A DNA stretch of 64,000 nucleotides from Tribonema minus (lineage: Eukaryota; Sar; Xanthophyceae; Tribonematales; Tribonemataceae), in NCBI GenBank assembly GCA_017506865.1, contig JAFCMP010000511.1, positions 682,001 to 746,000 on the forward strand. Reading direction: 5' to 3'. The notes under the pieces are model-generated. The model had not been told where the DNA came from. It was given only the letters and a program-made list of their open reading frames with translations, and searched no databases. Positions 1 to 64,000 of the stretch are shown piece by piece (position 1 is the first letter of the stretch; each line of letters starts with the position of its first letter). The translations under genes were made by a program, and so were the position numbers.

Positions 1-1195
1 TCCTGCTGGCATACTCCGTCGCCACAGCCTCCAGCAGCTTCCGCCCCTGCTCCCCGATGCTGCCAAATGACCCTGTTGCCAAAGTGGCAAGTTTGTAGCA
101 ATTCTGATCATAATGACCAGAATAGTGGGTAGTCTTGGCGGCCTCCTGGTCGCGGCAGCATCGCTCAGGGTCTGCTGCAGTCTTCGCCGCCCGCGACGCC
201 ACCTGTGCCTCGAAGCAGGTAACATCCACCATGAGCGGTAGGTGGCGTGTCGGGTCGTCGTAGCCGGTCACCGGGAAGGCGTCGGCAGGCAGCACGATGT
301 CCATCCTGCGACTCCCCGGCGGCCCGGCGGACCCCAGAAACGGCGTGTAGTCCTCGTCAACCAGTCCCGTTTTGAGGTATTGCCGCAGGATGCGCTGCGT
401 GGCCCTCTTGACGCTATTATGGACGGTGGTGTCGTGCGCCTTGACGCGTGGCGCTTGACATAGCCGTGCATGCAGGGTGCCGCCCGGCGACTTCCCGCAC
501 AGCTTGCAGCCTGTCGTCTGTTCCTCTACTCCGATGGCGCGTTTGACGGCCAGTTGCCAGGATAGGCCGTCAAACGAAGCCGTTGTGGAGTACATGGGCT
601 CGTTGAGGAATGCCATGCCGATCGAGTGCATGTGGCGCTGCGACCGGAATCGAGCAAGTGCTTGCGTGCGTTGCGTGCCCTGCGGCAGCTGTTGCAGGTC
701 CGCCTCCACCTTATCTGCAAGCTCGGTAGCGACGGCATCTGCAAGCGCACTCTGATTGGGGCGCTTCAGGCTACACTGCAACTGCAGAGCACTGGCGTCA
801 AGTACGCAAACAGCCTCCGCACCAGTGCCACCACCTGCTGTCGGCCGCAGCGGCGGCTGCTGCGTAGGTGGTTGCTGCTGCGGTGGCGTTAGCGCTGGTG
901 GCAGTGTATGTTCCAGCTTGTCACCTGTTGCTGCACGTAGGGATGCGGCAGCTGTGGCGATCGTCCGCATGAGGGGCAGGCGCGCCACCTCTGCTGCTGC
1001 TGCGCCTTGTAGCATTGCTGGTGTGGAACGCGCAGCGCCTGCATTGACGGCTGCCGCTGGTGCGTGCGCTGGTGCTGCAGCTGCGCCGCCTGCCGTTGCT
1101 GCTGCTGCCAGTGGTGTTGCTGCTGCCGCAGGTGTTGGTGCAGCACCTGCCGCACTGGCCGCTGCCACCGCCATTGCCGCTGTCGCAGCCGGCAT
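1..1195 (-). CDS. Non-LTR retrotransposon C-terminal region: CCHC finger plus restriction-like endonuclease (partial)
   Basis: An open frame of 398 codons runs from an ATG at 1195 down to the window edge without a stop, so the 3' end is missing. The first ~150 residues are Ala/Pro/Gln-rich and low in complexity, and the ATG may not be the true start. Then comes a region typical of the segment after reverse transcriptase in LINE proteins (RSQRHMHSIGMAFLNEPMY), a finger C-K-L-C-x8-H-x3-C (around 505-460), an H-N motif (DTTVHNSVKRA), an R-R-M-D motif, and a V-D-V motif followed by lysines. This order, CCHC then H..N then (R/K)xxD then D then K, is the PD-(D/E)XK-like endonuclease of R2/CRE-type elements, which nicks target DNA for target-primed reverse transcription. 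No RT catalytic motif lies in the window upstream, so the copy is probably 5'-truncated or rearranged. Family assignment is from motif order only. Confidence 0.66.
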   Translation of the reverse strand, partial: MPAATAAMAVAAASAAGAAPTPAAAATPLAAAATAGGAAAAPAHAPAAAVNAGAARSTPAMLQGAAAAEVARLPLMRTIATAAASLRAATGDKLEHTLPPALTPPQQQPPTQQPPLRPTAGGGTGAEAVCVLDASALQLQCSLKRPNQSALADAVATELADKVEADLQQLPQGTQRTQALARFRSQRHMHSIGMAFLNEPMYSTTASFDGLSWQLAVKRAIGVEEQTTGCKLCGKSPGGTLHARLCQAPRVKAHDTTVHNSVKRATQRILRQYLKTGLVDEDYTPFLGSAGPPGSRRMDIVLPADAFPVTGYDDPTRHLPLMVDVTCFEAQVASRAAKTAADPERCCRDQEAAKTTHYSGHYDQNCYKLATLATGSFGSIGEQGRKLLEAVATEYASR

Positions 1196-2747
1196 GTAGG
1201 TACTTCATACATGCATACCCACGAACATGATACATTCACGGTTAAGAGCATTTTGGCAGAGACACGGGAGGCCTCAAAGTGGGTCTGGTCGTGTAGAGGC
1301 AGTAGCTTAGGCACTTTGGTGCAGCATGATAGTGGGGACCGATCGGGGTTCGGGTGGGGTTTGTTGGGGTTGGGTTGGACTCTTCGTAGCAACGGCATTG
1401 ATACCCTTAGCACCAGTGCCTGGTGCCCAGTGATCATTTTGCCTAGAGGCGTGATTCAGACGAGTCAGCATGGTCCTCAGTTCCGGGCGCTGTCAAAGGC
1501 GACCCAGGCCTGCATAAATCTTTTTCAAGACGGGACAAGTGTGCCTCATGGCTGGGCAACCCTAAGTAGGGTTTGGTTGTGGGGTGTTGGTGGTAGTGTG
1601 AAGAGGGGGAAGCCTGTTTGCGTTTGAGTCTCTCTTCGGAGAAGGAATGTTGCATCGAGTGCACATCCAAAGAGAGGGCTTTTCGCGCCCCTTGCGAAGC
1701 GAAATTAATAAAAGTACATACATGCGTACATGCTGCTCACCTTGCTGGTGTATGCAGTGGGCGGTGGCACCACATGTAGGGGTATATATGCATACCCACT
1801 TACATTATTAATACATACATGCGTACATGCTTCGCACCTTGATTGTGTATGCAGTGGGCGGCGGCGGCAGGCGCTTAGACTGGCCTTGGGGGTCCACTGT
1901 GGGTGCCACTCTGTCCGCAAACGCACTGCTCCTGCAAGTCAGCATACGCACGGAGAGCATCGTATAGTTTTTGTGTTGAGTGCTCTCTTCACGCAGCGCG
2001 GCTTGGAGAACTATGACCTGCATGCGATAGCACTGGCCCTAAACATACGGAGGCTACGCGGCATTGCATTGTGTGCAATGAGCACATTAAGCTGTGATTA
2101 CCAAGCTGTCCTGTCGGCAGAGCACTGGGGCACGATGATAAACCTAACGCTGACCCTAACCCTAAGCCTTTTTGCGCAAGGAGCGATGCAGCACAGTAAT
2201 GGTAGTACCAGTCATGTGCGATGGTGTGCTGTTGCAGCCATCAATGGCGAACGCCAACTTCCTGCGAGCTTCAGTCTGCATGATCACGTGCATGCATGCA
2301 TACCCTTTCCTGAGCACTGAAGCGACAGCAACCCAGCATGTTGCGCTTGCTCTTGGGACTATGACTTATGTGAGAAGTTGCAATAGTTCTCGTTTGACTG
2401 AGTACTGCAATGTGCAGGCCCTCTTGGGGGCCTTCCTGTGTGGCAGTGCAAGTCTGCGTGGTGCAGATGCTCTTGTCCGACAAACTTGTTGCTGAGCGCT
2501 GCTGCGATACCACCACATACATATCCCAACGGCGCACACTTCAAAGTGCCTACTCACTCCTGCAGATTGCTGCCACAGCACCTTCTCTACTTGATACAGA
2601 CCACCGCACTGCGCATGACTCCACAGCAAACACACACATCGTCAAGTGCCACGCTTACTTGCTTCGAGCACACCAACTTCAACTGATACCTTGGCACAAC
2701 ACACAAATCTCCCAGTGCCCCGCACGCCCTGCCTCAAGAGCACTCCT
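1196..2747. other. Intergenic stretch, no supported gene
   Basis: No frame here looks coding on either strand. It holds a diverged direct repeat of about 55 bp (see 1715-1866), a short CCCTAA-like patch near 2150-2168, and otherwise unique sequence. Confidence 0.5.
1715..1866. repeat. Direct repeat, two copies about 95 bp apart
   Basis: The segment at about 1715-1770 recurs at about 1812-1866. Both carry ACATACATGCGTACATGCT, then a CACCTTG.TTG-like stretch, then TGTATGCAGTGGGCGG. The intervening sequence is not repeated. Confidence 0.75.
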
Positions 2748-3040
2748 ACTTCAACTTCAAACTTCAACAACATCCACAGCGCTCAAACCCTCACTTGACG
2801 GCCGGCCGGCCGGTGCAGCACCACTACGCGCTGCAGCAGCTTCTCCTACTTCAATGCCAAACTTCAACACAACATCAACAGCGCTCAATCCCTCACTTGA
2901 CGGCCGGCCGGTGCAGCACCACCACGCGCCGCAGCACCTTCTCCTACTTCAACTTCAAACTTCAACACAACATCCACAGCGACAGCGCTCAAACCCTCAC
3001 TTGACGGCCGGCCGGTGCAGCACCACCACGCGCCGCAGCA
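2748..3040 (-). repeat. Tandem copies (~97 bp) of the 3' end of the SHIPPO gene
   Basis: Three units start near 2748, 2847 and 2943. Each holds CTACTTCAA with AACTTC-type sequence, a CAGCGCTCAA(A/T)CCCTCACTTGACGG-like block, GGCCGGCCGG, and TGCAGCACCAC.ACGCGC.GCAGCA. The last unit enters the final codons of the SHIPPO-repeat gene, so read on the minus strand each unit re-encodes its last ~12 residues and stop. The upstream side of each downstream copy ends in GTTGAAGTAG, which could be a splice acceptor. Confidence 0.85.
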
Positions 3041-4394
3041 GCTTCGCCTGCGCCTGGCTCCACAGCTCCACCGCCGTCGCCGGCGCGCGCGCAGCCTGAC
3101 GCACGTGCCACCGCTCCCCCGTGCATCCGAACACCCCCCGTCTCCCCACGCCTGCGCGCTGCGCGACGTTGCTCGCCAGCGACAGCGACCCTGCAGCATC
3201 GTAACTGGCGGGCCCCGGCCCCGCCGCCGCCGCGTCAGCGCTCCGCAGGCACGGCCGCTGCGCCGTCAAGCAGAACCCGATGCCCGCCCCCCCGTCCTCC
3301 GCCGCCCCCGCAGCCCTGCCGCCGCCGCCGCCGCCGTTGCCGGTGGCCAGAGTTGAAGTTGAAGTCGCGTATGCGCCGGGCCCGGGGGTGTCGTGAAGGG
3401 GGTCCGTGAAGGGGGCGCGCGCGTCGCGCAGCCACGCCGCGCCGCGCGGCACGGTGCTGCCGAAGCGCTGCACGCGCGTGGCGGCGCTGGCGCCCAGCGG
3501 CGCGGGGGCGGCGTCGTACGCGGCGGGGCCGGGGCCGAGTGCGCTCGCGTCCGGCATGCGCTGCACGGCGGACTTGAAGACGGCGCTCGTGCCCCCCCCC
3601 CCTCCCCCCTTCAGCGCGCCCCCCCCGTGCCTGCTGGTGGCTCCCGTTTCCAGCGACAGCACGGTGGCCTGACCGTCGCCGCCGCCGCGGCTGGCGTCGT
3701 CTGCCTGCTGCGGCGGTCTGATGTCGAATAGGGTGCGGCGCTCGCTGGCTTTAGCGAAAGAGGGACCCTGCTGCCACGCCGGTTTGAGCAGGGTCGTCCC
3801 CGGGTCGTATTGACCTGGCCCGACTGAGTCTGAGGCGGTGCCCGAGTGCATTGGGACAGGAACAGGAAGGGGTACCAGCAGTCCAGTATCAACGTCCTGG
3901 TTGTAGCCATAACTGCAGCTGCCGCACGGTATGGTTGGTGGGTTATAGCGCGCTTGCAGCAGTGGCGCCGAGTTGTTGCGCTCGCCACCGCCTCGGCTGT
4001 CGGGAGCCCGTCGCCGCCTGCTCAGGCCCTGCACGCTCTTGCTCTTTGCCAATGCTCGTTTTGAGACGAGAACTGGCTCATACGCGCCTGGCCCGGGCAC
4101 CGCTGCCGCATTTGCGAGGTTTGTACGCGGTGCCTTGGACACGAAGGCATTGGTCCCCTGCTGGGTGTTCTCTCCCTGCTGTTGCTGTTGCCAACTACTG
4201 ATTGAGTATGCACCAGGACCAGGCGTGTCCACCACAGCCCTCAGATCGCGCTGGGAGCTGGTGCCGAATGCAGTGAATGCAGGCTTGACGCCATTGCCGA
4301 AGCGCTGGAGGTTGTACGCTCCTGGGCCAACAGCGTCTGGTGTGCGGTTCTCTGAGAATGTCAATTTGCGAGCAGACCTCACTGGCATCGCCAT
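2997..4394 (-). CDS. SHIPPO (STPGR) repeat protein, ODF3/CIMAP-like
   Basis: A single uninterrupted frame of 465 codons starts MAMPVRSARKLTF. At least seven copies of the SHIPPO core are visible along the protein: VGPGAY, TPGPGAY, VPGPGAY, SVGPGQYDP, LGPGPAAYD, TPGPGAY and AGPGPASYD. SHIPPO proteins are associated with sperm-tail outer dense fibres, axonemal microtubule inner proteins and other stable microtubules, so a flagellar or cytoskeletal role is likely here, by family analogy. Gly/Ala/Ser-rich linkers separate the repeats, and one linker contains TSTSTL, encoded by the AACTTC-type hexamer found all over the window. The gene diverges from the plus-strand gene at 4690. Its 3' end is tandemly copied downstream, so the natural stop may vary with splicing. 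Confidence 0.85.
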   Translation of the reverse strand: MAMPVRSARKLTFSENRTPDAVGPGAYNLQRFGNGVKPAFTAFGTSSQRDLRAVVDTPGPGAYSISSWQQQQQGENTQQGTNAFVSKAPRTNLANAAAVPGPGAYEPVLVSKRALAKSKSVQGLSRRRRAPDSRGGGERNNSAPLLQARYNPPTIPCGSCSYGYNQDVDTGLLVPLPVPVPMHSGTASDSVGPGQYDPGTTLLKPAWQQGPSFAKASERRTLFDIRPPQQADDASRGGGDGQATVLSLETGATSRHGGGALKGGGGGGTSAVFKSAVQRMPDASALGPGPAAYDAAPAPLGASAATRVQRFGSTVPRGAAWLRDARAPFTDPLHDTPGPGAYATSTSTLATGNGGGGGGRAAGAAEDGGAGIGFCLTAQRPCLRSADAAAAGPGPASYDAAGSLSLASNVAQRAGVGRRGVFGCTGERWHVRQAARAPATAVELWSQAQAKLLRRVVVLHRPAVK

Positions 4395-4650
4395 CTTCTA
4401 CCACTATGGCGGTGGCCAGTGCCAAGCCACAGCTTTAACCAACAATCGTGCATCAGAACCGAACCCCATTGCATTTGAACTTCCACTGGCGGTTTCATCC
4501 GAAACTGAAAAAAGCACACACACAGACACACGTTGGCAAGGTTCAGAGCTCGCGCGCAGTGCAGTGGACAACAGACGCATGTAATTTTATGGTGAACGAC
4601 CTGACTGACCATTGACATCAGTAACGGTGTCAGCCTGCCAAAATCTACGA

Positions 4651-4688
<38 letters not shown>

Positions 4689-4689
4689 C
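4395..4689. promoter_or_regulatory. Shared divergent promoter region with (AC)n tract
   Basis: Only about 295 bp separate the ATG of the SHIPPO gene (minus, 4394) from the next ATG (plus, 4690). The interval must hold both 5' UTRs and both promoters. It contains an (AC)n microsatellite at about 4654-4687 right before the plus-strand ATG. An upstream in-frame ATG at 4612 would translate this tract as a His-Thr repeat and is less likely to be used. No TATA box was recognised. Confidence 0.45.
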
Positions 4690-5130
4690 ATGAACCTCGG
4701 CTCCCTCTGGACATGGGAGAAGCGCAAGCTGCCCTGCAAAATTAGAGAGGAAAGCGGCAACCCAGCAATAGACGACCTGCGCGAGCGAGTAGCAGAGCTT
4801 GCGGGCATCAACCTAGCTGAATTCCTTGAAGAGGGAGCAGCTGGCTCAAAGTATGATCACGCCAAGGGCAGCAGTTCTGCCTCTCGCAAAGGCGCTGGCG
4901 GTGGTGGCAGCAACCATCCGAAGAAGAAGCTCGGCGTGACGATGACGGCGGCGGCTCTGGCTGCTGCGCATGGCGATGATGGCGGCGGCGGCGCGGAGAT
5001 CTCACCCCGCGGGCAGAGGCTGGGCAGGGAGGCACAGAGGACTCTGGCCAGCGCAAAGAGTGTGTTGGCACTGGCGGACACTGCCCCTGTCACTGTGAAC
5101 AGGAATCTCAACAAGGTGAATAAGCTCTAG
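4690..5130 (+). CDS. Unknown protein; possible first exon of the ARM-repeat gene
   Basis: The frame gives 146 aa starting MNLGSLWTWEKRKLPCKI, with a helical patch (IDDLRERVAELAGINLAEFLEE), a Ser/Gly-rich linker, a KKK patch and an Ala-rich helix near the end. I do not recognise the family. The last codons read ..NRNLNK|GTGAAT.., a plausible splice donor in phase 0 at about 5112. The first clear exon of the Armadillo gene at 6326 starts in phase 0 behind a good acceptor. So this may be a free-standing small gene ending at 5130, or the 5' exon of the gene at 6326-15616. Transcript data would decide. It diverges from the SHIPPO gene. Confidence 0.55.
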   Translation: MNLGSLWTWEKRKLPCKIREESGNPAIDDLRERVAELAGINLAEFLEEGAAGSKYDHAKGSSSASRKGAGGGGSNHPKKKLGVTMTAAALAAAHGDDGGGGAEISPRGQRLGREAQRTLASAKSVLALADTAPVTVNRNLNKVNKL

Positions 5131-6325
5131 CTTTGACGATGAGAACCAATGATGGCAGAGGCGCGCTTCAATTCTGTGTTCAAACCATCCATGTGTTCAA
5201 AACCATCTGATCGCTCGCTTCATGTAGAAAAAGCAGCTGTCCGGTTCATTGTGATTATCTGCTGGTGAGGGCTCGCAACGCCCGTCATGCTAACAATCAC
5301 CTTCATGTATCATGCTGTCCATGAACCCATCTGAACGCAAGTGGCCTGGTTGCCAATGGCTGCAGCATTGGACTTGAACAAAGTTGCCGGGATGGCTGGG
5401 TCGAGATGATCATGGCAGGGCAGTGAGCACATCACACTACCACAAGGCCCAGCGGGCTAATCCCCACGGCGCATCAGCTTGCTCATGCTTCCTGCCTGCA
5501 GTCTCCAGCACCAGCGCTCAGCACACTTACCACAGTGCTCAGTTTTTTGCACTGCACCAAGCAGCAACCGATCAACACGGCGCATTGTTCGTGTTCTAGG
5601 CACGAGTGCTGGTGCCATGCAGTTTCCCGGCCTGAGGGTGTACTCCCTAGGGTTACGGTTAGCGACACCCCCCATGCTCGTGCAGCGGTGTGCCATAGTG
5701 TTGTTTGAAGTGACGCTCCGCATATTCTGGTTGTGGTGGCACTACTGTTCCTGTAGTGGCAATCAGTGGTGGCTGCCAGCTTCTGCAAGTTTTACCGCTG
5801 CATCAATTCCTCAAGGGGCTCCTACTGCAGCGTGGGCATACTTTTAATTTTTATTATTGGATTATCCACTAAGTGTACGTAGTAAGAGTGCATTGCGTGC
5901 CCTGCGTGCTTTGAGCAAGCATCAGCGTGCTCATGCAACTTCAAGCATACGCGTTCAAACTGACGCACGCGTTCACATACCCATGTAACTGCTCACGCCC
6001 AAATGACACAACGTCCTGTTTGAACTGTCATAGAGCAATGCACAATGCTGCTGGTCACCAGTGGTGTTACGGTTGGGGTACATTAAACCCTAGACTTAGG
6101 TTTTCTCAGAAGCCCTCCGGGCCCACAGCGCAACGCGTGAACGAGGCAGCATCCGCACCAACCACCCCGTGCAATAACACCTGCTTCGCGGCGCCCCACA
6201 CCCCACATGCCTGCAGAGAAGACGCATGCGTCCGCGTAACAAGCTGCAACTGCACCTCATGACTCCCCCCGCGTAGATGTACACGACAAACTTCAACTCA
6301 TGACTCTCCCCCCCCCTGCGCGCAG
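5131..6325. other. Non-coding stretch (intergenic or first intron)
   Basis: I see no convincing exon. If the 4690 exon belongs to the ARM gene this is its first intron. It ends in a C-rich tract and CGCGCAG acceptor at 6325. A TTAGGG-like patch lies near 5640-5660, and CCCTAG/TTAGG near 6085-6105. Confidence 0.4.
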
Positions 6326-9300
6326 ATGTACACGCCGGCGATGCGTGCGCTGCCCGCCAAGCTCATGATGGATATACAGCGCGAGCGCGTGGCGCTCATG
6401 CTGGGCGGCGGCGCCAAGGGCAAGGGCTCCGCGGAGGATGACGACGGCGACGACGCTGCGATGGCGCTGGCGCCGTTTGCGAGCGCGGCGCACGGCAAGC
6501 GCGCCAAGGCAGCGCACAGGCCCGGCAAGCAGGTGATTGTGATGTACAGTCTCCCTCTGCAATATGATACTTGCAATTAGCAGACCAGACAGTGCCGATG
6601 AACACAGTGCTGGCGCGCCGTTTTTGACTGATCTGCCTCCACCCCACCCACCCCCTACCCCACCCCTCCTCACCCCCACCTTTTGACAGATCTTCTTGAA
6701 GGGGGCCGCAGCCTTAGCGCCAAGAAGCTGAGCGCTGCCCTGCCCAAGCCCTAACCCCAGTACATCCTAAGGCTCATCACCCCCCCCCCCCCCCCATAAA
6801 CACCCCCCTGCGCAGAAGAACCGCAGTGCGAGTGCCAAGAAGCTGAGCGCTGCCTGCCGAAGCGCGCCAGCCTCGCGCGCAACGCCCCCGCCGCCGCCGG
6901 CGCCAGTGCTGCCGCGCTCGCGCACGCCGGCAAGCGCGCGAGCGCCAACGGCGGAGCGCTGCTGCACGCCGGCCTGTCGCCGCAGGGGTCCTTTGCGTCG
7001 TCGTACAACGGCAGCGGGGGCGGGGGGGCGGAGTTGCTCGGGCACAGGGAGTACAAGGGGGACCTGTTTGGGACGCACGGGACGTACATGGGGGGGATGG
7101 TGTATCTGAGTCGCATGCCCACGGGTGAGAGTGTGTGCTGCGCGAAGGTGTGTTTGCTGGCTATGTTGAGTGCGCAGCGCTAGAGGGGGGGGGGAGTGTT
7201 GCCGGAGTTTTCTTTGTACCTGTGTGCTGCGCGAAGGTGTATGTGTTGTTGTTGTCTGTGGCGGGTGCGAAGCGCCAGAGAAGGGGGGGGGGGGGCAACG
7301 TTGCCGGAATGTTTTGTTTCTCTTGCAGCCTGCAGGTGCAAGTTGACATCTTCACTGGTGTGTGCATGTTGTTTTGCCCTAAACCTGATCTTTGGCGCAA
7401 TGTGAAGTGACCTGGGGGGGGCTTGGACCCACCGGTATTGACCTCGATCATATCACTGGCAGATCTTGCAGAAAAGCGGCAGAAGCTGATTGTTGAAGCT
7501 GATGATACGAAAACGCGTGGGCATTACGCTCAGGGTGACGAGCAGCCTAAAAAGTAGCAGAAACCGTTTCCAGCACAGACCAATGCATGTAACTTCAAAG
7601 TAGCAAGTGCAATGTACATGCACTGATTGTGGAAGCATGTAACAGTTGCCATTTATGTCAACACGGCCTCCACAGGCCAAGGCGGCACATGCTGAGCACG
7701 ATGCAGCATTGCCCAGTAGCATTTGTGAAGAACAAAATCAACCCCTTACCTAATTACTGACCCCGACCCTAAGCCGCAGCACCCTCACCTGCCCCCGTGC
7801 CTTCCCTGCTGCCGCCGCTGCTGCTGCGCGGACTCTGCTGCAACAGCGGGGCAGGCGGCGGCGGACAGGAAGCGCGGCGGGCGCAGCGTAACAGACGACG
7901 GCGACGGCCATGGTGATGCTCAGCACACGTCGTCAACCGAGTACGACAGCGAGGACGGCAGCAGCGTGACGGGCGGCGCGGCGGCGGAGGGGGGGGCGGG
8001 GGGTGTGGGGGGGGGGGGGCGAGGGGGGGGGGAGAAGGGGGACGGGGGCGACCTGGCCCCCGCGATAACTGTCATTGGGGATGAAGGAGACAGGTGTGTG
8101 CTGTGCACATTTGCTATTGACGTGTAATGTCACACTCCGAGTGTGGTTGTCAGTGTTGTCAGTGCGCATTGGGACACTTCTAGAGACGCGCCAAGAGCTT
8201 GTGTGGGCTCTGGTAGCGGCCCAGGCATGGCTTGTCTGGGCTGCATGCCTTGTGTTCTGCGGCCTACACAAGAGAGTCCAATTGGAGAGCACACGTGTGG
8301 ACGCTGTGCACATGTATGCCATGTCGCTAGCTGACTGTGGAGTTTCGGGAACATTGACTAACCCTACCCCTAGCCCTAGCTCTAGATAACCTCAATGCCA
8401 GCACTAACCCATTTACAGCATGAGGCAGCGCTCATACGCTCATCCTAACTCTGAATGCGACGTCAGTGTCATGGTGCTGGCGCGGCACTGACAGTTGCAA
8501 TTCCTGTCATCGGCCAGGAAGGAGACGAGTGTGTATGTAGGGTAAGGGTTAGGGTCAGGGTAAGGTTTACCATTAGGGTTAGGGGCGCAGCAATGGCGCA
8601 TGGCCTCAGCGCACGTCAGGTGCTCAGCCCTAGCCTTGAACCTAGGGTTAGCCACCCCTAGCCCTAGCCCTGAACCTAGGGTTAGCCTCCCCTAGTCCTA
8701 CCCCTCTATCTACCTCTCTGCGTGGAGGGTTTGCTGCTGGTGGTAAGCATCACACCGGTATGCCAATCTGCCCTTGCGGACGATCCATGCACCTTAGCTG
8801 GCCCGCTGACTGACTGTTTTTGACTACCTTTTCTCCATTTGTCATCTTATTCATACCGGTATACATACCGGTACGTTAATCCACCCTTGCAGACGGTCTT
8901 GCCCCTTCGAGCTGGCTCGCCGACCGACTGTTTTCGGAACTCTTTCTTTCCGCTGACGGACTTCTTTCAAAGCACTTTCTCTCCGTCATTTTCCTCCCTC
9001 TGTTGGCGCAGGTACCATGTGCACGATGCGGACGCGGGTCTGAGCGCTGCTGCTGGTGGTGGTGATGCTCAGGGCGGTGCCGCTGCCGCTAAGCGCAGCC
9101 GCCAGAGCAGAGAAATCGCCCCGCAGGTACCTGACCCTAACGCAAATACCTAACCCTAACCCTAACCCTGACCCTACTGTAGCCCCCCCCCCCCCCCTTA
9201 TTGTAGCCCTAATTCTAACCGTAGAGAAATTGCCCTCCCAGGTACTGCGCACCCCTCCCTAACCCTACCCTCACTCTACAGCTTAACCTTTAAAAGCGAT

Positions 9301-12300
9301 GCTCGCAGTCACACTGATAGAAGTCGTGTCGTTGATGCTGGTGCATAGCGCAGCCACGGACTTGCTGGGACAGTTCCAGGAATGCAGTCAAACGAAGAGG
9401 CCAGGCGGCATAGCGCATGTATTGAAACTCAAATCACACCTGACCTCACAGATCAACATGATGAGTAGCCTTACAGAGCACACCTTGCTTGGGTAGCGGC
9501 GCTTGAGCTTTGTGATTGCGGTGGGCGCTGGCGGCACAGTTACGATAGACAACGCGCTGCCAAACCCCACCCCCCCTCCAACAGTTAACCCTAACCCTAT
9601 CAGGCACTACTCGCCTTAAACCATACCCCCCCCCCCCCCCCCCCCTCCTGCCCCCCCCAGATCCAGTGCGCCACGACCATGCTGCAGTGGGCGTACCGCG
9701 CGGACAACGCGGGGCGCCTCGTGAGCGAGGGCGCCGTGGAGGCCGTGCTGCGCATGTGCAAGACGGAGAGCCTGCAGCTGCGCGCGCTCTGCGCAGCAGC
9801 GCTCAAGCACTTCTCGGCGGCGCCGCCGCTGCGCGCGCGCCTCGTCGCGCTCGCGCGTGGCGCCGTCGCCGCCCTCTCCGACCTCGCCGCCGCGTGCCGC
9901 CAGCCCGAGGTCTCGCGCAGCTGCATGGCGGCGCTCGTGAACCTCACGTGCGCGCGCGGCGCCGAGGAGACGGTCGTGGAGGACGGCGTCGTGATGGCCA
10001 TGATGACGCTCAGCGCGGACGGCGGCGCGGAGCTCGCGGCGCTGTGCGCGCAGGGCCTCTTCAACCTGAGCTGCGTGCCCGCGCCGTACGCGCATCTCGA
10101 GCGCGTCCTCAAGGCGCTCATCGCAGCCGCCGCCGCCGCGACGGCGCTGCCGCACGTGCGCCACACGTGCGCCGCGGGCCTCAGCAACCTCGCCGACATG
10201 CACTCCATGCACGCGCGGCTCATCGAGGAAGGCGTCGTTGGGACCGTCGGCGCCATCGCGCGCGGCGCGCTGGCGGCGGCGGCGGCGGCGGCGGCGGCAC
10301 CGGCCACTAGCAACGCCGCTGGTGCTGGTGGCGGCGGCGGTGCGGCGGCGGCGGCTGCGCAGGGGCCGAGCGCTGCGGCGACGGCGGCGGCGGCGCCACA
10401 CGTGGCGACGCGGCGCGTATGCGCGCAGATCCTGCACTCGCTGAGTGACAACGTGCACGAGCGCGCAAACCTCGTCTCCAAGGGCGCGCTGCCGGTGCTG
10501 TGCGCACTCGGCGGCGCGGACGACGACGCGGCGACGCTGCGCTACGTCGCGCGCGCGCTGCTGCGCGTCGCCGCCGACCCCGCGCTGCACGCGCGCATGG
10601 CCGCGGAGGGCGCCGTGACGGCGCTCTGCGGCATCGCCGCTGCGTGCGTGCGCGCCCCCGCCGTCACGCGCCCCGCGGCGGCGTGCCTGAGCGCCGTCGC
10701 CGCGCACGACGCCGCCGCGCTCGCGTCCGAGCCGCTGTGCGTGAGCGCGCTCGTCACGCTGCTGCGCCTCAGCGACGACGCGCCGACAGTGCTGCGCGCG
10801 CTCACCGCGCTGTGCGCCGTCCTGCGCGCCGGCGCCAGCGGCACCAGCGGCGGCGGCGGTGGCAGCGGCGGCGGCGGCAGCAGCGGCGGCGCCAGCGCGT
10901 GGCACCAGCTGCTGCTGGACCAGGACGGGCTTGATGCGATCCGCGGCGTCGCGCTGCGGCCGGGCGCGGGCGCGGACGTGCACCAGGCGTGCGCGCAGGC
11001 GCTGCTGAACCTGAGCTGCACGGACAGCGCGGCGGTGGCGGCGCGCCTCGTGCGCGACGGCGCGGTGCCGGTGGTCCTGTACCTGGCACAGGCGGGCAGC
11101 GGCGGCGGCGGCGGCGCCAGCACCAGCGGCGGCAACGCCGGTGCCAGCACCAGCGGCGGCGGCAGCGCAGGTGCCAGCACCAGCAGCGGCGGCGGCGGCG
11201 GCGGCGGCGGCGCCGCGTGCCTGACGCAGCGGCGCTGCGCGGCGACACTGTGCAACCTGGCGCGCTGCCAGGCGAACATCGCGGCGCTGGTGGCGCAGGG
11301 CACCATCCCCGCGATCATTGAGCTGCTCAAGACGGGCGACGCGCTGAGCGTAAAGTACTGCTGCGCGGCGCTGTGCCTCATCGCGCAGGACATCGACAAC
11401 TGCCTCCTAATAATAGAGGAGGGCGCGGTGCCGTACATGATCGACCACGCCGCGGCGCCGGGCGGCGACGCCGTGACCAAGCAGTCGTGCTGCGCGGTCC
11501 TGAGCGCGCTGTCGGGGCAGCAGCACTGCCGCGAGCAGCTGTGCTCGTGCGGCGCGCTGCCGGCGCTGATAAACCTCGCCGCGATGGACGACGCACCCAC
11601 GCGGCTGCGCTGCGTCATCGCCTTTGCCAACCTGTCGTGCGAGGCGGTGACGCGGCGCGCCATGGTCGCCGCGGGCGTCGCGCGCGTACTGTCGGAGCTG
11701 TCCAACTCATACCGCGAGGAGTCGCAGCTGTACTGCGCGCGCGCGCTGTGCAACCTCGCGTGCCATCACGGCTCCGAGCCCGAGCTCGTCGCGCAGGGCG
11801 CCGTCGGCGCCATCATGATGATCGCCATGGTGCGCAGCGTCTCGCACGAGACGCGCCAGGTCTGCGCGCGCGCGCTCCTCAACCTCCTCACCCCCGCCAC
11901 CCTCCCGCGCCTCCTCGACGAGGGCCTCGTCGCCGCCGCCACGCACCTCAGCAGGCTCCCCGACGAGCCCTCCATGCGCGCGTGCGCCGCCGCCTTCGCA
12001 GCGCTCACCGCCGATCCCGCGGGCCGCGCGCGCCTCGCGGCGCGCCGCGCCGCGCTCGCCGCCGCCTTCGACCTGCTGCGCGCGCGCGACGCCGGCACGC
12101 GCGCGCTCGTGGGCGCCGCCGTCATCAACCTGCTGCGCAGCGGCGACGCGCGCGCGGCGGCGGTGCGCGCGGGCGCCGTCGGCGCGCTGGTCGCGCTCGC
12201 GCGCCTCGGCGCCCCCGCTGTCGAGACGTCCGTCGCCTCCACGCTGTACCTCATGAGCGTCGGCGCGGCGCGCGAGGACATTGTGCGCGGCGGCGGCCTC

Positions 12301-13378
12301 CCCACCGTCGTCTTCCTGTCGCGCAGCCCCAACACGGCGGCGCGCTGGGCGTGCGTGCGCGCGCTCGCGGCGCTCGCGTGGCTGCCCGCGCCGCGCGCCG
12401 CGCTCGCAGGGATGGACGTCGGCCGCGCCGTCGTCGCCGTCGTCGCGGGCCATGCGGCCGAGCAGCAGCATGCGCTGCAGCAGGCGCAGCAGTCACAGCA
12501 GCAGCAGCAGCAGCAGCAGCGCGCCTCCGCAGCGGACGGTGCAGAGCTCTGCGCTCAGGAGGCAGGCGGCAGCGACGGCGGCGGCGGCAGCGCGGATGAT
12601 GAGGCGACGCCGGAGCTGCACAGGCCGTGCCTCCAGACGTGCGCACGCGCGCTGCTGTACCTGTCCATGGAGCCCGGCTACGCGCTCGCGCTCGTGCGCG
12701 CGGGCTGCATCCCCGCGCTCGCCACGGCGCTCGCCGCGACGACGCCCACAACGCCGCTGGTCGCGGGCCTCGCCGCCGCCGCGCAGCGCCACATGGTGGA
12801 GCACGTGGCGCCGCCGCTGCATGCGCCGCCGGCGCCGCCGCAGCAGGCCGCCGCCGCCGCTGCCGCCGCCGCCCCGTCCTCGGCGGCGGCGCAGCTGCTC
12901 AGGAGCGCCAGCAGCATCGGCGGCAGCGGTGCCCGCTTGGACTATGAGGACGGCAGCGGAGACGACGCGGGCGGCGGCGGCGGCGGCGCTCACAGGATCG
13001 ACGGCGCAGACGCGGCGGCGCTGATCGTGAGCGCCGTGGAAGCGGCGGCGCGCGCGGGCGCCGGCTACGCGCTCTACGACTGCGCCGTCGTCATCTACCG
13101 CCTCGCGCTGCTGGAGCCTGCGGCGGCGGCGCCAGCGCAGCAGCAGCAGCGCCGCGGCGCGCGCGCGGAGCTCGTCGCCGCCGGCGCCGTCGGCGCGCTG
13201 CTGCTGATGGCACGCGCGCAGGACGCGACGGACGCGCTGGTGGGCGCCACGCTGTGCCTGCTGAGCGCTGAGGCGGGCGACAGGGCCGCCGTCGTCGCGG
13301 ACGGTGGCGGCGCGGTGGCGCTCGCGCTGCTGCAGCGGCACGCCCGCGGCGGCGGCGGCGGCGGCGGCAGCAGCAACA

Positions 13379-13410
<32 letters not shown>

Positions 13411-15616
13411 AGCGGTGGCGGCGGCGGCGGCGGTGGCGCGCAGTCGGACGAGTCGGACGGCATCGTCGCGAACGTGACGGCGGCGCTGCTGTCACTGAGC
13501 CAGGGCCCCGGCGCGTGCCGCGAGCGGCTGAGCGCGGACAAGGCGCTGGTGGCGATGCTCACCGACATCAGCAAGCGGCGCGGTCTGGACGTCGCGGGAA
13601 AGGCTGCCGCCGACGCGCTGAGCCAGCTGGTGCAGACGTGCTTTAGCGCAGGTATCGAGGAGGGGACGGTCAGCGCGCTGATTATGCGCTCGCTGGAGGG
13701 GCTGCAGGGAGGGGGTGGTGGGGGGGGAAGGGGGGGGAGGGGGGGGCGGGGGCGGGGGGCGGTGGCAGGGATGGCGCGGGGGGCGGCAACAAAGGTGAGC
13801 AGAGCGAGGCATGTACGTATAGAGTGGGTGGTGTGTACGTATGGAGTAGGTGGTGTGTATGAGGGCATGTAGGTAGTCAAGTCAGACATGGGGGTATGTA
13901 TGGTATGCGTGTGTTTGAAGGTGGGTATCATGGGTGGTGCTCCGCGGTGACTGAGCTGTTTTGCAAACACGAGCTGATGCGGTAACAGTCCATTGGCATC
14001 AGTCACAGGGCACACTTGCTCTACCGGCTGACACCCTTGTCACTCTGCAGTCAACAAAGCAGAATGACTTTGATACGTGTCAAACGCACACCACGACTCT
14101 GGGGGTCTGACCCGCCTCACTTGCTGGCACAATCTCTACCTACACCCCTCTCCTACACCCTAACCCTAACCCCAATTTAAAGCTCACGTGCTGCTGCACT
14201 CAACGGCACCCAACATATAACACAACCAACCACGTGGCCTCGCCTCCTCTCGCGCTCGCGCCCAACAGGCGCCGCCGGCAGCAGCGGCGGCGGCAGCGGC
14301 AGCGGCAAGCACGGCGGCAGCAGCGGCGCCGCTGCCGCAGACGCGACATACCACGTGCGGCCCACCATCCGCGCCTCCGACCCCGCGCACTACGCGCCCG
14401 ACGCCGCCGCCGACGCCGCCATCGCCGCGCCGCACGCTACCATAGAGACCGTGACCTATACCAAGGTGACGAGCGAGGGGGGGGGAGCGCTGCCACCGCC
14501 CCCCGAACCCCCCTCCATAGGGGGCATCGGCATGGAGCCCGCAGGCGGGGACTGCGACTGCTGCGACAGTGGCGACGGCGGCGGCGCAGCGGTGGCGGCA
14601 CGGCAGTCGGTGGCGCAGGCGCAGGCGCAGCACGGCGCGCGGCTGTGCGAGGCGGAGGAGTCGGAAGGGGAGGGGGGGGGCGGCAGCGATGGGGAGGGGG
14701 GGAGGCGCAGCGCCGTGCGATTTGAGAAGATTGCGACGGGGGGCGAGTTCCTGCACCAGCGCGACCTGGAGGAGATTGCAGCGATGCTCGACAGGTAGGG
14801 GTGCTGGAAATGTTGTAGTGTGTGCGAAGTGTAGGCAGTTCGCTGCTGTTAGGCGATGTCATCAGTGTCATTCTTGGCAATCGTTGAGACGCTTCGTTGC
14901 CATTTACTTGTAGGCTCCGATACCTACGCCTTACCGGAATGCTGACCCTTAATCCTAATGCTGATGACTAACCCTAACCCTAACAACTAGCATGCCCTAG
15001 CCTAGGCTTGACACTCATCGCAACCAAACCCCAATTTCAACCTAACCCCAACTTCAACCTCAATCCTAACCCTAACCCTAGGGCCAGCATCACGCGGCAG
15101 CGCTCCAGCGTGTGCCCGCCCATCCGCCACTCCACCGCGGCGCCGTCGCCGCGCGGCAGCAGCGCCCACGGCGGCGGCGGCGGCGGCGGCAGCGACGGCG
15201 GCGCCGCCACCGCGCAGCAGCGCCGCCAGTCCGATCTTCAATCGGGCGACAGGGCGCCAACTTCAAAGCCCGGCAGCGCCGCGCAGCTGCTCAAGCGGCC
15301 GCTCAACCGCAGCAAGAGCACCGAGGCGCTAATGGCCGGCGGCGGCGGCGGCGGCGGCAGATCGGAGGCGGTGCAAGACGGCCGCGCGGTTAGCGCGGAG
15401 CCGCATCCCAGGGGCGCGGCGGGGGGGGGGCACAAGAAGTGTTTCAAGGCCAAAGGGGGGCCGTACGCGTTGGCGGCGGGGGGGGCGGCAAAGAAGGGCA
15501 GCAGCAGCGGCAGCGGCGCGCTGCTGCCGCCAGTGCCGATAGGGGCGCGGGCGAGCGCGGACCTGTTTTCGCCGTCGTTTCACGTGCAGGCCGCGTCGCT
15601 GGGGCTGTACAGCTGA
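6326..15616 (+). CDS. Large Armadillo (ARM) repeat protein, multi-exon
   Basis: Exons read by eye: 6326-6532, 6816-7124, 7463-~7530, one or two uncertain exons to ~7735, ~7848-8093, 9012-9126, 9661-13794, ~14269-14794, 15082-15616. Phases match at 8093/9012 (phase 2), 9126/9661 (phase 0) and 14794/15082 (phase 2). The giant exon (1378 codons) has tandem ~41-residue ARM repeats with the usual core (GAVGALVALARL.., CARALCNLACH, TLCNLARCQANIAALVAQG, RALLNL), broken by long Gly/Ala/Ser and Gln runs. Such solenoids are scaffolds for protein binding in signalling, trafficking or the cytoskeleton; partners here are unknown. The C-terminal exons are low in complexity except for a short helix (LHQRDLEEIAAMLDR). 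Exon 6816-7124 seems to need one extra base near 6857, and the 13794/14269 junction is off by one, perhaps because of long G runs. Confidence 0.82.
6690..6860 (+). repeat. Duplicated exon head in an ARM-gene intron
   Basis: The segment GCCAAGAAGCTGAGCGCTGCC occurs behind an acceptor-like TTTTGACAG at about 6714-6736 and again inside the used-looking exon at about 6834-6856. The first copy runs into a stop (CCCAAGCCCTAA), so it looks like a dead exon copy. The second copy lacks one C relative to the first (CTGCCTGCC against CTGCCCTGCC), which breaks the frame. Confidence 0.75.
9130..9660. repeat. Telomere-like CCCTAA arrays and poly-C tracts in an ARM-gene intron
   Basis: Inside the intron 9127-9660 there are CCCTAA-type arrays near 9149-9176, 9258-9275 and 9588-9600. 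There are also C tracts at about 9183-9197 and 9627-9660, the latter directly before the acceptor at 9660. A degraded copy of the previous exon end plus donor (AGAGAAATTGCCCTCCCAG then GTACTG) lies at about 9222-9245, echoing the real one at 9105-9130. Confidence 0.8.
14968..15081 (+). repeat. Telomere-like repeats that end at a splice acceptor
   Basis: CCCTAA-type runs occur at about 14968-14984 and 15063-15081. The second ends CCTAACCCTAACCCTAG, and the next base starts the last ARM-gene exon in the phase required by the donor at 14794. AACTTCAAC-type sequence lies between (about 15030-15062). The CTAAC units also fit the yUnAy branch-point consensus. Confidence 0.8.
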
Positions 15617-16154
15617 GCGTTGTGTGTTGTTGCGGGGCTTGCTCGTCGTGTTGTCCGTGTGAGTGCAGTGGTTCGATGTATGTAGTGTCTTGCAAATGTG
15701 TACATGTATATGGCATTTGATTTGGGCTGCGTTGTGAACAAGGCTGTTGGGGTTCGTGCCTTTTGTGATGTTGTACATGCAGATGACCGTTGCCAGAGTG
15801 TGCCTGCTGTATAATCCATTCATCACTGCAGTAGTGTGCTTGCGTCCTCATTGCATTCGAGCATGCTCTGAAGGGCTGCTTGGAACAGTCAGCATGGCAT
15901 TGTCAGCTCGCATTCAGTGACCCCACTGCATCAGTCAAAGTAAACGTGAGCAGCAAAGCGCCTGTGCAATTGCCATGACCAAGAACCAACTGCTAATAAG
16001 CGCGACAAATTTTGCCATTGTGCGGATTGAGTGCAAGATTCTGCCTTAAGGCGAGCGGACAGCTCATGTTGAAGTTGGTATACACCATTTCAACTGACAC
16101 TCACCGTAGGAAACAACGGCAGGGCACACACACGGCCGAAGCACGAGATAGGCT
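15617..16154. other. Convergent 3' intergenic region
   Basis: Space between the stop of the plus-strand ARM gene and the stop of the minus-strand GH10 gene. No gene seen. It should hold both 3' UTRs. Confidence 0.5.
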
Positions 16155-19100
16155 TCATCTATTACTCTCATGCACCGCAGGCTGTGGCCGAGCAGTTACA
16201 TGGGCAGTTACATTGGCGGTTACATCTACGTACCGCTGCCCCGCCGACCAGTCGGGCTCATCCACAGAGACACCCGCTACAGGACCCGCCCCTGTCCCCC
16301 CTGCTCCCCCCTCCACCGGCTCAGGCAGCATCCAATCGCTGCCCCACAGCTCCTCGCTCCCAAAAGCGGCAGTGGAGAAAGCATCGGGATCCTGCTCTGC
16401 AGCCCCTTCTGCCGCCGCCGCCGCCGCTTCCGCGTTCCGCAGGCCGTTCTCGGAACACGCGGCGCCGCGCAGCGCGCGCCGCACCGCCGCCAGCGCCGGC
16501 TTGGGGCGCCACGCCGCATCCCACAGCAGCGGCCGATCCACGCACTTGTAGAAGTCGTGGCACCACGAGTGCGCATCGCAGAAGCCCCAGAACGTGACCC
16601 CCGTGAAGGCGGGCTGCGCGAGCGCTGCCGCCAGAGTGTCGTGGAAGACGGCGGCGGCGGCGGCGTCACGCTGCGCTAGCCCCAACCCTACTTGCTCGAG
16701 GCCCGCGGCGCGCACGTCCATCTCGGAGATGTTGACGCCGAGGCCCAGGTCTCCGAAGCGCGCGATGTTGCGCGCGACGGAGTGGGGGGTGGGCACGCGT
16801 CGCTGCCCCGTCCCTGCTGCATCGAAGTGCGCCTGCAGCCCCACCTCGTGCAGGGGAACGCCCCGCGCTAGCAGGTCGCGCGAGAGGGCAAAGAGCGCGT
16901 CGGCTTTGGCGCTGCGCCCGCGTGGCAGCCCCGCCCCCTCCCCCTTGTTCTCGTTGAGTATGAGAACCGCGTTAGGGTCGGTGTGGTGCGCGACCCTGAA
17001 GCAGTCGTCGATGTAGGCGGGGCCCAGCTTGCGCAGGAAGGGGGTGTCCGCGAGGCGCCCCGTGGCGTCGGGGTGCAGGGGCTCGTTCACTACGTCCCAG
17101 GCGTAGACCTTGAAGGGGGAGGGGGGGGGGGGGGGGGCACACGGACCGGGAAATAAGTGCAGATGATGATGCCAGCAGTATGATCTATCGACCACGTCCC
17201 AGGCGTAGACTTTGGGGGGGGGGTACACGGACCGAAAATCGGTGTGGGTGCCGATGCGAGATGTGTTGTTGGGCAATGGGTGCTTGCAAGTGCGGGCAGC
17301 TTGCGTGTCATGCCAGTGGTAGTAACTTGGAAAAAAAACTGTGAGTGAGTGGAGATAAGGTGTACAGACCGGAATTGTTGCGGGTGCTGGCGCCAGCCGT
17401 GTGCTTGAGGTGAAATGATGGGCACTACTAGGCGTTGGGCCAGGCGATAGGTGTATGATGCAGCCGGCACTTCAACATGTGGCAATGTATATGTGGCATG
17501 GATATGCACATGGTCATTTGCCCAAATCTTGTCAGTCCGAAGGTGAAGATGGAGGCATCTACGTGACTGGCGGCCATGGAAGGTCGTAACCCTAACCTAA
17601 CCCTAAACCCGTCAGATGCCGCTCACTGCATTCAACCAGGAGTATGGGATAAGTACCCAAACGGCTGTGATGCGTAACGTCTTGTGCAGTTGCTGCACCA
17701 CTATATATAGAGCTGCAGCAACAGTCCACAATGGCAGAACTGGTTTCTTCAGTATTTGGCCATTGTGTTGTCAGTGTTGTGTCAATGCATACAAGTAACC
17801 TATTCCTTGCAAAAACTTCCTTGCACTTCAGTATGCTCTGGCTGCAAGGCCCATTCTCTCTTGAACACCATGTGCCGGGCTGCCCGGTTGTGTAGCACTT
17901 AGGGTTAGGGTTCAACATCGCGCATCGTCCCACAAAACTGCCTGCCGAGACAAACTGTGCAACAAGGCAGCAGGTAGCGCTAGGACTAGGGCAAGTGCTT
18001 GCACCAATACCCATGCATACCTTGCCGAGGCAGTGATTCATGGTGGTCTTGATGTGCTCAAACACCGCCTCCCGCAACCGCGCCTGCGGTGCCTCCTCAA
18101 TCCACTTTGGGCTTGTGACGTGCCACACCAGGGTGTGCCCCTTGACCTTATTGCCGCCCCGTCGCGCCCAGTCTACGATGCGGTCTGACTGCGTGAAGTC
18201 GTAGACTTCGGTGCCGTCGGCGCGCTTTGCGAGCAGCGGCTCCCACTGCGCACGGTGATGAGCAGCATGCAACAGGGTGGGTGGGTGTATGTGTGTGTGA
18301 GAGAGAGGGTCGGGACTAACAGCACGCAACAGGCTGTGTGTGTGTGTGTGTGTGTGTATGTGTGTGTGAGAGAGAGAGGGAGAGAGGGTTGGGATTAGGG
18401 TTAGGGCTAGCTCCCACTGCACACAGTGGTGAGGAGGAACAGAGAGGTAGGAGCTCGTGAATAAAGCTGTGCTGCACCTGTTTGTTTGTCTTGCTTTGCA
18501 AAGGTACTAATGCCAATACTAATGCCAACTGTAGCAGAGAGGTACAGGTAGGTGATTCAGGAGCGAGGAGCAACAGAGAGGTAGGAGCTGGTGAACTGAG
18601 CTGTGTTAGAACTAGCTGTTGTGTTGCGTTGCAAATAGACCAGTGCCGACTGTGGAAGAAAGGTTCAGGTAGGTGATTATTCAACATCTTCCAGTGTGTA
18701 GCATGTGTGAGAGCGCCAGTGTCGCCAATGTAAGCGGCTTGGCTGCGATACAAGAGGGTGTGGTGCAAATGCATCTGTGTCTGTGTGCTGCTGCATTGAA
18801 TCGAAGCTGCAAATACAGCGTGCACTTACAGAACTGGAAAACACCATCGTGATCAGGCCATGTGCTGCCTACTCGTCAGCTGCCTTCTCACACAGTGCAG
18901 TATTTCAAAGTGTTCCCTGACAGGCATGTGGCAAAGTGCACATGCTGTTGAAGTTTAAAATGTTAGTGAACGCCAAGGCTGCAGCTGCTGGAAGGAAGCA
19001 GCAGATGCTGAATGTGAAGCTTACTATGCCCCTGTTGGCAAACTCTATGTATACTTGTTCAGATCCGTGAACCCTACAGGCGGTTGGCAAGAATCACCTC

Positions 19101-19397
19101 GAGCGTTTGATCGCTGACTCGCACACAGAGAACCAGAGTCGCTGCATGTGCTGAGCTCGAGGCTCAATAACGTACCTTGTGATGGTGTTCACAGACTACG
19201 TGGTCGAAGTGCTCGTTGGCAACAGCTTCATATTTCAGATCATCAAGCAGATGAGGCATGATCGCAGTTCCCACATGGAGCTGGCGCCGCCTCCCCCTGT
19301 TCGCGTCAGCCACGAGTGATTGCAGGCTCCGGGTGCCATCTTCACTGCTGACATCAGAGGCATCGTCGCACATGGCAAACAGGCACTGCACCAGCAT
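16155..19397 (-). CDS. GH10 family endo-1,4-beta-xylanase, three exons
   Basis: Exons 19397-19176, 18245-18021 and 17108-16155 join in phase 0 to give about 466 aa. Exon 1 has the N-terminal GH10 strand (VGTAI..) and CEHHHKW, the place of the family's ENxMKW. Exon 2 starts at this W and has the substrate-binding KGHTLVWH. Exon 3 starts VYAWDVVNEP, whose Glu (about residue 158) is the acid/base. The nucleophile Glu is in GVNISEMDV (about residue 278), and the conserved Trp region is TFWGFCDAHSW. All key residues of a retaining xylanase are present. No clear signal peptide is visible at the chosen Met, so the start or location is uncertain. The C-terminal ~90 residues are Ala/Glu-rich and unassigned. 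Introns contain decayed copies of exon edges. It diverges from the 19435 gene across 37 bp. Confidence 0.9.
17183..17225 (-). repeat. Decoy copy of the GH10 exon 3 head
   Basis: Minus-strand reading of this stretch gives a C-rich tract, AAG, then codons for VYAWDVV, the same as the true exon 3 start at 17108. It continues into a different sequence. The copy keeps a plausible acceptor and is in frame with exon 3 through the intervening sequence. Confidence 0.85.
18231..18690 (-). repeat. Tandem copies around the GH10 exon 2 acceptor and a ~138-bp intron duplication
   Basis: The acceptor plus first codons of exon 2 (CGCAG|TGGGAGC on the minus strand, 18240-18250) recurs at about 18413-18425 next to a TTAGGG-like patch. 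Beyond it, 18425-18562 and 18566-18685 are diverged tandem copies sharing GAG.A(A/C)CAGAGAGGTAGGAGCT and (T)CAGGTAGGTGATT. A (TG)n microsatellite lies at about 18338-18358. Confidence 0.75.
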
Positions 19398-19434
19398 TTG
19401 AAGTAGGCGAGTCTCTTACTTCAATTTTCCTGCG
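19398..19434. promoter_or_regulatory. 37-bp divergent gap between GH10 and DUF2358 starts
   Basis: The GH10 ATG (minus, 19397) and the first in-frame ATG of the plastid protein (plus, 19435) are separated by 37 bp. A bidirectional promoter must overlap coding sequence, or one start lies further in (for the plastid protein the Met at 19468 is also possible). Confidence 0.55.
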
Positions 19435-21631
19435 ATGTCTGGAGCTCTGCCAATGAGCTGTTGCAACATGGTGAGTCGGCACGCCTGTTCATGGCGGCGG
19501 CCCACGTTGCTGCTCGTGGCGATGTCCATGCTGACGTTGGCGGCTGGCTTTCAAGTACCAGCACCGAGTCATGTTCACAGTGCCTCGTTAGCAGCCCAAA
19601 CCAAACAGGACAGCAGCGACACGGTGTCAGACTACGCGGGCACAGGCGGCATTGCGAAGGGTATCGTGTCTGGCCTCACGAATGCCTTCAATGCCATATC
19701 CCCAGCTAAAGAGGAGGAAGTGGTCGTGAAAGCAGGGAAGCTCTCACCAAGACAGCTGTTCACCGGCATCAAGGAGGACTTCGTGGATAAGCGATACCTA
19801 TGGACAGGACTGATTGACGACAACCTGTACTCCGAGGACTGCCTATTCACCGACCCTACGTTGTCGTTCAGAGGTGAGTATGCCACACACGAACAGGCCA
19901 TTTCTTCGTCTGTCCTGAAGTTAGTCCAGGCAGCCAGTGTCATCTGATCATCAGCCATTTGCTGTGATGAGAACCGCAACATGATACTGTGAGCTGTTGT
20001 CAGGCAAGCGGTGCGCCAGGTTTTTGCCGTATTGGAAACGGCAGCAAAGTATACTTATCTGACCTATTGTATCCCAAGGTTGTCGTACACCGCCTAGTAG
20101 CTTGTATAGATCAGTCCTGATTTCATTGTCAGCTGTTAGCCTACTGAATTCAATGGGGTCGTCACAACTGCATGCTCAGAGTCGTCTTTACGACTCCGCT
20201 CAGACTCCACTCCGGCCAGAGTCGCTGTTGGAGTCACACGATGATTGCACAGCCCTCAAGAGCGGAGACGAAGCCGTTAAAGCGCACAGATCACCACCAC
20301 TCTGCGGAGCGAAGTTGCAGTCACATTTTGTGATAAGCCATAAAATCATGCAGCTCGTGTCGTCACCACTCTCACCTGAGCACTGACACGTGTCTCTCCT
20401 TCTTCTTTCACACAGGGCTCAGCACATGGAAGAAAAATGTGGGCAGCCTGCGGCCACTGGTGAATGCTCTGGTGCCGGAGTTTGGCGTGGACCTGCTGTC
20501 CTGCGAACTCAACGAGGTACGCTTTGTAACTGATGTAACTGTAGCACTCTCTGGGCGGTTGCCTTTATGTATACTTTGATATTTATTTCTGTTGTAATTG
20601 TAGCATTTGCGGGTCTGGCTACTTTTCTTCAATCTTACCGGGACAATTGTGAACGGTTGTCACAGCTCATGCTTGCAAGGGCAACTCAGCGGCCACTGAT
20701 GCTGTGCTGTTGTGTGATATCCTCTGGAGTCTATGGCTCAACCTAGTATTGCAGGCCAAAGCTGGCAGCTGCAGTGGATATTTGGCGCTAATCTCTGTGT
20801 CGGATCCCGTATCATGTACTGCAAGTAGGTAGTGTTGTCAATCGCGGCATGACCTTTGCAGAGACAGTGAGACAGATTTGAGACCTGCGCAGCTCTGGTA
20901 CTTGAAACTCATGGTTCGGCGAGATGCCGACGATACAGAAAAGAGGGCTTAAAGGTAGTGGATGTGCGCGGCGACCAGTTCTTCAACTTCCATTTGAGGT
21001 TTGCTGCTGCTGTCCACTGTATTGTAGACTGTGTATTACTGTGAACTGTGCCATGGAGTCATACATGCATGCCCTCACACCCATTGCCCGTCTCAGAGTA
21101 CGCCCGTGAACGACATGCGCCTCGCAGAAGGAAAAGCTGGCGCGTGTGGGGCTACTCACCATGTACATATTTGGGGGTGCAAATACGTCAAACATTGTGT
21201 CTCATATTTGACTGCGCCCTCCATGTTGTGGTCTTAACATTCGCCTGCGCTCGCACGCGAGGTCCGCAGAAGGAGAAGTGCGTACGCTCGCACTGACACT
21301 GTGGGGCTGCTCACCATTTACACACCTGCAACTGCGAATACGTCAAACATATTATATCACGTATGACGGCACCCTTGTTGTTGTGGTCACAACATTCGCC
21401 ACCGCTCGCACGCGCGCGCTGCAGAAGGAAAAGTGCGTGCGCGCGCGCTGGCGCATGTGGGGCTACATCAAGCTCCCATGGCAGCCGGCGGTGGACGTCA
21501 TAGGGCGTACTCGTTTCACCTATGACCCCGCAGAGGGCAACCGCGTCGTGGACTACTTTGAGACGTGGGAGCTGCCCGCAGGAGAGGCGCTCATGCAGCT
21601 GGTCACGCCGGGCAAGCGGCGCCAGCAATGA
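19435..21631 (+). CDS. DUF2358-like protein with bipartite plastid-targeting leader, three exons
   Basis: Exons 19435-19873, 20416-20516 and 21425-21631 join with matching phases (1, then 0) into 248 aa. The N-terminus has a basic patch, a hydrophobic signal core (LLLVAMSMLTLAA) and then GFQVPAPSH, resembling the signal cleavage site with following Phe ('ASAFAP') of proteins imported into red secondary plastids. The mature part has the DUF2358 signature: LSPRQLFTGIKEDFVDKRYL then WTG, LYSEDCLFTDPTLSF, a central helix (LRPLVNALVPEFG), and a C-terminal RARWRMWGYIKLPWQP, GRTRFTYD, VVDYFETWEL. This domain, in plants and algae, belongs to small SnoaL/NTF2-like plastid proteins of unknown chemistry. 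Intron 2 holds two decayed copies of the exon 3 head, and the gene's tail is tandemly copied after the stop. Confidence 0.87.
21118..21470 (+). repeat. Three tandem ~145-bp units, the last containing a functional exon head
   Basis: Units begin near 21120, 21262 and 21418. Each has (G)CAGAAGGA(A/G)AAG, then G.GTGTGGGGCTAC/GCTC-like sequence, then GCAAATACGTCAAACAT (units 1 and 2) and AACATTCGCC...GCTCGCACGCG before the next unit. The third unit is the real exon 3 of the DUF2358-like gene. The first two carry stops or breaks. Confidence 0.85.
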
Positions 21632-21870
21632 TGGTGATGATGCTCAGCTAGTGGCGATGATGCTCGGCAAGAAGCGCCAGCAACAGTGGCGCTGATGATG
21701 CGCTTGTGGCAGAGGGCAAGCGGCATCAGCGATGCTGGTTATGATCTGCTGGTCATGTTGGGCAAGCGGCCAGCAGTGGTATTTATGATCAATGCCGGGC
21801 AGGCGGTGCCAGCGATGGTGGTGCTGACCAGCTGGTCAACGCCGGGGCAAGAGGCGCCAGATTTTGACAT
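21590..21870 (+). repeat. Tandem copies of the 3' end of the DUF2358-like gene
   Basis: The last coding block (GCTGGTCACGCCGGGCAAGC, GGCGCCAGCAATGATGGTGA) reappears in diverged form near 21650-21690, 21710-21780 and 21800-21865, for example GGTCATGTTGGGCAAGCGGC and CAGCTGGTCAACGCCGGGGC. The copies lie in the 3' flank and are not in one frame. Confidence 0.75.
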
Positions 21871-22032
21871 TAGCAAGAGGGCGCATGGGCTGTGTACTGC
21901 GTGTGGCCACAACACCCCCATGTTTTTGATACGTCCTTGGCAGATTTTGACACAATTTACATGTAGTGCACCTGACAGGACGATCACACAGCGGGCAATT
22001 ACACGGTCGAGCCTTGCAAATACCATCCCCAA

Positions 22033-25000
22033 TTATCTACGGGAACTGCGCTTTTGACGATGTTGCAAGCGCACCGAGCGCTGCTGCTTGCGCGCCTGCC
22101 TGCCATGCAATGCGCTATGTGTGCCTGTGCGGGAATCACTAATATCATCATCGCCGTCTGCATGTATGCTACGTGCCCTCGCTTCGCCCATCATGTAGGC
22201 GAGCGTTGCCACGCTGTTGGAGTCGCTGTCTTCCTCCGCATGTGCTGTGTGCTGAGTGCCTCGTACCTGCACGTCATCATGACTATTGTCGACAACACGA
22301 GCGGTTTCGGTGGTGGAAACGGCGGGTACTGCTGCGGCGGCAGTCACAGGTGCCTGTGCCTGCACACTGGCGGCAACATTGTCCTTTCTTCGCGTTTTCT
22401 GCACGGACGCACTGCGCAACGGCGGCATGCTTGCAGGCGTGCTGCAGCTATAGAGGCTGGTGAGCTCACTACTGCCAAAAGCGGACAGCCCGAGCGGATC
22501 CATCGCTGCTGCCGCCTCGCCCAGTAACACCACACTTTCACCCCCACCATCCCCTTGCAGCAGCGACAGCACTTGCTCATCGCCATCGCCGCCGCCAACT
22601 TCAACTTCAAGGCCACCATCTTCCGCTTGCCGCTGACCCCATGGCGTGCAGTCATCACCCCCATCTTGAGACGTTGGCTGCTCGCGTACTGGCACACCCA
22701 TCTCTGCCTCGTCTCGAGCCACCAGCCATGTTGTTGGCAGACGGCCCAACAGATCAGCGCAGTGCTCAGCACACGGCGCGCTGTCGCCGAGCGCGCTGAC
22801 TGCACTGACGCGGTAGACGACTGTCGCGCCATGCTGAGCGATGGCTTTAAGTTGAAGTTGAGTCATTGTGGACAGCGGAGCGTCCACGCAGTGCGGCACG
22901 GGCACGGTGCGCAGCTGCTGCCACTTGTCGCCGCCGATGCGCCTGCGTGGAGTGTGGTCGCAGAAGTTTAGTTGCAGCTTTGCTCGTGTGAGTACATAGT
23001 GAGTGAAGCAAGGTGTGGTTGTTGTACGCAGATAAACCTGAATGGCGGACACCTGTGGCGAGCCGTGCACTGAGTGGCAGAACGTGCCAGGCGATGACAC
23101 TTAACCTGAGTGATGGTGCTGGATGGGCGGTCTGCATTAGCTGACAATGCGGCAAGGATTCATCCAACATTTTATATGCCAGCAGTCGACACATGTGGTC
23201 TGATACTGTACAGCCACAGCACCCCCTGAAACTGCGCTGCTGTCTTAACATGTGTAAAAAGTGCACCAACTCTGCACGGCCAGCGCATCTCTGCAAGGCA
23301 GCATTTGCCAGCAAACCCAAAATGTGCCGGTGCCATGCGCCAAGTCAATACCTTCAAATACTGTGAAGGACACTCTACCCTCAACTTCAACTTCAAGTTC
23401 AACTGCACAAACGCGACCCACCTGTCCACCCGATACGAGACAGCGTGCGGCCCGTTGGCGCAGCTCGGACTCCACCTTAGCGAGAATAAATAAAAAGTAT
23501 ACACACCCTTAACTTCAACTTTGTTCGTGGTCAACTTAACAAGCGCCACTCACCTGTCCACCCTATACGACACAGCATGCGGCCCGTTGGCGCAGCTGGG
23601 AGTCCAACTCAGCGACACCAGCGGATGGGGCCTCCACAGCGCGTGTGTCGACGCAAGCGTCATATGCTTAGGGTCAACTTCAACTTGATGCATAGTAAAA
23701 TTCACAAACGCCACTCACCTGTCCACCCTGTACGAGACGGCGTGCGGCCCGTTGGCGCAGCTGGGACGCCACCGCAGTGACACCAGCGGATGTGGCCTCC
23801 CCAGCGCGTGTGTCGACGCAATCGTCTTACAATCCTGTGCCTGCGCCACTGGCACGCCGCCGGAGTAGGGCGTATGTATGTATGTATGAAGGTGGTGCTT
23901 TGGTGACACAGCGAGGGCGCCCGTGTTTGCGGATGTTGCGCTGTTGTGGACTGTGTGTTTTGAACTGGTGGATGTTGTGCTGTTATGGACTGTGTGTTTC
24001 GGACTGGTGGGAATAGCTGGTGCCAGGGACGATGATGCTACCACGGTGAGGTGCAGTCCCGAGGGCACATCCGGCACTGCAGAGACACGAGCCGAAAGAG
24101 AGAGGGGGCGTTTGATGAATATTGACAGCACATTCCATGGGTGGTTGATGTATACATTCATGTGCAATTCAGATGTGGCAACTGGCAACTCGTCTGTGAA
24201 TCATGTAGGGTTGTTGGAATCGTGAATTTTTGGAAATTCAAGTCGTAAATCGTAATCGTAACGTAACGTACCGTAATCGTAAGCCGTAAAAATGCTGCTA
24301 ATTGTAAATCTTAATCGTAACATAAGTATGCCGTAATCGTAAATAGTAAAAGCCGTAAATGTCGTAAATGAGCTCAAAAATGAGGTTTTTTGTAATATGT
24401 GCACCCCCCGACCTCAACTCAGATATGGTTCACACATCAGGATCAATGTAACATGGTGAAGGACAATTATTATGTCTATTGCTTCAGAGCAGTACAGAGA
24501 GACCACCGTGAACATGTGCTGGCGAAGCCCTGAGCTCAATCTGGGCCTGTCATGCGGTCGTTTGGGGTACCCCAGCATCGTTCTTGCCGGAGTGACAGTA
24601 AGAAGTGTTAGCCGTAGTGTTTGCATCTAGCAGCCGCCTTCCTTTTGCAAGCTCGCCCGCACCAAGTCCCGCTCTGCTTTTGCGGTGTAAGCTTAAGCGT
24701 TGTGCGCTTACATGCACATCAGCAAGTACTTGTTCCGCAACGCAAAGAAGCTCGTCGGCGCACGCTGTCCAACAGCGTTGCACCTTCATTGCATCATCGC
24801 CACCAGTCACATGCAGCACTGCACCTGCACTCTCTTTCTCTCCCCGCACAACTTCACTTCAACCTGATTTTTGAGGGTGCGTGTGCAGAGAAAAAAACGA
24901 GAAACACGCTAGACTAGCAGGCTACTACCTACTACATATATACAGTATATGCCGCAAGTTACGGCGCCGGCACCGTAACTTAATGGAACCGTAACTTACG

Positions 25001-26318
25001 GTCTTACGATATGCGTTCTGATTTACGGCATACGTTACGCGTAACTTCACGATTTTTTTTTTTTTTAGATTGCAACCCTTAGAATCATGCGACAATTTCC
25101 CATTGTGTCTGTTGCCAGATGTGACAGTTGTGCGCACACAATTGAAGTTAGAAATGGCTAACCCTAAGCTCAGGCAAGTAGCCCTCAGCTGGCCCTAGAT
25201 GCTGACATGCGAGAGCGCTGGAAGCGAGCCCTCACCTAACATTAACCCTAGTAGGCCTAATATCACCCTTACTGACCCTAACCCCTGTCTGCCACTACAG
25301 CATCAATAGAACAGACAATGATTACTCTACGGGTCATCGAGATTCCTTGTCAAGTGCTATCGCAGGTAACGTAAGCCAGCACCTGCTCAATTTAGTGCCA
25401 GGGCAGCACGCTTGTCATCTGGCCTCATCACCGGTGTTTGCAGATGCAGTGCCGCTCACAAACGGTGATCTACCACTGCAGCGTGACAAAAACTGCGACC
25501 CCATAACTGGCTATGGCACCGCGCGACTTAACCATTGCACACGCACGCGTCTTAAACTTTGACAGCACATGCATGTTTGATGAGCAATGCTGTTGTTGCA
25601 GTGAGTAAACCTTCCGTAGAGCCTATCGTCTGATTCCCGCATGTTCACCACTTCAGGTCACACGGGCATACCTCAAGTCTGACTTCAAGTATGACGATGC
25701 ACTGCACACCGCCGCCTTGTGCCCACGCCGAGGGCGACCCTGCACAGTTTAATCATGCACAATTCACCATGGAAACAACGTTGGTGCTCACCATCTGGCT
25801 GCGTAGCAGCGAAAGCCACAGGCACAGCAGTCGCTGCCTGCTGCTGATCATCATTACTGTCGCCCTCCACGCTGCTGCCGCTGCTGCTGCTTGCGTCTTC
25901 GCGCTCCTCCGGGTGCTCTCGCCCCACCCGCACCCCCTCGGCATCGCACCCGACACATGTTATGGCTCTGTCCAACAACTGAACGTCTGCAGCCGCTGCC
26001 TCCTCCCTGGCCGCCGCGAGCGCCACCGCCAGACGCCGCCGTACTTGTAGCGCAGCACCAATGGTCAGTGCGTACTGCGTCGCCGGTCGAAGATCGTCGA
26101 TCACCACAGTGCTCAGCAGCGTGCAGCACTGCGCAGCACAGCCAGCGGCGGCGGCGCTGTCGTCAGTGGCTGTGGGGCTTTCAGCGAGCCCAATTTTCAG
26201 GGTGATGAGTAGGGGCGGGGCCGGGGCTGAGCGCTGGGGCTGGGGTTCAATGGCAGCGCTCAGCGTGAATCTGTTGAACTTGTTGCATAAGTTGAAGTTA
26301 TTCTGCTGGCGATCGCAT

Positions 26319-26350
<32 letters not shown>

Positions 26351-29300
26351 TTGGTGCTGCTGCCGCCGCTGCTGCCGCTGCTGCTGGTGCTGCTGCCGCG
26401 CGCGGAACAGCTTTTGAGCGATACGGATGGCGGTGACCAGCACCGGCGGCAGCTGCAGCTGCAGCTCTCTCGCTCCGCTGACAGCCACATGCGGTACCAG
26501 CAGCTGGTGGCATGCTTCAGCTGCCAACGCCTTCTGCAGCAGCTGCTCAGCAGCGAGCGCCTCGGTGCGAGCGGTTTCGGCGGTTTCGCGCTCGCGGCGC
26601 CTGCGCGACAGCTCTGCCCTCGCATACCTGTCGGCTTGCTGTGCGGCGGCGCGGTCATCGGCATCACCAGCGGCATTGGGATGGTGTCTCTGTCAGCAAA
26701 AAAGCATTTGCAGGTAGGTGCAGCACACTGATCTAAACCCTATCTTATCACTAGTAGTCACAGCCCTAGGATGAGGGTTAGTGCAGTGCGTTCCGTGCTA
26801 CGGCAGCGCGCTCAGTGGCAGTTCAATGCATAGGTTTGAAATTTGCCGTAGACGTCCTTGCAGCGTGGCTCAAAGTAACATACTCCAGGATACGCATACA
26901 TACCCATTACCCTACTCCTAACCCTAACCCTACGGACACGCATACATAACCATTGCATTGCAGTGGCAGAGTGCGACTACACACCCCTGCATATCATTCA
27001 CACATCTTCCACACCGTGCCCCAAAACAGGTGCTGGAAGCACCAGTCCAGGTGCAAGACGACACACCAAATCCGCGGTCTACAAACGCACCTGCCAGATT
27101 CTCGCAACCGCTCTTCTGACATAGGCCCCGCGGTACAGCGCTTGAACTCGCGCCGCCGCCCATGCTCTGCCTTGCACCGCTTGCGCCTTCAAGTCAAGGA
27201 AGCCGCCCGCGAGCACCGTTGCAAGGGCGTGAACTCTCGCATCGTCGGGTTTTGTGACAACGCTCAGGGCTCTCCCTGCGCCGCCTGGGCGTTACAGACA
27301 CGGAATGGCTTCAGTGAATATGGACTGTGATAGTTGGTGTTTGTCACAACGCAGAAACAGGTCTGCCTGTTACAAGAAGTGCGCACAGTTGAAGCATTAA
27401 GACTGGCGGTATCGCCTGCTGCCGTAGGCGTTGTGCCGGCTTTCATCACCAGGTGTTGGTGCGCTGCATCATTGCTCGCAAATCTGTGGTAAAAGCTTGG
27501 AACTATAAGTAGTTTGACACACAATTCAACATGACACACAGCTACTGCGGCAAGCGACAACGATCAGAAGTGCATCAGCAGCGGTGACCTCCTGCAGCAT
27601 CCAGTGAAACGATCTCCGCATTGCAAAGTACAGCAGGTGGAGGTGCAGTCACAACCACTCTAATAGAGGTAGGTTGCAAGAAAAACTTCAAAATGCACAC
27701 AGAACATCTTGCGCTTCCAAAAGCCGCTGCTCGACCACAAATCGCACACACGCACGCAGCAGAACCCGCACCTGACTCTCATTACAATATGAGTACTTAC
27801 CTCGGGCCGGCAGCGCGACCGCCGCCGCAGCCGACACGAGCGCCGCCACCAACGCTGCCTGCTGCTCGCTGCTGCGTGCGCGCGCCGACAGCAGCTCAGT
27901 CGCCACCAGCTCATGCAGCAGCGCAGCGGCGGCGTTTGTGTCGATTGCGTCAAGAGCGGGCGCGGCACGCAGGCGCCGTGCAAGCTGCTCTCTGCCCGCG
28001 GAGACGGCGGACGTCACGGCGGCCTGTAACAGACGGCCTGTCACCTGAGGGGTACGGACAGCGTCGCCGAAAGTAAGTGTACATAGGTGGGGGCTGCGCT
28101 TAATGGTTCTAAGCTGGCGTAGGTGCTGTGCGCCGAACTCCATGCAGCACACAGGCATGACAGCTCAGCAAACCATCACATTAGCAAAGCGTTCCGGACT
28201 TCAACTGTTTGTCGTGGCAGTACAGGTGCTTGAGCTGTTGCGCTGAATTCGAGCACGCTGACAAGGCGCACAGCCACATCTGGCAACAGCAGCGTTGCAG
28301 GCTCTAGCTCCACAGGCGTCCTAACAACAACTGAACCCAGAGTGCAGGCGAAGAGCTGCTGCGTGCATACACACTTTTGCCAACTCTGCCTCGTCATCGT
28401 CTCCCAGCGCATCTTCACCAAACTTCACCTTGTTGTCGCACAGCGCATCACCCAGCATCCTCGGTACATCAGCCCGCCGCGCTGCTGCCGGTCCATGCGG
28501 CGCCGGCGTGCCCTCGGCACCCTTGACAGCGTCCGCCGACGGAACATCGGCTCTGAGCACTGCTGCTGCTGCTGCCTGTGTGTCCACGGCTGAGCCGCGC
28601 TGCACTGCACGCACTGCTGCGCTCGTCTCATCCGCATGCCAATGATCTTGCACACAGCCGCTGTGGCGGGTGCACGCCGCGAGGCACCTCGCGAGGGGCG
28701 CGTCGGGGCCCCCAACTTCAACTTCAACTGGTTGACTCTCCTCGCCGAGCACGGACCCCCCCTCTTCTTCTCCATCCGTGTCCCCCGCATCGCTCTCGGG
28801 CCCGGCACCCCCCACTTCATGAGCGCTCAACCGTCCCCCCCCACAAATGCCGCTCTCTTCTGCATGTTCACCCCTGTCATCAGCCGGCGGCGGCGACGGC
28901 GCAGCGGCGACCAACTTCAACTTTGCCGCCCTGAGCGCCCCCTGCGCCAGCGCCCCCCGCACGACCCCCTTGGCCCAGCGCGCCACCTCCCACGCCTGCC
29001 AGTGGTGGAGCGCTGCTGCGAAGATGAGCTGCCGCCGCGCGGCGCATGCGTCCGCTGCCGCCACCGCCGCTGCTGCGCGCCGCTCGAGGCGCGCGCGCTC
29101 CGCTGCCGGCAGCGCCGCGAAGGCGGCCTTATCCATGTAGACCTGCAGCAACAGCAGCGGCGCCGGATATGCAGATTGGATGTTGAACTGAATGAATGTT
29201 GAACTGATGCCGGTGACGATCAAGAGGTGGGGCGCTGCGGCGCTGGCGGTGATGGCGCTGCGAGAGCGCGGCCGTGTTTGTGTTGATGTGTAGTAAAGTC

Positions 29301-31166
29301 GCCGCAAGGCACACTGAGAGCACTGCACTGCAGACTTGGTAACTGTGCAGGCGAGCATGGCGGAGTATTCTGATGCATGCAGCTCTTCGGAACCATATAA
29401 CCGGACCCTAATGACTCACGAGGGCTTCCAGATCCTCCGATTGCAAATCACTGTCTCTCTGGACACCACACTACATGACTTGATCAGCCTGTATACCTAC
29501 GCGAATATATTCACTCGTGACTGAATTCATTCGTGAATGAATCCACCTGCGAATGAGCGAAGTCATGCATACCTACCTTGGCACGTGAGCGCGCGGCCGC
29601 CACGCCCATCGCGACGCGCAGCGCCCGAATGCGCTCAGCTTCACGCTCCTCCTCCTCCTTCTCCGCTGCTGCTGCCACTGCCGCCATCGTCCCATCCGCA
29701 CGAACCCCTTCCCTCCACTGGCGTTCGCGCTCCTGCGCAAGCCTTTCATGAGCATCTGCGGCTGCAGTTTCAGGGGTTTCAGAGGGGGTTTAGATTAGGG
29801 TACGGTGGAGGTTTGGGTTGAGGCTAGCATGGTCGTGAGTGTCATTGCACAGCTGGTTATCGTTCGGCTCACTTTCCATCAGAGTCACACAGTGTGCACA
29901 CGCGCATAACGACGACTGTACAAGATCGTCTATTCCGTCTGTTGCAATGATGATCAGCGCGAGCGCGCTCGCTCAGGTGCTTTCGCACATGGCAGGGATG
30001 AGAGTTCAGCAGGCAACGCACTTGCTGACAGCCACTGAGCCTCACTTTGCCCCACAGAAGATTCCAACACATATGCCTGCACGCGCTACTCTGCACCAGC
30101 GAGTGATCACTTTGCTGGAGCAAGATGGAAATTGCAACCGGTGCGTGCTGGCCATCATTACACGCCGGCACTTGCAGCCATTCCATGCTGTGTCTTGACT
30201 GATTTTAGTATGGAGTGTCACCAGCAAACTGCACGTAACCGCTGCGACCGCCAGCGTTCAACGGCAGCACCTCAAAAGAAGAAGTATGTAGAGCTTGTCA
30301 CCTACATAGAGCTCTACGATCTTTCGATTCGTCCCCACGTAGAGCTGGGCAACTACGATCTGGGCTGCTTCGAGCCCTAATACAACGCACTACTTCATGT
30401 ACTTGAAGTATATATAGGGCGCCATGGCTCACTTGCTGCGAGCTCTGCCACAGCGTCCGCGAGGTGCGCCACCGTCGGCTGCAGTCTTGGGTCCCGCACG
30501 AGCGTCAGCGCCAGCACGCGCCGCACGCAGTCCCCGTACTTGAAGTACGGCCCCACGGGAACACTCCTGAGAACGGCGCTTAGAGGAACGGTCCAGATCG
30601 GCGTCGGTCCCAGCGGCGCGCCCGTGGCCAGCTCATACACCAGCGTGCCGAGCCCCCACAGCGCGCGCGCGAGTCCTGCATCGACGCCGCCGTTCTGCTG
30701 CTGTTGGAGTTGAAGTTGCACAGCGAAGGGTGACGCGCCGTAGCTCGCCGCGGCCTCCTGCGGCAGGGGCGCGGCGGCGACGTGGAGCCCCAGTTTCAGG
30801 TCCAGCGACGCCGCGTCGCTCGCGCGCACGGCGGCGGCGGCACCGGCAGCACCAGCGACAGTGGTGGCCGTCAGCGCGCGCGGGTAGAGGTAGGCCGTGT
30901 GGCTGCACAGCAGCGGCTGCTGTGCGGGGCCCTCAGTGCTCAGCAGCTGGCGCGACTGCAGCTGCCGCACGCCGGCGATGGCCTGTCTTGTCCAGCGCAG
31001 CAGGTCGGCCTGGCGCGGCAGCGCGCGCGCCGCCGCCAGCGCCGCCATGTACTGGTGCAGGGTTCCCACGCCCGGCCAGCGGAACAGCGCGCCAACTTCA
31101 ACATCCCAGGGGGCAGGGTCGAGTGGTGCTGCGGTGTCATTGGCCTCTGTGTGAATGGCCTCGTGG

Positions 31167-31202
<36 letters not shown>

Positions 31203-32045
31203 ACCTCTTCCATTTGCTGGTGCTGCTGGTGCTGCTGTTGAGCACGCGCGGCGTTGGCAATGACGTAGAAAGCGCAGGCCTGGACAGTGCAGTCGCAGAC
31301 TGGTGGTAGTGCCTGGCGGTCAGCAGCGTCTCGCTCTTCGCTTGTGATGCCCTGCTCAGTGCCCGCCGCAGCGGCCTTGATGAGCCGCAATGCCGCACGA
31401 ACGGAGTGTTTGTTGCTGAGGCCGCACCATCGCCGCAGCGCATAAGCCTCGTGGCCGTGCCCAACCCTCGTTATCCGCCTTGCTAGAAGCAGTGGCTCGG
31501 ACCACGGTCCACAGTCAAGCTCATTGCCGCATTGTTCGCATTGCACGGCAGCGGATACTGAGGGCCAGAAGGCCTGCACATGGCACACACACACACTGGT
31601 AGACTCAGCAATTGGAAACTTCAAGTTCGTCTTATGCAGCCTGACGGACACGCGCAGAATGTGTCCATGTGGTCTGCCGCGATGATTCACACAATAGTAT
31701 TATAAATGCATCTGCGTGCTGCACACTGCCGCATAAGCAGAACTGCTCTGTATTGCGTGTTTGTTTTATTCACCAGCACAGTGCATCATGGTGGATCTTG
31801 CGCAGCCACTACTGACAATGTCGAATGGACCTAGTCAGCCATGGTGCACACGCAACAATGACGTCAGGTGTCTGGCGACTTTCAGGGAGGCAACCGCAGC
31901 AGCTCACCGGTGCGTGCGCTTTCAGAAGCTGGAGATCCTCCTCGCTTAAGGTCGTTACCTCCTGCACACGGACCCGCATGTTTGGCCAGGCAGACCCCAG
32001 CATGCTGTGCACAAGAGCATCGATGGCATCCACATGCTGAGCCAT
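22033..32045 (-). CDS. Pseudokinase-like, coiled-coil and fibronectin type III protein, multi-exon
   Basis: Exons read: 32045-31908, 31573-30433, 29761-29577, 29142-28375, 28044-27801, ~26680-25792, 23834-23719, 22942-22033. Phases agree for the first five and for the last pair; junctions between 27801 and 23834 are unresolved and may hide exons. Exon 2 has a kinase C-lobe (ALWGLGTLVYELATG, then LVRDPRLQPTVAHL) but no HRD, and LKLGLHV stands where DFG should be, so an inactive kinase fold is likely. Exons 3, 4 and 6 are Glu/Arg/Ala-rich coiled coil. The last two exons form an FN3 domain: SLRWRPSCANGPHAVSYRVDR then a strand with YRVSAVSALGDSAP. PolyQ runs come from CAG tracts (31167-31200, 26318-26346). 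It could be two genes split near 30400, but the phase-1 match between 30433 and 29761 favours one. A scaffold or signalling role is inference. Confidence 0.65.
23425..23640 (-). repeat. Two decayed copies of an FN3-encoding exon
   Basis: Copies at about 23425-23480 and 23557-23625 repeat the true exon at 23719-23834: on the minus strand each encodes LRW.PSCANGPHAVSYRVDR followed by a donor. AACTTCAAC arrays lie at about 23383, 23511 and 23667, one beside each unit. Upstream parts of the decayed copies contain stops. Confidence 0.85.
24218..25053. mobile_element. Candidate non-autonomous DNA transposon with CGTAA-rich ends
   Basis: The ends carry AATCGTGAA (24218-24226) and its inverse TTCACGATT (25045-25053). 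Just inside each end lies a dense run of CGTAA/TTACG units (about 24236-24370 and 24955-25045). The ~836-bp unit is more AT-rich than its surroundings and sits in an intron of the minus-strand kinase/FN3 gene. Inside is a 99-codon open frame on the minus strand (24849-24550) with mixed composition and no recognised domain. No target-site duplication is clear. Confidence 0.5.
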
Positions 32046-32264
32046 GTTCTCCTTCCAGCGTTGTCACATACATCCCTCAGGTAGGGGGCAAAACTGTTTC
32101 AAAAAGTGTAACCGAACTGAATGAAATGCCATGCTCATTGCACATTGCATGGTGGGCATGGTGGGCTTGGTGGGCATAGTGGGCTTGGTGGACATGGTGC
32201 ACAGTCAGCTCACCATCTATTGAGTGATATGGTTGGGCTGTAGAAGCAGTGGAAGACAGTAGTG
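32046..32264. promoter_or_regulatory. Divergent promoter region, 219 bp
   Basis: The interval separates the start of the minus-strand kinase/FN3 gene (32045) from the ATG of the plus-strand coiled-coil gene (32265). It includes a GGTGGGCATGGTGGGCTTGG-type imperfect repeat at about 32150-32195. No specific site was recognised. Confidence 0.45.
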
Positions 32265-35200
32265 ATGAGCAACAGTAGAACGGCAGATGCAGACTCCACT
32301 GCAGTCGGCGATGCTGCCGGTTCAGGCAACATTCAGAGCAGCAGCGAAGTTAACAATGGTGGTGTGAGATCGCCAGCACAGGAGCAGACGGACGGAAGCT
32401 CTGTCGGCATGTCGTGGACAGCTATGCTCACCTGTGGCATCAAAGGCGAATTCAACGGCACCCTGCACACATTTGCGGCAGGGCCTCAAGCGCCAGAGGC
32501 AGATGGCGCAGCCGTGGGATTCGACCGATGGGCGAGGGTCAGGGAGCAGGGCGAAGATATTGAGACTGCAGAGGTGCTGAGGCAAAGAGCAAGCAGGGTG
32601 GCAGCCAAGTCGGCGCTGCTTGGCGAGCCGTACATTGCTGAATTATCTGCTGCCCCATCTGATGACCACGGGACGCAATCGCAACCGGGTGCTTTTCCTG
32701 ATGCTGCCGCGGCTGGCGATGAGGCCAGCTTTGCAGCCGCAGCTGAAGTTGAAGCAGAGACAGCTGCAGCGCTAATTCCAGTGGAGGTGGTAAGTTGCAG
32801 ACAATGACGTTCCTAACGTGTATAGTCCATAGAGAATGCAAGCAGTGACAACGCAGGCAGCGCTAGTATTGTGCTTGCCACCTGTCATGCCGCATGAACG
32901 AGACCCAGAACTGAAGCCTTTCGAGTTAGAACAAGAGGTAGTCCAGGGGCCCACTGCAGTATCACTGCATGAAGCTACGTGCACGCGCTCCATGCACACC
33001 AAGCAGCATGGGATATGACTCCTGTTGTACAGTTGCAGTATTGAGAAAGAAAGACTACGCACAGTGCTGCTGCAGCAAAAGCCTGAGTAATGAGGGTAGC
33101 AACTGCGTGCATCATCAACATCGCGCATGGTGCACAGGCACAGTAGCCTGTGAGTAGGTGACAGCAGCCATTGCATTGACATTTCATACAATGGCGTCAT
33201 TGCCTGCAGAAAATGGTGCCGACAGTGTCGGCCTTGCTTACCAGCTGCATTTATGCCTCACACGCAGAAGTCACAATAGGAATCAACAAGCGGGGATGAC
33301 GCTGTTCATGAATTAAGAAACCCTTCAGCAAAGCGCAGCATGTTCTTTTCCGTTTTCCGCCACTACGTAATATACCATTTAATATCGTGGCTTGCTTTTA
33401 TCAGCGCATAGTGGGCTTCAACGTGTTGCTGTTGCCCATTGACAAAACTAGCTATGGTGCAACAGCCTTGTACACCTCCACTGCAGGCTGCATGCCATCA
33501 GACCTTGCACTGGCTTATGCACCTGCCAGCAGTTCATAGTACCTAATGGCCACTGTCTGTCAGCGGCTGCTGAGCGATCCCTTGCAACTGTTGCTGCTGC
33601 TGCTGCTGTGGTGACTCTCTTTCACACGCAGCCCCTGGACGAGCACACCTTTGTGATCGATGAGGAGGACTGCCCAGCAACGTCACCTCTTGAAGTTGAA
33701 TCACAAGCGGAGCACTGTCACGATGACCTTGGTCCCCTGCCGGCGCGCACTGAGAGCCGGCCTGCTAGCGGGCGGCAGACAAGGCGCCAGAGCGATGCGC
33801 AGCCAGTCAACACCGTGGAAACGGCGTTTCTCAGCCTCATGCGGCAGCTGGAGAGCACCATCACCAAGGCGTCAGAGGTGAGTGTTGTTGAAGTTTGGAT
33901 GTTGAAGTGAACGTGCTTGCCAGGGTGTCAGCGTCGTGATTCATGAAAAGGGTCAGGGATGGGTACTATCGGGGCAGTAATGTCACCTTATGCAAACCAT
34001 TCGCTCATCGAGGATGTTCCAGTTGTGAGTGAGGGTTTGATACTTCTGAAGCACCAGTTGTATCATTCCTATCTATTGCATAGTCAGGCAGACCCCCCCC
34101 CACCCCCCTGCCCTCCATGCATACCCCTCTACTCTCACCCCCTTGCCCTATCTCATCAGCTCGGTGCCTCTTACGCCCAACCCCCACGCTCAGGACCTGT
34201 CAGCGCAGCTGCGCGGCGGCTCGGACGACCTCGCCGCACGCGCCGCCGCCGCAGCCGCTGCCACCGCCACGGCGCTGCGCCGCCTGCACGCCGAGCGCGC
34301 GCGCGCCACGCGCACATGGCTCATACGCCATCGCGGCGGCTTCGACGATCGCGCAATCGAAGACTTCATCAGCGCTCAGGAGGCGGCGGAGGCGGCGCGG
34401 CGCGGCGCGGTGGCGGCGGCGTTCGAGGCGCAGTGCGGCGCGTGCGCGGCGGCGGGGGAGGCGCTGGCGGCGGCGGCGGCGGCGGCGTTCGACGCGCAGC
34501 TGGAGAGGGCGGCGGCGGAGTGCCGCGCGCACTTTGCGTGGGCGCGGCGGCAGCACCGCGGCCAGCTGGAGGTGGTGCGCCAGGCGAGCCGCGTGGAGCT
34601 CCAAGGTGGGGTGATGCTTTGGGGGGGGGTTGCTGTACAGTAGTGGGGGGGGCGGGGGGGGGCATGCTAGGCGCAGAGCTTCAGGGTAGAGAGGATGCTA
34701 GGGAAGGCGCGGGGAGACGGCGAAGCGTGTTTGTGTGTGTGCAAGTGCGTGTGCGCGTGCGTGTGCTAGTCATCGCGGCAATGATGGTGAAGGCCTCTGT
34801 ACGGCAACACCACAATGCCTGCGCAGCTTCTCACGTCCATGAATGCAGGGGGGCGGCGCATCTCGAGCAGCACAGCAGCGCTGCGCCACTGTCAAAGGCG
34901 GTGCCGACAAGCACTCAACTTCAACTTCAATCTGTTCCCCAGAGACACTCCTGCTGGACAAGTTTTAAATGACTGCCGCAGGACGAGAAGCTTGGGCATG
35001 AAACACCCGATTTCAATGTACCGACTTCAACCTTCCCACTTGAACTTCTTCCACCCCGTCAGGGACGCTCCTGCTGGACAAGTGCCTGATTGCCGCAGGA
35101 CAAAAAGCTCATGCGCTAGATAAAAACACCCAACTTCAAGTCACCAACTTCAACCTTCTCACTTGAACTTATTGTGCCCCGTCAGAGACGCTTTTGCTGG

Positions 35201-38200
35201 ACAAGTGCCTCATGGCGGAGGCGTGGCTGCAGGACGAGAAGCGCGCGCACATGGATAAACAAACTTCAACTCACCAACTTCAACTCACCAACTTCAACCT
35301 TCCCACTTCAACTTCTATCATTCATCAGAGACGCTCCTGCTCGACAAGTGCCTGATGGCGGAGGCGCGGCTGCAGGACGAGAAGCGCGCGCGCAGGCGCG
35401 ACACCGCCATCGCAGTGCGCCACGGCGAGGAGCTGGGCGCGCTGCGGCACCAGCTGGAGCGCGCGCAGCAGCAGCTCGAGATGGCCAACGTGCTCCGCGT
35501 GCGCGCAGGTGCGTGTAGGTTAGTGTTAGGGTTGGGGTTAGGGTTAGGGTTAGCCTGGAGATGGCCAACGTGCTGCGCGTGCGCGCAGGTGCGTGCTCTC
35601 AGCAAAAAGAAGCGACTATTGTGCGCGCAGCAGCAGCTGGAGATGGCCAACGTGCTACGCGTGCGCGCAGGTGCGCGCTCTCAACGACAAGAAGTGAATA
35701 AATTGTGCAGTGCTTGTGCAAGAGCAGCAACAGTCCTGACGCAAGGTGGGAACAGTACTGAACTGGTGCTGGACCAGTCCATGGTTGACTAGGACTGTGA
35801 ATGTGGAACTCCCACTGTGATTAAATCTTTGCAATATCACTTCTTTGCAAACCCAGCCTGTCCTGGTTAAGTGCTGTTCTGCACTCCTGCATTGGGCCCG
35901 CCTTGGGGCTTTTAGTGCGTTGGGCCCACCTTGGGGTTTTTAGTGTGCCACATTGTTTACTGCCGTCAAGATACATACTCATTGCGCAATGATCTATCTT
36001 TCAGTCTCAGAAGCAATTCATGAATCGATAGTTGTCTCCCCGTACTGTGCTGCACTGCTGCACTGTGTAGGGCCAGCTCATGCAAATGTGCGCAGGCCAG
36101 AACTGTGCAGCTCCATTCCAATTCCCTCTGAAACCATGCCACCGTCAAGAGGCGCAATCCCAGCCGCTCACGGGGTATGCAGGTATGTCCATAGGCATAC
36201 CTAGCTGCCGTGCAGCTCAAAACCCTTTTTTGAACCCCTACCGCAGACTCATTGTCCCGCCGTTCCAGCGCTGGCGCTTCAGAGACCACCTTGCACAAGC
36301 ACGGCACCGTATTGTGCACCACCTCGTGTACATACCAACTTTAATCCCATGCTCCATAGCCCCCCCCCCCCCCCCCCCCCCCGCACCTGGTCCACCCATC
36401 AACTTCAACACCCCCCCCCCCTCCCCAAATATCACTTCACCCCCACCCCTCCCCCCTCTTCCCCTCTCGCTACGAGGCAGAGACCGCCGCCGCCGCCGCG
36501 ACGCAGCAGGCCAAGGCGCTGGAGCAGTCTCTGCAGGCCGCCATGCAGGCGCACGCCGCTGCGGTGGCAGCCGCCAAGTCTGCCTCCGCCGCAGCAGGCA
36601 GCCGCGACAGCAGCATGGCAGCGCGGCAGTCGCTGCGGCGCGGCGTGGGGCTCGTGCGCGCCGGCGGCGGCGGCGGCGGCGCGCGCACCATGATCTGGCG
36701 CGCGCCCATAGAGGTCGCGCGAGGGGCGGCGGCGGCAGCGGCGCCAGGCGCAGCCCTTCTCTGCGGTGCGCCGCAGCAGCAGCAGCAGCAGCGGCAGACC
36801 GCTGGAGCCGCGCTGGCGGCGGCAGCGGCGGCGGGCCGCACGCTGCTGCCGGCGCCGAGCGCGAGCGCCGCGGGGGACGCTGCTGTCAAGCCGCTGAGCA
36901 CTACTGCTGCTGCTGCTGCTGCCGCGAGTCCGGTGGGCCGTGGCGCTGCTGCTGCTGCTGCTGCTGCGACAAGTCCTGTGGGGCGCGGCGGCCGGGCCAC
37001 GCTCATGCAGACGGCGGGCCTCTGGCAGCCCAGGGCGGCGCAGCAGCAGCTGCCGCCGCCGCGCGAAACGGCGGAGGAAGTGCCAGGCAGCGCTCAGGTC
37101 ACAACTTCAAGTGGTGACGCTCAGCGATCGCCACCAGGGTCCGCTCGGGATGGCTGCGGCGGCGACAGCGCAGCGGCAGCGGCGGCGCGACCGACTCCGC
37201 TGCTGAGCGTTGCTGCGGGTCAGCAGACGCAGCAGCAGCAGCGCGCGCGCAGTACAGTGGCTATTGCAGGGTCGAGCGGCAGACGGGGAGCGCCGCTGGT
37301 GCCGCTGTCCCCTGGGGTGGGTACAACGTCAGGCGCTCGCCTTCAACTTCAACATGCAGAAGTTCAACAAGCGGCGACGCACGCCGCGGCGTCGCCGCCG
37401 GCTGCTGCTCAGCAGGAGTCAACGCCGCCGCTGCCACGCACGCAGTCCGTTACGCAGCCAGAGAGTTATCTCGCAAATGCGGCAGCGGCAGCGCCGGCAG
37501 CGACCGCACCTGCTGCCGCAGCCGCTGCCGCTGCCTCCAAGAGGCAGCGCGTCGCGCCCTCCGCGGCGGCGGCAGCGGCGATGCCAACGCGCCTAGAAGA
37601 GGGCGATGAATCTGACGAAGGGCCGGCAGAGGGGGGGCAGCACAGCAAGCGCAAGAGCACGTCACCCAAGCGAAAGTCAGCGGCGCCGGTGGCGGCGGCG
37701 GCGACGGCGACGGCGGCGGCTGCGGCGGCGGCGGCGGTGGCAGCACCCGCTGCTGCTGCTGCAGGCGCCGCGCCGATGGCGTGCTTGAGCTACATGCCGG
37801 ATCTGGTGCTGCAGGTCGTGCAGCAGACCCTGCGGCATGGTGCTGAGGTGTGTATGTACATTGTATGTACATGTTTATGTATGTGAAGCATGTATGCATA
37901 TACACATGTATGTATGTATTACAAGTATGTATGCATGTACTTGAAGCATGTACTTGAAGAATGTACATGTGTATCTTTGAAGTGCTTATGTATGCATGTA
38001 TGTATGCATGTATGTGTGTGTATGTATGTATGTGTGTAGTGTTCATGTATGGCAACACTCAGGCAGCGTCTGCCTGACAGGCCCAGCAATGAGGGTCTGT
38101 GCATGTACATCATTTGTGATATGTGCAGCCCACTTTCGCCGCATTGTTAGGGAGGGCAGGGGCGGGCGGACGAATAGGGAAGAGCTGCTGAGCTGCGGGC

Positions 38201-41200
38201 CACGCTTGTGATGCAGGATGCCTGTGTTGCCAGAAAGAGAAGGGCTAGCAGTGATGGTGTAATGTCCTCTTGTGCTTGCTCGTATCTCGTTTATAATTCG
38301 TCTCCGTGATGCCGCTGCTGTAGTGTCAGCACGGCACCAGAGCGCCATCCGCTGACGTTGACAGCGTTGTGAAATGGGGGGCATGGAAGTTATAAAACCA
38401 ACTGTTGAAGTCAACTGTTGAAGTTCACTCCACGTCGACTTGAGCTTCTGTGTTAATTTTGCACTGCCACACTGAAATCTTGCCTGCATTTGACAATCTA
38501 CCGCACACTCTACCGCTACAGTACTGCCACACAGCACCACACAGCATACTTCACTTCATTTCAAATCTTGTTCAAACCGCTGGTGAACCCCTGACAGGAC
38601 TTGAAGCATGGCGAAAGCTTCAACAGCGAGAACAGGAAGCGAGCTGGCAGCTCTCCAAAGGGGGAAGATGCCAGAAGGAGGGCAGACAACTCGCCTAAAG
38701 GTGCGTCCATTTACTTTCAGTGCCCACTGCTAACGGCTACTGTTGCTGTGTGACCAAACCCTTGTGTTGAAGACAACCCTACCTCCAGATGCAGACCTAG
38801 GGTTAGGGTTAGGCTAGGGTTAGGGTTAGGCTGCCTACGGTCACCTCAAAGACCGCAATTACAAGATCACAAGCAGAAACTAGCATCGCCCACATTACCT
38901 TCCATGAACACGAACGTGGTGTCCATGTCAGGATGAGCTCATGCAGACTCGCGCCAGGTGAAGAATAAAGGTGGGAAGCAAAGGCGTGCAGCATTCACAA
39001 AAGTTGTCCAGGTTCGTTCCTCATGTGAGTCACTCAATGATGATTCACACTCCCAAACTCGTAGTCCACTACTGACATGAGTGATTGTGTGCAGCAATGC
39101 GCTACAGCTCCCTTTCCAGGGCTATGGCTAGACCTCCTGCGCCAATCAGATTTGTAGGCGAGTTGTTGCTCCACACAGCAGTAGGCAGCGTGTATTTGCA
39201 GTGGTTCGCGGCCACTTTCTCAGGGTGATGGAAAGTGTTCAGATAGTGGCAATGCCTGATTGACCTCATGTAAGCATACATGCGCACAGCACAGCAGCCC
39301 ACCAATGCGTTCAAACGTGCGCCCTGCACATGGCACATGTACGGCTGGGCAACAAGCATGAATGGGACATGAACGAGGGCAAGGTGACAGCAGGGAGCTC
39401 TTAATGAAGCTGTTCACAACGTACAAGAGGCAACCTTGAAACCAGAAACTTCATGCGAACTCGCAACCCCACTTCAACTGCTCAATACATTATTCTCCTG
39501 CGGGCCAGCATCAAATGAGTTGACAACCCCACTTCAACCGTTCAACTGTTGATCTCCTGCAGGCCAGCACCGGAGGCCTCATCACCTGAACCGCTCCGCC
39601 TCTGGCACGAGCGAACGGTCACTAGGCGGCAGCGACGGCAGCATCATGGCACTGGATCACGCGGGCGGGCGCGTGATGCAAGTCATGTACAAACTGTGGA
39701 AGCAAAAACACGCGCGGCTACAGGTGAGCAGGCGAAGAGTAAGTTCAACTTTGACTTCAACGCTTGCATGCCGTAGGGCCCTACTTGCGCACATGTTGAG
39801 CGGTGTGGCAGTCTAACCCAAAGTGCCCAACTCCCCACGCGCGTGTTCCATTGTGTTGTTCATTACTACGTTAGTTCCCCTCCTGTTCTGCGGGGGTGCC
39901 CCTGCATCTTGATTGGCCAGGTGCGAAGTGAGAAGGTGACAACTTCAACAAATGTGGACACATGTTTTGAATGAGGTCGTGCACCACCTCTTCACCCACA
40001 GTGCGCTCTTCACACCAAGACATCTGACCGCAAGGAGGGTTAGGGTTAGGGTTAGGGTTAGGGTTAGGGTTAGGGTGATGACGGCGGCCTGAACTTTGAA
40101 CTGTGAACTGAATCGTCGCTGCGTTTGATGGAGTTCAATCACAGTTAGACGTGCTCAAGAGCAGCTAGATAATTAATGTCGCGGAGGGGAGGCGGAGCAC
40201 ACGCTTGCATTTACCCTGACCCTGACCCTGACCCTCATCCTAATCCTGAGCTTCAATGGTCGTTGAATTCAGCCAGCGCGACGCAACAGTTGCATGCACG
40301 CTGGTGGGACAAACCTCACCCTAACCCTAACCCCAACTCTGACTCTAACCCTAACCCTAACCCATAGGCACACATAACATGTGAGATGGCGGCGCACACA
40401 TGACACTGCTCATCACCAGTGGCGATCCGCATACTGACCCACCATAACCCTAACCCTAACCCTATATATATACATAAATGCCTTTTGCCCTCTGCGCTAT
40501 GTTACATGCTCGTTGCGCAGGCGATGCTTGACGAGGAGAGGGAGAAGCACGCCTCAATGCAGAAGCGCTTGAAGTCCTCGGAGACCATGGTGCTGGCGCT
40601 GGCGGGGAACACGCCTGTCCGTCCTACAAGCGCTGGGGCGCTGTCCGACTCGTTGAACAAGTCGAGTCGTCCACAAGTGAGTTGTGTGTGTGTTTTGGCA
40701 AACGCACTCGCACTTGGCTGTAGACTGCTGAAGCTCAAGTATTCTGAGATACATGTTGAAGTATGTGGATCTCCATGTCTAGTGTGCTGGCGGGGAACAC
40801 GCCTGTGCGTCCTACAAGCGCTGGGGCGCTGTTTGACTCGCTGAACAAGTCGAATCGTCCACACGTGAGTCGTGTGTTCTGGCAGACGCGTGCGCACCTG
40901 GCTGTAGAGCCGTGAAGCTCCCAAAGTACATATGGAAGTACATGTTGAAGTACACGGGTCTGTGTAGTGCATGCAACGGCTGTCGACAGTCACGCTTGCG
41001 TACAAATCGGTACGATAGGTCTCTTTCCTTATAATGCGGGAAGAATGCACGTTTTCGGTAGTAGTCACTGCATTGTTGGAATCACTGCAGCAGCTGTCAG
41101 CATCTGCATACCGTAAATCACGGGGTATAAGGCAGTGCCTCTGTATAAAAAACGGGTATCTCATTACGGCGTATAAGACACCCGTTTCTTATAACATTTT

Positions 41201-43210
41201 GACAGGCATGTATGTGGTATACTAGGTTTCCTGTATAAGAAACGCCCTTTCTTATACGCCGTATAAGAAACCCGTTTCTAAGAGGCCCAAAAAGCTGGCG
41301 GTGTTAAGGAACGGGTATCTTATACCCCGTGATTTACAGTACCATGGTGTTCTATCAAGCAAAGGATCAGAGGATATTAGCCAGTGTCCCGAAGTCATCA
41401 CACACCATTGGACAAAGGTCCCAGTCAAAGCCTTGACAGACGGCATTGAGAGGATAAGTCTACCAACTGGAAGGTCCACTCTGCTGCATAGCATGTGTGT
41501 GTTTGCTCAACACGGAATGCACAGGCAACAGTGGCTGACATACTGCAATATCGACGCGACGGCCCGACTTCCTTTTGAAACTACGGCTACATGATTTTAA
41601 AATCAAGTTAAAAAGTTAATCAGGGAATCCAGATTCTGCTGCAAGCCTCAACCTCAACTTGCCTGTGTCCCACCGACTGCACCGCTCAAAGTCCAAGGAA
41701 GACAAGCAAGGCACTGCATCACCAACTTCAACTCAGCGCGGCCGGCAGCGCCAGGGTCCCCGCTCCCCAGGCCAACAGAAGAACATGAGTACCAGCCCCC
41801 CGAGCAATTGTCAGCAGGACTTTAACAACATGGCACGCACCTCAGACAGTCTGCGCGACAATGGCAGCAGCGCTCAAAGGGGGTTTCATCAGGGGGATTC
41901 GCAAGTTCAACAGGGGTATCATGAGCCACGAGAGGGCGCCACCAACTTTGGTAGGGGCGGTGGTGGTGGCGGTGGCGGCGGTGGCTACGCACGCGGTCGG
42001 CTTTATGGTCGTGCTGTGGCTGGGCCCGAGGGAGAGGTCACCGCTGGTGGACACGCGTCGCTGAATGTGAGTGCCGTGGCAAGTCAACGATGAGCATCAC
42101 CATGTGTGCCCGCAACTGTTGAAGTTTGCAAGCAACAGCTCGATTGCAGGTTGATCTGGGCAGAGTCGAGTAAAAGCAGCTTGTGGGTGCAAGCAGCTCG
42201 TGGGTGGGTGCAAGCACTGATCAGTGCTGTCTGCCTACATACATGGTGTGTTTTAATTGCAAGCTTCTGAGCTGTTATTGCACACACATGCTGTCTCCAA
42301 CTTCAACCTGCAGGCGCCACGCGGCACAAATTCAGACTTCTACAGCCCCTTTCCGGATCGACCCCAAAGCCCAGCAGCAGCGAGCCTCGATGCGTCGGCC
42401 TCAGAGACGTCCAGCATCGTCGCGACGCACGCGCGCAACGCGGCGGCGTTTCAGACGTGGGGCCCGCCCGCCGGCATCAGGAGCGTCACGTCGCTGTCGT
42501 GGCAGGCGCTCGCCGACAAGGATGGCGCTCCGCCCGACGCAAACTTCAACAGATACCTCATCAGTTCAAACTTCAACATTTCAAACTTCAACAACAACTT
42601 CAACAATAACCTCAACAATAACTTTAACAGTGAAAACGATGTGCGTATGGCGCTGCGCGCAAAGGACACCCTCCTGGCGCAGCTGACGCGCGTGGCGGAG
42701 GCGTACCGCCGCGACCTGGCGCGCCTGAGCATCGCCAACGGCGACCTGCAACAGCAGCTGCGCGCGCTGCGCGCCGCGCAGCGCGGCCAGGGCACGGGGG
42801 GGCCCACCTTCATCACCACCCTGTCGGGGAGTCTGCGGGGCGGCGACACGCAGGTGGGGGTGGCGGGCCTCACGATGCGGCCGCAGCACGTAACGTCAAC
42901 TCTGACCAAGCCGCTCAGCACGCTGCGGCGGCCTCAGACGACCAGTCGCATGGGGGCCGGCGGCGGCGCGACGCGGGCGGGGCAGAAGCTCGCCGGCAGG
43001 CCGCACACGAGCGCGGAGGGGGGTATGTATGGTAGCAGGCGCAAGGGGGGTGGTCATAATGAGAGCGACGCTTCCGAGGAGTTTGATGCGCTGTTGCGCG
43101 CGAGCGTGGGCGCGGAGCACACTGGCAGGCGTCATGCGCAGCGCGCAGCGGGGCAGCAGCAGCATGGCGGCAAGCATATGTTGCCGGTGAAGCTCAACAC
43201 GCTGCTATAG
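32265..43210 (+). CDS. Coiled-coil protein of unknown function, ten exons (~1470 aa)
   Basis: Ten exons keep frame throughout: 32265-32789, 33632-33877, 34194-34605, 35329-35508, 36481-37847, 38598-38700, 39563-39723, 40521-40676, 41692-42066, 42314-43210. Each donor is GTRNGN-like and each acceptor ends CAG or AAG. The protein starts MSNSRTADADST, has acidic disordered N-terminal exons, an Ala/Arg-rich coiled coil (exons 3-4: ..LLLDKCLMAEARLQDEKRA.., ..LGALRHQLERAQQQLEMANV), a long low-complexity Ala/Gln exon 5 with KRKSTSPKRKS, another coiled coil (AMLDEEREKHASMQKRLKSS), and a C-terminal coiled coil (TLLAQLTRVAEAYRRDLARL). No enzymatic domain is visible. It may be a cytoskeletal or centrosomal/basal-body scaffold, but that is only inference. 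Exon-edge copies fill introns 3, 4, 6 and 8. Confidence 0.8.
34930..35680 (+). repeat. Exon 4 head (four copies) and exon 4 tail (three copies) in tandem
   Basis: The exon head AGACGCTCCTGCT.GACAAG plus GCAGGACGAGAAGC occurs at about 34941, 35062, 35185 and 35329; only the last leads into a long open exon. Each is preceded by AACTTC-type sequence and a CAG acceptor. The exon tail GGAGATGGCCAACGTGCT.CG with CGTGCGCGCAG|GTGCG occurs at about 35477-35510, 35549-35590 and 35638-35675. TTAGGG-type repeats lie at about 35521-35553 between tail copies. Confidence 0.88.
35886..35948. repeat. Direct repeat of ~29 bp
   Basis: Two adjacent copies of TTGGGCCC(G/A)CCTTGGGG.TTTTAGTG in an intron of the coiled-coil gene. 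Confidence 0.8.
37848..38042. repeat. ATGT/TATG-rich simple repeat with CTTGAAG-type units
   Basis: Directly after the exon 5 donor the intron has about 190 bp of imperfect TGTATGTA units, interspersed with ATGTACTTGAAGC/A units. Confidence 0.8.
39470..39575 (+). repeat. Duplicated acceptor region of exon 7
   Basis: ACCCCACTTCAAC.G.TCAA then CTCCTGC(A/G)GGCCAGCA(C/T)C occurs at about 39468-39512 and 39524-39572. The second copy provides the acceptor at 39562; the first has CTCCTGCGGG and lacks the AG. Confidence 0.8.
40037..40465. repeat. Interstitial telomere-like arrays in an intron
   Basis: A near-perfect (GGGTTA)n run of about 40 bp lies at 40037-40076. Opposite-strand CCCTAA/CCCTGA runs lie at about 40212-40240, 40317-40364 and 40442-40465. 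All are within intron 7 of the coiled-coil gene, so they are not a chromosome end. Confidence 0.9.
40596..40880 (+). repeat. Duplicated tail of exon 8 with donor
   Basis: The last ~80 bp of exon 8 (GCTGGCGGGGAACACGCCTG..CCTACAAGCGCTGGGGCGCTG..AACAAGTCGA.TCGTCCACA) plus the donor GTGAGT recur in the intron at about 40787-40872, with a stop created by TTTGACTCGCTGA in one frame. Confidence 0.9.
41111..41339. mobile_element. MITE with inverted ends and TA flanks
   Basis: The left end CCGTAAATCACGGGGTATAA is matched by the inverted right end (..TTATACCCCGTGATTTACAG), with TA on both outer sides (41109-41110 and 41340-41341). The 229-bp interior holds a further palindromic core around CGTTTCTTATACGCCGTATA near 41244-41275, and AACGGGTATCT next to each end. 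TA duplication and small size suit a Tc1/mariner-type MITE. It lies in intron 8 of the coiled-coil gene. Confidence 0.8.
42540..42635 (+). repeat. AACTTC-type array inside a coding exon (Asn/Phe-rich insert)
   Basis: In the last exon of the coiled-coil gene, AACTTCAAC units and variants are translated in frame as NFNRYL..SNFNISNFNNNFN and continue as Asn-rich sequence for about 30 residues, between a disordered region and the C-terminal coiled coil. Confidence 0.85.
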
Positions 43211-44219
43211 CACGTTTCGAGGTGGCTGTTGGGGTGCGACGTGTCTCCGTAGAAGCGCGTTGTGCAAAGCATGTCACTGATATGCATCACACCATCAAAT
43301 TGCACACATGACACACTGGGATGTTGAGCACTGATTTCAGCGGTTGCCGTGGTTCACAGTTGCCAATGCATGCATGCTCATTGCATGCTTTTCTCTTGCT
43401 TTCCCTGCGATACGGCACTGTTGTTAGAACAAGCAACTTGCAATTCAAGTTGATGAAGCAATGCGCTCATGCGTTCCTAGCAGAAGTGGGTAAAACAATC
43501 TACTTAGAAGTAAAAGTATGACAAAGCACAATCGCTTGCAAGGCAGCCCTCTTTACAGGGTGCAATAGCATGCAATGACGCAATACTCAAGTCAGAGCTC
43601 CACAGCAACACTCGCAGTGCTCTACGCGAGGCACCCACAAAAGCCATATACCGCAATGCCATGTGCTGCATGCCATGCCTCCAGAGGACTCCAAACTACA
43701 GGCCTTGCAGACATCAGAAAGCAGCAGCGCAGCAGGACAAACATACTAGAAACATTGTCACGTATTTACATTTACTGTCGACATCGCAGATCAACGCACC
43801 CAGTCTCCTTACATCATGCTATCATTACACATGTACTACAAACCTGCGCTGCGCAGTGGTCGCAGTCAGTGTATTCACACAAATTGAGCCTATGTTTACC
43901 GCACTACGCGATGCCGTGAACTTGCATACTTTGAAGTATGTATCTCGCTGCGAGCCCATGCTCTGTATTGTTAGCGCCGAAACTGAAACCTGGATTGGCC
44001 AACAGGCCTTTGTGTGCAACATCCACTCGCACGCTGTGGCGGGCAGGCATATATAGTAGTGCTGCATACATGCTACGTGGTGAAAATGCAGCAGGCCTTG
44101 GCCTTTGTTGAAGTTCATGCGTGCAGCAGCGCACAGCAGATTGGTGCACACAGCGCCAGCATCCTGCGGAAGCGACTGCCATTATAATGACTGAAGCAAA
44201 GCGCAAGTAACCAGCCACA
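43211..44219. other. Convergent intergenic region, about 1 kb
   Basis: Lies between the stop of the plus-strand coiled-coil gene and the stop of the minus-strand gene at 44220. I see no supported gene or repeat. Confidence 0.5.
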
Positions 44220-46572
44220 CTAAGTAGAAGCACTGCCGCCGCTGCTGGACTGCCGAGCCTCCGCTGCAATGGCTTCCAGCTTCTTGTGCACCGCAGCCTT
44301 GACTGGGTCCAGAGACTGCCCCGCAATCCACCTGCCAAGGCGGAGAGTCACAGGCCACGGAGAGGTACACATCAGCATTGCACTTGCACTTGAAGCTACA
44401 ATGTTGACAGAGGAAGTTGCACTTGAAATTACAGCACAGGAGGACTCGCCAATGCCCGCTGCTTGAAGATTGCCACAAGCCCATGGTAGGCTTGTGGCAC
44501 GTCACACATCACAACAGTGCAGGCATCGCCGTCAGTGTCTACTGTTTACTGCACAAAAAAGAAATGTCCATTGCGTAGTTGTTGATGTTACGAGCGTGTT
44601 GTGCCGAAGGCAGCCAAGAGTCCGCAGGCCTGGTGCTGTGCGGTAGCCTGACAAATACGAGCAGGGGGGGGGGGGGGGGTGCATGTGTGTAGACAAGTGC
44701 GGTTGACAACGCTGATCAAGACGGGACATACGACTGTATCCTCGATGCCACGAGACCTGGCACAAATTAACCTGCCATACATACCCTACATACGCCTGAG
44801 CACTGACCTGGCACAAGGTACACCGCTCATGACCCGCGACCCCATGCCCATACATACATACATACCCTGCATAGTAGACGCGTGAGCACTGACCTGGCAA
44901 AGGGCACGCCGCTCATCACGCGCACGCCTGAGCGCACGCGCACGTGGCAGGACGTGGGCGAGTCTGGCAGAGAGAGACGTGAGGTGAAAGCGAGCAGCAG
45001 CATTCAGCACTTGCGTGGGTATGTACGTATGCGGTATCGGCAGCGCTCAGCACTTGTGAGGTACTTTTTGGAGTAAGTAAGTACTGCATTGCAGCACTTG
45101 TGTGGGGTATGTATGCATGAGGTATCAGCAGCTAGCAGCACTCGTGAGGTATGTACGCATGAGGGTTTTTCAATCACCACATGCACAACATATATCTCTT
45201 CTTTCAAAGTTCAGCATAAGTTCACCTTGCTGAACGTCCCACACCGCCGCCACCTCTATGACCCTCATCCTGGAGAAGCCCGGCAACTTCATGATGAAGT
45301 TGTCGACGTCGCTGAACGTCAAGTTGCGGTTGGTGACGCTCACGGCGCCGTCGCCGCCGTCGTAAACGTCCTTGACGTCCTGAACCTTCTCAATGTCGCT
45401 CGTGAAGCCGTACATCTGCGGCGTGGTCATCTGGTACTTGGCGACACGGCGGTGCTGCAGCGGCTGCGCAATGTCGGGAGACCCCGCTGCATGCGCGCCT
45501 GCAACACAAGTGTCGACAGAGTTATTGGCACATGTATGTACTTCTATGTATGTGTGGATGCTTCATGGGCAGAAAACAGCTTCGTGCCCTTGAGGTCTGT
45601 GCCGCCGAGTAGGTGGATAAGCACCTGTCACACAAAAATGTAGATGATGTTGTCATGAAATTGCTGCAAGAGCCGAACTCTGTGCGCACGTGGAGGGTTT
45701 GATGTGCGTGCATGTGACATCAGCGTGTTGTGAAACTCAGCAACTGCAATCAGCACGAAATTGCTCTCAAAGACTATTTCTGTGTGCACGTGGAGGGTTT
45801 GATGTGCGTCATGTGACATCAGCACACTGCAGAACTCGGCATGTGACATGAGCAATTGTGTAACTCGACGACTGCAGTCAGTGCCTTGCTTGATGTACAT
45901 GCCCTCATCACAAAGCCGTATGCTGCTCATTGCGGCTGAGCTGCGACTGGCCACTGCAATGGTGGGATGGCGCACAGCAATAATGATGCTGCATGGTCCT
46001 GGGTTGGCGAGAAAGCAACATCGCAACTCCGCAAGGGGAAGTGGGTCATAACACTGCACATTCAGATTTCAATGGGACGACTCACAAGCGTAAGTGCTTC
46101 TACGTAATATATATGTGAGATGAAATGTGCCGCTTCCACGTGGCAAGCTGATTTCCGCAAGAGCATTGGCGGCTTGGTTATCGGCTCTGCACTAGACTTA
46201 TGCTCTTGATCAAATAAGTCAGACACTCGAGCGACGCAGCGAAACAGCACTGCCGCCAGCGCTGAAGCAAGCTGATTCTGAGCGCGCAACACCTGTCAGG
46301 ATCGCAGCTTGGTTGTCAGCTTCTTGCGTGGCGGCGCCAACACCATTCACCGCAGGTGCAGCAGACCAGTCAGACACGCTGAAACTGTAAAGCTGGCCTC
46401 CTGTCGCCTTCAGTCCCTCCTCTACGCCCTGTTTCAGCAGCTCAGGACTCAGCACGGATCTGAGAAAGGGCTCCACTCCGAATTCAAAGACAGCATCAAT
46501 CACGCTATCGGTCAGCGGCACGTCCTCCTCTACGGGCACGGACTTGGTGGGCTGCTGCTTGGACCACCACAT
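44220..46572 (-). CDS. Unrecognised multi-exon gene
   Basis: Clear exons: 46572-46293 (starts MWWSKQQPTKSVPVEEDVPL), 45498-45226, 44963-44894, 44331-44220 (stop). The last three join with matching phases (1, then 2). At least one more exon lies between 46293 and 45498, perhaps near 45627-45570 (VLIHLLGGTDLKGTK). The third clear block reads MTTPQMYGFTSDIEKVQDVK, then a Gly-Asp turn, NLTFSDVDNFIMKLPGFSRM, VIEVAAVWDVQQ; the end is VPFARWIAGQSLDPVKAAVH plus a helical tail. There are no transmembrane segments or known catalytic motifs that I can name. Mixed composition and conserved-looking blocks say it is a real gene. A ~100-bp direct repeat (45681-45830) and copies of the 44894 donor edge lie in its introns. 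Confidence 0.62.
44750..44930 (-). repeat. Copies of an exon 3' edge plus donor in an intron
   Basis: On the minus strand ATGAGCGG(C/T)GT(G/A)CC(C)TTTG(T)CCAG|GTCAGTGCTCA occurs at about 44925-44885 (the exon used above) and 44835-44800, with a shorter remnant (TGTGCCAG|GTCTCG) near 44770-44750. ACATACATACC-type sequence separates them. Confidence 0.8.
45670..45860 (-). repeat. ~100-bp tandem repeat in an intron
   Basis: CTGTG(T/C)GCACGTGGAGGGTT plus TGATGTGCGT and ATGTGACATCAGC occur at about 45681-45725 and 45780-45826, with a weaker third echo to 45860. On the minus strand each copy ends in an acceptor-like CGTGC.CACAG. Confidence 0.8.
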
Positions 46573-47193
46573 CTATCAGTGGCCCTTTGCACAATGAGAG
46601 AAGTGTCCACACTTCAAACTTGAAGTCAACTTCAAGTTGAAGTGCTGAGAGGCAAACCTCCGGCCAACTTCGTGCCAGCAGCCGCGTGTACACCCCTGGA
46701 AGCTTTCCTTCAGAAGGAAGTACATAATGCTCACAGGGGAGCTTGGAATTCCATCCAGCAACACGCCAACATGCAAACACATCAACACATGCCCCCACCG
46801 GTGCAGAGCGCAGCAAGTGTATACCCACACACCTGCACAAACATGTACCAACCCGAATTCTACTCCTAAGCAAGTGGAGCGCCATACTTCAACATGCTTA
46901 CGAAAGTTATTGTGCAAGTTTGCATAAAGCTAGGTGGCCTGAATGCCATCTGTTTGTATGGGGCGACAGCTGTTGCGCTTTGTGAAATGATGCTTGCGAG
47001 CTGCAGGCAACGACACAATAATAACGCAGTTAGAAGTGCCGGTGATGGTACATGGCATGCTGCTCTAGCCGCATGGGTCAAGCCCGTCTCGAAACAGCAC
47101 ACCCACCACAATTGCATGGTGCCACTGCCACTGCATCAGCTACCAAGTAGAGCACACGGACGCCACCTGAATTACAGAGAAAACACATTGCAT
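46573..47193. other. Intergenic region
   Basis: Between two minus-strand genes. An inverted pair of AACTTCAAC-type units lies at about 46609-46645. Nothing else recognised. Confidence 0.45.
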
Positions 47194-48526
47194 TCATGGG
47201 ACCACGCCCCTCAAGAACACCAGAGCTTCACTGCTCAGGTGCGTCTGGCGCAGGTCTTGGTACTGTATGACTCGCCGCCGGTTGTCTGTTGCTACGGTCC
47301 AGCAGTCCTGCGCATACTTCTCCAGAAAACACTCGCTGCGACAGTGAGCCAGAAAGAGAGAAATGACGCAGCATACGCATGAGCACGTGCTGATTGTGTG
47401 TTCATGTCAGAAAAAGAAACGGCTTCAGATGTCTATGCCATAGCCGATACCTTCTTGTGAGACCAGCACCTCTGGATCGCCTGAAGAAACTGACGTGCAG
47501 TGAACACCAACATGCAGCAGGACTGTTAGCAGTGTGTGCGACATCAGCAGCAATGAGTTCTGCTTGTGTCGATGGTGCCATGTTGAAGAGGAACAGAATC
47601 AGTGCAGCTGCTGAACGTGCTCCGCTGAAATTGCATCAAACCCACTGCGATATCTGCAATGACCATGTTGATGTAGGTCTACCCAACAATATGTATGCAA
47701 CTTCGCGGACCACACACACCATTTCTCTCCAAGCAGTGAAGAAGTGGCAACGCAGAAGAAATGACAAAGATGGTGAAGCGATTTCAAACATGGCATGCAC
47801 ATTGGGAAAAGGGTGTGCATCCACATATGCAGTGGATCAAGTGTCATCAGCAACGTTGTCTGCTGGGCATCAGTCCCGCACAGCAGTTGCAACAGCACGC
47901 ATCTCATTCAGCATCTTCGTTGCCAACCGAGCTCAGCTGTCGAATTGACGTTCATACCCTATGGCCATGATTGGCCTGAAACCACGCAGGTGCTTGAAAC
48001 CAAAATTGCACAAGACCCCATCAGCATCACAAGCAGTGCCGCCTTCCATGGCGGCTGCTTCGTTCTTGGCCTGTCGGCATTGCGACGTATAGGGGCGCGA
48101 ATGCGCTGCCATTGCTTGAGCGTTTGCGTGAGATTGAACAATTTGCCACGCCTGCTGCACAAACACAGCAGTATCACATACTCAAAGTGCACGTTGTTGC
48201 TGCTGCTGTAGCCAGAGCTAAGGGGTCTCAGCTCACCTGGCCTTGCCGACCAAGGAAATGGCCTCGTTGCTAATCTTCTCGATGTCATCTCCCGCCAGCC
48301 TCATTATGGATTTGACCTTCCCCTTGGGGAAAGCAAGCTCCAGCTGCTGGCTGTACGGCACAGAGCTCTTACTTGGCAGTGCACGTTTCGGTGCGCTGGC
48401 CTTCTTCGGCAACTGAGCATCGTATACTGCGTTGTGCGGCGGTGGTGGCTCCTGCACTTCCTCGTCCCTGGCCTGGTACTCATAGGGTTCCTGACCGTAA
48501 GGAGGAGGTTGTGCTGTGAAATCCAT
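47194..48526 (-). CDS. CBF/NF-Y-type histone-fold protein (CHRAC1/POLE4-like), two exons
   Basis: Exons 48526-48237 and 47335-47194 join in phase 2 to 143 aa. The N-terminal ~60 residues are Pro/Gln/Glu-rich (MDFTAQPPPYGQEPYEYQ). Then comes the histone fold: FPKGKVKSIMRLAGDDIEKI (helix 1 and loop), SNEAISLVGKA|SECFLEKYAQ (long helix 2, split by the intron), DCWTVATDNRRRVIQYQDL, and a terminal L.FLRGVVP. In the family such proteins pair with a second histone-fold partner: POLE4 in DNA polymerase epsilon, CHRAC1 in chromatin remodelling, NF-YC in transcription. The short length and the FLxxxxP end fit CHRAC1/POLE4 better than NF-YC. The choice among these is inference. The Met at 48526 is preferred; an in-frame Met at 48691 would add 55 residues. 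Confidence 0.83.
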
Positions 48527-51500
48527 GCTCGTTGTTGCAAAAGGCTTAGCCCAGGCAAGCTCCCGACACAGTCGCCCACCGATCGCAGTACCTCCGTGTT
48601 CGTTCAACCTTGCGCAATATACTTGATTGCCGAGCAGGAGCACGTACTCTCTCCTGCAGGCAGGCTCTTCTTGCTCTACTCTAAACTGCAACTACGGAGT
48701 TGAGGTTGAGGTTTTGAGAGGTTGAACTTTGTGAGGTTGAACTCGACGAAGGTGTAGCACGTGTGTGTGTGTGTGGCTCTGTCACAGAACAGGTGGACTG
48801 CGGTGCCCGCAGCTTCAACTTGGTGCCAGGTGAGATCGAAAAATCGTCAATTGACTGTGCATGCAGGATGAGCTTGTTTGCCCTGGTCAGCACACGTGAC
48901 TTTGCCACAAGCAGGCCCGTGTGTGTGTTTTCCTCAGCTGCTGAACCGACAGACCAGACCACGCACATTGACTCCTGCTGCAATGGGATTTTGGCAAAAC
49001 TCAGAGGAGTAGAGAACGCCAATAGCGTGAGTATGGCAAGGGGTGACACTCTGCAGCGTGGCTGCGATGTCTGCTTTTGTGCCCCCATCCATCCTGTCAC
49101 TCTGTGAAAATCCGACAGCGCAGACTGCTTATCTCAACTTGTGATAGGCACAGCGGCATCAACACGCGTGATTCTTCATACTCAAACATTAATGGTCTCA
49201 ACGCGGTACGCCCCAACCCGTGGCACTTGACCTGAATGCACTCACGAAACACTCTAATGAGTGCTATTTGCACGATTGCCTGCCTTTTATATGCGTGCCT
49301 GAATGCTCTCTGCACGATCGCCTACCTTTGGTATGCGTGCCTGATGGAAGACTTATGCGCAACGCTATCATCATGGCACTCACAGACTGGCACGCTCCCC
49401 TGTTCTCTGCGTTCTCAAATCATTTCGCACACAGCAGCGACAGAGCAGCGACGAAGTGAGGACACCGTCCCACAAATGCATGGCGCCAGCGAGGTGCTGC
49501 ACTTTCAGCTCGTGAACGGGCTCACAATTTTCATCACTCACGAATCATGAGGGATCAGGGACTCGGCATCCTCTGCCCTCAGCTTCAGCTGGGATACAGT
49601 TGGGCTGCAGGCACGCGTGGCACCAAACGACATCGTGTCGCAGCGCGATGCAGCTGCACCAGGAGCAGATGCAAAGTTGAAGTTGCAGCGAGGGGAATGC
49701 GAGATGGCGCAAGTTGGCATTGCGCACTGGCGACCTTGAGGCGAGTGCGCGATGCTCGCGCAGCGGTGACACTGACGGCTTGCATTTCCAACGGCAACAG
49801 TGACGACAGGTGCAGGTGGTGGTGCGAGCGAGCGGCCGTGGTGAAAGTGGCCTGTGTTGTGTGCTCAGAGGAGCAGGTGCAGAGGACGGAATGCGCTGCG
49901 CCGGAGGCTGTCGTGTGCGATGCCTGAAGCACAGTGGATGCTCCGCGGCGGCTCGCATATCCGACGATGGCAATGGCGCCAGCTGTGCAGCACAATGTGG
50001 CAACGCGTCGAGAGAGCGGCAATGGTGATATTGGCACGTGCAACTTCAACTTGCATACGAGGAGCAGATGCGGAGAACCGCGCATGTAGCTCTAGTCCTA
50101 ACCCTGACTTTCTCTCTAACGCGACCCCTTCACCCCAAGATGGTGGAGGTGGAACCTGTTGTGATGCCTATGGTGGCTATCGCATGTCTGGCTATCCTGG
50201 TTGGGCGAGACTACACGCGGTGAAATTGCATGCAGGAAGCTGCATTGTGATCATTTTTCAAAGCAATATTGTTGCTTCATTCTCAACTTGAGAGGAAGCA
50301 GAGATGCCAATTCTCAAACAAATTGCTCGTGTCACAACGACTATCTGTGTTTGTCAACTGTTTGAGCATTGGTGCACAATGCTGAACCCTACCCCCGACC
50401 CAATGTCCTGATGGGCAGTACTCAATTACTCATGGACCGTATATACTATATCTTTTTGATTCGTTTTTCATATATGTACTTCAATGAGTCACTACGCCCC
50501 CTTGTCCGCATGGGAATGTCTCAGCTCCGCTCATATGCGATACACTGATGTTCACAGAGTGCAGAGTCACCTACATCAAAGACGTCACAGTCAACTTCAG
50601 ACTTCCACTGCAGCGGCCGACGCACCATGGTATACCATAGTGACAGGCCAATTGCATTCTTGTTGTTGTCCGCCCTCACTTACAAATTCGCAACTTGAAA
50701 GCCAACTGGCAGGGCCTGCAAATGAGCGTCGGGTTTGACATCATGCTATCATATGCATTAGCCATGAGTGAGAACCTAGAGCTCCTTTTCGAAAGCAGTG
50801 GCAGGATCTACACTGCACATGAATCGAACAACATAGTGCAGTTCATGATCATCTGCAATTCACTTCGGCGTTCTTCAAGTTGAGGTTTACATGAATGCTG
50901 ATCGAGGCGAGCCAGCAGAAGCCGCCAGTCTTCAAATAAAATTGCCAAGAATGGCCTGGTGGTGAGGGCTTCGACTTCAGTAAAAAAAAATGAGTCGAGA
51001 AGGTAAAGTTCACTTTGTTCACTGATGATTTGCTGTGTGTTATGTACTGTAGCAAAGAAAGTGTAAAGCATGTACTGTAGCAAAGAGATTGCGAAGCAAA
51101 GAAAGTGAGTCACTGCTGTGGGCTCAGGCACACATGCAGGCGAATGCAGGACCTAAGCGATCATCTGCAACTGCCAGGTTTTCTGTATGACGATGCCTCT
51201 ATGCGCTGCCAAGCTGCTGCAGAGCTGCGCCCCTTCATACACAACGACTCACGCTTCAGTGGGTGTTTGATCACGCCATGCTACTCACGGAAAAACGACG
51301 GTGCCGCAGCAAGTCGTGCCGCAGTTATGCGGCGACAATCAAACTGGAGTAGGCTGTGACCTGATGCAATGCGGCTGCAAAGCAAGCAGTCGGCGCCTGT
51401 CGGCCCTGCATAGTCTACAACATAATCTGCAACGATGCAAGCGCGGAGATCTGTAGTGGTAAAAACCCACATCGGCGGCCCCGGCGCATCTCACAAATCC

Positions 51501-53637
51501 AACGTATATCTTGAAATCTACCGTGGGGTCCGTCCTTTTTTGTACGGATGGACTTGGTGGGCTGGCTCGAGCTCTCCCTTTCTCTATGGTATGTTCATGC
51601 ACCAAGGTGTGTTCATGTACATAGTGGTGGCTGATGATACATAAGGTAGAGTTTAGAGGGGCGGCAGATGCAATAGGATGTCATGGCAAACCTTGGTGCA
51701 TGAGAAAAGGAATGTGGCCTTGGTGATCATCAACATACCACCATGGTGCTGTAACGAATGTGTGGGTGAGTGCCAATGCCAATGCCATAATCAGTAAAAC
51801 AACGACTACAATGAAACCCTTGGCAACTTGATGTAAGATGATGTCATGCTGCATATATGCAGGCACATTGAGGATGTCCATACGCAATATGTATGCTGTA
51901 CAGGCAGTACACGAGGATCATGACTGCACGCATGAGTGAGCACTGGCACAAGCTACAGGACAATGGTTGCAGTATCTGATGAGTCAAGATGATGGTAATA
52001 CCCTCAGACTGATCGGTGCTTGGCATATACCCTCAGATAGGTGTCTTACTTTCAAATGGTTCTCTAAGGTTGCTGAAGTCACGACACTATTCACTGCATA
52101 TCCCCAGCTGGTGCACGTGCACATTGTGGGCGTAAAATGAGTGTCAAAGTGTCATGACATTGCCTCTCGGAGTGACCCAGGCTAGCTAACAATTGGCTGA
52201 AAAACTGCACGCGTGCATACGGGCAAACCCTGACATATGATGTCACAATTATTTCCCAGTTCTCATGTTGAGGCTGCAGTGCATCACGGCGGGGTCGTTG
52301 ATCAACTTTTCACAATCGTTTTGTGAATGCAATACACTAGGGTCTCAATCGCCGATTGCACCCGAATCATCGATGATCATGTATAAATGTAAATGTTCGC
52401 ACCTGAGCCATAAGCAAGGGCCACTAGAATACATCACAACCTCCAATCACCATGCTGAGAGCAGGCAGAGCCTGGGCTGCAGGCCAAATGCACTGCGCCT
52501 GCCTGACTCGTGAACGCGGTGATCAATGCTGGCAGTTCAGATTCTCAGCGGTCTGAGCATTAGCTAATTAGCTATCATCAATTCGGCACAGGAGCTGGCG
52601 GAGCGCACCACAGTGTACATGTGCGCTGCGCAGTGCACCACTGTCTGAATCATGCCTTCTCTGCATCATGCGCACGATGAGTGTGACAAAGCATTGATTG
52701 ATTGTAATCACGGTGGGTTGCGCTACAAGGGCAGCAGCATGACACGCTCATGTGTAATGACCTACAAGCCACTTGTTGAAGGCATGCTGCGTTCATCGGC
52801 GACAGGGCACTCATGTCTGGAATGGTCACTGATGCAGTTTGCAATGAGGGAAGCACAGACAACATTTTAATGCAGCATGCCGAGCAACGTTTAGACCTGC
52901 GTTCAAGCACGGCGCGTGGGCGGCCTCACAAGACAGAACCATCACTACATTGCTGAACTGCAAAACACAGCAATAAAGCCATGGTAGCCCAGACGAATAT
53001 CAAAAGGGCATGCACACACGTTATCAAATACAGAGGCAGTCAACCAAAAGAGGCAGTGAGAGCAAAAGAGAGCAGAAAGGAGTGAGGCACAATCGACTTT
53101 CCGAGTGTCAAAACTGTAAAATTAAAAATTGTGTCCCAAGAAGACAAGGCTCCGCCGCTGTGCCGAACTCGTGTGTTACACCACGGCTCAAGTATGCTAC
53201 AGCAGGGGCCAAGTAAAAGCTACGGTGGGTGCGGGTACGCTTCCTGAAAAAGGTGTCGATAGGGGGGGGGGGCGGGGGCGGGGCTGGTGCGGGTGAGGGG
53301 GGTGGGGTGGGGGGCGATTGTTACACAAAACACAGTCACTGCTGTCGCGAGCTCGCACGAACTGCAGAGTGGCATAGGAGGACGGCGTTACAACAGCTAC
53401 ACTAGCTGTAATTGACTTTGGGTTCGGCGGGGCGGGCAGGCTTGCCACGGAACTCTCTTTGACTTGTCGAGGCTACTGACGAACGAATGATCACCATCTA
53501 CGAACCACCCTCAACACACAGAGCGACTGCTGATCATCATCATCGTCATCGCACATGCCTCTCCAAATTCAGCGGCGGTCTGAACTGGGGTATACATAAA
53601 GGAACAGCGAGTGAAGCGAAACGGGGGGGTTGCGCGT
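48527..53637. other. Gene-poor stretch of about 5 kb
   Basis: No exon chain could be built on either strand. Short frames exist, for example about 50140-50223 plus (MVEVEPVVMPMVAIACLAIL, hydrophobic), but there is no partner exon. A (TG)n tract lies near 48763-48775, a poly-G/GGGGC stretch near 53261-53312, and AACTTC-type units near 48710-48735, 49676 and 50042. Base composition is more even than in the gene-rich part. Confidence 0.45.
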
Positions 53638-56600
53638 TCAGAGCAGTGCCGCCATGCGCGGTTGAAGTTCTTCTTGTTCGGCGTTGAAGCTGTCGTCTTC
53701 GCCAAGTCCGCCTTGCTGCTCTTGTAACAACCGCCGTTTGGTGATGGACTCAAAGTTGTGGTAGCCGTTCACAAATGCTGAGATCTCGTCGGGTGAGTGG
53801 AGGTCCCAGTCCTTGCCTGGAGCGCGAGAAAGAGATGAAAACATGATGCCAGATTATTCGTAAGTTTGTGGTTCTACTGCAAGAACGCACTGCACAGACA
53901 GTGATGAAGTGCAAGGCGGAATGTAAACTTACATGCCTAGACGAGAGAGCACATTACATTTGTGAGAACTTGCAGTACTACCTTGAAGCAACCTCAAGAC
54001 AAGAGCTGCACACCATGCAACAGAGATGCAACAAGCATGACATGACAAAGAAAGATAGAGAACTCGACACACACAACTCACCAACATTCATCTTGTCCTC
54101 AAAGAACCAGTTGACGGAGACAATCTTCGGGTAGTCCCTGGCGAGAGTGGCCCAGGTGTCTTTGATCCAGGTAGCCTTGCCGCCACAGTGGTTGGTGCTT
54201 GACATTTCCGCAATGCACATGGTGCGCCTGTTGTCACAGCCGAGAGACAAGAAGAGGCGTGAGATACAGAGTCGGTTCACACATGCATTTGACTTCATCT
54301 ATGTGGCATCACGCGACGCTCTGAGCAATACAACGCTCAGTACATGAGCAACAGTGTGCATAGCACCGGTGTAATGTACAGTGCATCGGATGTACAATGC
54401 AGTCTATTGAATACATCACAATAACTGTGCCAAGCAACAAAGCACAAGCAAAACAACAGTCGTCGACTACACAGGTACTCACTTGGTGATGGCCTGCATT
54501 TGCCAGTAGAACGTGTTGATGATCTCGGGGAGGCTCTTGTTCTCCCGGTAGGTGCCAGTGCCGCAGGAGTTGTAGGCCGATACGCACACCTGGTGCACCA
54601 GACAGAACAAGTCAAGGTCAGCAAGGTGGTGGCGATGAGAAATGCCGCATTCGACTTCAACATTGCGAGACAGCCCAACAGACATGGTAACACAACGATG
54701 CTAGACCATTGAACCCGCAGGCTGCATTCGCAATGTGTACTGCATGTGAGCATCGGCAGGAAGCGTGCAAATGCATGGGGGCTGCAGTCTACTGTACACA
54801 CCTGGTCAACGTATTCGTCCCCCACGTAGAAGTCTTCAAAGGGCGTGGTCTCCTTGTCCGAGTTCTTGGCCGCAAAGCTCATCTGATACTTGAAGTTGGC
54901 GCCGGTGCTCCTGAAGGTGGAGACGATGCGCTTGAACGCGTTCCTGAAGTCGCTGACGGAGTTGCCAGGCCTGAACACGCCCCAGTTGTACCATGCGGCT
55001 GCAAGGACAGCAAGCATCAACGACAGAGTACAGTAAGTGACATTGCCCACGCAAGCAGCCAGCTCTGACATGGTACAAGCAAGCACAGTCGCAGCTAATA
55101 CAGGTTGCTTGATGCATCAGACATTCGCAATGGCATTGCAACTACGGCAGTGCGGAGTGACATCGGCAGCATGTGCGGCAGGCAAGACGCAATCCAAGGT
55201 TGTCAAAAACTTACAGTTGAGTTCGTGCAGAGGCCTGAGGTAGATCCTGCGCCCATCAGCGGCAGCAGCCTTTCCGAAGTCACGCATCTTGCTGTCAAAC
55301 TTGCCGTTCGCGATGTCCCTGGCAAAAAGAAAAATACAAACACAGGGGTGGTTAGAGCAATGCCAACTGCACAAAACACGCACAAACTGCATTTCAAAAC
55401 ACAGAATCAACAGCATGTTGGAAGGCAAGCCTCGCATGCTGCACTGGAGGCATCGCCAAATTAAAAGCAACCCAAAACATACCTGAGGTTGGGGTAGTTG
55501 TCCATGAACTCCATGACCAACTCGACATCGACGCCCTTGTCGAGCACGCTGGCCACGTAGTCCCAGCCAGCTGTGTCCATGGTCTGGTACAGCACAACGC
55601 TGTCAAACTTGATGCCGTACTTGTCCTCCCGCTGAGGCAGCACTGTGTCGAGGTCGCCGGACAGCCAAACGCCAACCCGAGCGTTGCGCACAGGGTTGCC
55701 CGGGTTCTTGGGGTCAAACCTGCATCATCACAGGAAGCGTGGACAGAATGAGCGCCGAAGTCTAGCAGAGGACGGCAACATTTCAAATGCGAATAAACGA
55801 AACCGCCAAGCAAGCCAAAGCCAGCGAAACGAAAAGTGCGGAGTGCATACCTGGCTGCGTTCAGGATGCAAGGCGCCCCGTATCTGTCGCACGGCCGATC
55901 GCTCTGCGCAATCGCCGCACCGCAGCACTTGGGCTCCTCCTGGTCGCTGAAGTTGGGGCATGTGAGGGCGTTGGAGCACCGCGAGCAGCCTTGAGGGCAG
56001 CAGTACTGCACGTCCTCGTCAACGAAACCTGCGATAACGAGCAGTGTGTGCACCATGGTCAGCAGCAGTGACTCCGTGACGGAGTGAACCAAAAAGCTCG
56101 CATGTAACGCATGAGCAGTTAACAATGCCAGCATGCAAACGCGACTTCACAAAACAGAGCCTGTGTGCAAATGAAACTGACCTGCGTTGCAGTATGGGTC
56201 GGGCGACCCCTGCGGCCCCTGATACGTCCTCAGCTCCTTTTTGTGCCCGCCCTTGCCCTTCCCGCCCTTCTTCTTCTTGTTCCTGCGCTTGCGCTTGTTG
56301 CGCCTGGCACGCTTTTTCTTAGACCGCCGCCCCTTACGCCGTCGCCGCAGCTCCCTTTCTGCTGCTGTTTCCTCTACGGGCTCCAATGCCTCCTGCGCTC
56401 CTTCGCCCTCGCCGCTCACAGCCAGAGTGCAAGGCGGTTCGCTGGTGTCGCAGGACACGGCCACCGCCACATCTAAGCAGCACTCCGAGGACAACTCCAG
56501 GCCCAACGCCCTGCGCGCGCAACGGAAAAACACCGGATAAGACCACAAGAATACGGAGACACCGCAGCAAACCTGAACAGAGACTTGACTACAGAGTGCG

Positions 56601-57069
56601 CAACACAATGCAGCGCCAGCTACGCTGAGCCGAAATGCCGTCGCCGGTAGCGCGCACAGCACGCTCACTCACCGGCATTCTTCTGCTGATGCCCCGCACG
56701 ATGTGCACCCCTCCGGGCAGCAGGCCGTGCCGTCCTGCAAGTACAAGAGCAGAGCATCGGGTTAGCATTAGTGCAATGAGCGCTTAGGCGCACGAGTAAG
56801 CCAACTGCTGCTGCACGCAGGCTTGGAGCCACTTCGGCGCCGGACGCAGCATGCTAGCCGTGCGCGCAAGATGCGAGCCGGTGCCCCCGTGCACAACGCG
56901 ACACCTTGGGAGGCTCCGCACATCACGTGGCAATTGCGCAAGCTGCTGCACTGCGCAACATCCGCGCCACACCATCTACCTGGCTGAGTACTCCTCTTGC
57001 GCACTCCGTAGTCGCTGCCACTGCTGCCAGCAGCAGCCATGCTGCTGCGAACACTGCTGCGCACTTCAT
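53638..57069 (-). CDS. Secreted GH26-like glycosidase (beta-mannanase type) with two Cys-rich modules, ten exons
   Basis: Exons 57069-56980, 56734-56673, 56510-56182, 56028-55851, 55719-55483, 55318-55215, 54998-54802, 54589-54483, 54227-54082, 53816-53638 join with consistent phases into 542 aa. Residues 1-22 are a signal peptide (MKCAAVFAAAWLLLAAVAAT). Two similar Cys-rich modules follow (CCPEGCTSCG..ECC..PPCTL and CCPQGCSRC..KCCG..APCIL), separated by a very basic Arg/Lys linker. The catalytic part has GH26 landmarks: IYLRPLHELN with the likely acid/base Glu (~331), WYNWG, a strand ending in YVGDEYVDQVCVSAYN, and MCIAEMSS with the likely nucleophile Glu (~442), then the VNWFFED strand. Family members cut beta-mannans or related glucans. 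Substrate here is unknown. Introns are short (100-260 bp) and free of the exon-edge copies seen elsewhere. Confidence 0.82.
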
Positions 57070-58385
57070 CCTCGCCGTCTCCTTCGCCTGATGCTGCGCC
57101 TTGGGGTTGGATGGCGTGTAGAATGCACACACACACGGAGCCTTTGCGCAAGGCTGGTTGCGAAATGAGGTTGGCTCCGGCGAAGCTGCCGAAGTGGAGG
57201 GACCTCAAATTGCTGTTGCTTTCGAAAGGTTTGCGGCAGAGACAACGGAAACTTCACTTCTGCACCGAAAAATGAGCAAAAATCTGGAGATGAGCACTGC
57301 CCCCCAGCAAAGTTGGTTTGAATTCGGGCCCCGGACGCAGGTGCACACAGATATGCCGATGTGCATCGCCACCCCGGAGATGAGCTCGAGGGACGTCCCA
57401 CGCATATACAGTACATGACGCACGGCGTCCGCAGCTTTCGAGAGTTCACGCTGCACGCGCCATCCCTTCAGTGTCAATCAACCCGGTGCGAGAGAGAGGC
57501 GTTGTGTACATCACAACGCACGGTCTTTGTGTAGACAGCATCTCTGCATGCAATCGAGCGACATTCACAGGTGCCATCGTAAAGTTCACAGAGTATCCTC
57601 AGCGATGCAACGCGATGTAATGTGGCGGTACGCACGCAGGCAGCATGAGCTGCGGCAGCAGCCATTACGGCGGCGGCGGCGGCCCCCTCACACGCCATCG
57701 TGTAACGGTTTTTCTTCCGTAAGTTGCAAACTCAGAGCTGTAGGGCTGTTCTGTTCTCAGTATGAACGATGTTCTGACCGGGCTTGGTGTTTCGGTTGGT
57801 CAAAACACATGCACGTTGTCGCTAATGCTCACGACCGCACGAAGGAGAGTTAATGCATCTAGGGCGCTTCAATGTCTGCCGTTCAAGCTGCAGCCTTGGA
57901 CAGCCTGAGGCCTTTGTGTGTTGTTGCCTTGACATCTTTCGTCCATCTGCAACGTGTGGGTTCATAAACCTGGATTTACTTTCGTGTTCCGATGGTCCAA
58001 GGGCGCTGGTGAGGGGTGAAGGGTGCGACAGCCTGAGAGTTCATGAGCCCTCCAGTAAGGAGCTTGCAATGGTGATCACAATCGATTGGTAGACAAGTAG
58101 CATCACATTTTATTTGATGCGTCCACATAGCCAGTGAACCTCTCTCACACACACTACTCGGTGGTGCACTGCCATCAGAACTGCATATGCACTTTGGCTA
58201 CATGTACGCGCCAAACACTGGCAGTACGTACCAACTGTGCGTCCAGGTGTTGTCGACACATGTGCATGTCGTACAGGTATGGCGTACTCTGGCCGTGTCA
58301 TGACACACATGGCAGAATCCAGGGGGGGGGGCACATGGAGGAGGACGTAGGGGAGGACCCCGAGATGCCATTTTGTTAGGATTGA
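57070..58385. other. Intergenic region upstream of the retroelement
   Basis: Contains the 5' flank of the GH26-like gene and whatever lies 5' of the retroelement coding part. No LTR pair can be tested because the right half of the element is outside the window. No earlier methyltransferase motifs (PCQ, ENV) were found here in any frame. A G tract lies at 58321-58331. Confidence 0.4.
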
Positions 58386-58388
58386 GCT

Positions 58389-59558
58389 TTGCACGAGCGG
58401 CTGAGAGCACTTCTTGCTGCGGAAAAAGGGGTGGAGGGATATCAGAGCGTTGCTGACGCCATCAGCGCGCATGACCGCCCATATTTTCGTTTTTGCGCGC
58501 GCAACACCAAAGCGCCAGAGATTTTAGATACAACGCAGCCATGCCCCACGCTGAGAGGATCAGTATGGCGGCAACCGCACGCAGGGTCAGACAGCACAAC
58601 CGGCTCCTTACGACACAACCCTGCAAACGCAACAGAGGACCCAGATGAGGTGGCGGCGGCAACGCAACTCACGTGGGGGGAGTTACTGGCGGTCAGCACG
58701 TTCTCTACGTACAACTGGCCAGAGCCACAGCGCGGCGATCACAAAGCCAATATGCAAATGCTGGCAAATGCGGTACCGCCGCGCATGGCTCACTACGTCT
58801 GGGAAGCTCTGTTCAGAGCGGGCGCACTGCACCTGGTGGGGTCGCAGCAGCAGCGCAGAGGCTCAACGGCATCAACCTCACACGCTGACATAGCGGCAGA
58901 GCTAGATGCGCAGGACGCGCAACTGCAGGCGGTGCAGTTGCGGCGCGTTGCTGCAGCACGCGAGTTACAGCAGTCGCCAGCGGTGGTGGAGGCGGCGGTG
59001 GATGTGAAGCTCGCATTAGCAGCCCTAGCTGAGCACTGCCCTAAGTGGGCGGCAGCTTACAGCACTTGCTGGGGCACTTTGCTCTTGACACAGCAGCAAC
59101 GCTACATCGACGAGCGAGCTGCCGGCAACAACGCTGCTGCAGGCACAGTGGAGCCAGTAGCAGAATTCAGAGCGCACAATCAACAGCGCCGAGGGTTCGA
59201 CATGAACGGCACAGCTGCAGATACAGCCGAACGGCTGGAGCGGTTAGCTCTAGCAGACATTGGGCGGATGCGTGCAGCTCACAAAGCGCGCGCAGCCACA
59301 ACTGTTGGCGGCGAACAGATGAGCTCAACTTCAACTTCACCTGCCTTCAGCTCTGGCAGAAAGAGCTTCGAGCGCGACGAGTCAGCAGCAGGGGCAACCG
59401 CAACTTCAACGGATCAACCAGATATAGCAACAAACGGCAAGCGCAAGCGCACGGAGGCGGAGGCAGAGGCTGCGCGCGCGACGCTCCGGCGACGCTGCGC
59501 GCCAAGCTGGCGCCAGTACTCACGCCGGCGGTGCGGAAACAAGCTTGCATCGCGATGA
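58389..59558 (+). CDS. C5 cytosine DNA methyltransferase-like C-terminal fragment in the retroelement
   Basis: A frame of 390 codons opens just after a TGA at 58383; it has no ATG at its start (the first codon is TTG). Residues ~30-65 read like the target-recognition region of C5 methyltransferases (..DTTQPCPTLRGS..). Residues ~95-140 match the motif IX-X area: LTWGELLAVSTFSTYNWPEP and then QMLANAVPPRMAHYVWEAL, equivalent to RE-A-LQ-FP..Y and GNAVPP. The catalytic PCQ and ENV motifs are missing, so the enzyme is truncated on its 5' side. After ~residue 150 the protein is Ala/Gln-rich, and KRKR lies near the end. Reading then appears to shift frame near 59480 into the RT frame, where TLR is shared by both. 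Cytosine-methyltransferase-carrying retrotransposons are known from a few algae and dinoflagellates. Confidence 0.58.
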   Translation: MHERLRALLAAEKGVEGYQSVADAISAHDRPYFRFCARNTKAPEILDTTQPCPTLRGSVWRQPHAGSDSTTGSLRHNPANATEDPDEVAAATQLTWGELLAVSTFSTYNWPEPQRGDHKANMQMLANAVPPRMAHYVWEALFRAGALHLVGSQQQRRGSTASTSHADIAAELDAQDAQLQAVQLRRVAAARELQQSPAVVEAAVDVKLALAALAEHCPKWAAAYSTCWGTLLLTQQQRYIDERAAGNNAAAGTVEPVAEFRAHNQQRRGFDMNGTAADTAERLERLALADIGRMRAAHKARAATTVGGEQMSSTSTSPAFSSGRKSFERDESAAGATATSTDQPDIATNGKRKRTEAEAEAARATLRRRCAPSWRQYSRRRCGNKLASR

Positions 59559-61486
59559 TAGCTACCGCCGCGGCAGCCCTAGGGGTAGAGGTCACGGGGG
59601 ACGCTGCTCAGGCAGCAACACTATTGCACTGTGGGTGGTCGTTAGGCCTGTTTGGCCAAGCGCCGCCTGCAGAAAAGTTAGAAGCTCCTCTGGGGGAGGC
59701 GGTGAGCAGGGATCCTGCGGTGCAGGAGGTCTTGGAGCATGCACGGCGGGTGCTGCTGCCACACCTGCGCAAGGTCAATGTGGAGATCGAGGGCTGGACG
59801 GCAGATCAGGTCGCCCGCCTAATCATCTCACTGCAGCACTACGCAGCAGACTTCAGCAAGGACAAGTGGGACCTAGGGTACTGCAAAACCCTCCCATTTC
59901 GCATAGTACTACGAGACGGCGCTCACCCCGTAGCAGATCGGCCATACCGTTACAGCCCACAGATGACAGCGCTCATCCGGGTTGAGGTGGACAAGCTGCT
60001 CGCGGCGGGCATCATCAGACCGTCACAGTCAGAATGGAGCTCACCGGTTGTCGGGGTGATGAAACCTGACGGCACGGCGCGCATAACGGTCAACTACAGG
60101 CGGCTCAACGCAATGAGCATCATCCCAAAGGTCCCGATCCCCATGATTGAGGACATCTTCAACGCGCTAGGCGGCGCCCAGAAATTTCTGGGCATAGACA
60201 TCAGCGGAGCCTTCTTTGTGTCGGCACTCGATCAGTCAACAATTCCGCTGACCGCCATGGCAACGTCATTCGGCTTATACGAGTGGACAAGGTGCCCGCA
60301 GGGCGCAGCTGGCGCTCCTGGGCACTTCACGTGGCTCATGGAGATGGTGCTACAGGGGCTAGACAGAGTGCAGTTGTTCATTGATGACGTCATAGTGCAC
60401 TCCCCGGACGTCGACACCCACATAGCAGACCTCCAAGCGCTGATGGAGAGAATGCGCAAGCACGGCATCAAGCTGGCTCCGGCAAAGATGCACATTGGAT
60501 GCACACGCATCAAATTCCTGGGTCACATAGTGGAGACCAACGGCATTCGGCCTGACCCAGAAAAGGTTTCAGCATTGTTGGACATGCCCATACCCGAGGA
60601 CTTTTCGGCTCTTCGGAGCTGGCTAGGGCTGGCCAACTACTATCGGCGGTTTGTGAAGAACATGGCGGAGGTGATAGCGCCGCTGACGGCGCTCATGTCA
60701 AAAGACGTGCCGTTTGTGATGAGCGCTGCTGAGTTGGCCGCCATCGAGGCGGTCAGCATGGCACTTTCACTTCATGCACTTATGGTCTACCCTGATCATG
60801 TGGCCGCAGCCAGCGGCGAACGTCCTTTCATCCTAGCAACAGACGCGTCCAAGCTCGGGTTTGGCGCAGTAGTGTCGCAGTCAGATGTGCGCGGGGTCGA
60901 GCATCCCATAGCGTTTGCCAGCCGGGCAACGCTCAAGCATCAGAAGAACTGGACAACCACAGATTTGGAGGCGGGAGCGGTAGTGTTCGGCGTCAAGAAG
61001 TTCAGACACATCTTGTGGGGCACCCCATTCGTCATCGACACAGATCACAGAGCACTGTTGTGGCTGGAGAGCTGCAAGGACAAGACAGCGCGACTTGCGC
61101 GCTGGTTTGAATTCCTAGGGGCTTTCCCACACACCATCAGGTACAAAGCAGGGGAGCGCAACGGCAATGCAGATGGGTTCAGCCGGAACTTTATGCCCTC
61201 TACAGCAGCAGATGCGGCCGAGGAGGCTGCAGATGAGCTGCTGGAGGCATACACTGTCAGAGTCACCGCGGACCCACAACGACACGATGCCATGTGCCAA
61301 CTGGCGGCACGCATGTTGGAAGATCTGTGCACTAAGATACACACGTGCATGGAACTTGACAGCGACGACGGCGACGGCAATTTGGCGCGCATGGCTCAGC
61401 GGCATCCCGACTGGGGGAATGGTCGCGATTCAACAAGCGCATCGGCGGCGCAGAGCGCCCCGGAGTTACCCACATGCATGTGGTGA
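59045..61486 (+). CDS. Retroelement reverse transcriptase and RNase H
   Basis: The open frame is 813 codons, but the first ~145 only overlap the methyltransferase frame; element protein likely begins near 59480. Visible RT motifs: FRIVLRDGAHPVADRPYRYS, IIRPSQSEWSSPVVGVMKPD, a LGIDISGAFF block, SFGLYEWTRCPQGAAGAP and the catalytic LFIDDVIVHS, followed by the connection (FLGHIV, LRSWLGLANYYRRFVKNM). RNase H follows: FILATDASKLGFGAVVSQ, LEAGAVVFGVKKFRHIL, IDTDHRALLWL. The enzyme copies element RNA into cDNA in cytoplasmic particles. The frame stops at 61486 just where a linker would lead to integrase; the continuing frame (THMHVVTRGGAY, 61474 onward) is offset. Confidence 0.9.
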   Translation: MGGSLQHLLGHFALDTAATLHRRASCRQQRCCRHSGASSRIQSAQSTAPRVRHERHSCRYSRTAGAVSSSRHWADACSSQSARSHNCWRRTDELNFNFTCLQLWQKELRARRVSSRGNRNFNGSTRYSNKRQAQAHGGGGRGCARDAPATLRAKLAPVLTPAVRKQACIAMIATAAAALGVEVTGDAAQAATLLHCGWSLGLFGQAPPAEKLEAPLGEAVSRDPAVQEVLEHARRVLLPHLRKVNVEIEGWTADQVARLIISLQHYAADFSKDKWDLGYCKTLPFRIVLRDGAHPVADRPYRYSPQMTALIRVEVDKLLAAGIIRPSQSEWSSPVVGVMKPDGTARITVNYRRLNAMSIIPKVPIPMIEDIFNALGGAQKFLGIDISGAFFVSALDQSTIPLTAMATSFGLYEWTRCPQGAAGAPGHFTWLMEMVLQGLDRVQLFIDDVIVHSPDVDTHIADLQALMERMRKHGIKLAPAKMHIGCTRIKFLGHIVETNGIRPDPEKVSALLDMPIPEDFSALRSWLGLANYYRRFVKNMAEVIAPLTALMSKDVPFVMSAAELAAIEAVSMALSLHALMVYPDHVAAASGERPFILATDASKLGFGAVVSQSDVRGVEHPIAFASRATLKHQKNWTTTDLEAGAVVFGVKKFRHILWGTPFVIDTDHRALLWLESCKDKTARLARWFEFLGAFPHTIRYKAGERNGNADGFSRNFMPSTAADAAEEAADELLEAYTVRVTADPQRHDAMCQLAARMLEDLCTKIHTCMELDSDDGDGNLARMAQRHPDWGNGRDSTSASAAQSAPELPTCMW

Positions 61487-61778
61487 CTCGCGGCGGTGCT
61501 TATGCGGCACCAGCCAGCCTGGCACTAGCGCTGGGGGGAGTGGCGGGTGCGAGTGAGGGCGCACTTGGTGGCGGTGTGCAGGGTGCGGCAGCGGCGGCGC
61601 GGCATGAAAGTGCTGCACCCGCCGTGGCCGCCAAGCAAACAGTCAACACTGCCGCAGCAGCGTTCAGCGCAGCAGCAGCAGCCAAGTCAACGACTGCCAC
61701 AGCGGCACACCCGTATACTGCAGCAGCGAGCAGCACCGCTGCCGCTGTGACTAAACGGGTGAGGTGGTATGATACAGC

Positions 61779-62786
61779 ATGGAGGCTGAGGCTCCCGCGG
61801 CCATGACAGCTACAGCGCATTCCGCAGCGGCAGGGGGGGGACAAGAGGCGGGTATGGCTGCTGTAGCCAAGCTCAAGGCAGTAGGTGACGCGGCGGCGGG
61901 GCGCTTTGGCGCTGCGCAAGCCAGCGGCACCATTGGCAGTTCGGCGGCGCAGCGCTCAGGCGCAGTGCCGCTTGACAGCATTCACGACGCGGCAGCGCGG
62001 CGCTCCGGCGCTGCGCAAGCCAGCGGCACCATTGGCAGTTCGGCGGCGCAGCGCTCAGGCGCAGTGCCGCTTGACAGCATTCACGACGCGGCAGCGCGGC
62101 GGTCCGGCGCTGCGCAAGCCAGCGGCACCATTGGCAGTTCGGCGGCGCAGCGCTCAGGCGCAGTGCCGCTTGACAACATTCCGGACACGGCAGCGCGGCG
62201 CTCCGGCGCAGCGCCGGCCAGCGACAGACCCAGCAGCAACGACGCAGCAGCGCAGCGCTCCGGCGCCGCGCAGCTTGGCGACACCGACGGCGCGGCCGCG
62301 CAGCGCCCTGGCGCAGCGCATCCCAGCAGCACGACTGGCGGCTCGGCAGCGCGGCACTTCGGTGCAGCGCAGCTCAGCGGCACCAACAGCGCGGCGGCGC
62401 AGTGCTCTGGCGCTGCGCAAGTCGCCACGGAGGCGGATATACTTGAAGGCCCGGAGGCACAGCCGCTTGGCGACATGTCTACAGCGGATTGGCGGGCAGC
62501 ACAAGACGCGGACGCATTTTGCGCAGCCATGATGGCGCATGTGGCGGACGCGCAGCAGTTGCCAACTGACAAAGCACTGCAGTCGCAGGTGAAACAGCAC
62601 CGCGCAGCTTGCAGCATGGAGTGGGCTGGGGGCGCAAAGCTGCTATGTCACAATGACATGAGCATGCTTGGGGGCGCTGGTTCACCCATGTTGGTGATAC
62701 CAAAGGCGCTGCGGAATCAAGTTCTGCATTGCCTACATGGTGAGGTGTGGGCGGGACACCAGGGGTTCGGCGCACAATGGAGTTAG
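61779..62786 (+). CDS. Retroelement linker with minisatellite and first half of the integrase zinc domain
   Basis: This frame (335 codons) starts MEAEAPAAMTATAHSAAAGG, is dominated by Ala/Ser/Gly repeats, then gives mixed sequence (MSTADWRAAQDADAFCAAMM, MLVIPKALRNQVLHCLHGE) with the HxxxxH-like H-GEVWAGH of the integrase H2C2 finger. It then stops at 62786, while the CxxC half lies in the next frame. It is therefore the middle of pol, not a separate gene. A single-base change near 62770 would rejoin it to the integrase. Confidence 0.7.
   Translation: MEAEAPAAMTATAHSAAAGGGQEAGMAAVAKLKAVGDAAAGRFGAAQASGTIGSSAAQRSGAVPLDSIHDAAARRSGAAQASGTIGSSAAQRSGAVPLDSIHDAAARRSGAAQASGTIGSSAAQRSGAVPLDNIPDTAARRSGAAPASDRPSSNDAAAQRSGAAQLGDTDGAAAQRPGAAHPSSTTGGSAARHFGAAQLSGTNSAAAQCSGAAQVATEADILEGPEAQPLGDMSTADWRAAQDADAFCAAMMAHVADAQQLPTDKALQSQVKQHRAACSMEWAGGAKLLCHNDMSMLGGAGSPMLVIPKALRNQVLHCLHGEVWAGHQGFGAQWS
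61890..62200 (+). repeat. 99-bp coding minisatellite, three copies
   Basis: Units repeat every 99 bp (CTGCGCAAG at 61912, 62011 and 62110) and encode a 33-residue period (RSGAAQASGTIGSSAAQRSG, then AVPLDSIHDAAA). Further degenerate partial units, AAQRSGAAQ-like, continue to about 62430. Confidence 0.93.
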
Positions 62787-64000
62787 TGCAGAGACATGGC
62801 TGGTGGCCGGGCTGGTCAGGCGATGCCACATTCTGGGCAGAAGAGCACTGCCTGCCATGTCAAGCACGCAAGGGCGGCAAGCGCAGCAGCATGCCCACCA
62901 TCTACAGGGAGCTGCCGCCGCATGCCTTTCACACGGTCTCAACAGACATCTTCGGCCCATTGCCGTTATCCAAGGAGGGGTATATGTACATACACGTATT
63001 CATCTGCCTACTTACAGGCCACGTGTCATTGTACGCGGTCAGGGCTGGGGAAAACACGGCAGTCACGGCAGCGGAGCTACTGGTAGACGAGTTCAGCACT
63101 CTATACGGCATGCCCCACAGTCTGCTCAGTGACAGAGGCAGCCAGTACACGGCGGATGTAGCGCGGGAGGTGTACCGCGCGATGGGCATCAGGAAACTCT
63201 ACACGGCCGCGTACCACCCACAGTGCAACGGCAGGGTGGAGCGCTTCATGCGCACGCTGGCACAGATGCTGGCAATGGCGGTCAGCGAGTCACATAGCGA
63301 CTGGGACAAGTGGCTTAAGCACGTTGCTTTTGCGCACAACTCTCATGTCAATCAGTCCACGGGATTGTCACCATTCATGTTGGTGATGGGGCGGGAGCCT
63401 AAGGTGGCTCTACACACGGTTTTGGGGGCAGTGCTCAGGGGTTCAGAGCCTGCCAGTCTCAGCGCAAGGGCCATAGTACATGATATGCAAGCGCGGCAGC
63501 GAGCTGCGTTCGAGCTGGTGTCCTGGCGCTCAGAGCTGAAGCGTGAGCGCATTGTGCGCAACAACGCCAAGCTAGCCGACACGTTCAACTTGCGCAATGA
63601 GGCGGAACGGGGGGATTTGGTGTGGGTTTACTCCCCACCATCAACACACAAGGCGGAATCGCGGGAGCTGTTTGGCGAGGGGTGGAAAGCAGTTCTCAAC
63701 AAGAAGCTGCTGGACTTGTGGGCGGGGCCCTACAAGGTTCTAGCAGTGGGGCCTATCTATGCGGGAAAGGAGCTGGTGCAATCTAATGTACTGCTCATTG
63801 ACGGGGCGGGCGGGCCAACGCGTGTGTCCACGTGGCGCACAAAGCGGTGTCGTGATCCGGGTGGTAGCAAATGTAAGCCGCAAGGATTACCAGGCGGATA
63901 CGCCCAGTACCTCCTCAGTCGCAATCTACTCGCGGCGCCAGCACCGGCTTCGCTCACAGCAGATGATGTCACATGGGCATCTGATCGACATGGGGTAGAG
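62777..64000 (+). CDS. Retroelement integrase (3' end outside the window)
   Basis: From the ATG at 62777 the frame is open to the last base (408 codons). It begins MELVQRHGWWPGW, gives the CLPCQ part of the zinc finger, then the DDE core: the first Asp in VSTDIFGPLP, the second in LLSDRGSQYT, and the Glu in YHPQCNGRVERFM, with STGLSPFMLVMGREP behind. The GPY/F module is visible as DLWAGPYKVLAVGP. A chromodomain cannot be judged because the window ends. The upstream His pair lies in the previous frame, so this copy cannot make a complete integrase without a frame change. Confidence 0.88.
   Translation, partial: MELVQRHGWWPGWSGDATFWAEEHCLPCQARKGGKRSSMPTIYRELPPHAFHTVSTDIFGPLPLSKEGYMYIHVFICLLTGHVSLYAVRAGENTAVTAAELLVDEFSTLYGMPHSLLSDRGSQYTADVAREVYRAMGIRKLYTAAYHPQCNGRVERFMRTLAQMLAMAVSESHSDWDKWLKHVAFAHNSHVNQSTGLSPFMLVMGREPKVALHTVLGAVLRGSEPASLSARAIVHDMQARQRAAFELVSWRSELKRERIVRNNAKLADTFNLRNEAERGDLVWVYSPPSTHKAESRELFGEGWKAVLNKKLLDLWAGPYKVLAVGPIYAGKELVQSNVLLIDGAGGPTRVSTWRTKRCRDPGGSKCKPQGLPGGYAQYLLSRNLLAAPAPASLTADDVTWASDRHGVE

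Follow-up and report, generated by a model that had tools for sequence, protein, structure and literature searches.

Tandem genomic duplication is a recognised class of intron gain (reviewed in PMC3443670, citing Hellsten 2011 and Gao and Lynch 2009). In the model outlined in that review, the interior of an exon is duplicated and an intron is made. In the potato RdRp gene, an intron has been gained through a tandem duplication that spans an intron-exon boundary. The duplicated segment consists of intron tail, acceptor and exon start, and a second, 83-bp duplication sits within an intron of that gene; RNA reads and comparison with relatives showed that the new intron is spliced (PMC4974935). 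A biochemical route to small tandem duplications has been reported from mouse and human cells, in which CST and Pol alpha-primase fill in break ends, and local direct duplications at break ends are described in the same account as abundant in genomes (PMC8355091). Introners, finally, arise when one element is copied into many different genes (PMC9860276).

Here, we analyse a window of 64,000 nucleotides from the xanthophyte Tribonema minus (JAFCMP010000511.1, positions 682,001 to 746,000), together with 20 further loci of 10 kb each, giving 264 kb for the main array counts. The Tribonema arrays are like the potato case in segment anatomy, in that intron tail, acceptor and exon start are duplicated together; however, the potato gene holds one spliced new intron, whereas Tribonema has apparently unused copies at many loci of one genome. 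Boundary duplication has been published in that report for one potato gene, and it recurs here across the sampled loci. With the reviewed model Tribonema shares direct tandem duplication with AGGT-like splice signals, but its introns appear to lengthen rather than to arise. We consider it probable (about 0.77) that short segments are duplicated locally wherever selection allows, by a process that is not specific to exons, and that the copies at exon edges are incidental to it.

The initial annotation had reported decaying copies of exon edges within the adjacent introns, and this observation is borne out, as 17 of 17 pairs from 12 places scored above all of 1000 first-order Markov shuffles made for each. 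The firmest edges belong to a GH10 gene on the minus strand, where they are fixed by Pfam matches and by an annotated T. minus protein (P0001). The start and acceptor of the main GH10 exon (17089..17123) have a copy in the upstream intron at 17191..17223 (30/33 identical, 0/1000 shuffles as high), and those of the preceding exon (18239..18265) have one at 18410..18436, again in the upstream intron (23/27, 0/1000). P0001 joins across both edges and omits both copies. On the plus strand, the start region at 6831..6863 of a model exon (6842-7123) has a diverged copy at 6716..6749 (31/33, 0/1000), while the end and donor at 8069..8099 of another (7759-8063) recur in the following intron at 8504..8534 (25/31, 0/1000). 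A further exon end with its donor, read from the sequence where the coding model makes no call (9109..9130, plus strand), is copied at 9223..9245 (20/22, 0/1000); this is the weakest pair, its score of 28 lying narrowly above the shuffle maximum of 26.

Longer arrays are found on both strands. At 21145..21464 (plus), a 155-bp tandem unit of intron and exon start ends in an exon that begins, by reading, at 21425 and has a DUF2358 match below the Pfam cut-off (18.2 bits against 24.3). An exon end and donor are present in three copies at 23377..23829 (minus; pair 23530/23695, 106/121 identical). At 34940..35394 (plus), an exon start and acceptor occur in four copies, with CAG present in all four at 34940-35325, and the last of the four, from 35325, joins the exon body (35182/35325, 64/70); the end and donor of that same exon follow in three copies at 35461..35708 (plus; 35475/35555, 39/41). 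The remaining places, also on the plus strand, are 39466..39569, where an exon start occurs twice together with the upstream intron tail (36/44, 0/1000), near an exon at 39598-39672 whose model score of 13 lies below the cut used in the counts; 40598..40952, where an exon end, donor and following intron are present in duplicate (40598/40786, 85/92 in part, 82% over the array); and 44776..44923, where the start region of an exon is duplicated (54/62). The pairs 23530/23695, 35182/35325, 35475/35555 and 40598/40786 each exceeded 1000 of 1000 shuffles. The exons at 9109, 23377, 40598 and 44776 are putative, read only from the sequence, and coding-model edges fall within arrays at 3001, 21398, 35328 and 35505. 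The first of these lies in a 98-bp array over the end of a SHIPPO-repeat exon (2743..3049, minus), which was absent from the initial annotation.

Chance similarity and low complexity are ruled out by the shuffles, with caution for four pairs. Among 400 random 75 x 80 bp pairs taken from the window at similar spacings, a background that itself includes genuine duplications, the 95% and 98% quantiles were 26 and 40; the four weakest pairs (8069, 9109, 18239 and the 21145/21300 piece) scored 28-34, in the upper 5% and below the 98% quantile. The best short match for 21120/21262 is displaced from the acceptor by about 20 bp into the exon, and the whole 155-bp array is firm. Protein searches for annotated models of two other genes, the ARM gene and the coiled-coil gene, gave no match named T. 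minus; one search yielded a single protein, organism unstated (33% over 23% of the query), and another yielded nothing. In the kinase gene (locus L024) three matches fell within a single open frame, hence there was no intron to test.

Two details of the initial account fared less well. Copies were said to have lost splice bases, but this is not typical of them: the aligned partner retains the edge-nearest dinucleotide at 11/16 donors and 5/6 acceptors, against 137/199 control dinucleotides (17 loci and window), where the edge-nearest dinucleotide is not in every case the true site. Splice dinucleotides in the copies are neither specially kept nor purged. Divergence graded by distance is clear in one of four multi-copy arrays, that at 35325 (0.91, 0.84, 0.81), but not in the other three.

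Beyond the window, such arrays recur across the sampled loci, as the initial annotation had supposed. Across the 264 kb, 76 local arrays of direct repeats were counted (about 0.3 per kb), where each of five rounds of shuffling gave 0-1, with a median period of 134 bp and a median identity of 79%. Three loci (L004, L005 and L017) had been omitted from earlier counts as possibly bacterial, leaving 17 loci and the window; they were readmitted, and the main counts redone with all 20 loci, because the dispersed repeat described below (L009:3937-4074) lies on contigs C1 and C2. The counts of direct and inverted pairs, splice dinucleotides, junction motifs, intron statistics and dispersed matches refer to the earlier sample, and the coding model was trained without L004. 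Within 600 bp, 157 local pairs are direct and 5 inverted (17 loci and window), and the spacing of direct pairs falls from 112 below 300 bp to 45 at 300-600, 9 at 600-900 and few beyond (same sample). The arrays thus have the properties of small tandem duplications, being local, direct and short in unit. They are not all neat tandems, as the copies of the best pair lie more than 20 bp apart in 33/72 arrays. Identities in 5% steps from 65 to 100 number 5, 15, 19, 14, 13, 8 and 2 (76 arrays); young pairs are therefore scarce, and a steady process predicts otherwise unless the assembly collapses young copies.

Like Introners, the Tribonema arrays have added intron sequence many times over within a single genome. 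Introners, however, form a dispersed family, whereas 70 of 72 Tribonema units match nothing else in the 234-kb sample, which rules out a dispersed element for these units. Of the two exceptions, L009:3937-4074 is a member of a dispersed repeat with at least 46 genome matches including itself, and the other owes its similarity to a telomere-like tract.

The rival reading that survives best is an edge-directed process, in which splice-site sequence or co-transcriptional structure favours exon ends and introns are built from edges; we regard it as unlikely. It would fit the presence of copies at all 12 reported places, and predicted edges are spanned by 24 of 76 arrays, where circular shifts lead one to expect 15.0 (9/2000 shifts as high), a null that also drops arrays inside exons, where real arrays are depleted. 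Copies span 27 of 242 predicted edges (11.2%), against 8.5% of non-coding positions and 3.7% of exon interiors. The ratio of edge to non-coding rate has a point estimate of 1.31, yet its interval (CI 0.81-2.06) includes 1, and stricter exon calls give 1.08 and then 0.67, with 1 inside each interval; these counts, like the codon frames below, are uncertain because the exon calls are ab initio, miss short exons and over-extend a GH10 exon. The exon interior to non-coding ratio is 0.43 (0.23-0.72), so that arrays are depleted in exons. Copy coverage outside exons is 0.13, 0.16, 0.13 and 0.13 over the four 100-bp bins closest to the edge and 0.10-0.13 out to 1000 bp, with no peak at the edge (17 loci and window), and some arrays, such as the tandem pairs between exons at 7132..7319 and 8751..8934 (both plus), hold no predicted edge at all. 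Exon edges are thus not clearly duplication hot spots, and the proposal that they are the target is unsupported. Since 1 lies inside each interval, the outcome is largely the one that the initial annotation had itself named as telling against it, copies as common away from edges as at them, although the circular shift leans the other way. That shift count carries a further caveat: when one member of a pair is constrained, divergence is slower and the pair remains detectable for longer.

The initial annotation had also raised alternative exons; the corresponding rival, that the copies are retained and serve as exon ends that are alternative or mutually exclusive, we judge very improbable. For one constrained and one neutral copy, the expected ratio of mismatch rates at codon positions 1 and 2 to intron is 0.5. 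Taking one pair per array and excluding pairs whose partner was at least 25% predicted exon, 22 edge arrays gave mismatches of 31/376, 38/376 and 60/372 at the three codon positions and 483/2670 in the intron part. The ratio for positions 1 and 2, pooled and not array by array, is 0.51 (CI 0.36-0.68), well above the expectation for two copies both under coding constraint, and therefore speaks against most copies being used exons. Array periods do not favour multiples of three (28/24/24 modulo 3, 76 arrays), the confirmed copies of the window are exon fragments with a single splice site, and P0001 passes over both GH10 copies. In favour of such use, most copies retain splice dinucleotides, an open frame at 35259-35789 runs through both the first copy and the third, and a few arrays differ mostly at third positions, as at L013:1606, where stub and exon differ by 0, 2 and 7 at the successive codon positions. 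A few stubs may accordingly be used; codon-position divergence and periods both speak against general use.

Of the suggestion that introns are gained or grow by tandem duplication, growth is upheld, through duplication, decay of the extra copy and longer introns, and in 45 predicted introns recognisable tandem copies account for 14.7% of the total length. Gain through such duplication is the least probable reading, since although units bear acceptors, donors and AGGT-like junctions, and the potato case as published shares their anatomy (PMC4974935), only 2 of 45 introns exceed the 99.9% null in donor-to-acceptor flank similarity and neither proved a clean case on inspection.

Local duplication wherever selection allows would work as follows. 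T. minus would long have produced short direct tandem duplications, of about 60-470 bp, genome-wide, and these would survive where selection permits, in introns, in spacers and at the ends of exons, more rarely in exon interiors. When an exon edge falls within a unit, one copy would stay joined to the exon body and remain functional, while the other would become an unused exon stub and spare splice site, drifting neutrally in a lengthened intron. Most stubs would be ignored by splicing. Fill-in of staggered breaks followed by end joining, or else slippage, may be the source of the units. Break-end fill-in as described in PMC8355091 and the Tribonema arrays both yield local, direct duplications; the former mechanism was shown in mouse and human cells, and most Tribonema units (median about 134 bp) have diverged too far for their junctions to be read. 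Identity reaches 95% or more in only 2/72 best pairs, and in one of these, L012:4022-4658, the copies overlap by 1 base. A AACTTCAAC tract lies no more than 20 bp from a copy boundary in 8/72 arrays against 3.7 expected (9/300 shuffles as high), and a looser AACTTCAAC form in 19 against 13.5 (22/300); as four motifs were tested jointly, these tracts are suggestive only as a cause of junctions. In the same 72 arrays, telomere-like tracts are not enriched at boundaries (2 against 3.8 expected), nor are runs of C or G clearly so (7 against 4.9).

For gene finders the stubs are a warning: the coding model used here carried the GH10 exon across its stub, beginning at 17255, 147 bp beyond the annotated start at 17108. 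The many splice-site-spanning arrays in varied decay form a natural series for the tolerance of splicing to duplicate sites and for intron lengthening. More tentatively, in Tribonema, and perhaps in its brown-algal relatives, short tandem duplication may be a main source of intron length, one that would maintain a reserve of exon stubs and spare splice sites, of which a small fraction is used; the state that precedes intron gain would then be visible at many stages within one genome.

The exon-edge copies that the initial annotation had described in introns, at 12 places in the window, are borne out. When both members of each pair were shuffled 1000 times under a first-order Markov model, no shuffle reached the score of any of the 17 copy pairs, aligned in defined short stretches; for pair 9109/9223 the margin was narrow. 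Relative to 400 random window pairs at similar spacings, a background that itself includes real duplications (95% and 98% score quantiles of 26 and 40), four of the 17 pairs (scores 28-34) lie between the two quantiles and the other 13 lie above 40. Self-blastn recovered the larger pairs and additional unlisted ones, some without any predicted exon edge. At a threshold of at least 50 bits, the window contains 14 arrays (local direct-repeat groups of tandem copies), four of which span a model-predicted exon edge; three further arrays, at 23377, 40598 and 44776, cross exon edges as judged by reading the sequence. At 35259-35789, one reading frame runs without a stop across exon-end copies one and three, which are 162 bp apart, so that a longer reading is possible.

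The window lies in a genome of 158 Mb in 554 contigs, and the spliced protein from its GH10 gene is 100% identical to an annotated Tribonema minus protein. Beyond the main and preceding GH10 exons, it encodes SHIPPO repeats and an ARMC5-like ARM protein, and there is a weak match to DUF2358 that falls under Pfam's cut-off. Reverse transcriptase, RNase H and integrase domains mark a retroelement at 59045-64000, presumably Ty3/gypsy-like by domain order, which carries a 99-bp tandem array at 61887-62223.

Arrays are spread across the sampled parts of the genome, with 76 in 264 kb (0.29 per kb), 62 in twenty 10-kb loci and 14 in the window; three of the 20 loci have none, and five rounds of shuffling the sample gave 0, 0, 0, 0 and 1 arrays. 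The loci were not sampled strictly at random, as 12 were positions picked across contigs before the sequence was seen (two on the window's own contig) and eight came from the first 20 of a script-drawn list. Periods range from 62 to 474 bp, with a median of 133.5 bp, and copies have a median identity of 79% (76 arrays; range 66-99% in 72 arrays). The duplication process is local and direct: in 17 loci plus the window, direct pairs cluster at spacings below 600 bp, with 112 under 300 bp, 45 at 300-600 bp and 9 at 600-900 bp, and there are five inverted pairs within 600 bp. Young duplications are few, with two best pairs at ≥95% identity versus 19 at 75-80% (76 arrays), which may reflect an old burst or the collapse of young copies in assembly. 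The most similar pair is a 318-bp tandem duplication (99% identity, 1-base overlap) at 4022-4658 of locus L012. A dispersed repeat of ∼140-160 bp at 3937-4275 of locus L009 has at least 46 genome matches, itself included, and a fragment of it lies at window 58322-58373.

Copies abut or overlap in 33 of 72 arrays and lie within 20 bp in six more. Staggered breaks that are filled in and then end-joined would yield tandem units, and this route would fit as the source of the arrays, given their direct orientation and the neat tandem structure of many. Plant studies have considered paired nicks and patch repair. Fill-in at breaks followed by end joining has been demonstrated in mammalian cells (PMC8355091). 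Slippage may be another origin. Only two best pairs among the 72 arrays are ≥95% identical, which leaves little from which to read junctions. AACTTCAAC tracts are numerous and lie close to copy boundaries somewhat more often than expected (8/72 arrays versus 3.7 expected; 17 loci plus the window). Telomere-like TTAGGG/CCCTAA tracts occur in introns or spacers at window 9128-9176, 35518-35553, 38797-38832, 40036-40076 and 40314-40363, and no enrichment of such tracts was found at duplication boundaries.

Enrichment at exon edges is seen against shifted positions but not clearly against non-coding sequence. Edges were predicted with a coding model trained on the sample, which is imperfect and overshoots a GH10 exon by 147 bp, across an unused-looking copy. 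Of the 76 arrays, 24 cross an edge, versus 15.0 expected from circular shifts (9/2000 shifts as high). However, counting a point as spanned if a copy covers 15 bp on both sides, the rates are 27/242 (11.2%) for edges, 14961/175484 (8.5%) for non-coding points and 2350/63499 (3.7%) for exon interiors. The edge to non-coding ratio is therefore 1.31 (CI 0.81-2.06), falling to 1.08 and 0.67 with stricter exon scores (intervals include 1), and the interior to non-coding ratio is 0.43 (0.23-0.72). We attribute the excess in the circular-shift comparison to depletion of exon interiors and to slower loss of recognisable similarity where one member of a pair is constrained; duplications may also have a modest true preference for edges. 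Among spanned predicted edges in 17 loci plus the window, 19/27 are exon ends (donor side) and 8/27 exon starts.

Use of the copies as alternative exons, also proposed initially, finds no support in the pooled arrays. Mismatch at codon positions 1 and 2 is expected at half the intron rate if one copy decays neutrally, far below half if both are coding, and at the intron rate if neither is constrained. Across 22 arrays, mismatches at positions 1, 2 and 3 were 31/376, 38/376 and 60/372, compared with 483/2670 over the intronic portion. Relative to intron, the rate is thus 0.51 (CI 0.36-0.68) for positions 1 and 2, matching one constrained copy and not two, and 0.89 (0.63-1.15) for position 3. 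The pooled arrays fit one copy working and the other drifting; single arrays hold too few changes for judging, and a few appear more coding-like. Partner copies retain the splice dinucleotide nearest the predicted edge about as often as control dinucleotides are retained (11/16 donors and 5/6 acceptors versus 137/199 controls), and the annotated GH10 protein lacks both extra copies upstream of its exon starts (17191..17223 and 18410..18436, minus strand).

The 45 introns flanked by neighbouring predicted exons total 30239 bp, of which 4444 bp (14.7%) consist of recognisable tandem copies. The 17 introns with an array have a median length of 729 bp versus 464.5 bp for those without, although longer introns offer more room for arrays. 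Donor and acceptor flanks of one intron are alike above the 99.9% null in two of the 45; on alignment, one is a copied donor region and the other an offset 33-bp repeat, and the suggested intron gain by tandem duplication is therefore not demonstrated.

The same anatomy is described for one gene, the potato RdRp (PMC4974935), and tandem duplication is treated as a class in a review (PMC3443670). No report of exon-edge or intron tandem duplication in Tribonema was present among the matches listed, from literature covering few subscription journals. The kind of duplication is already known; in Tribonema it is notable for how frequently it recurs.
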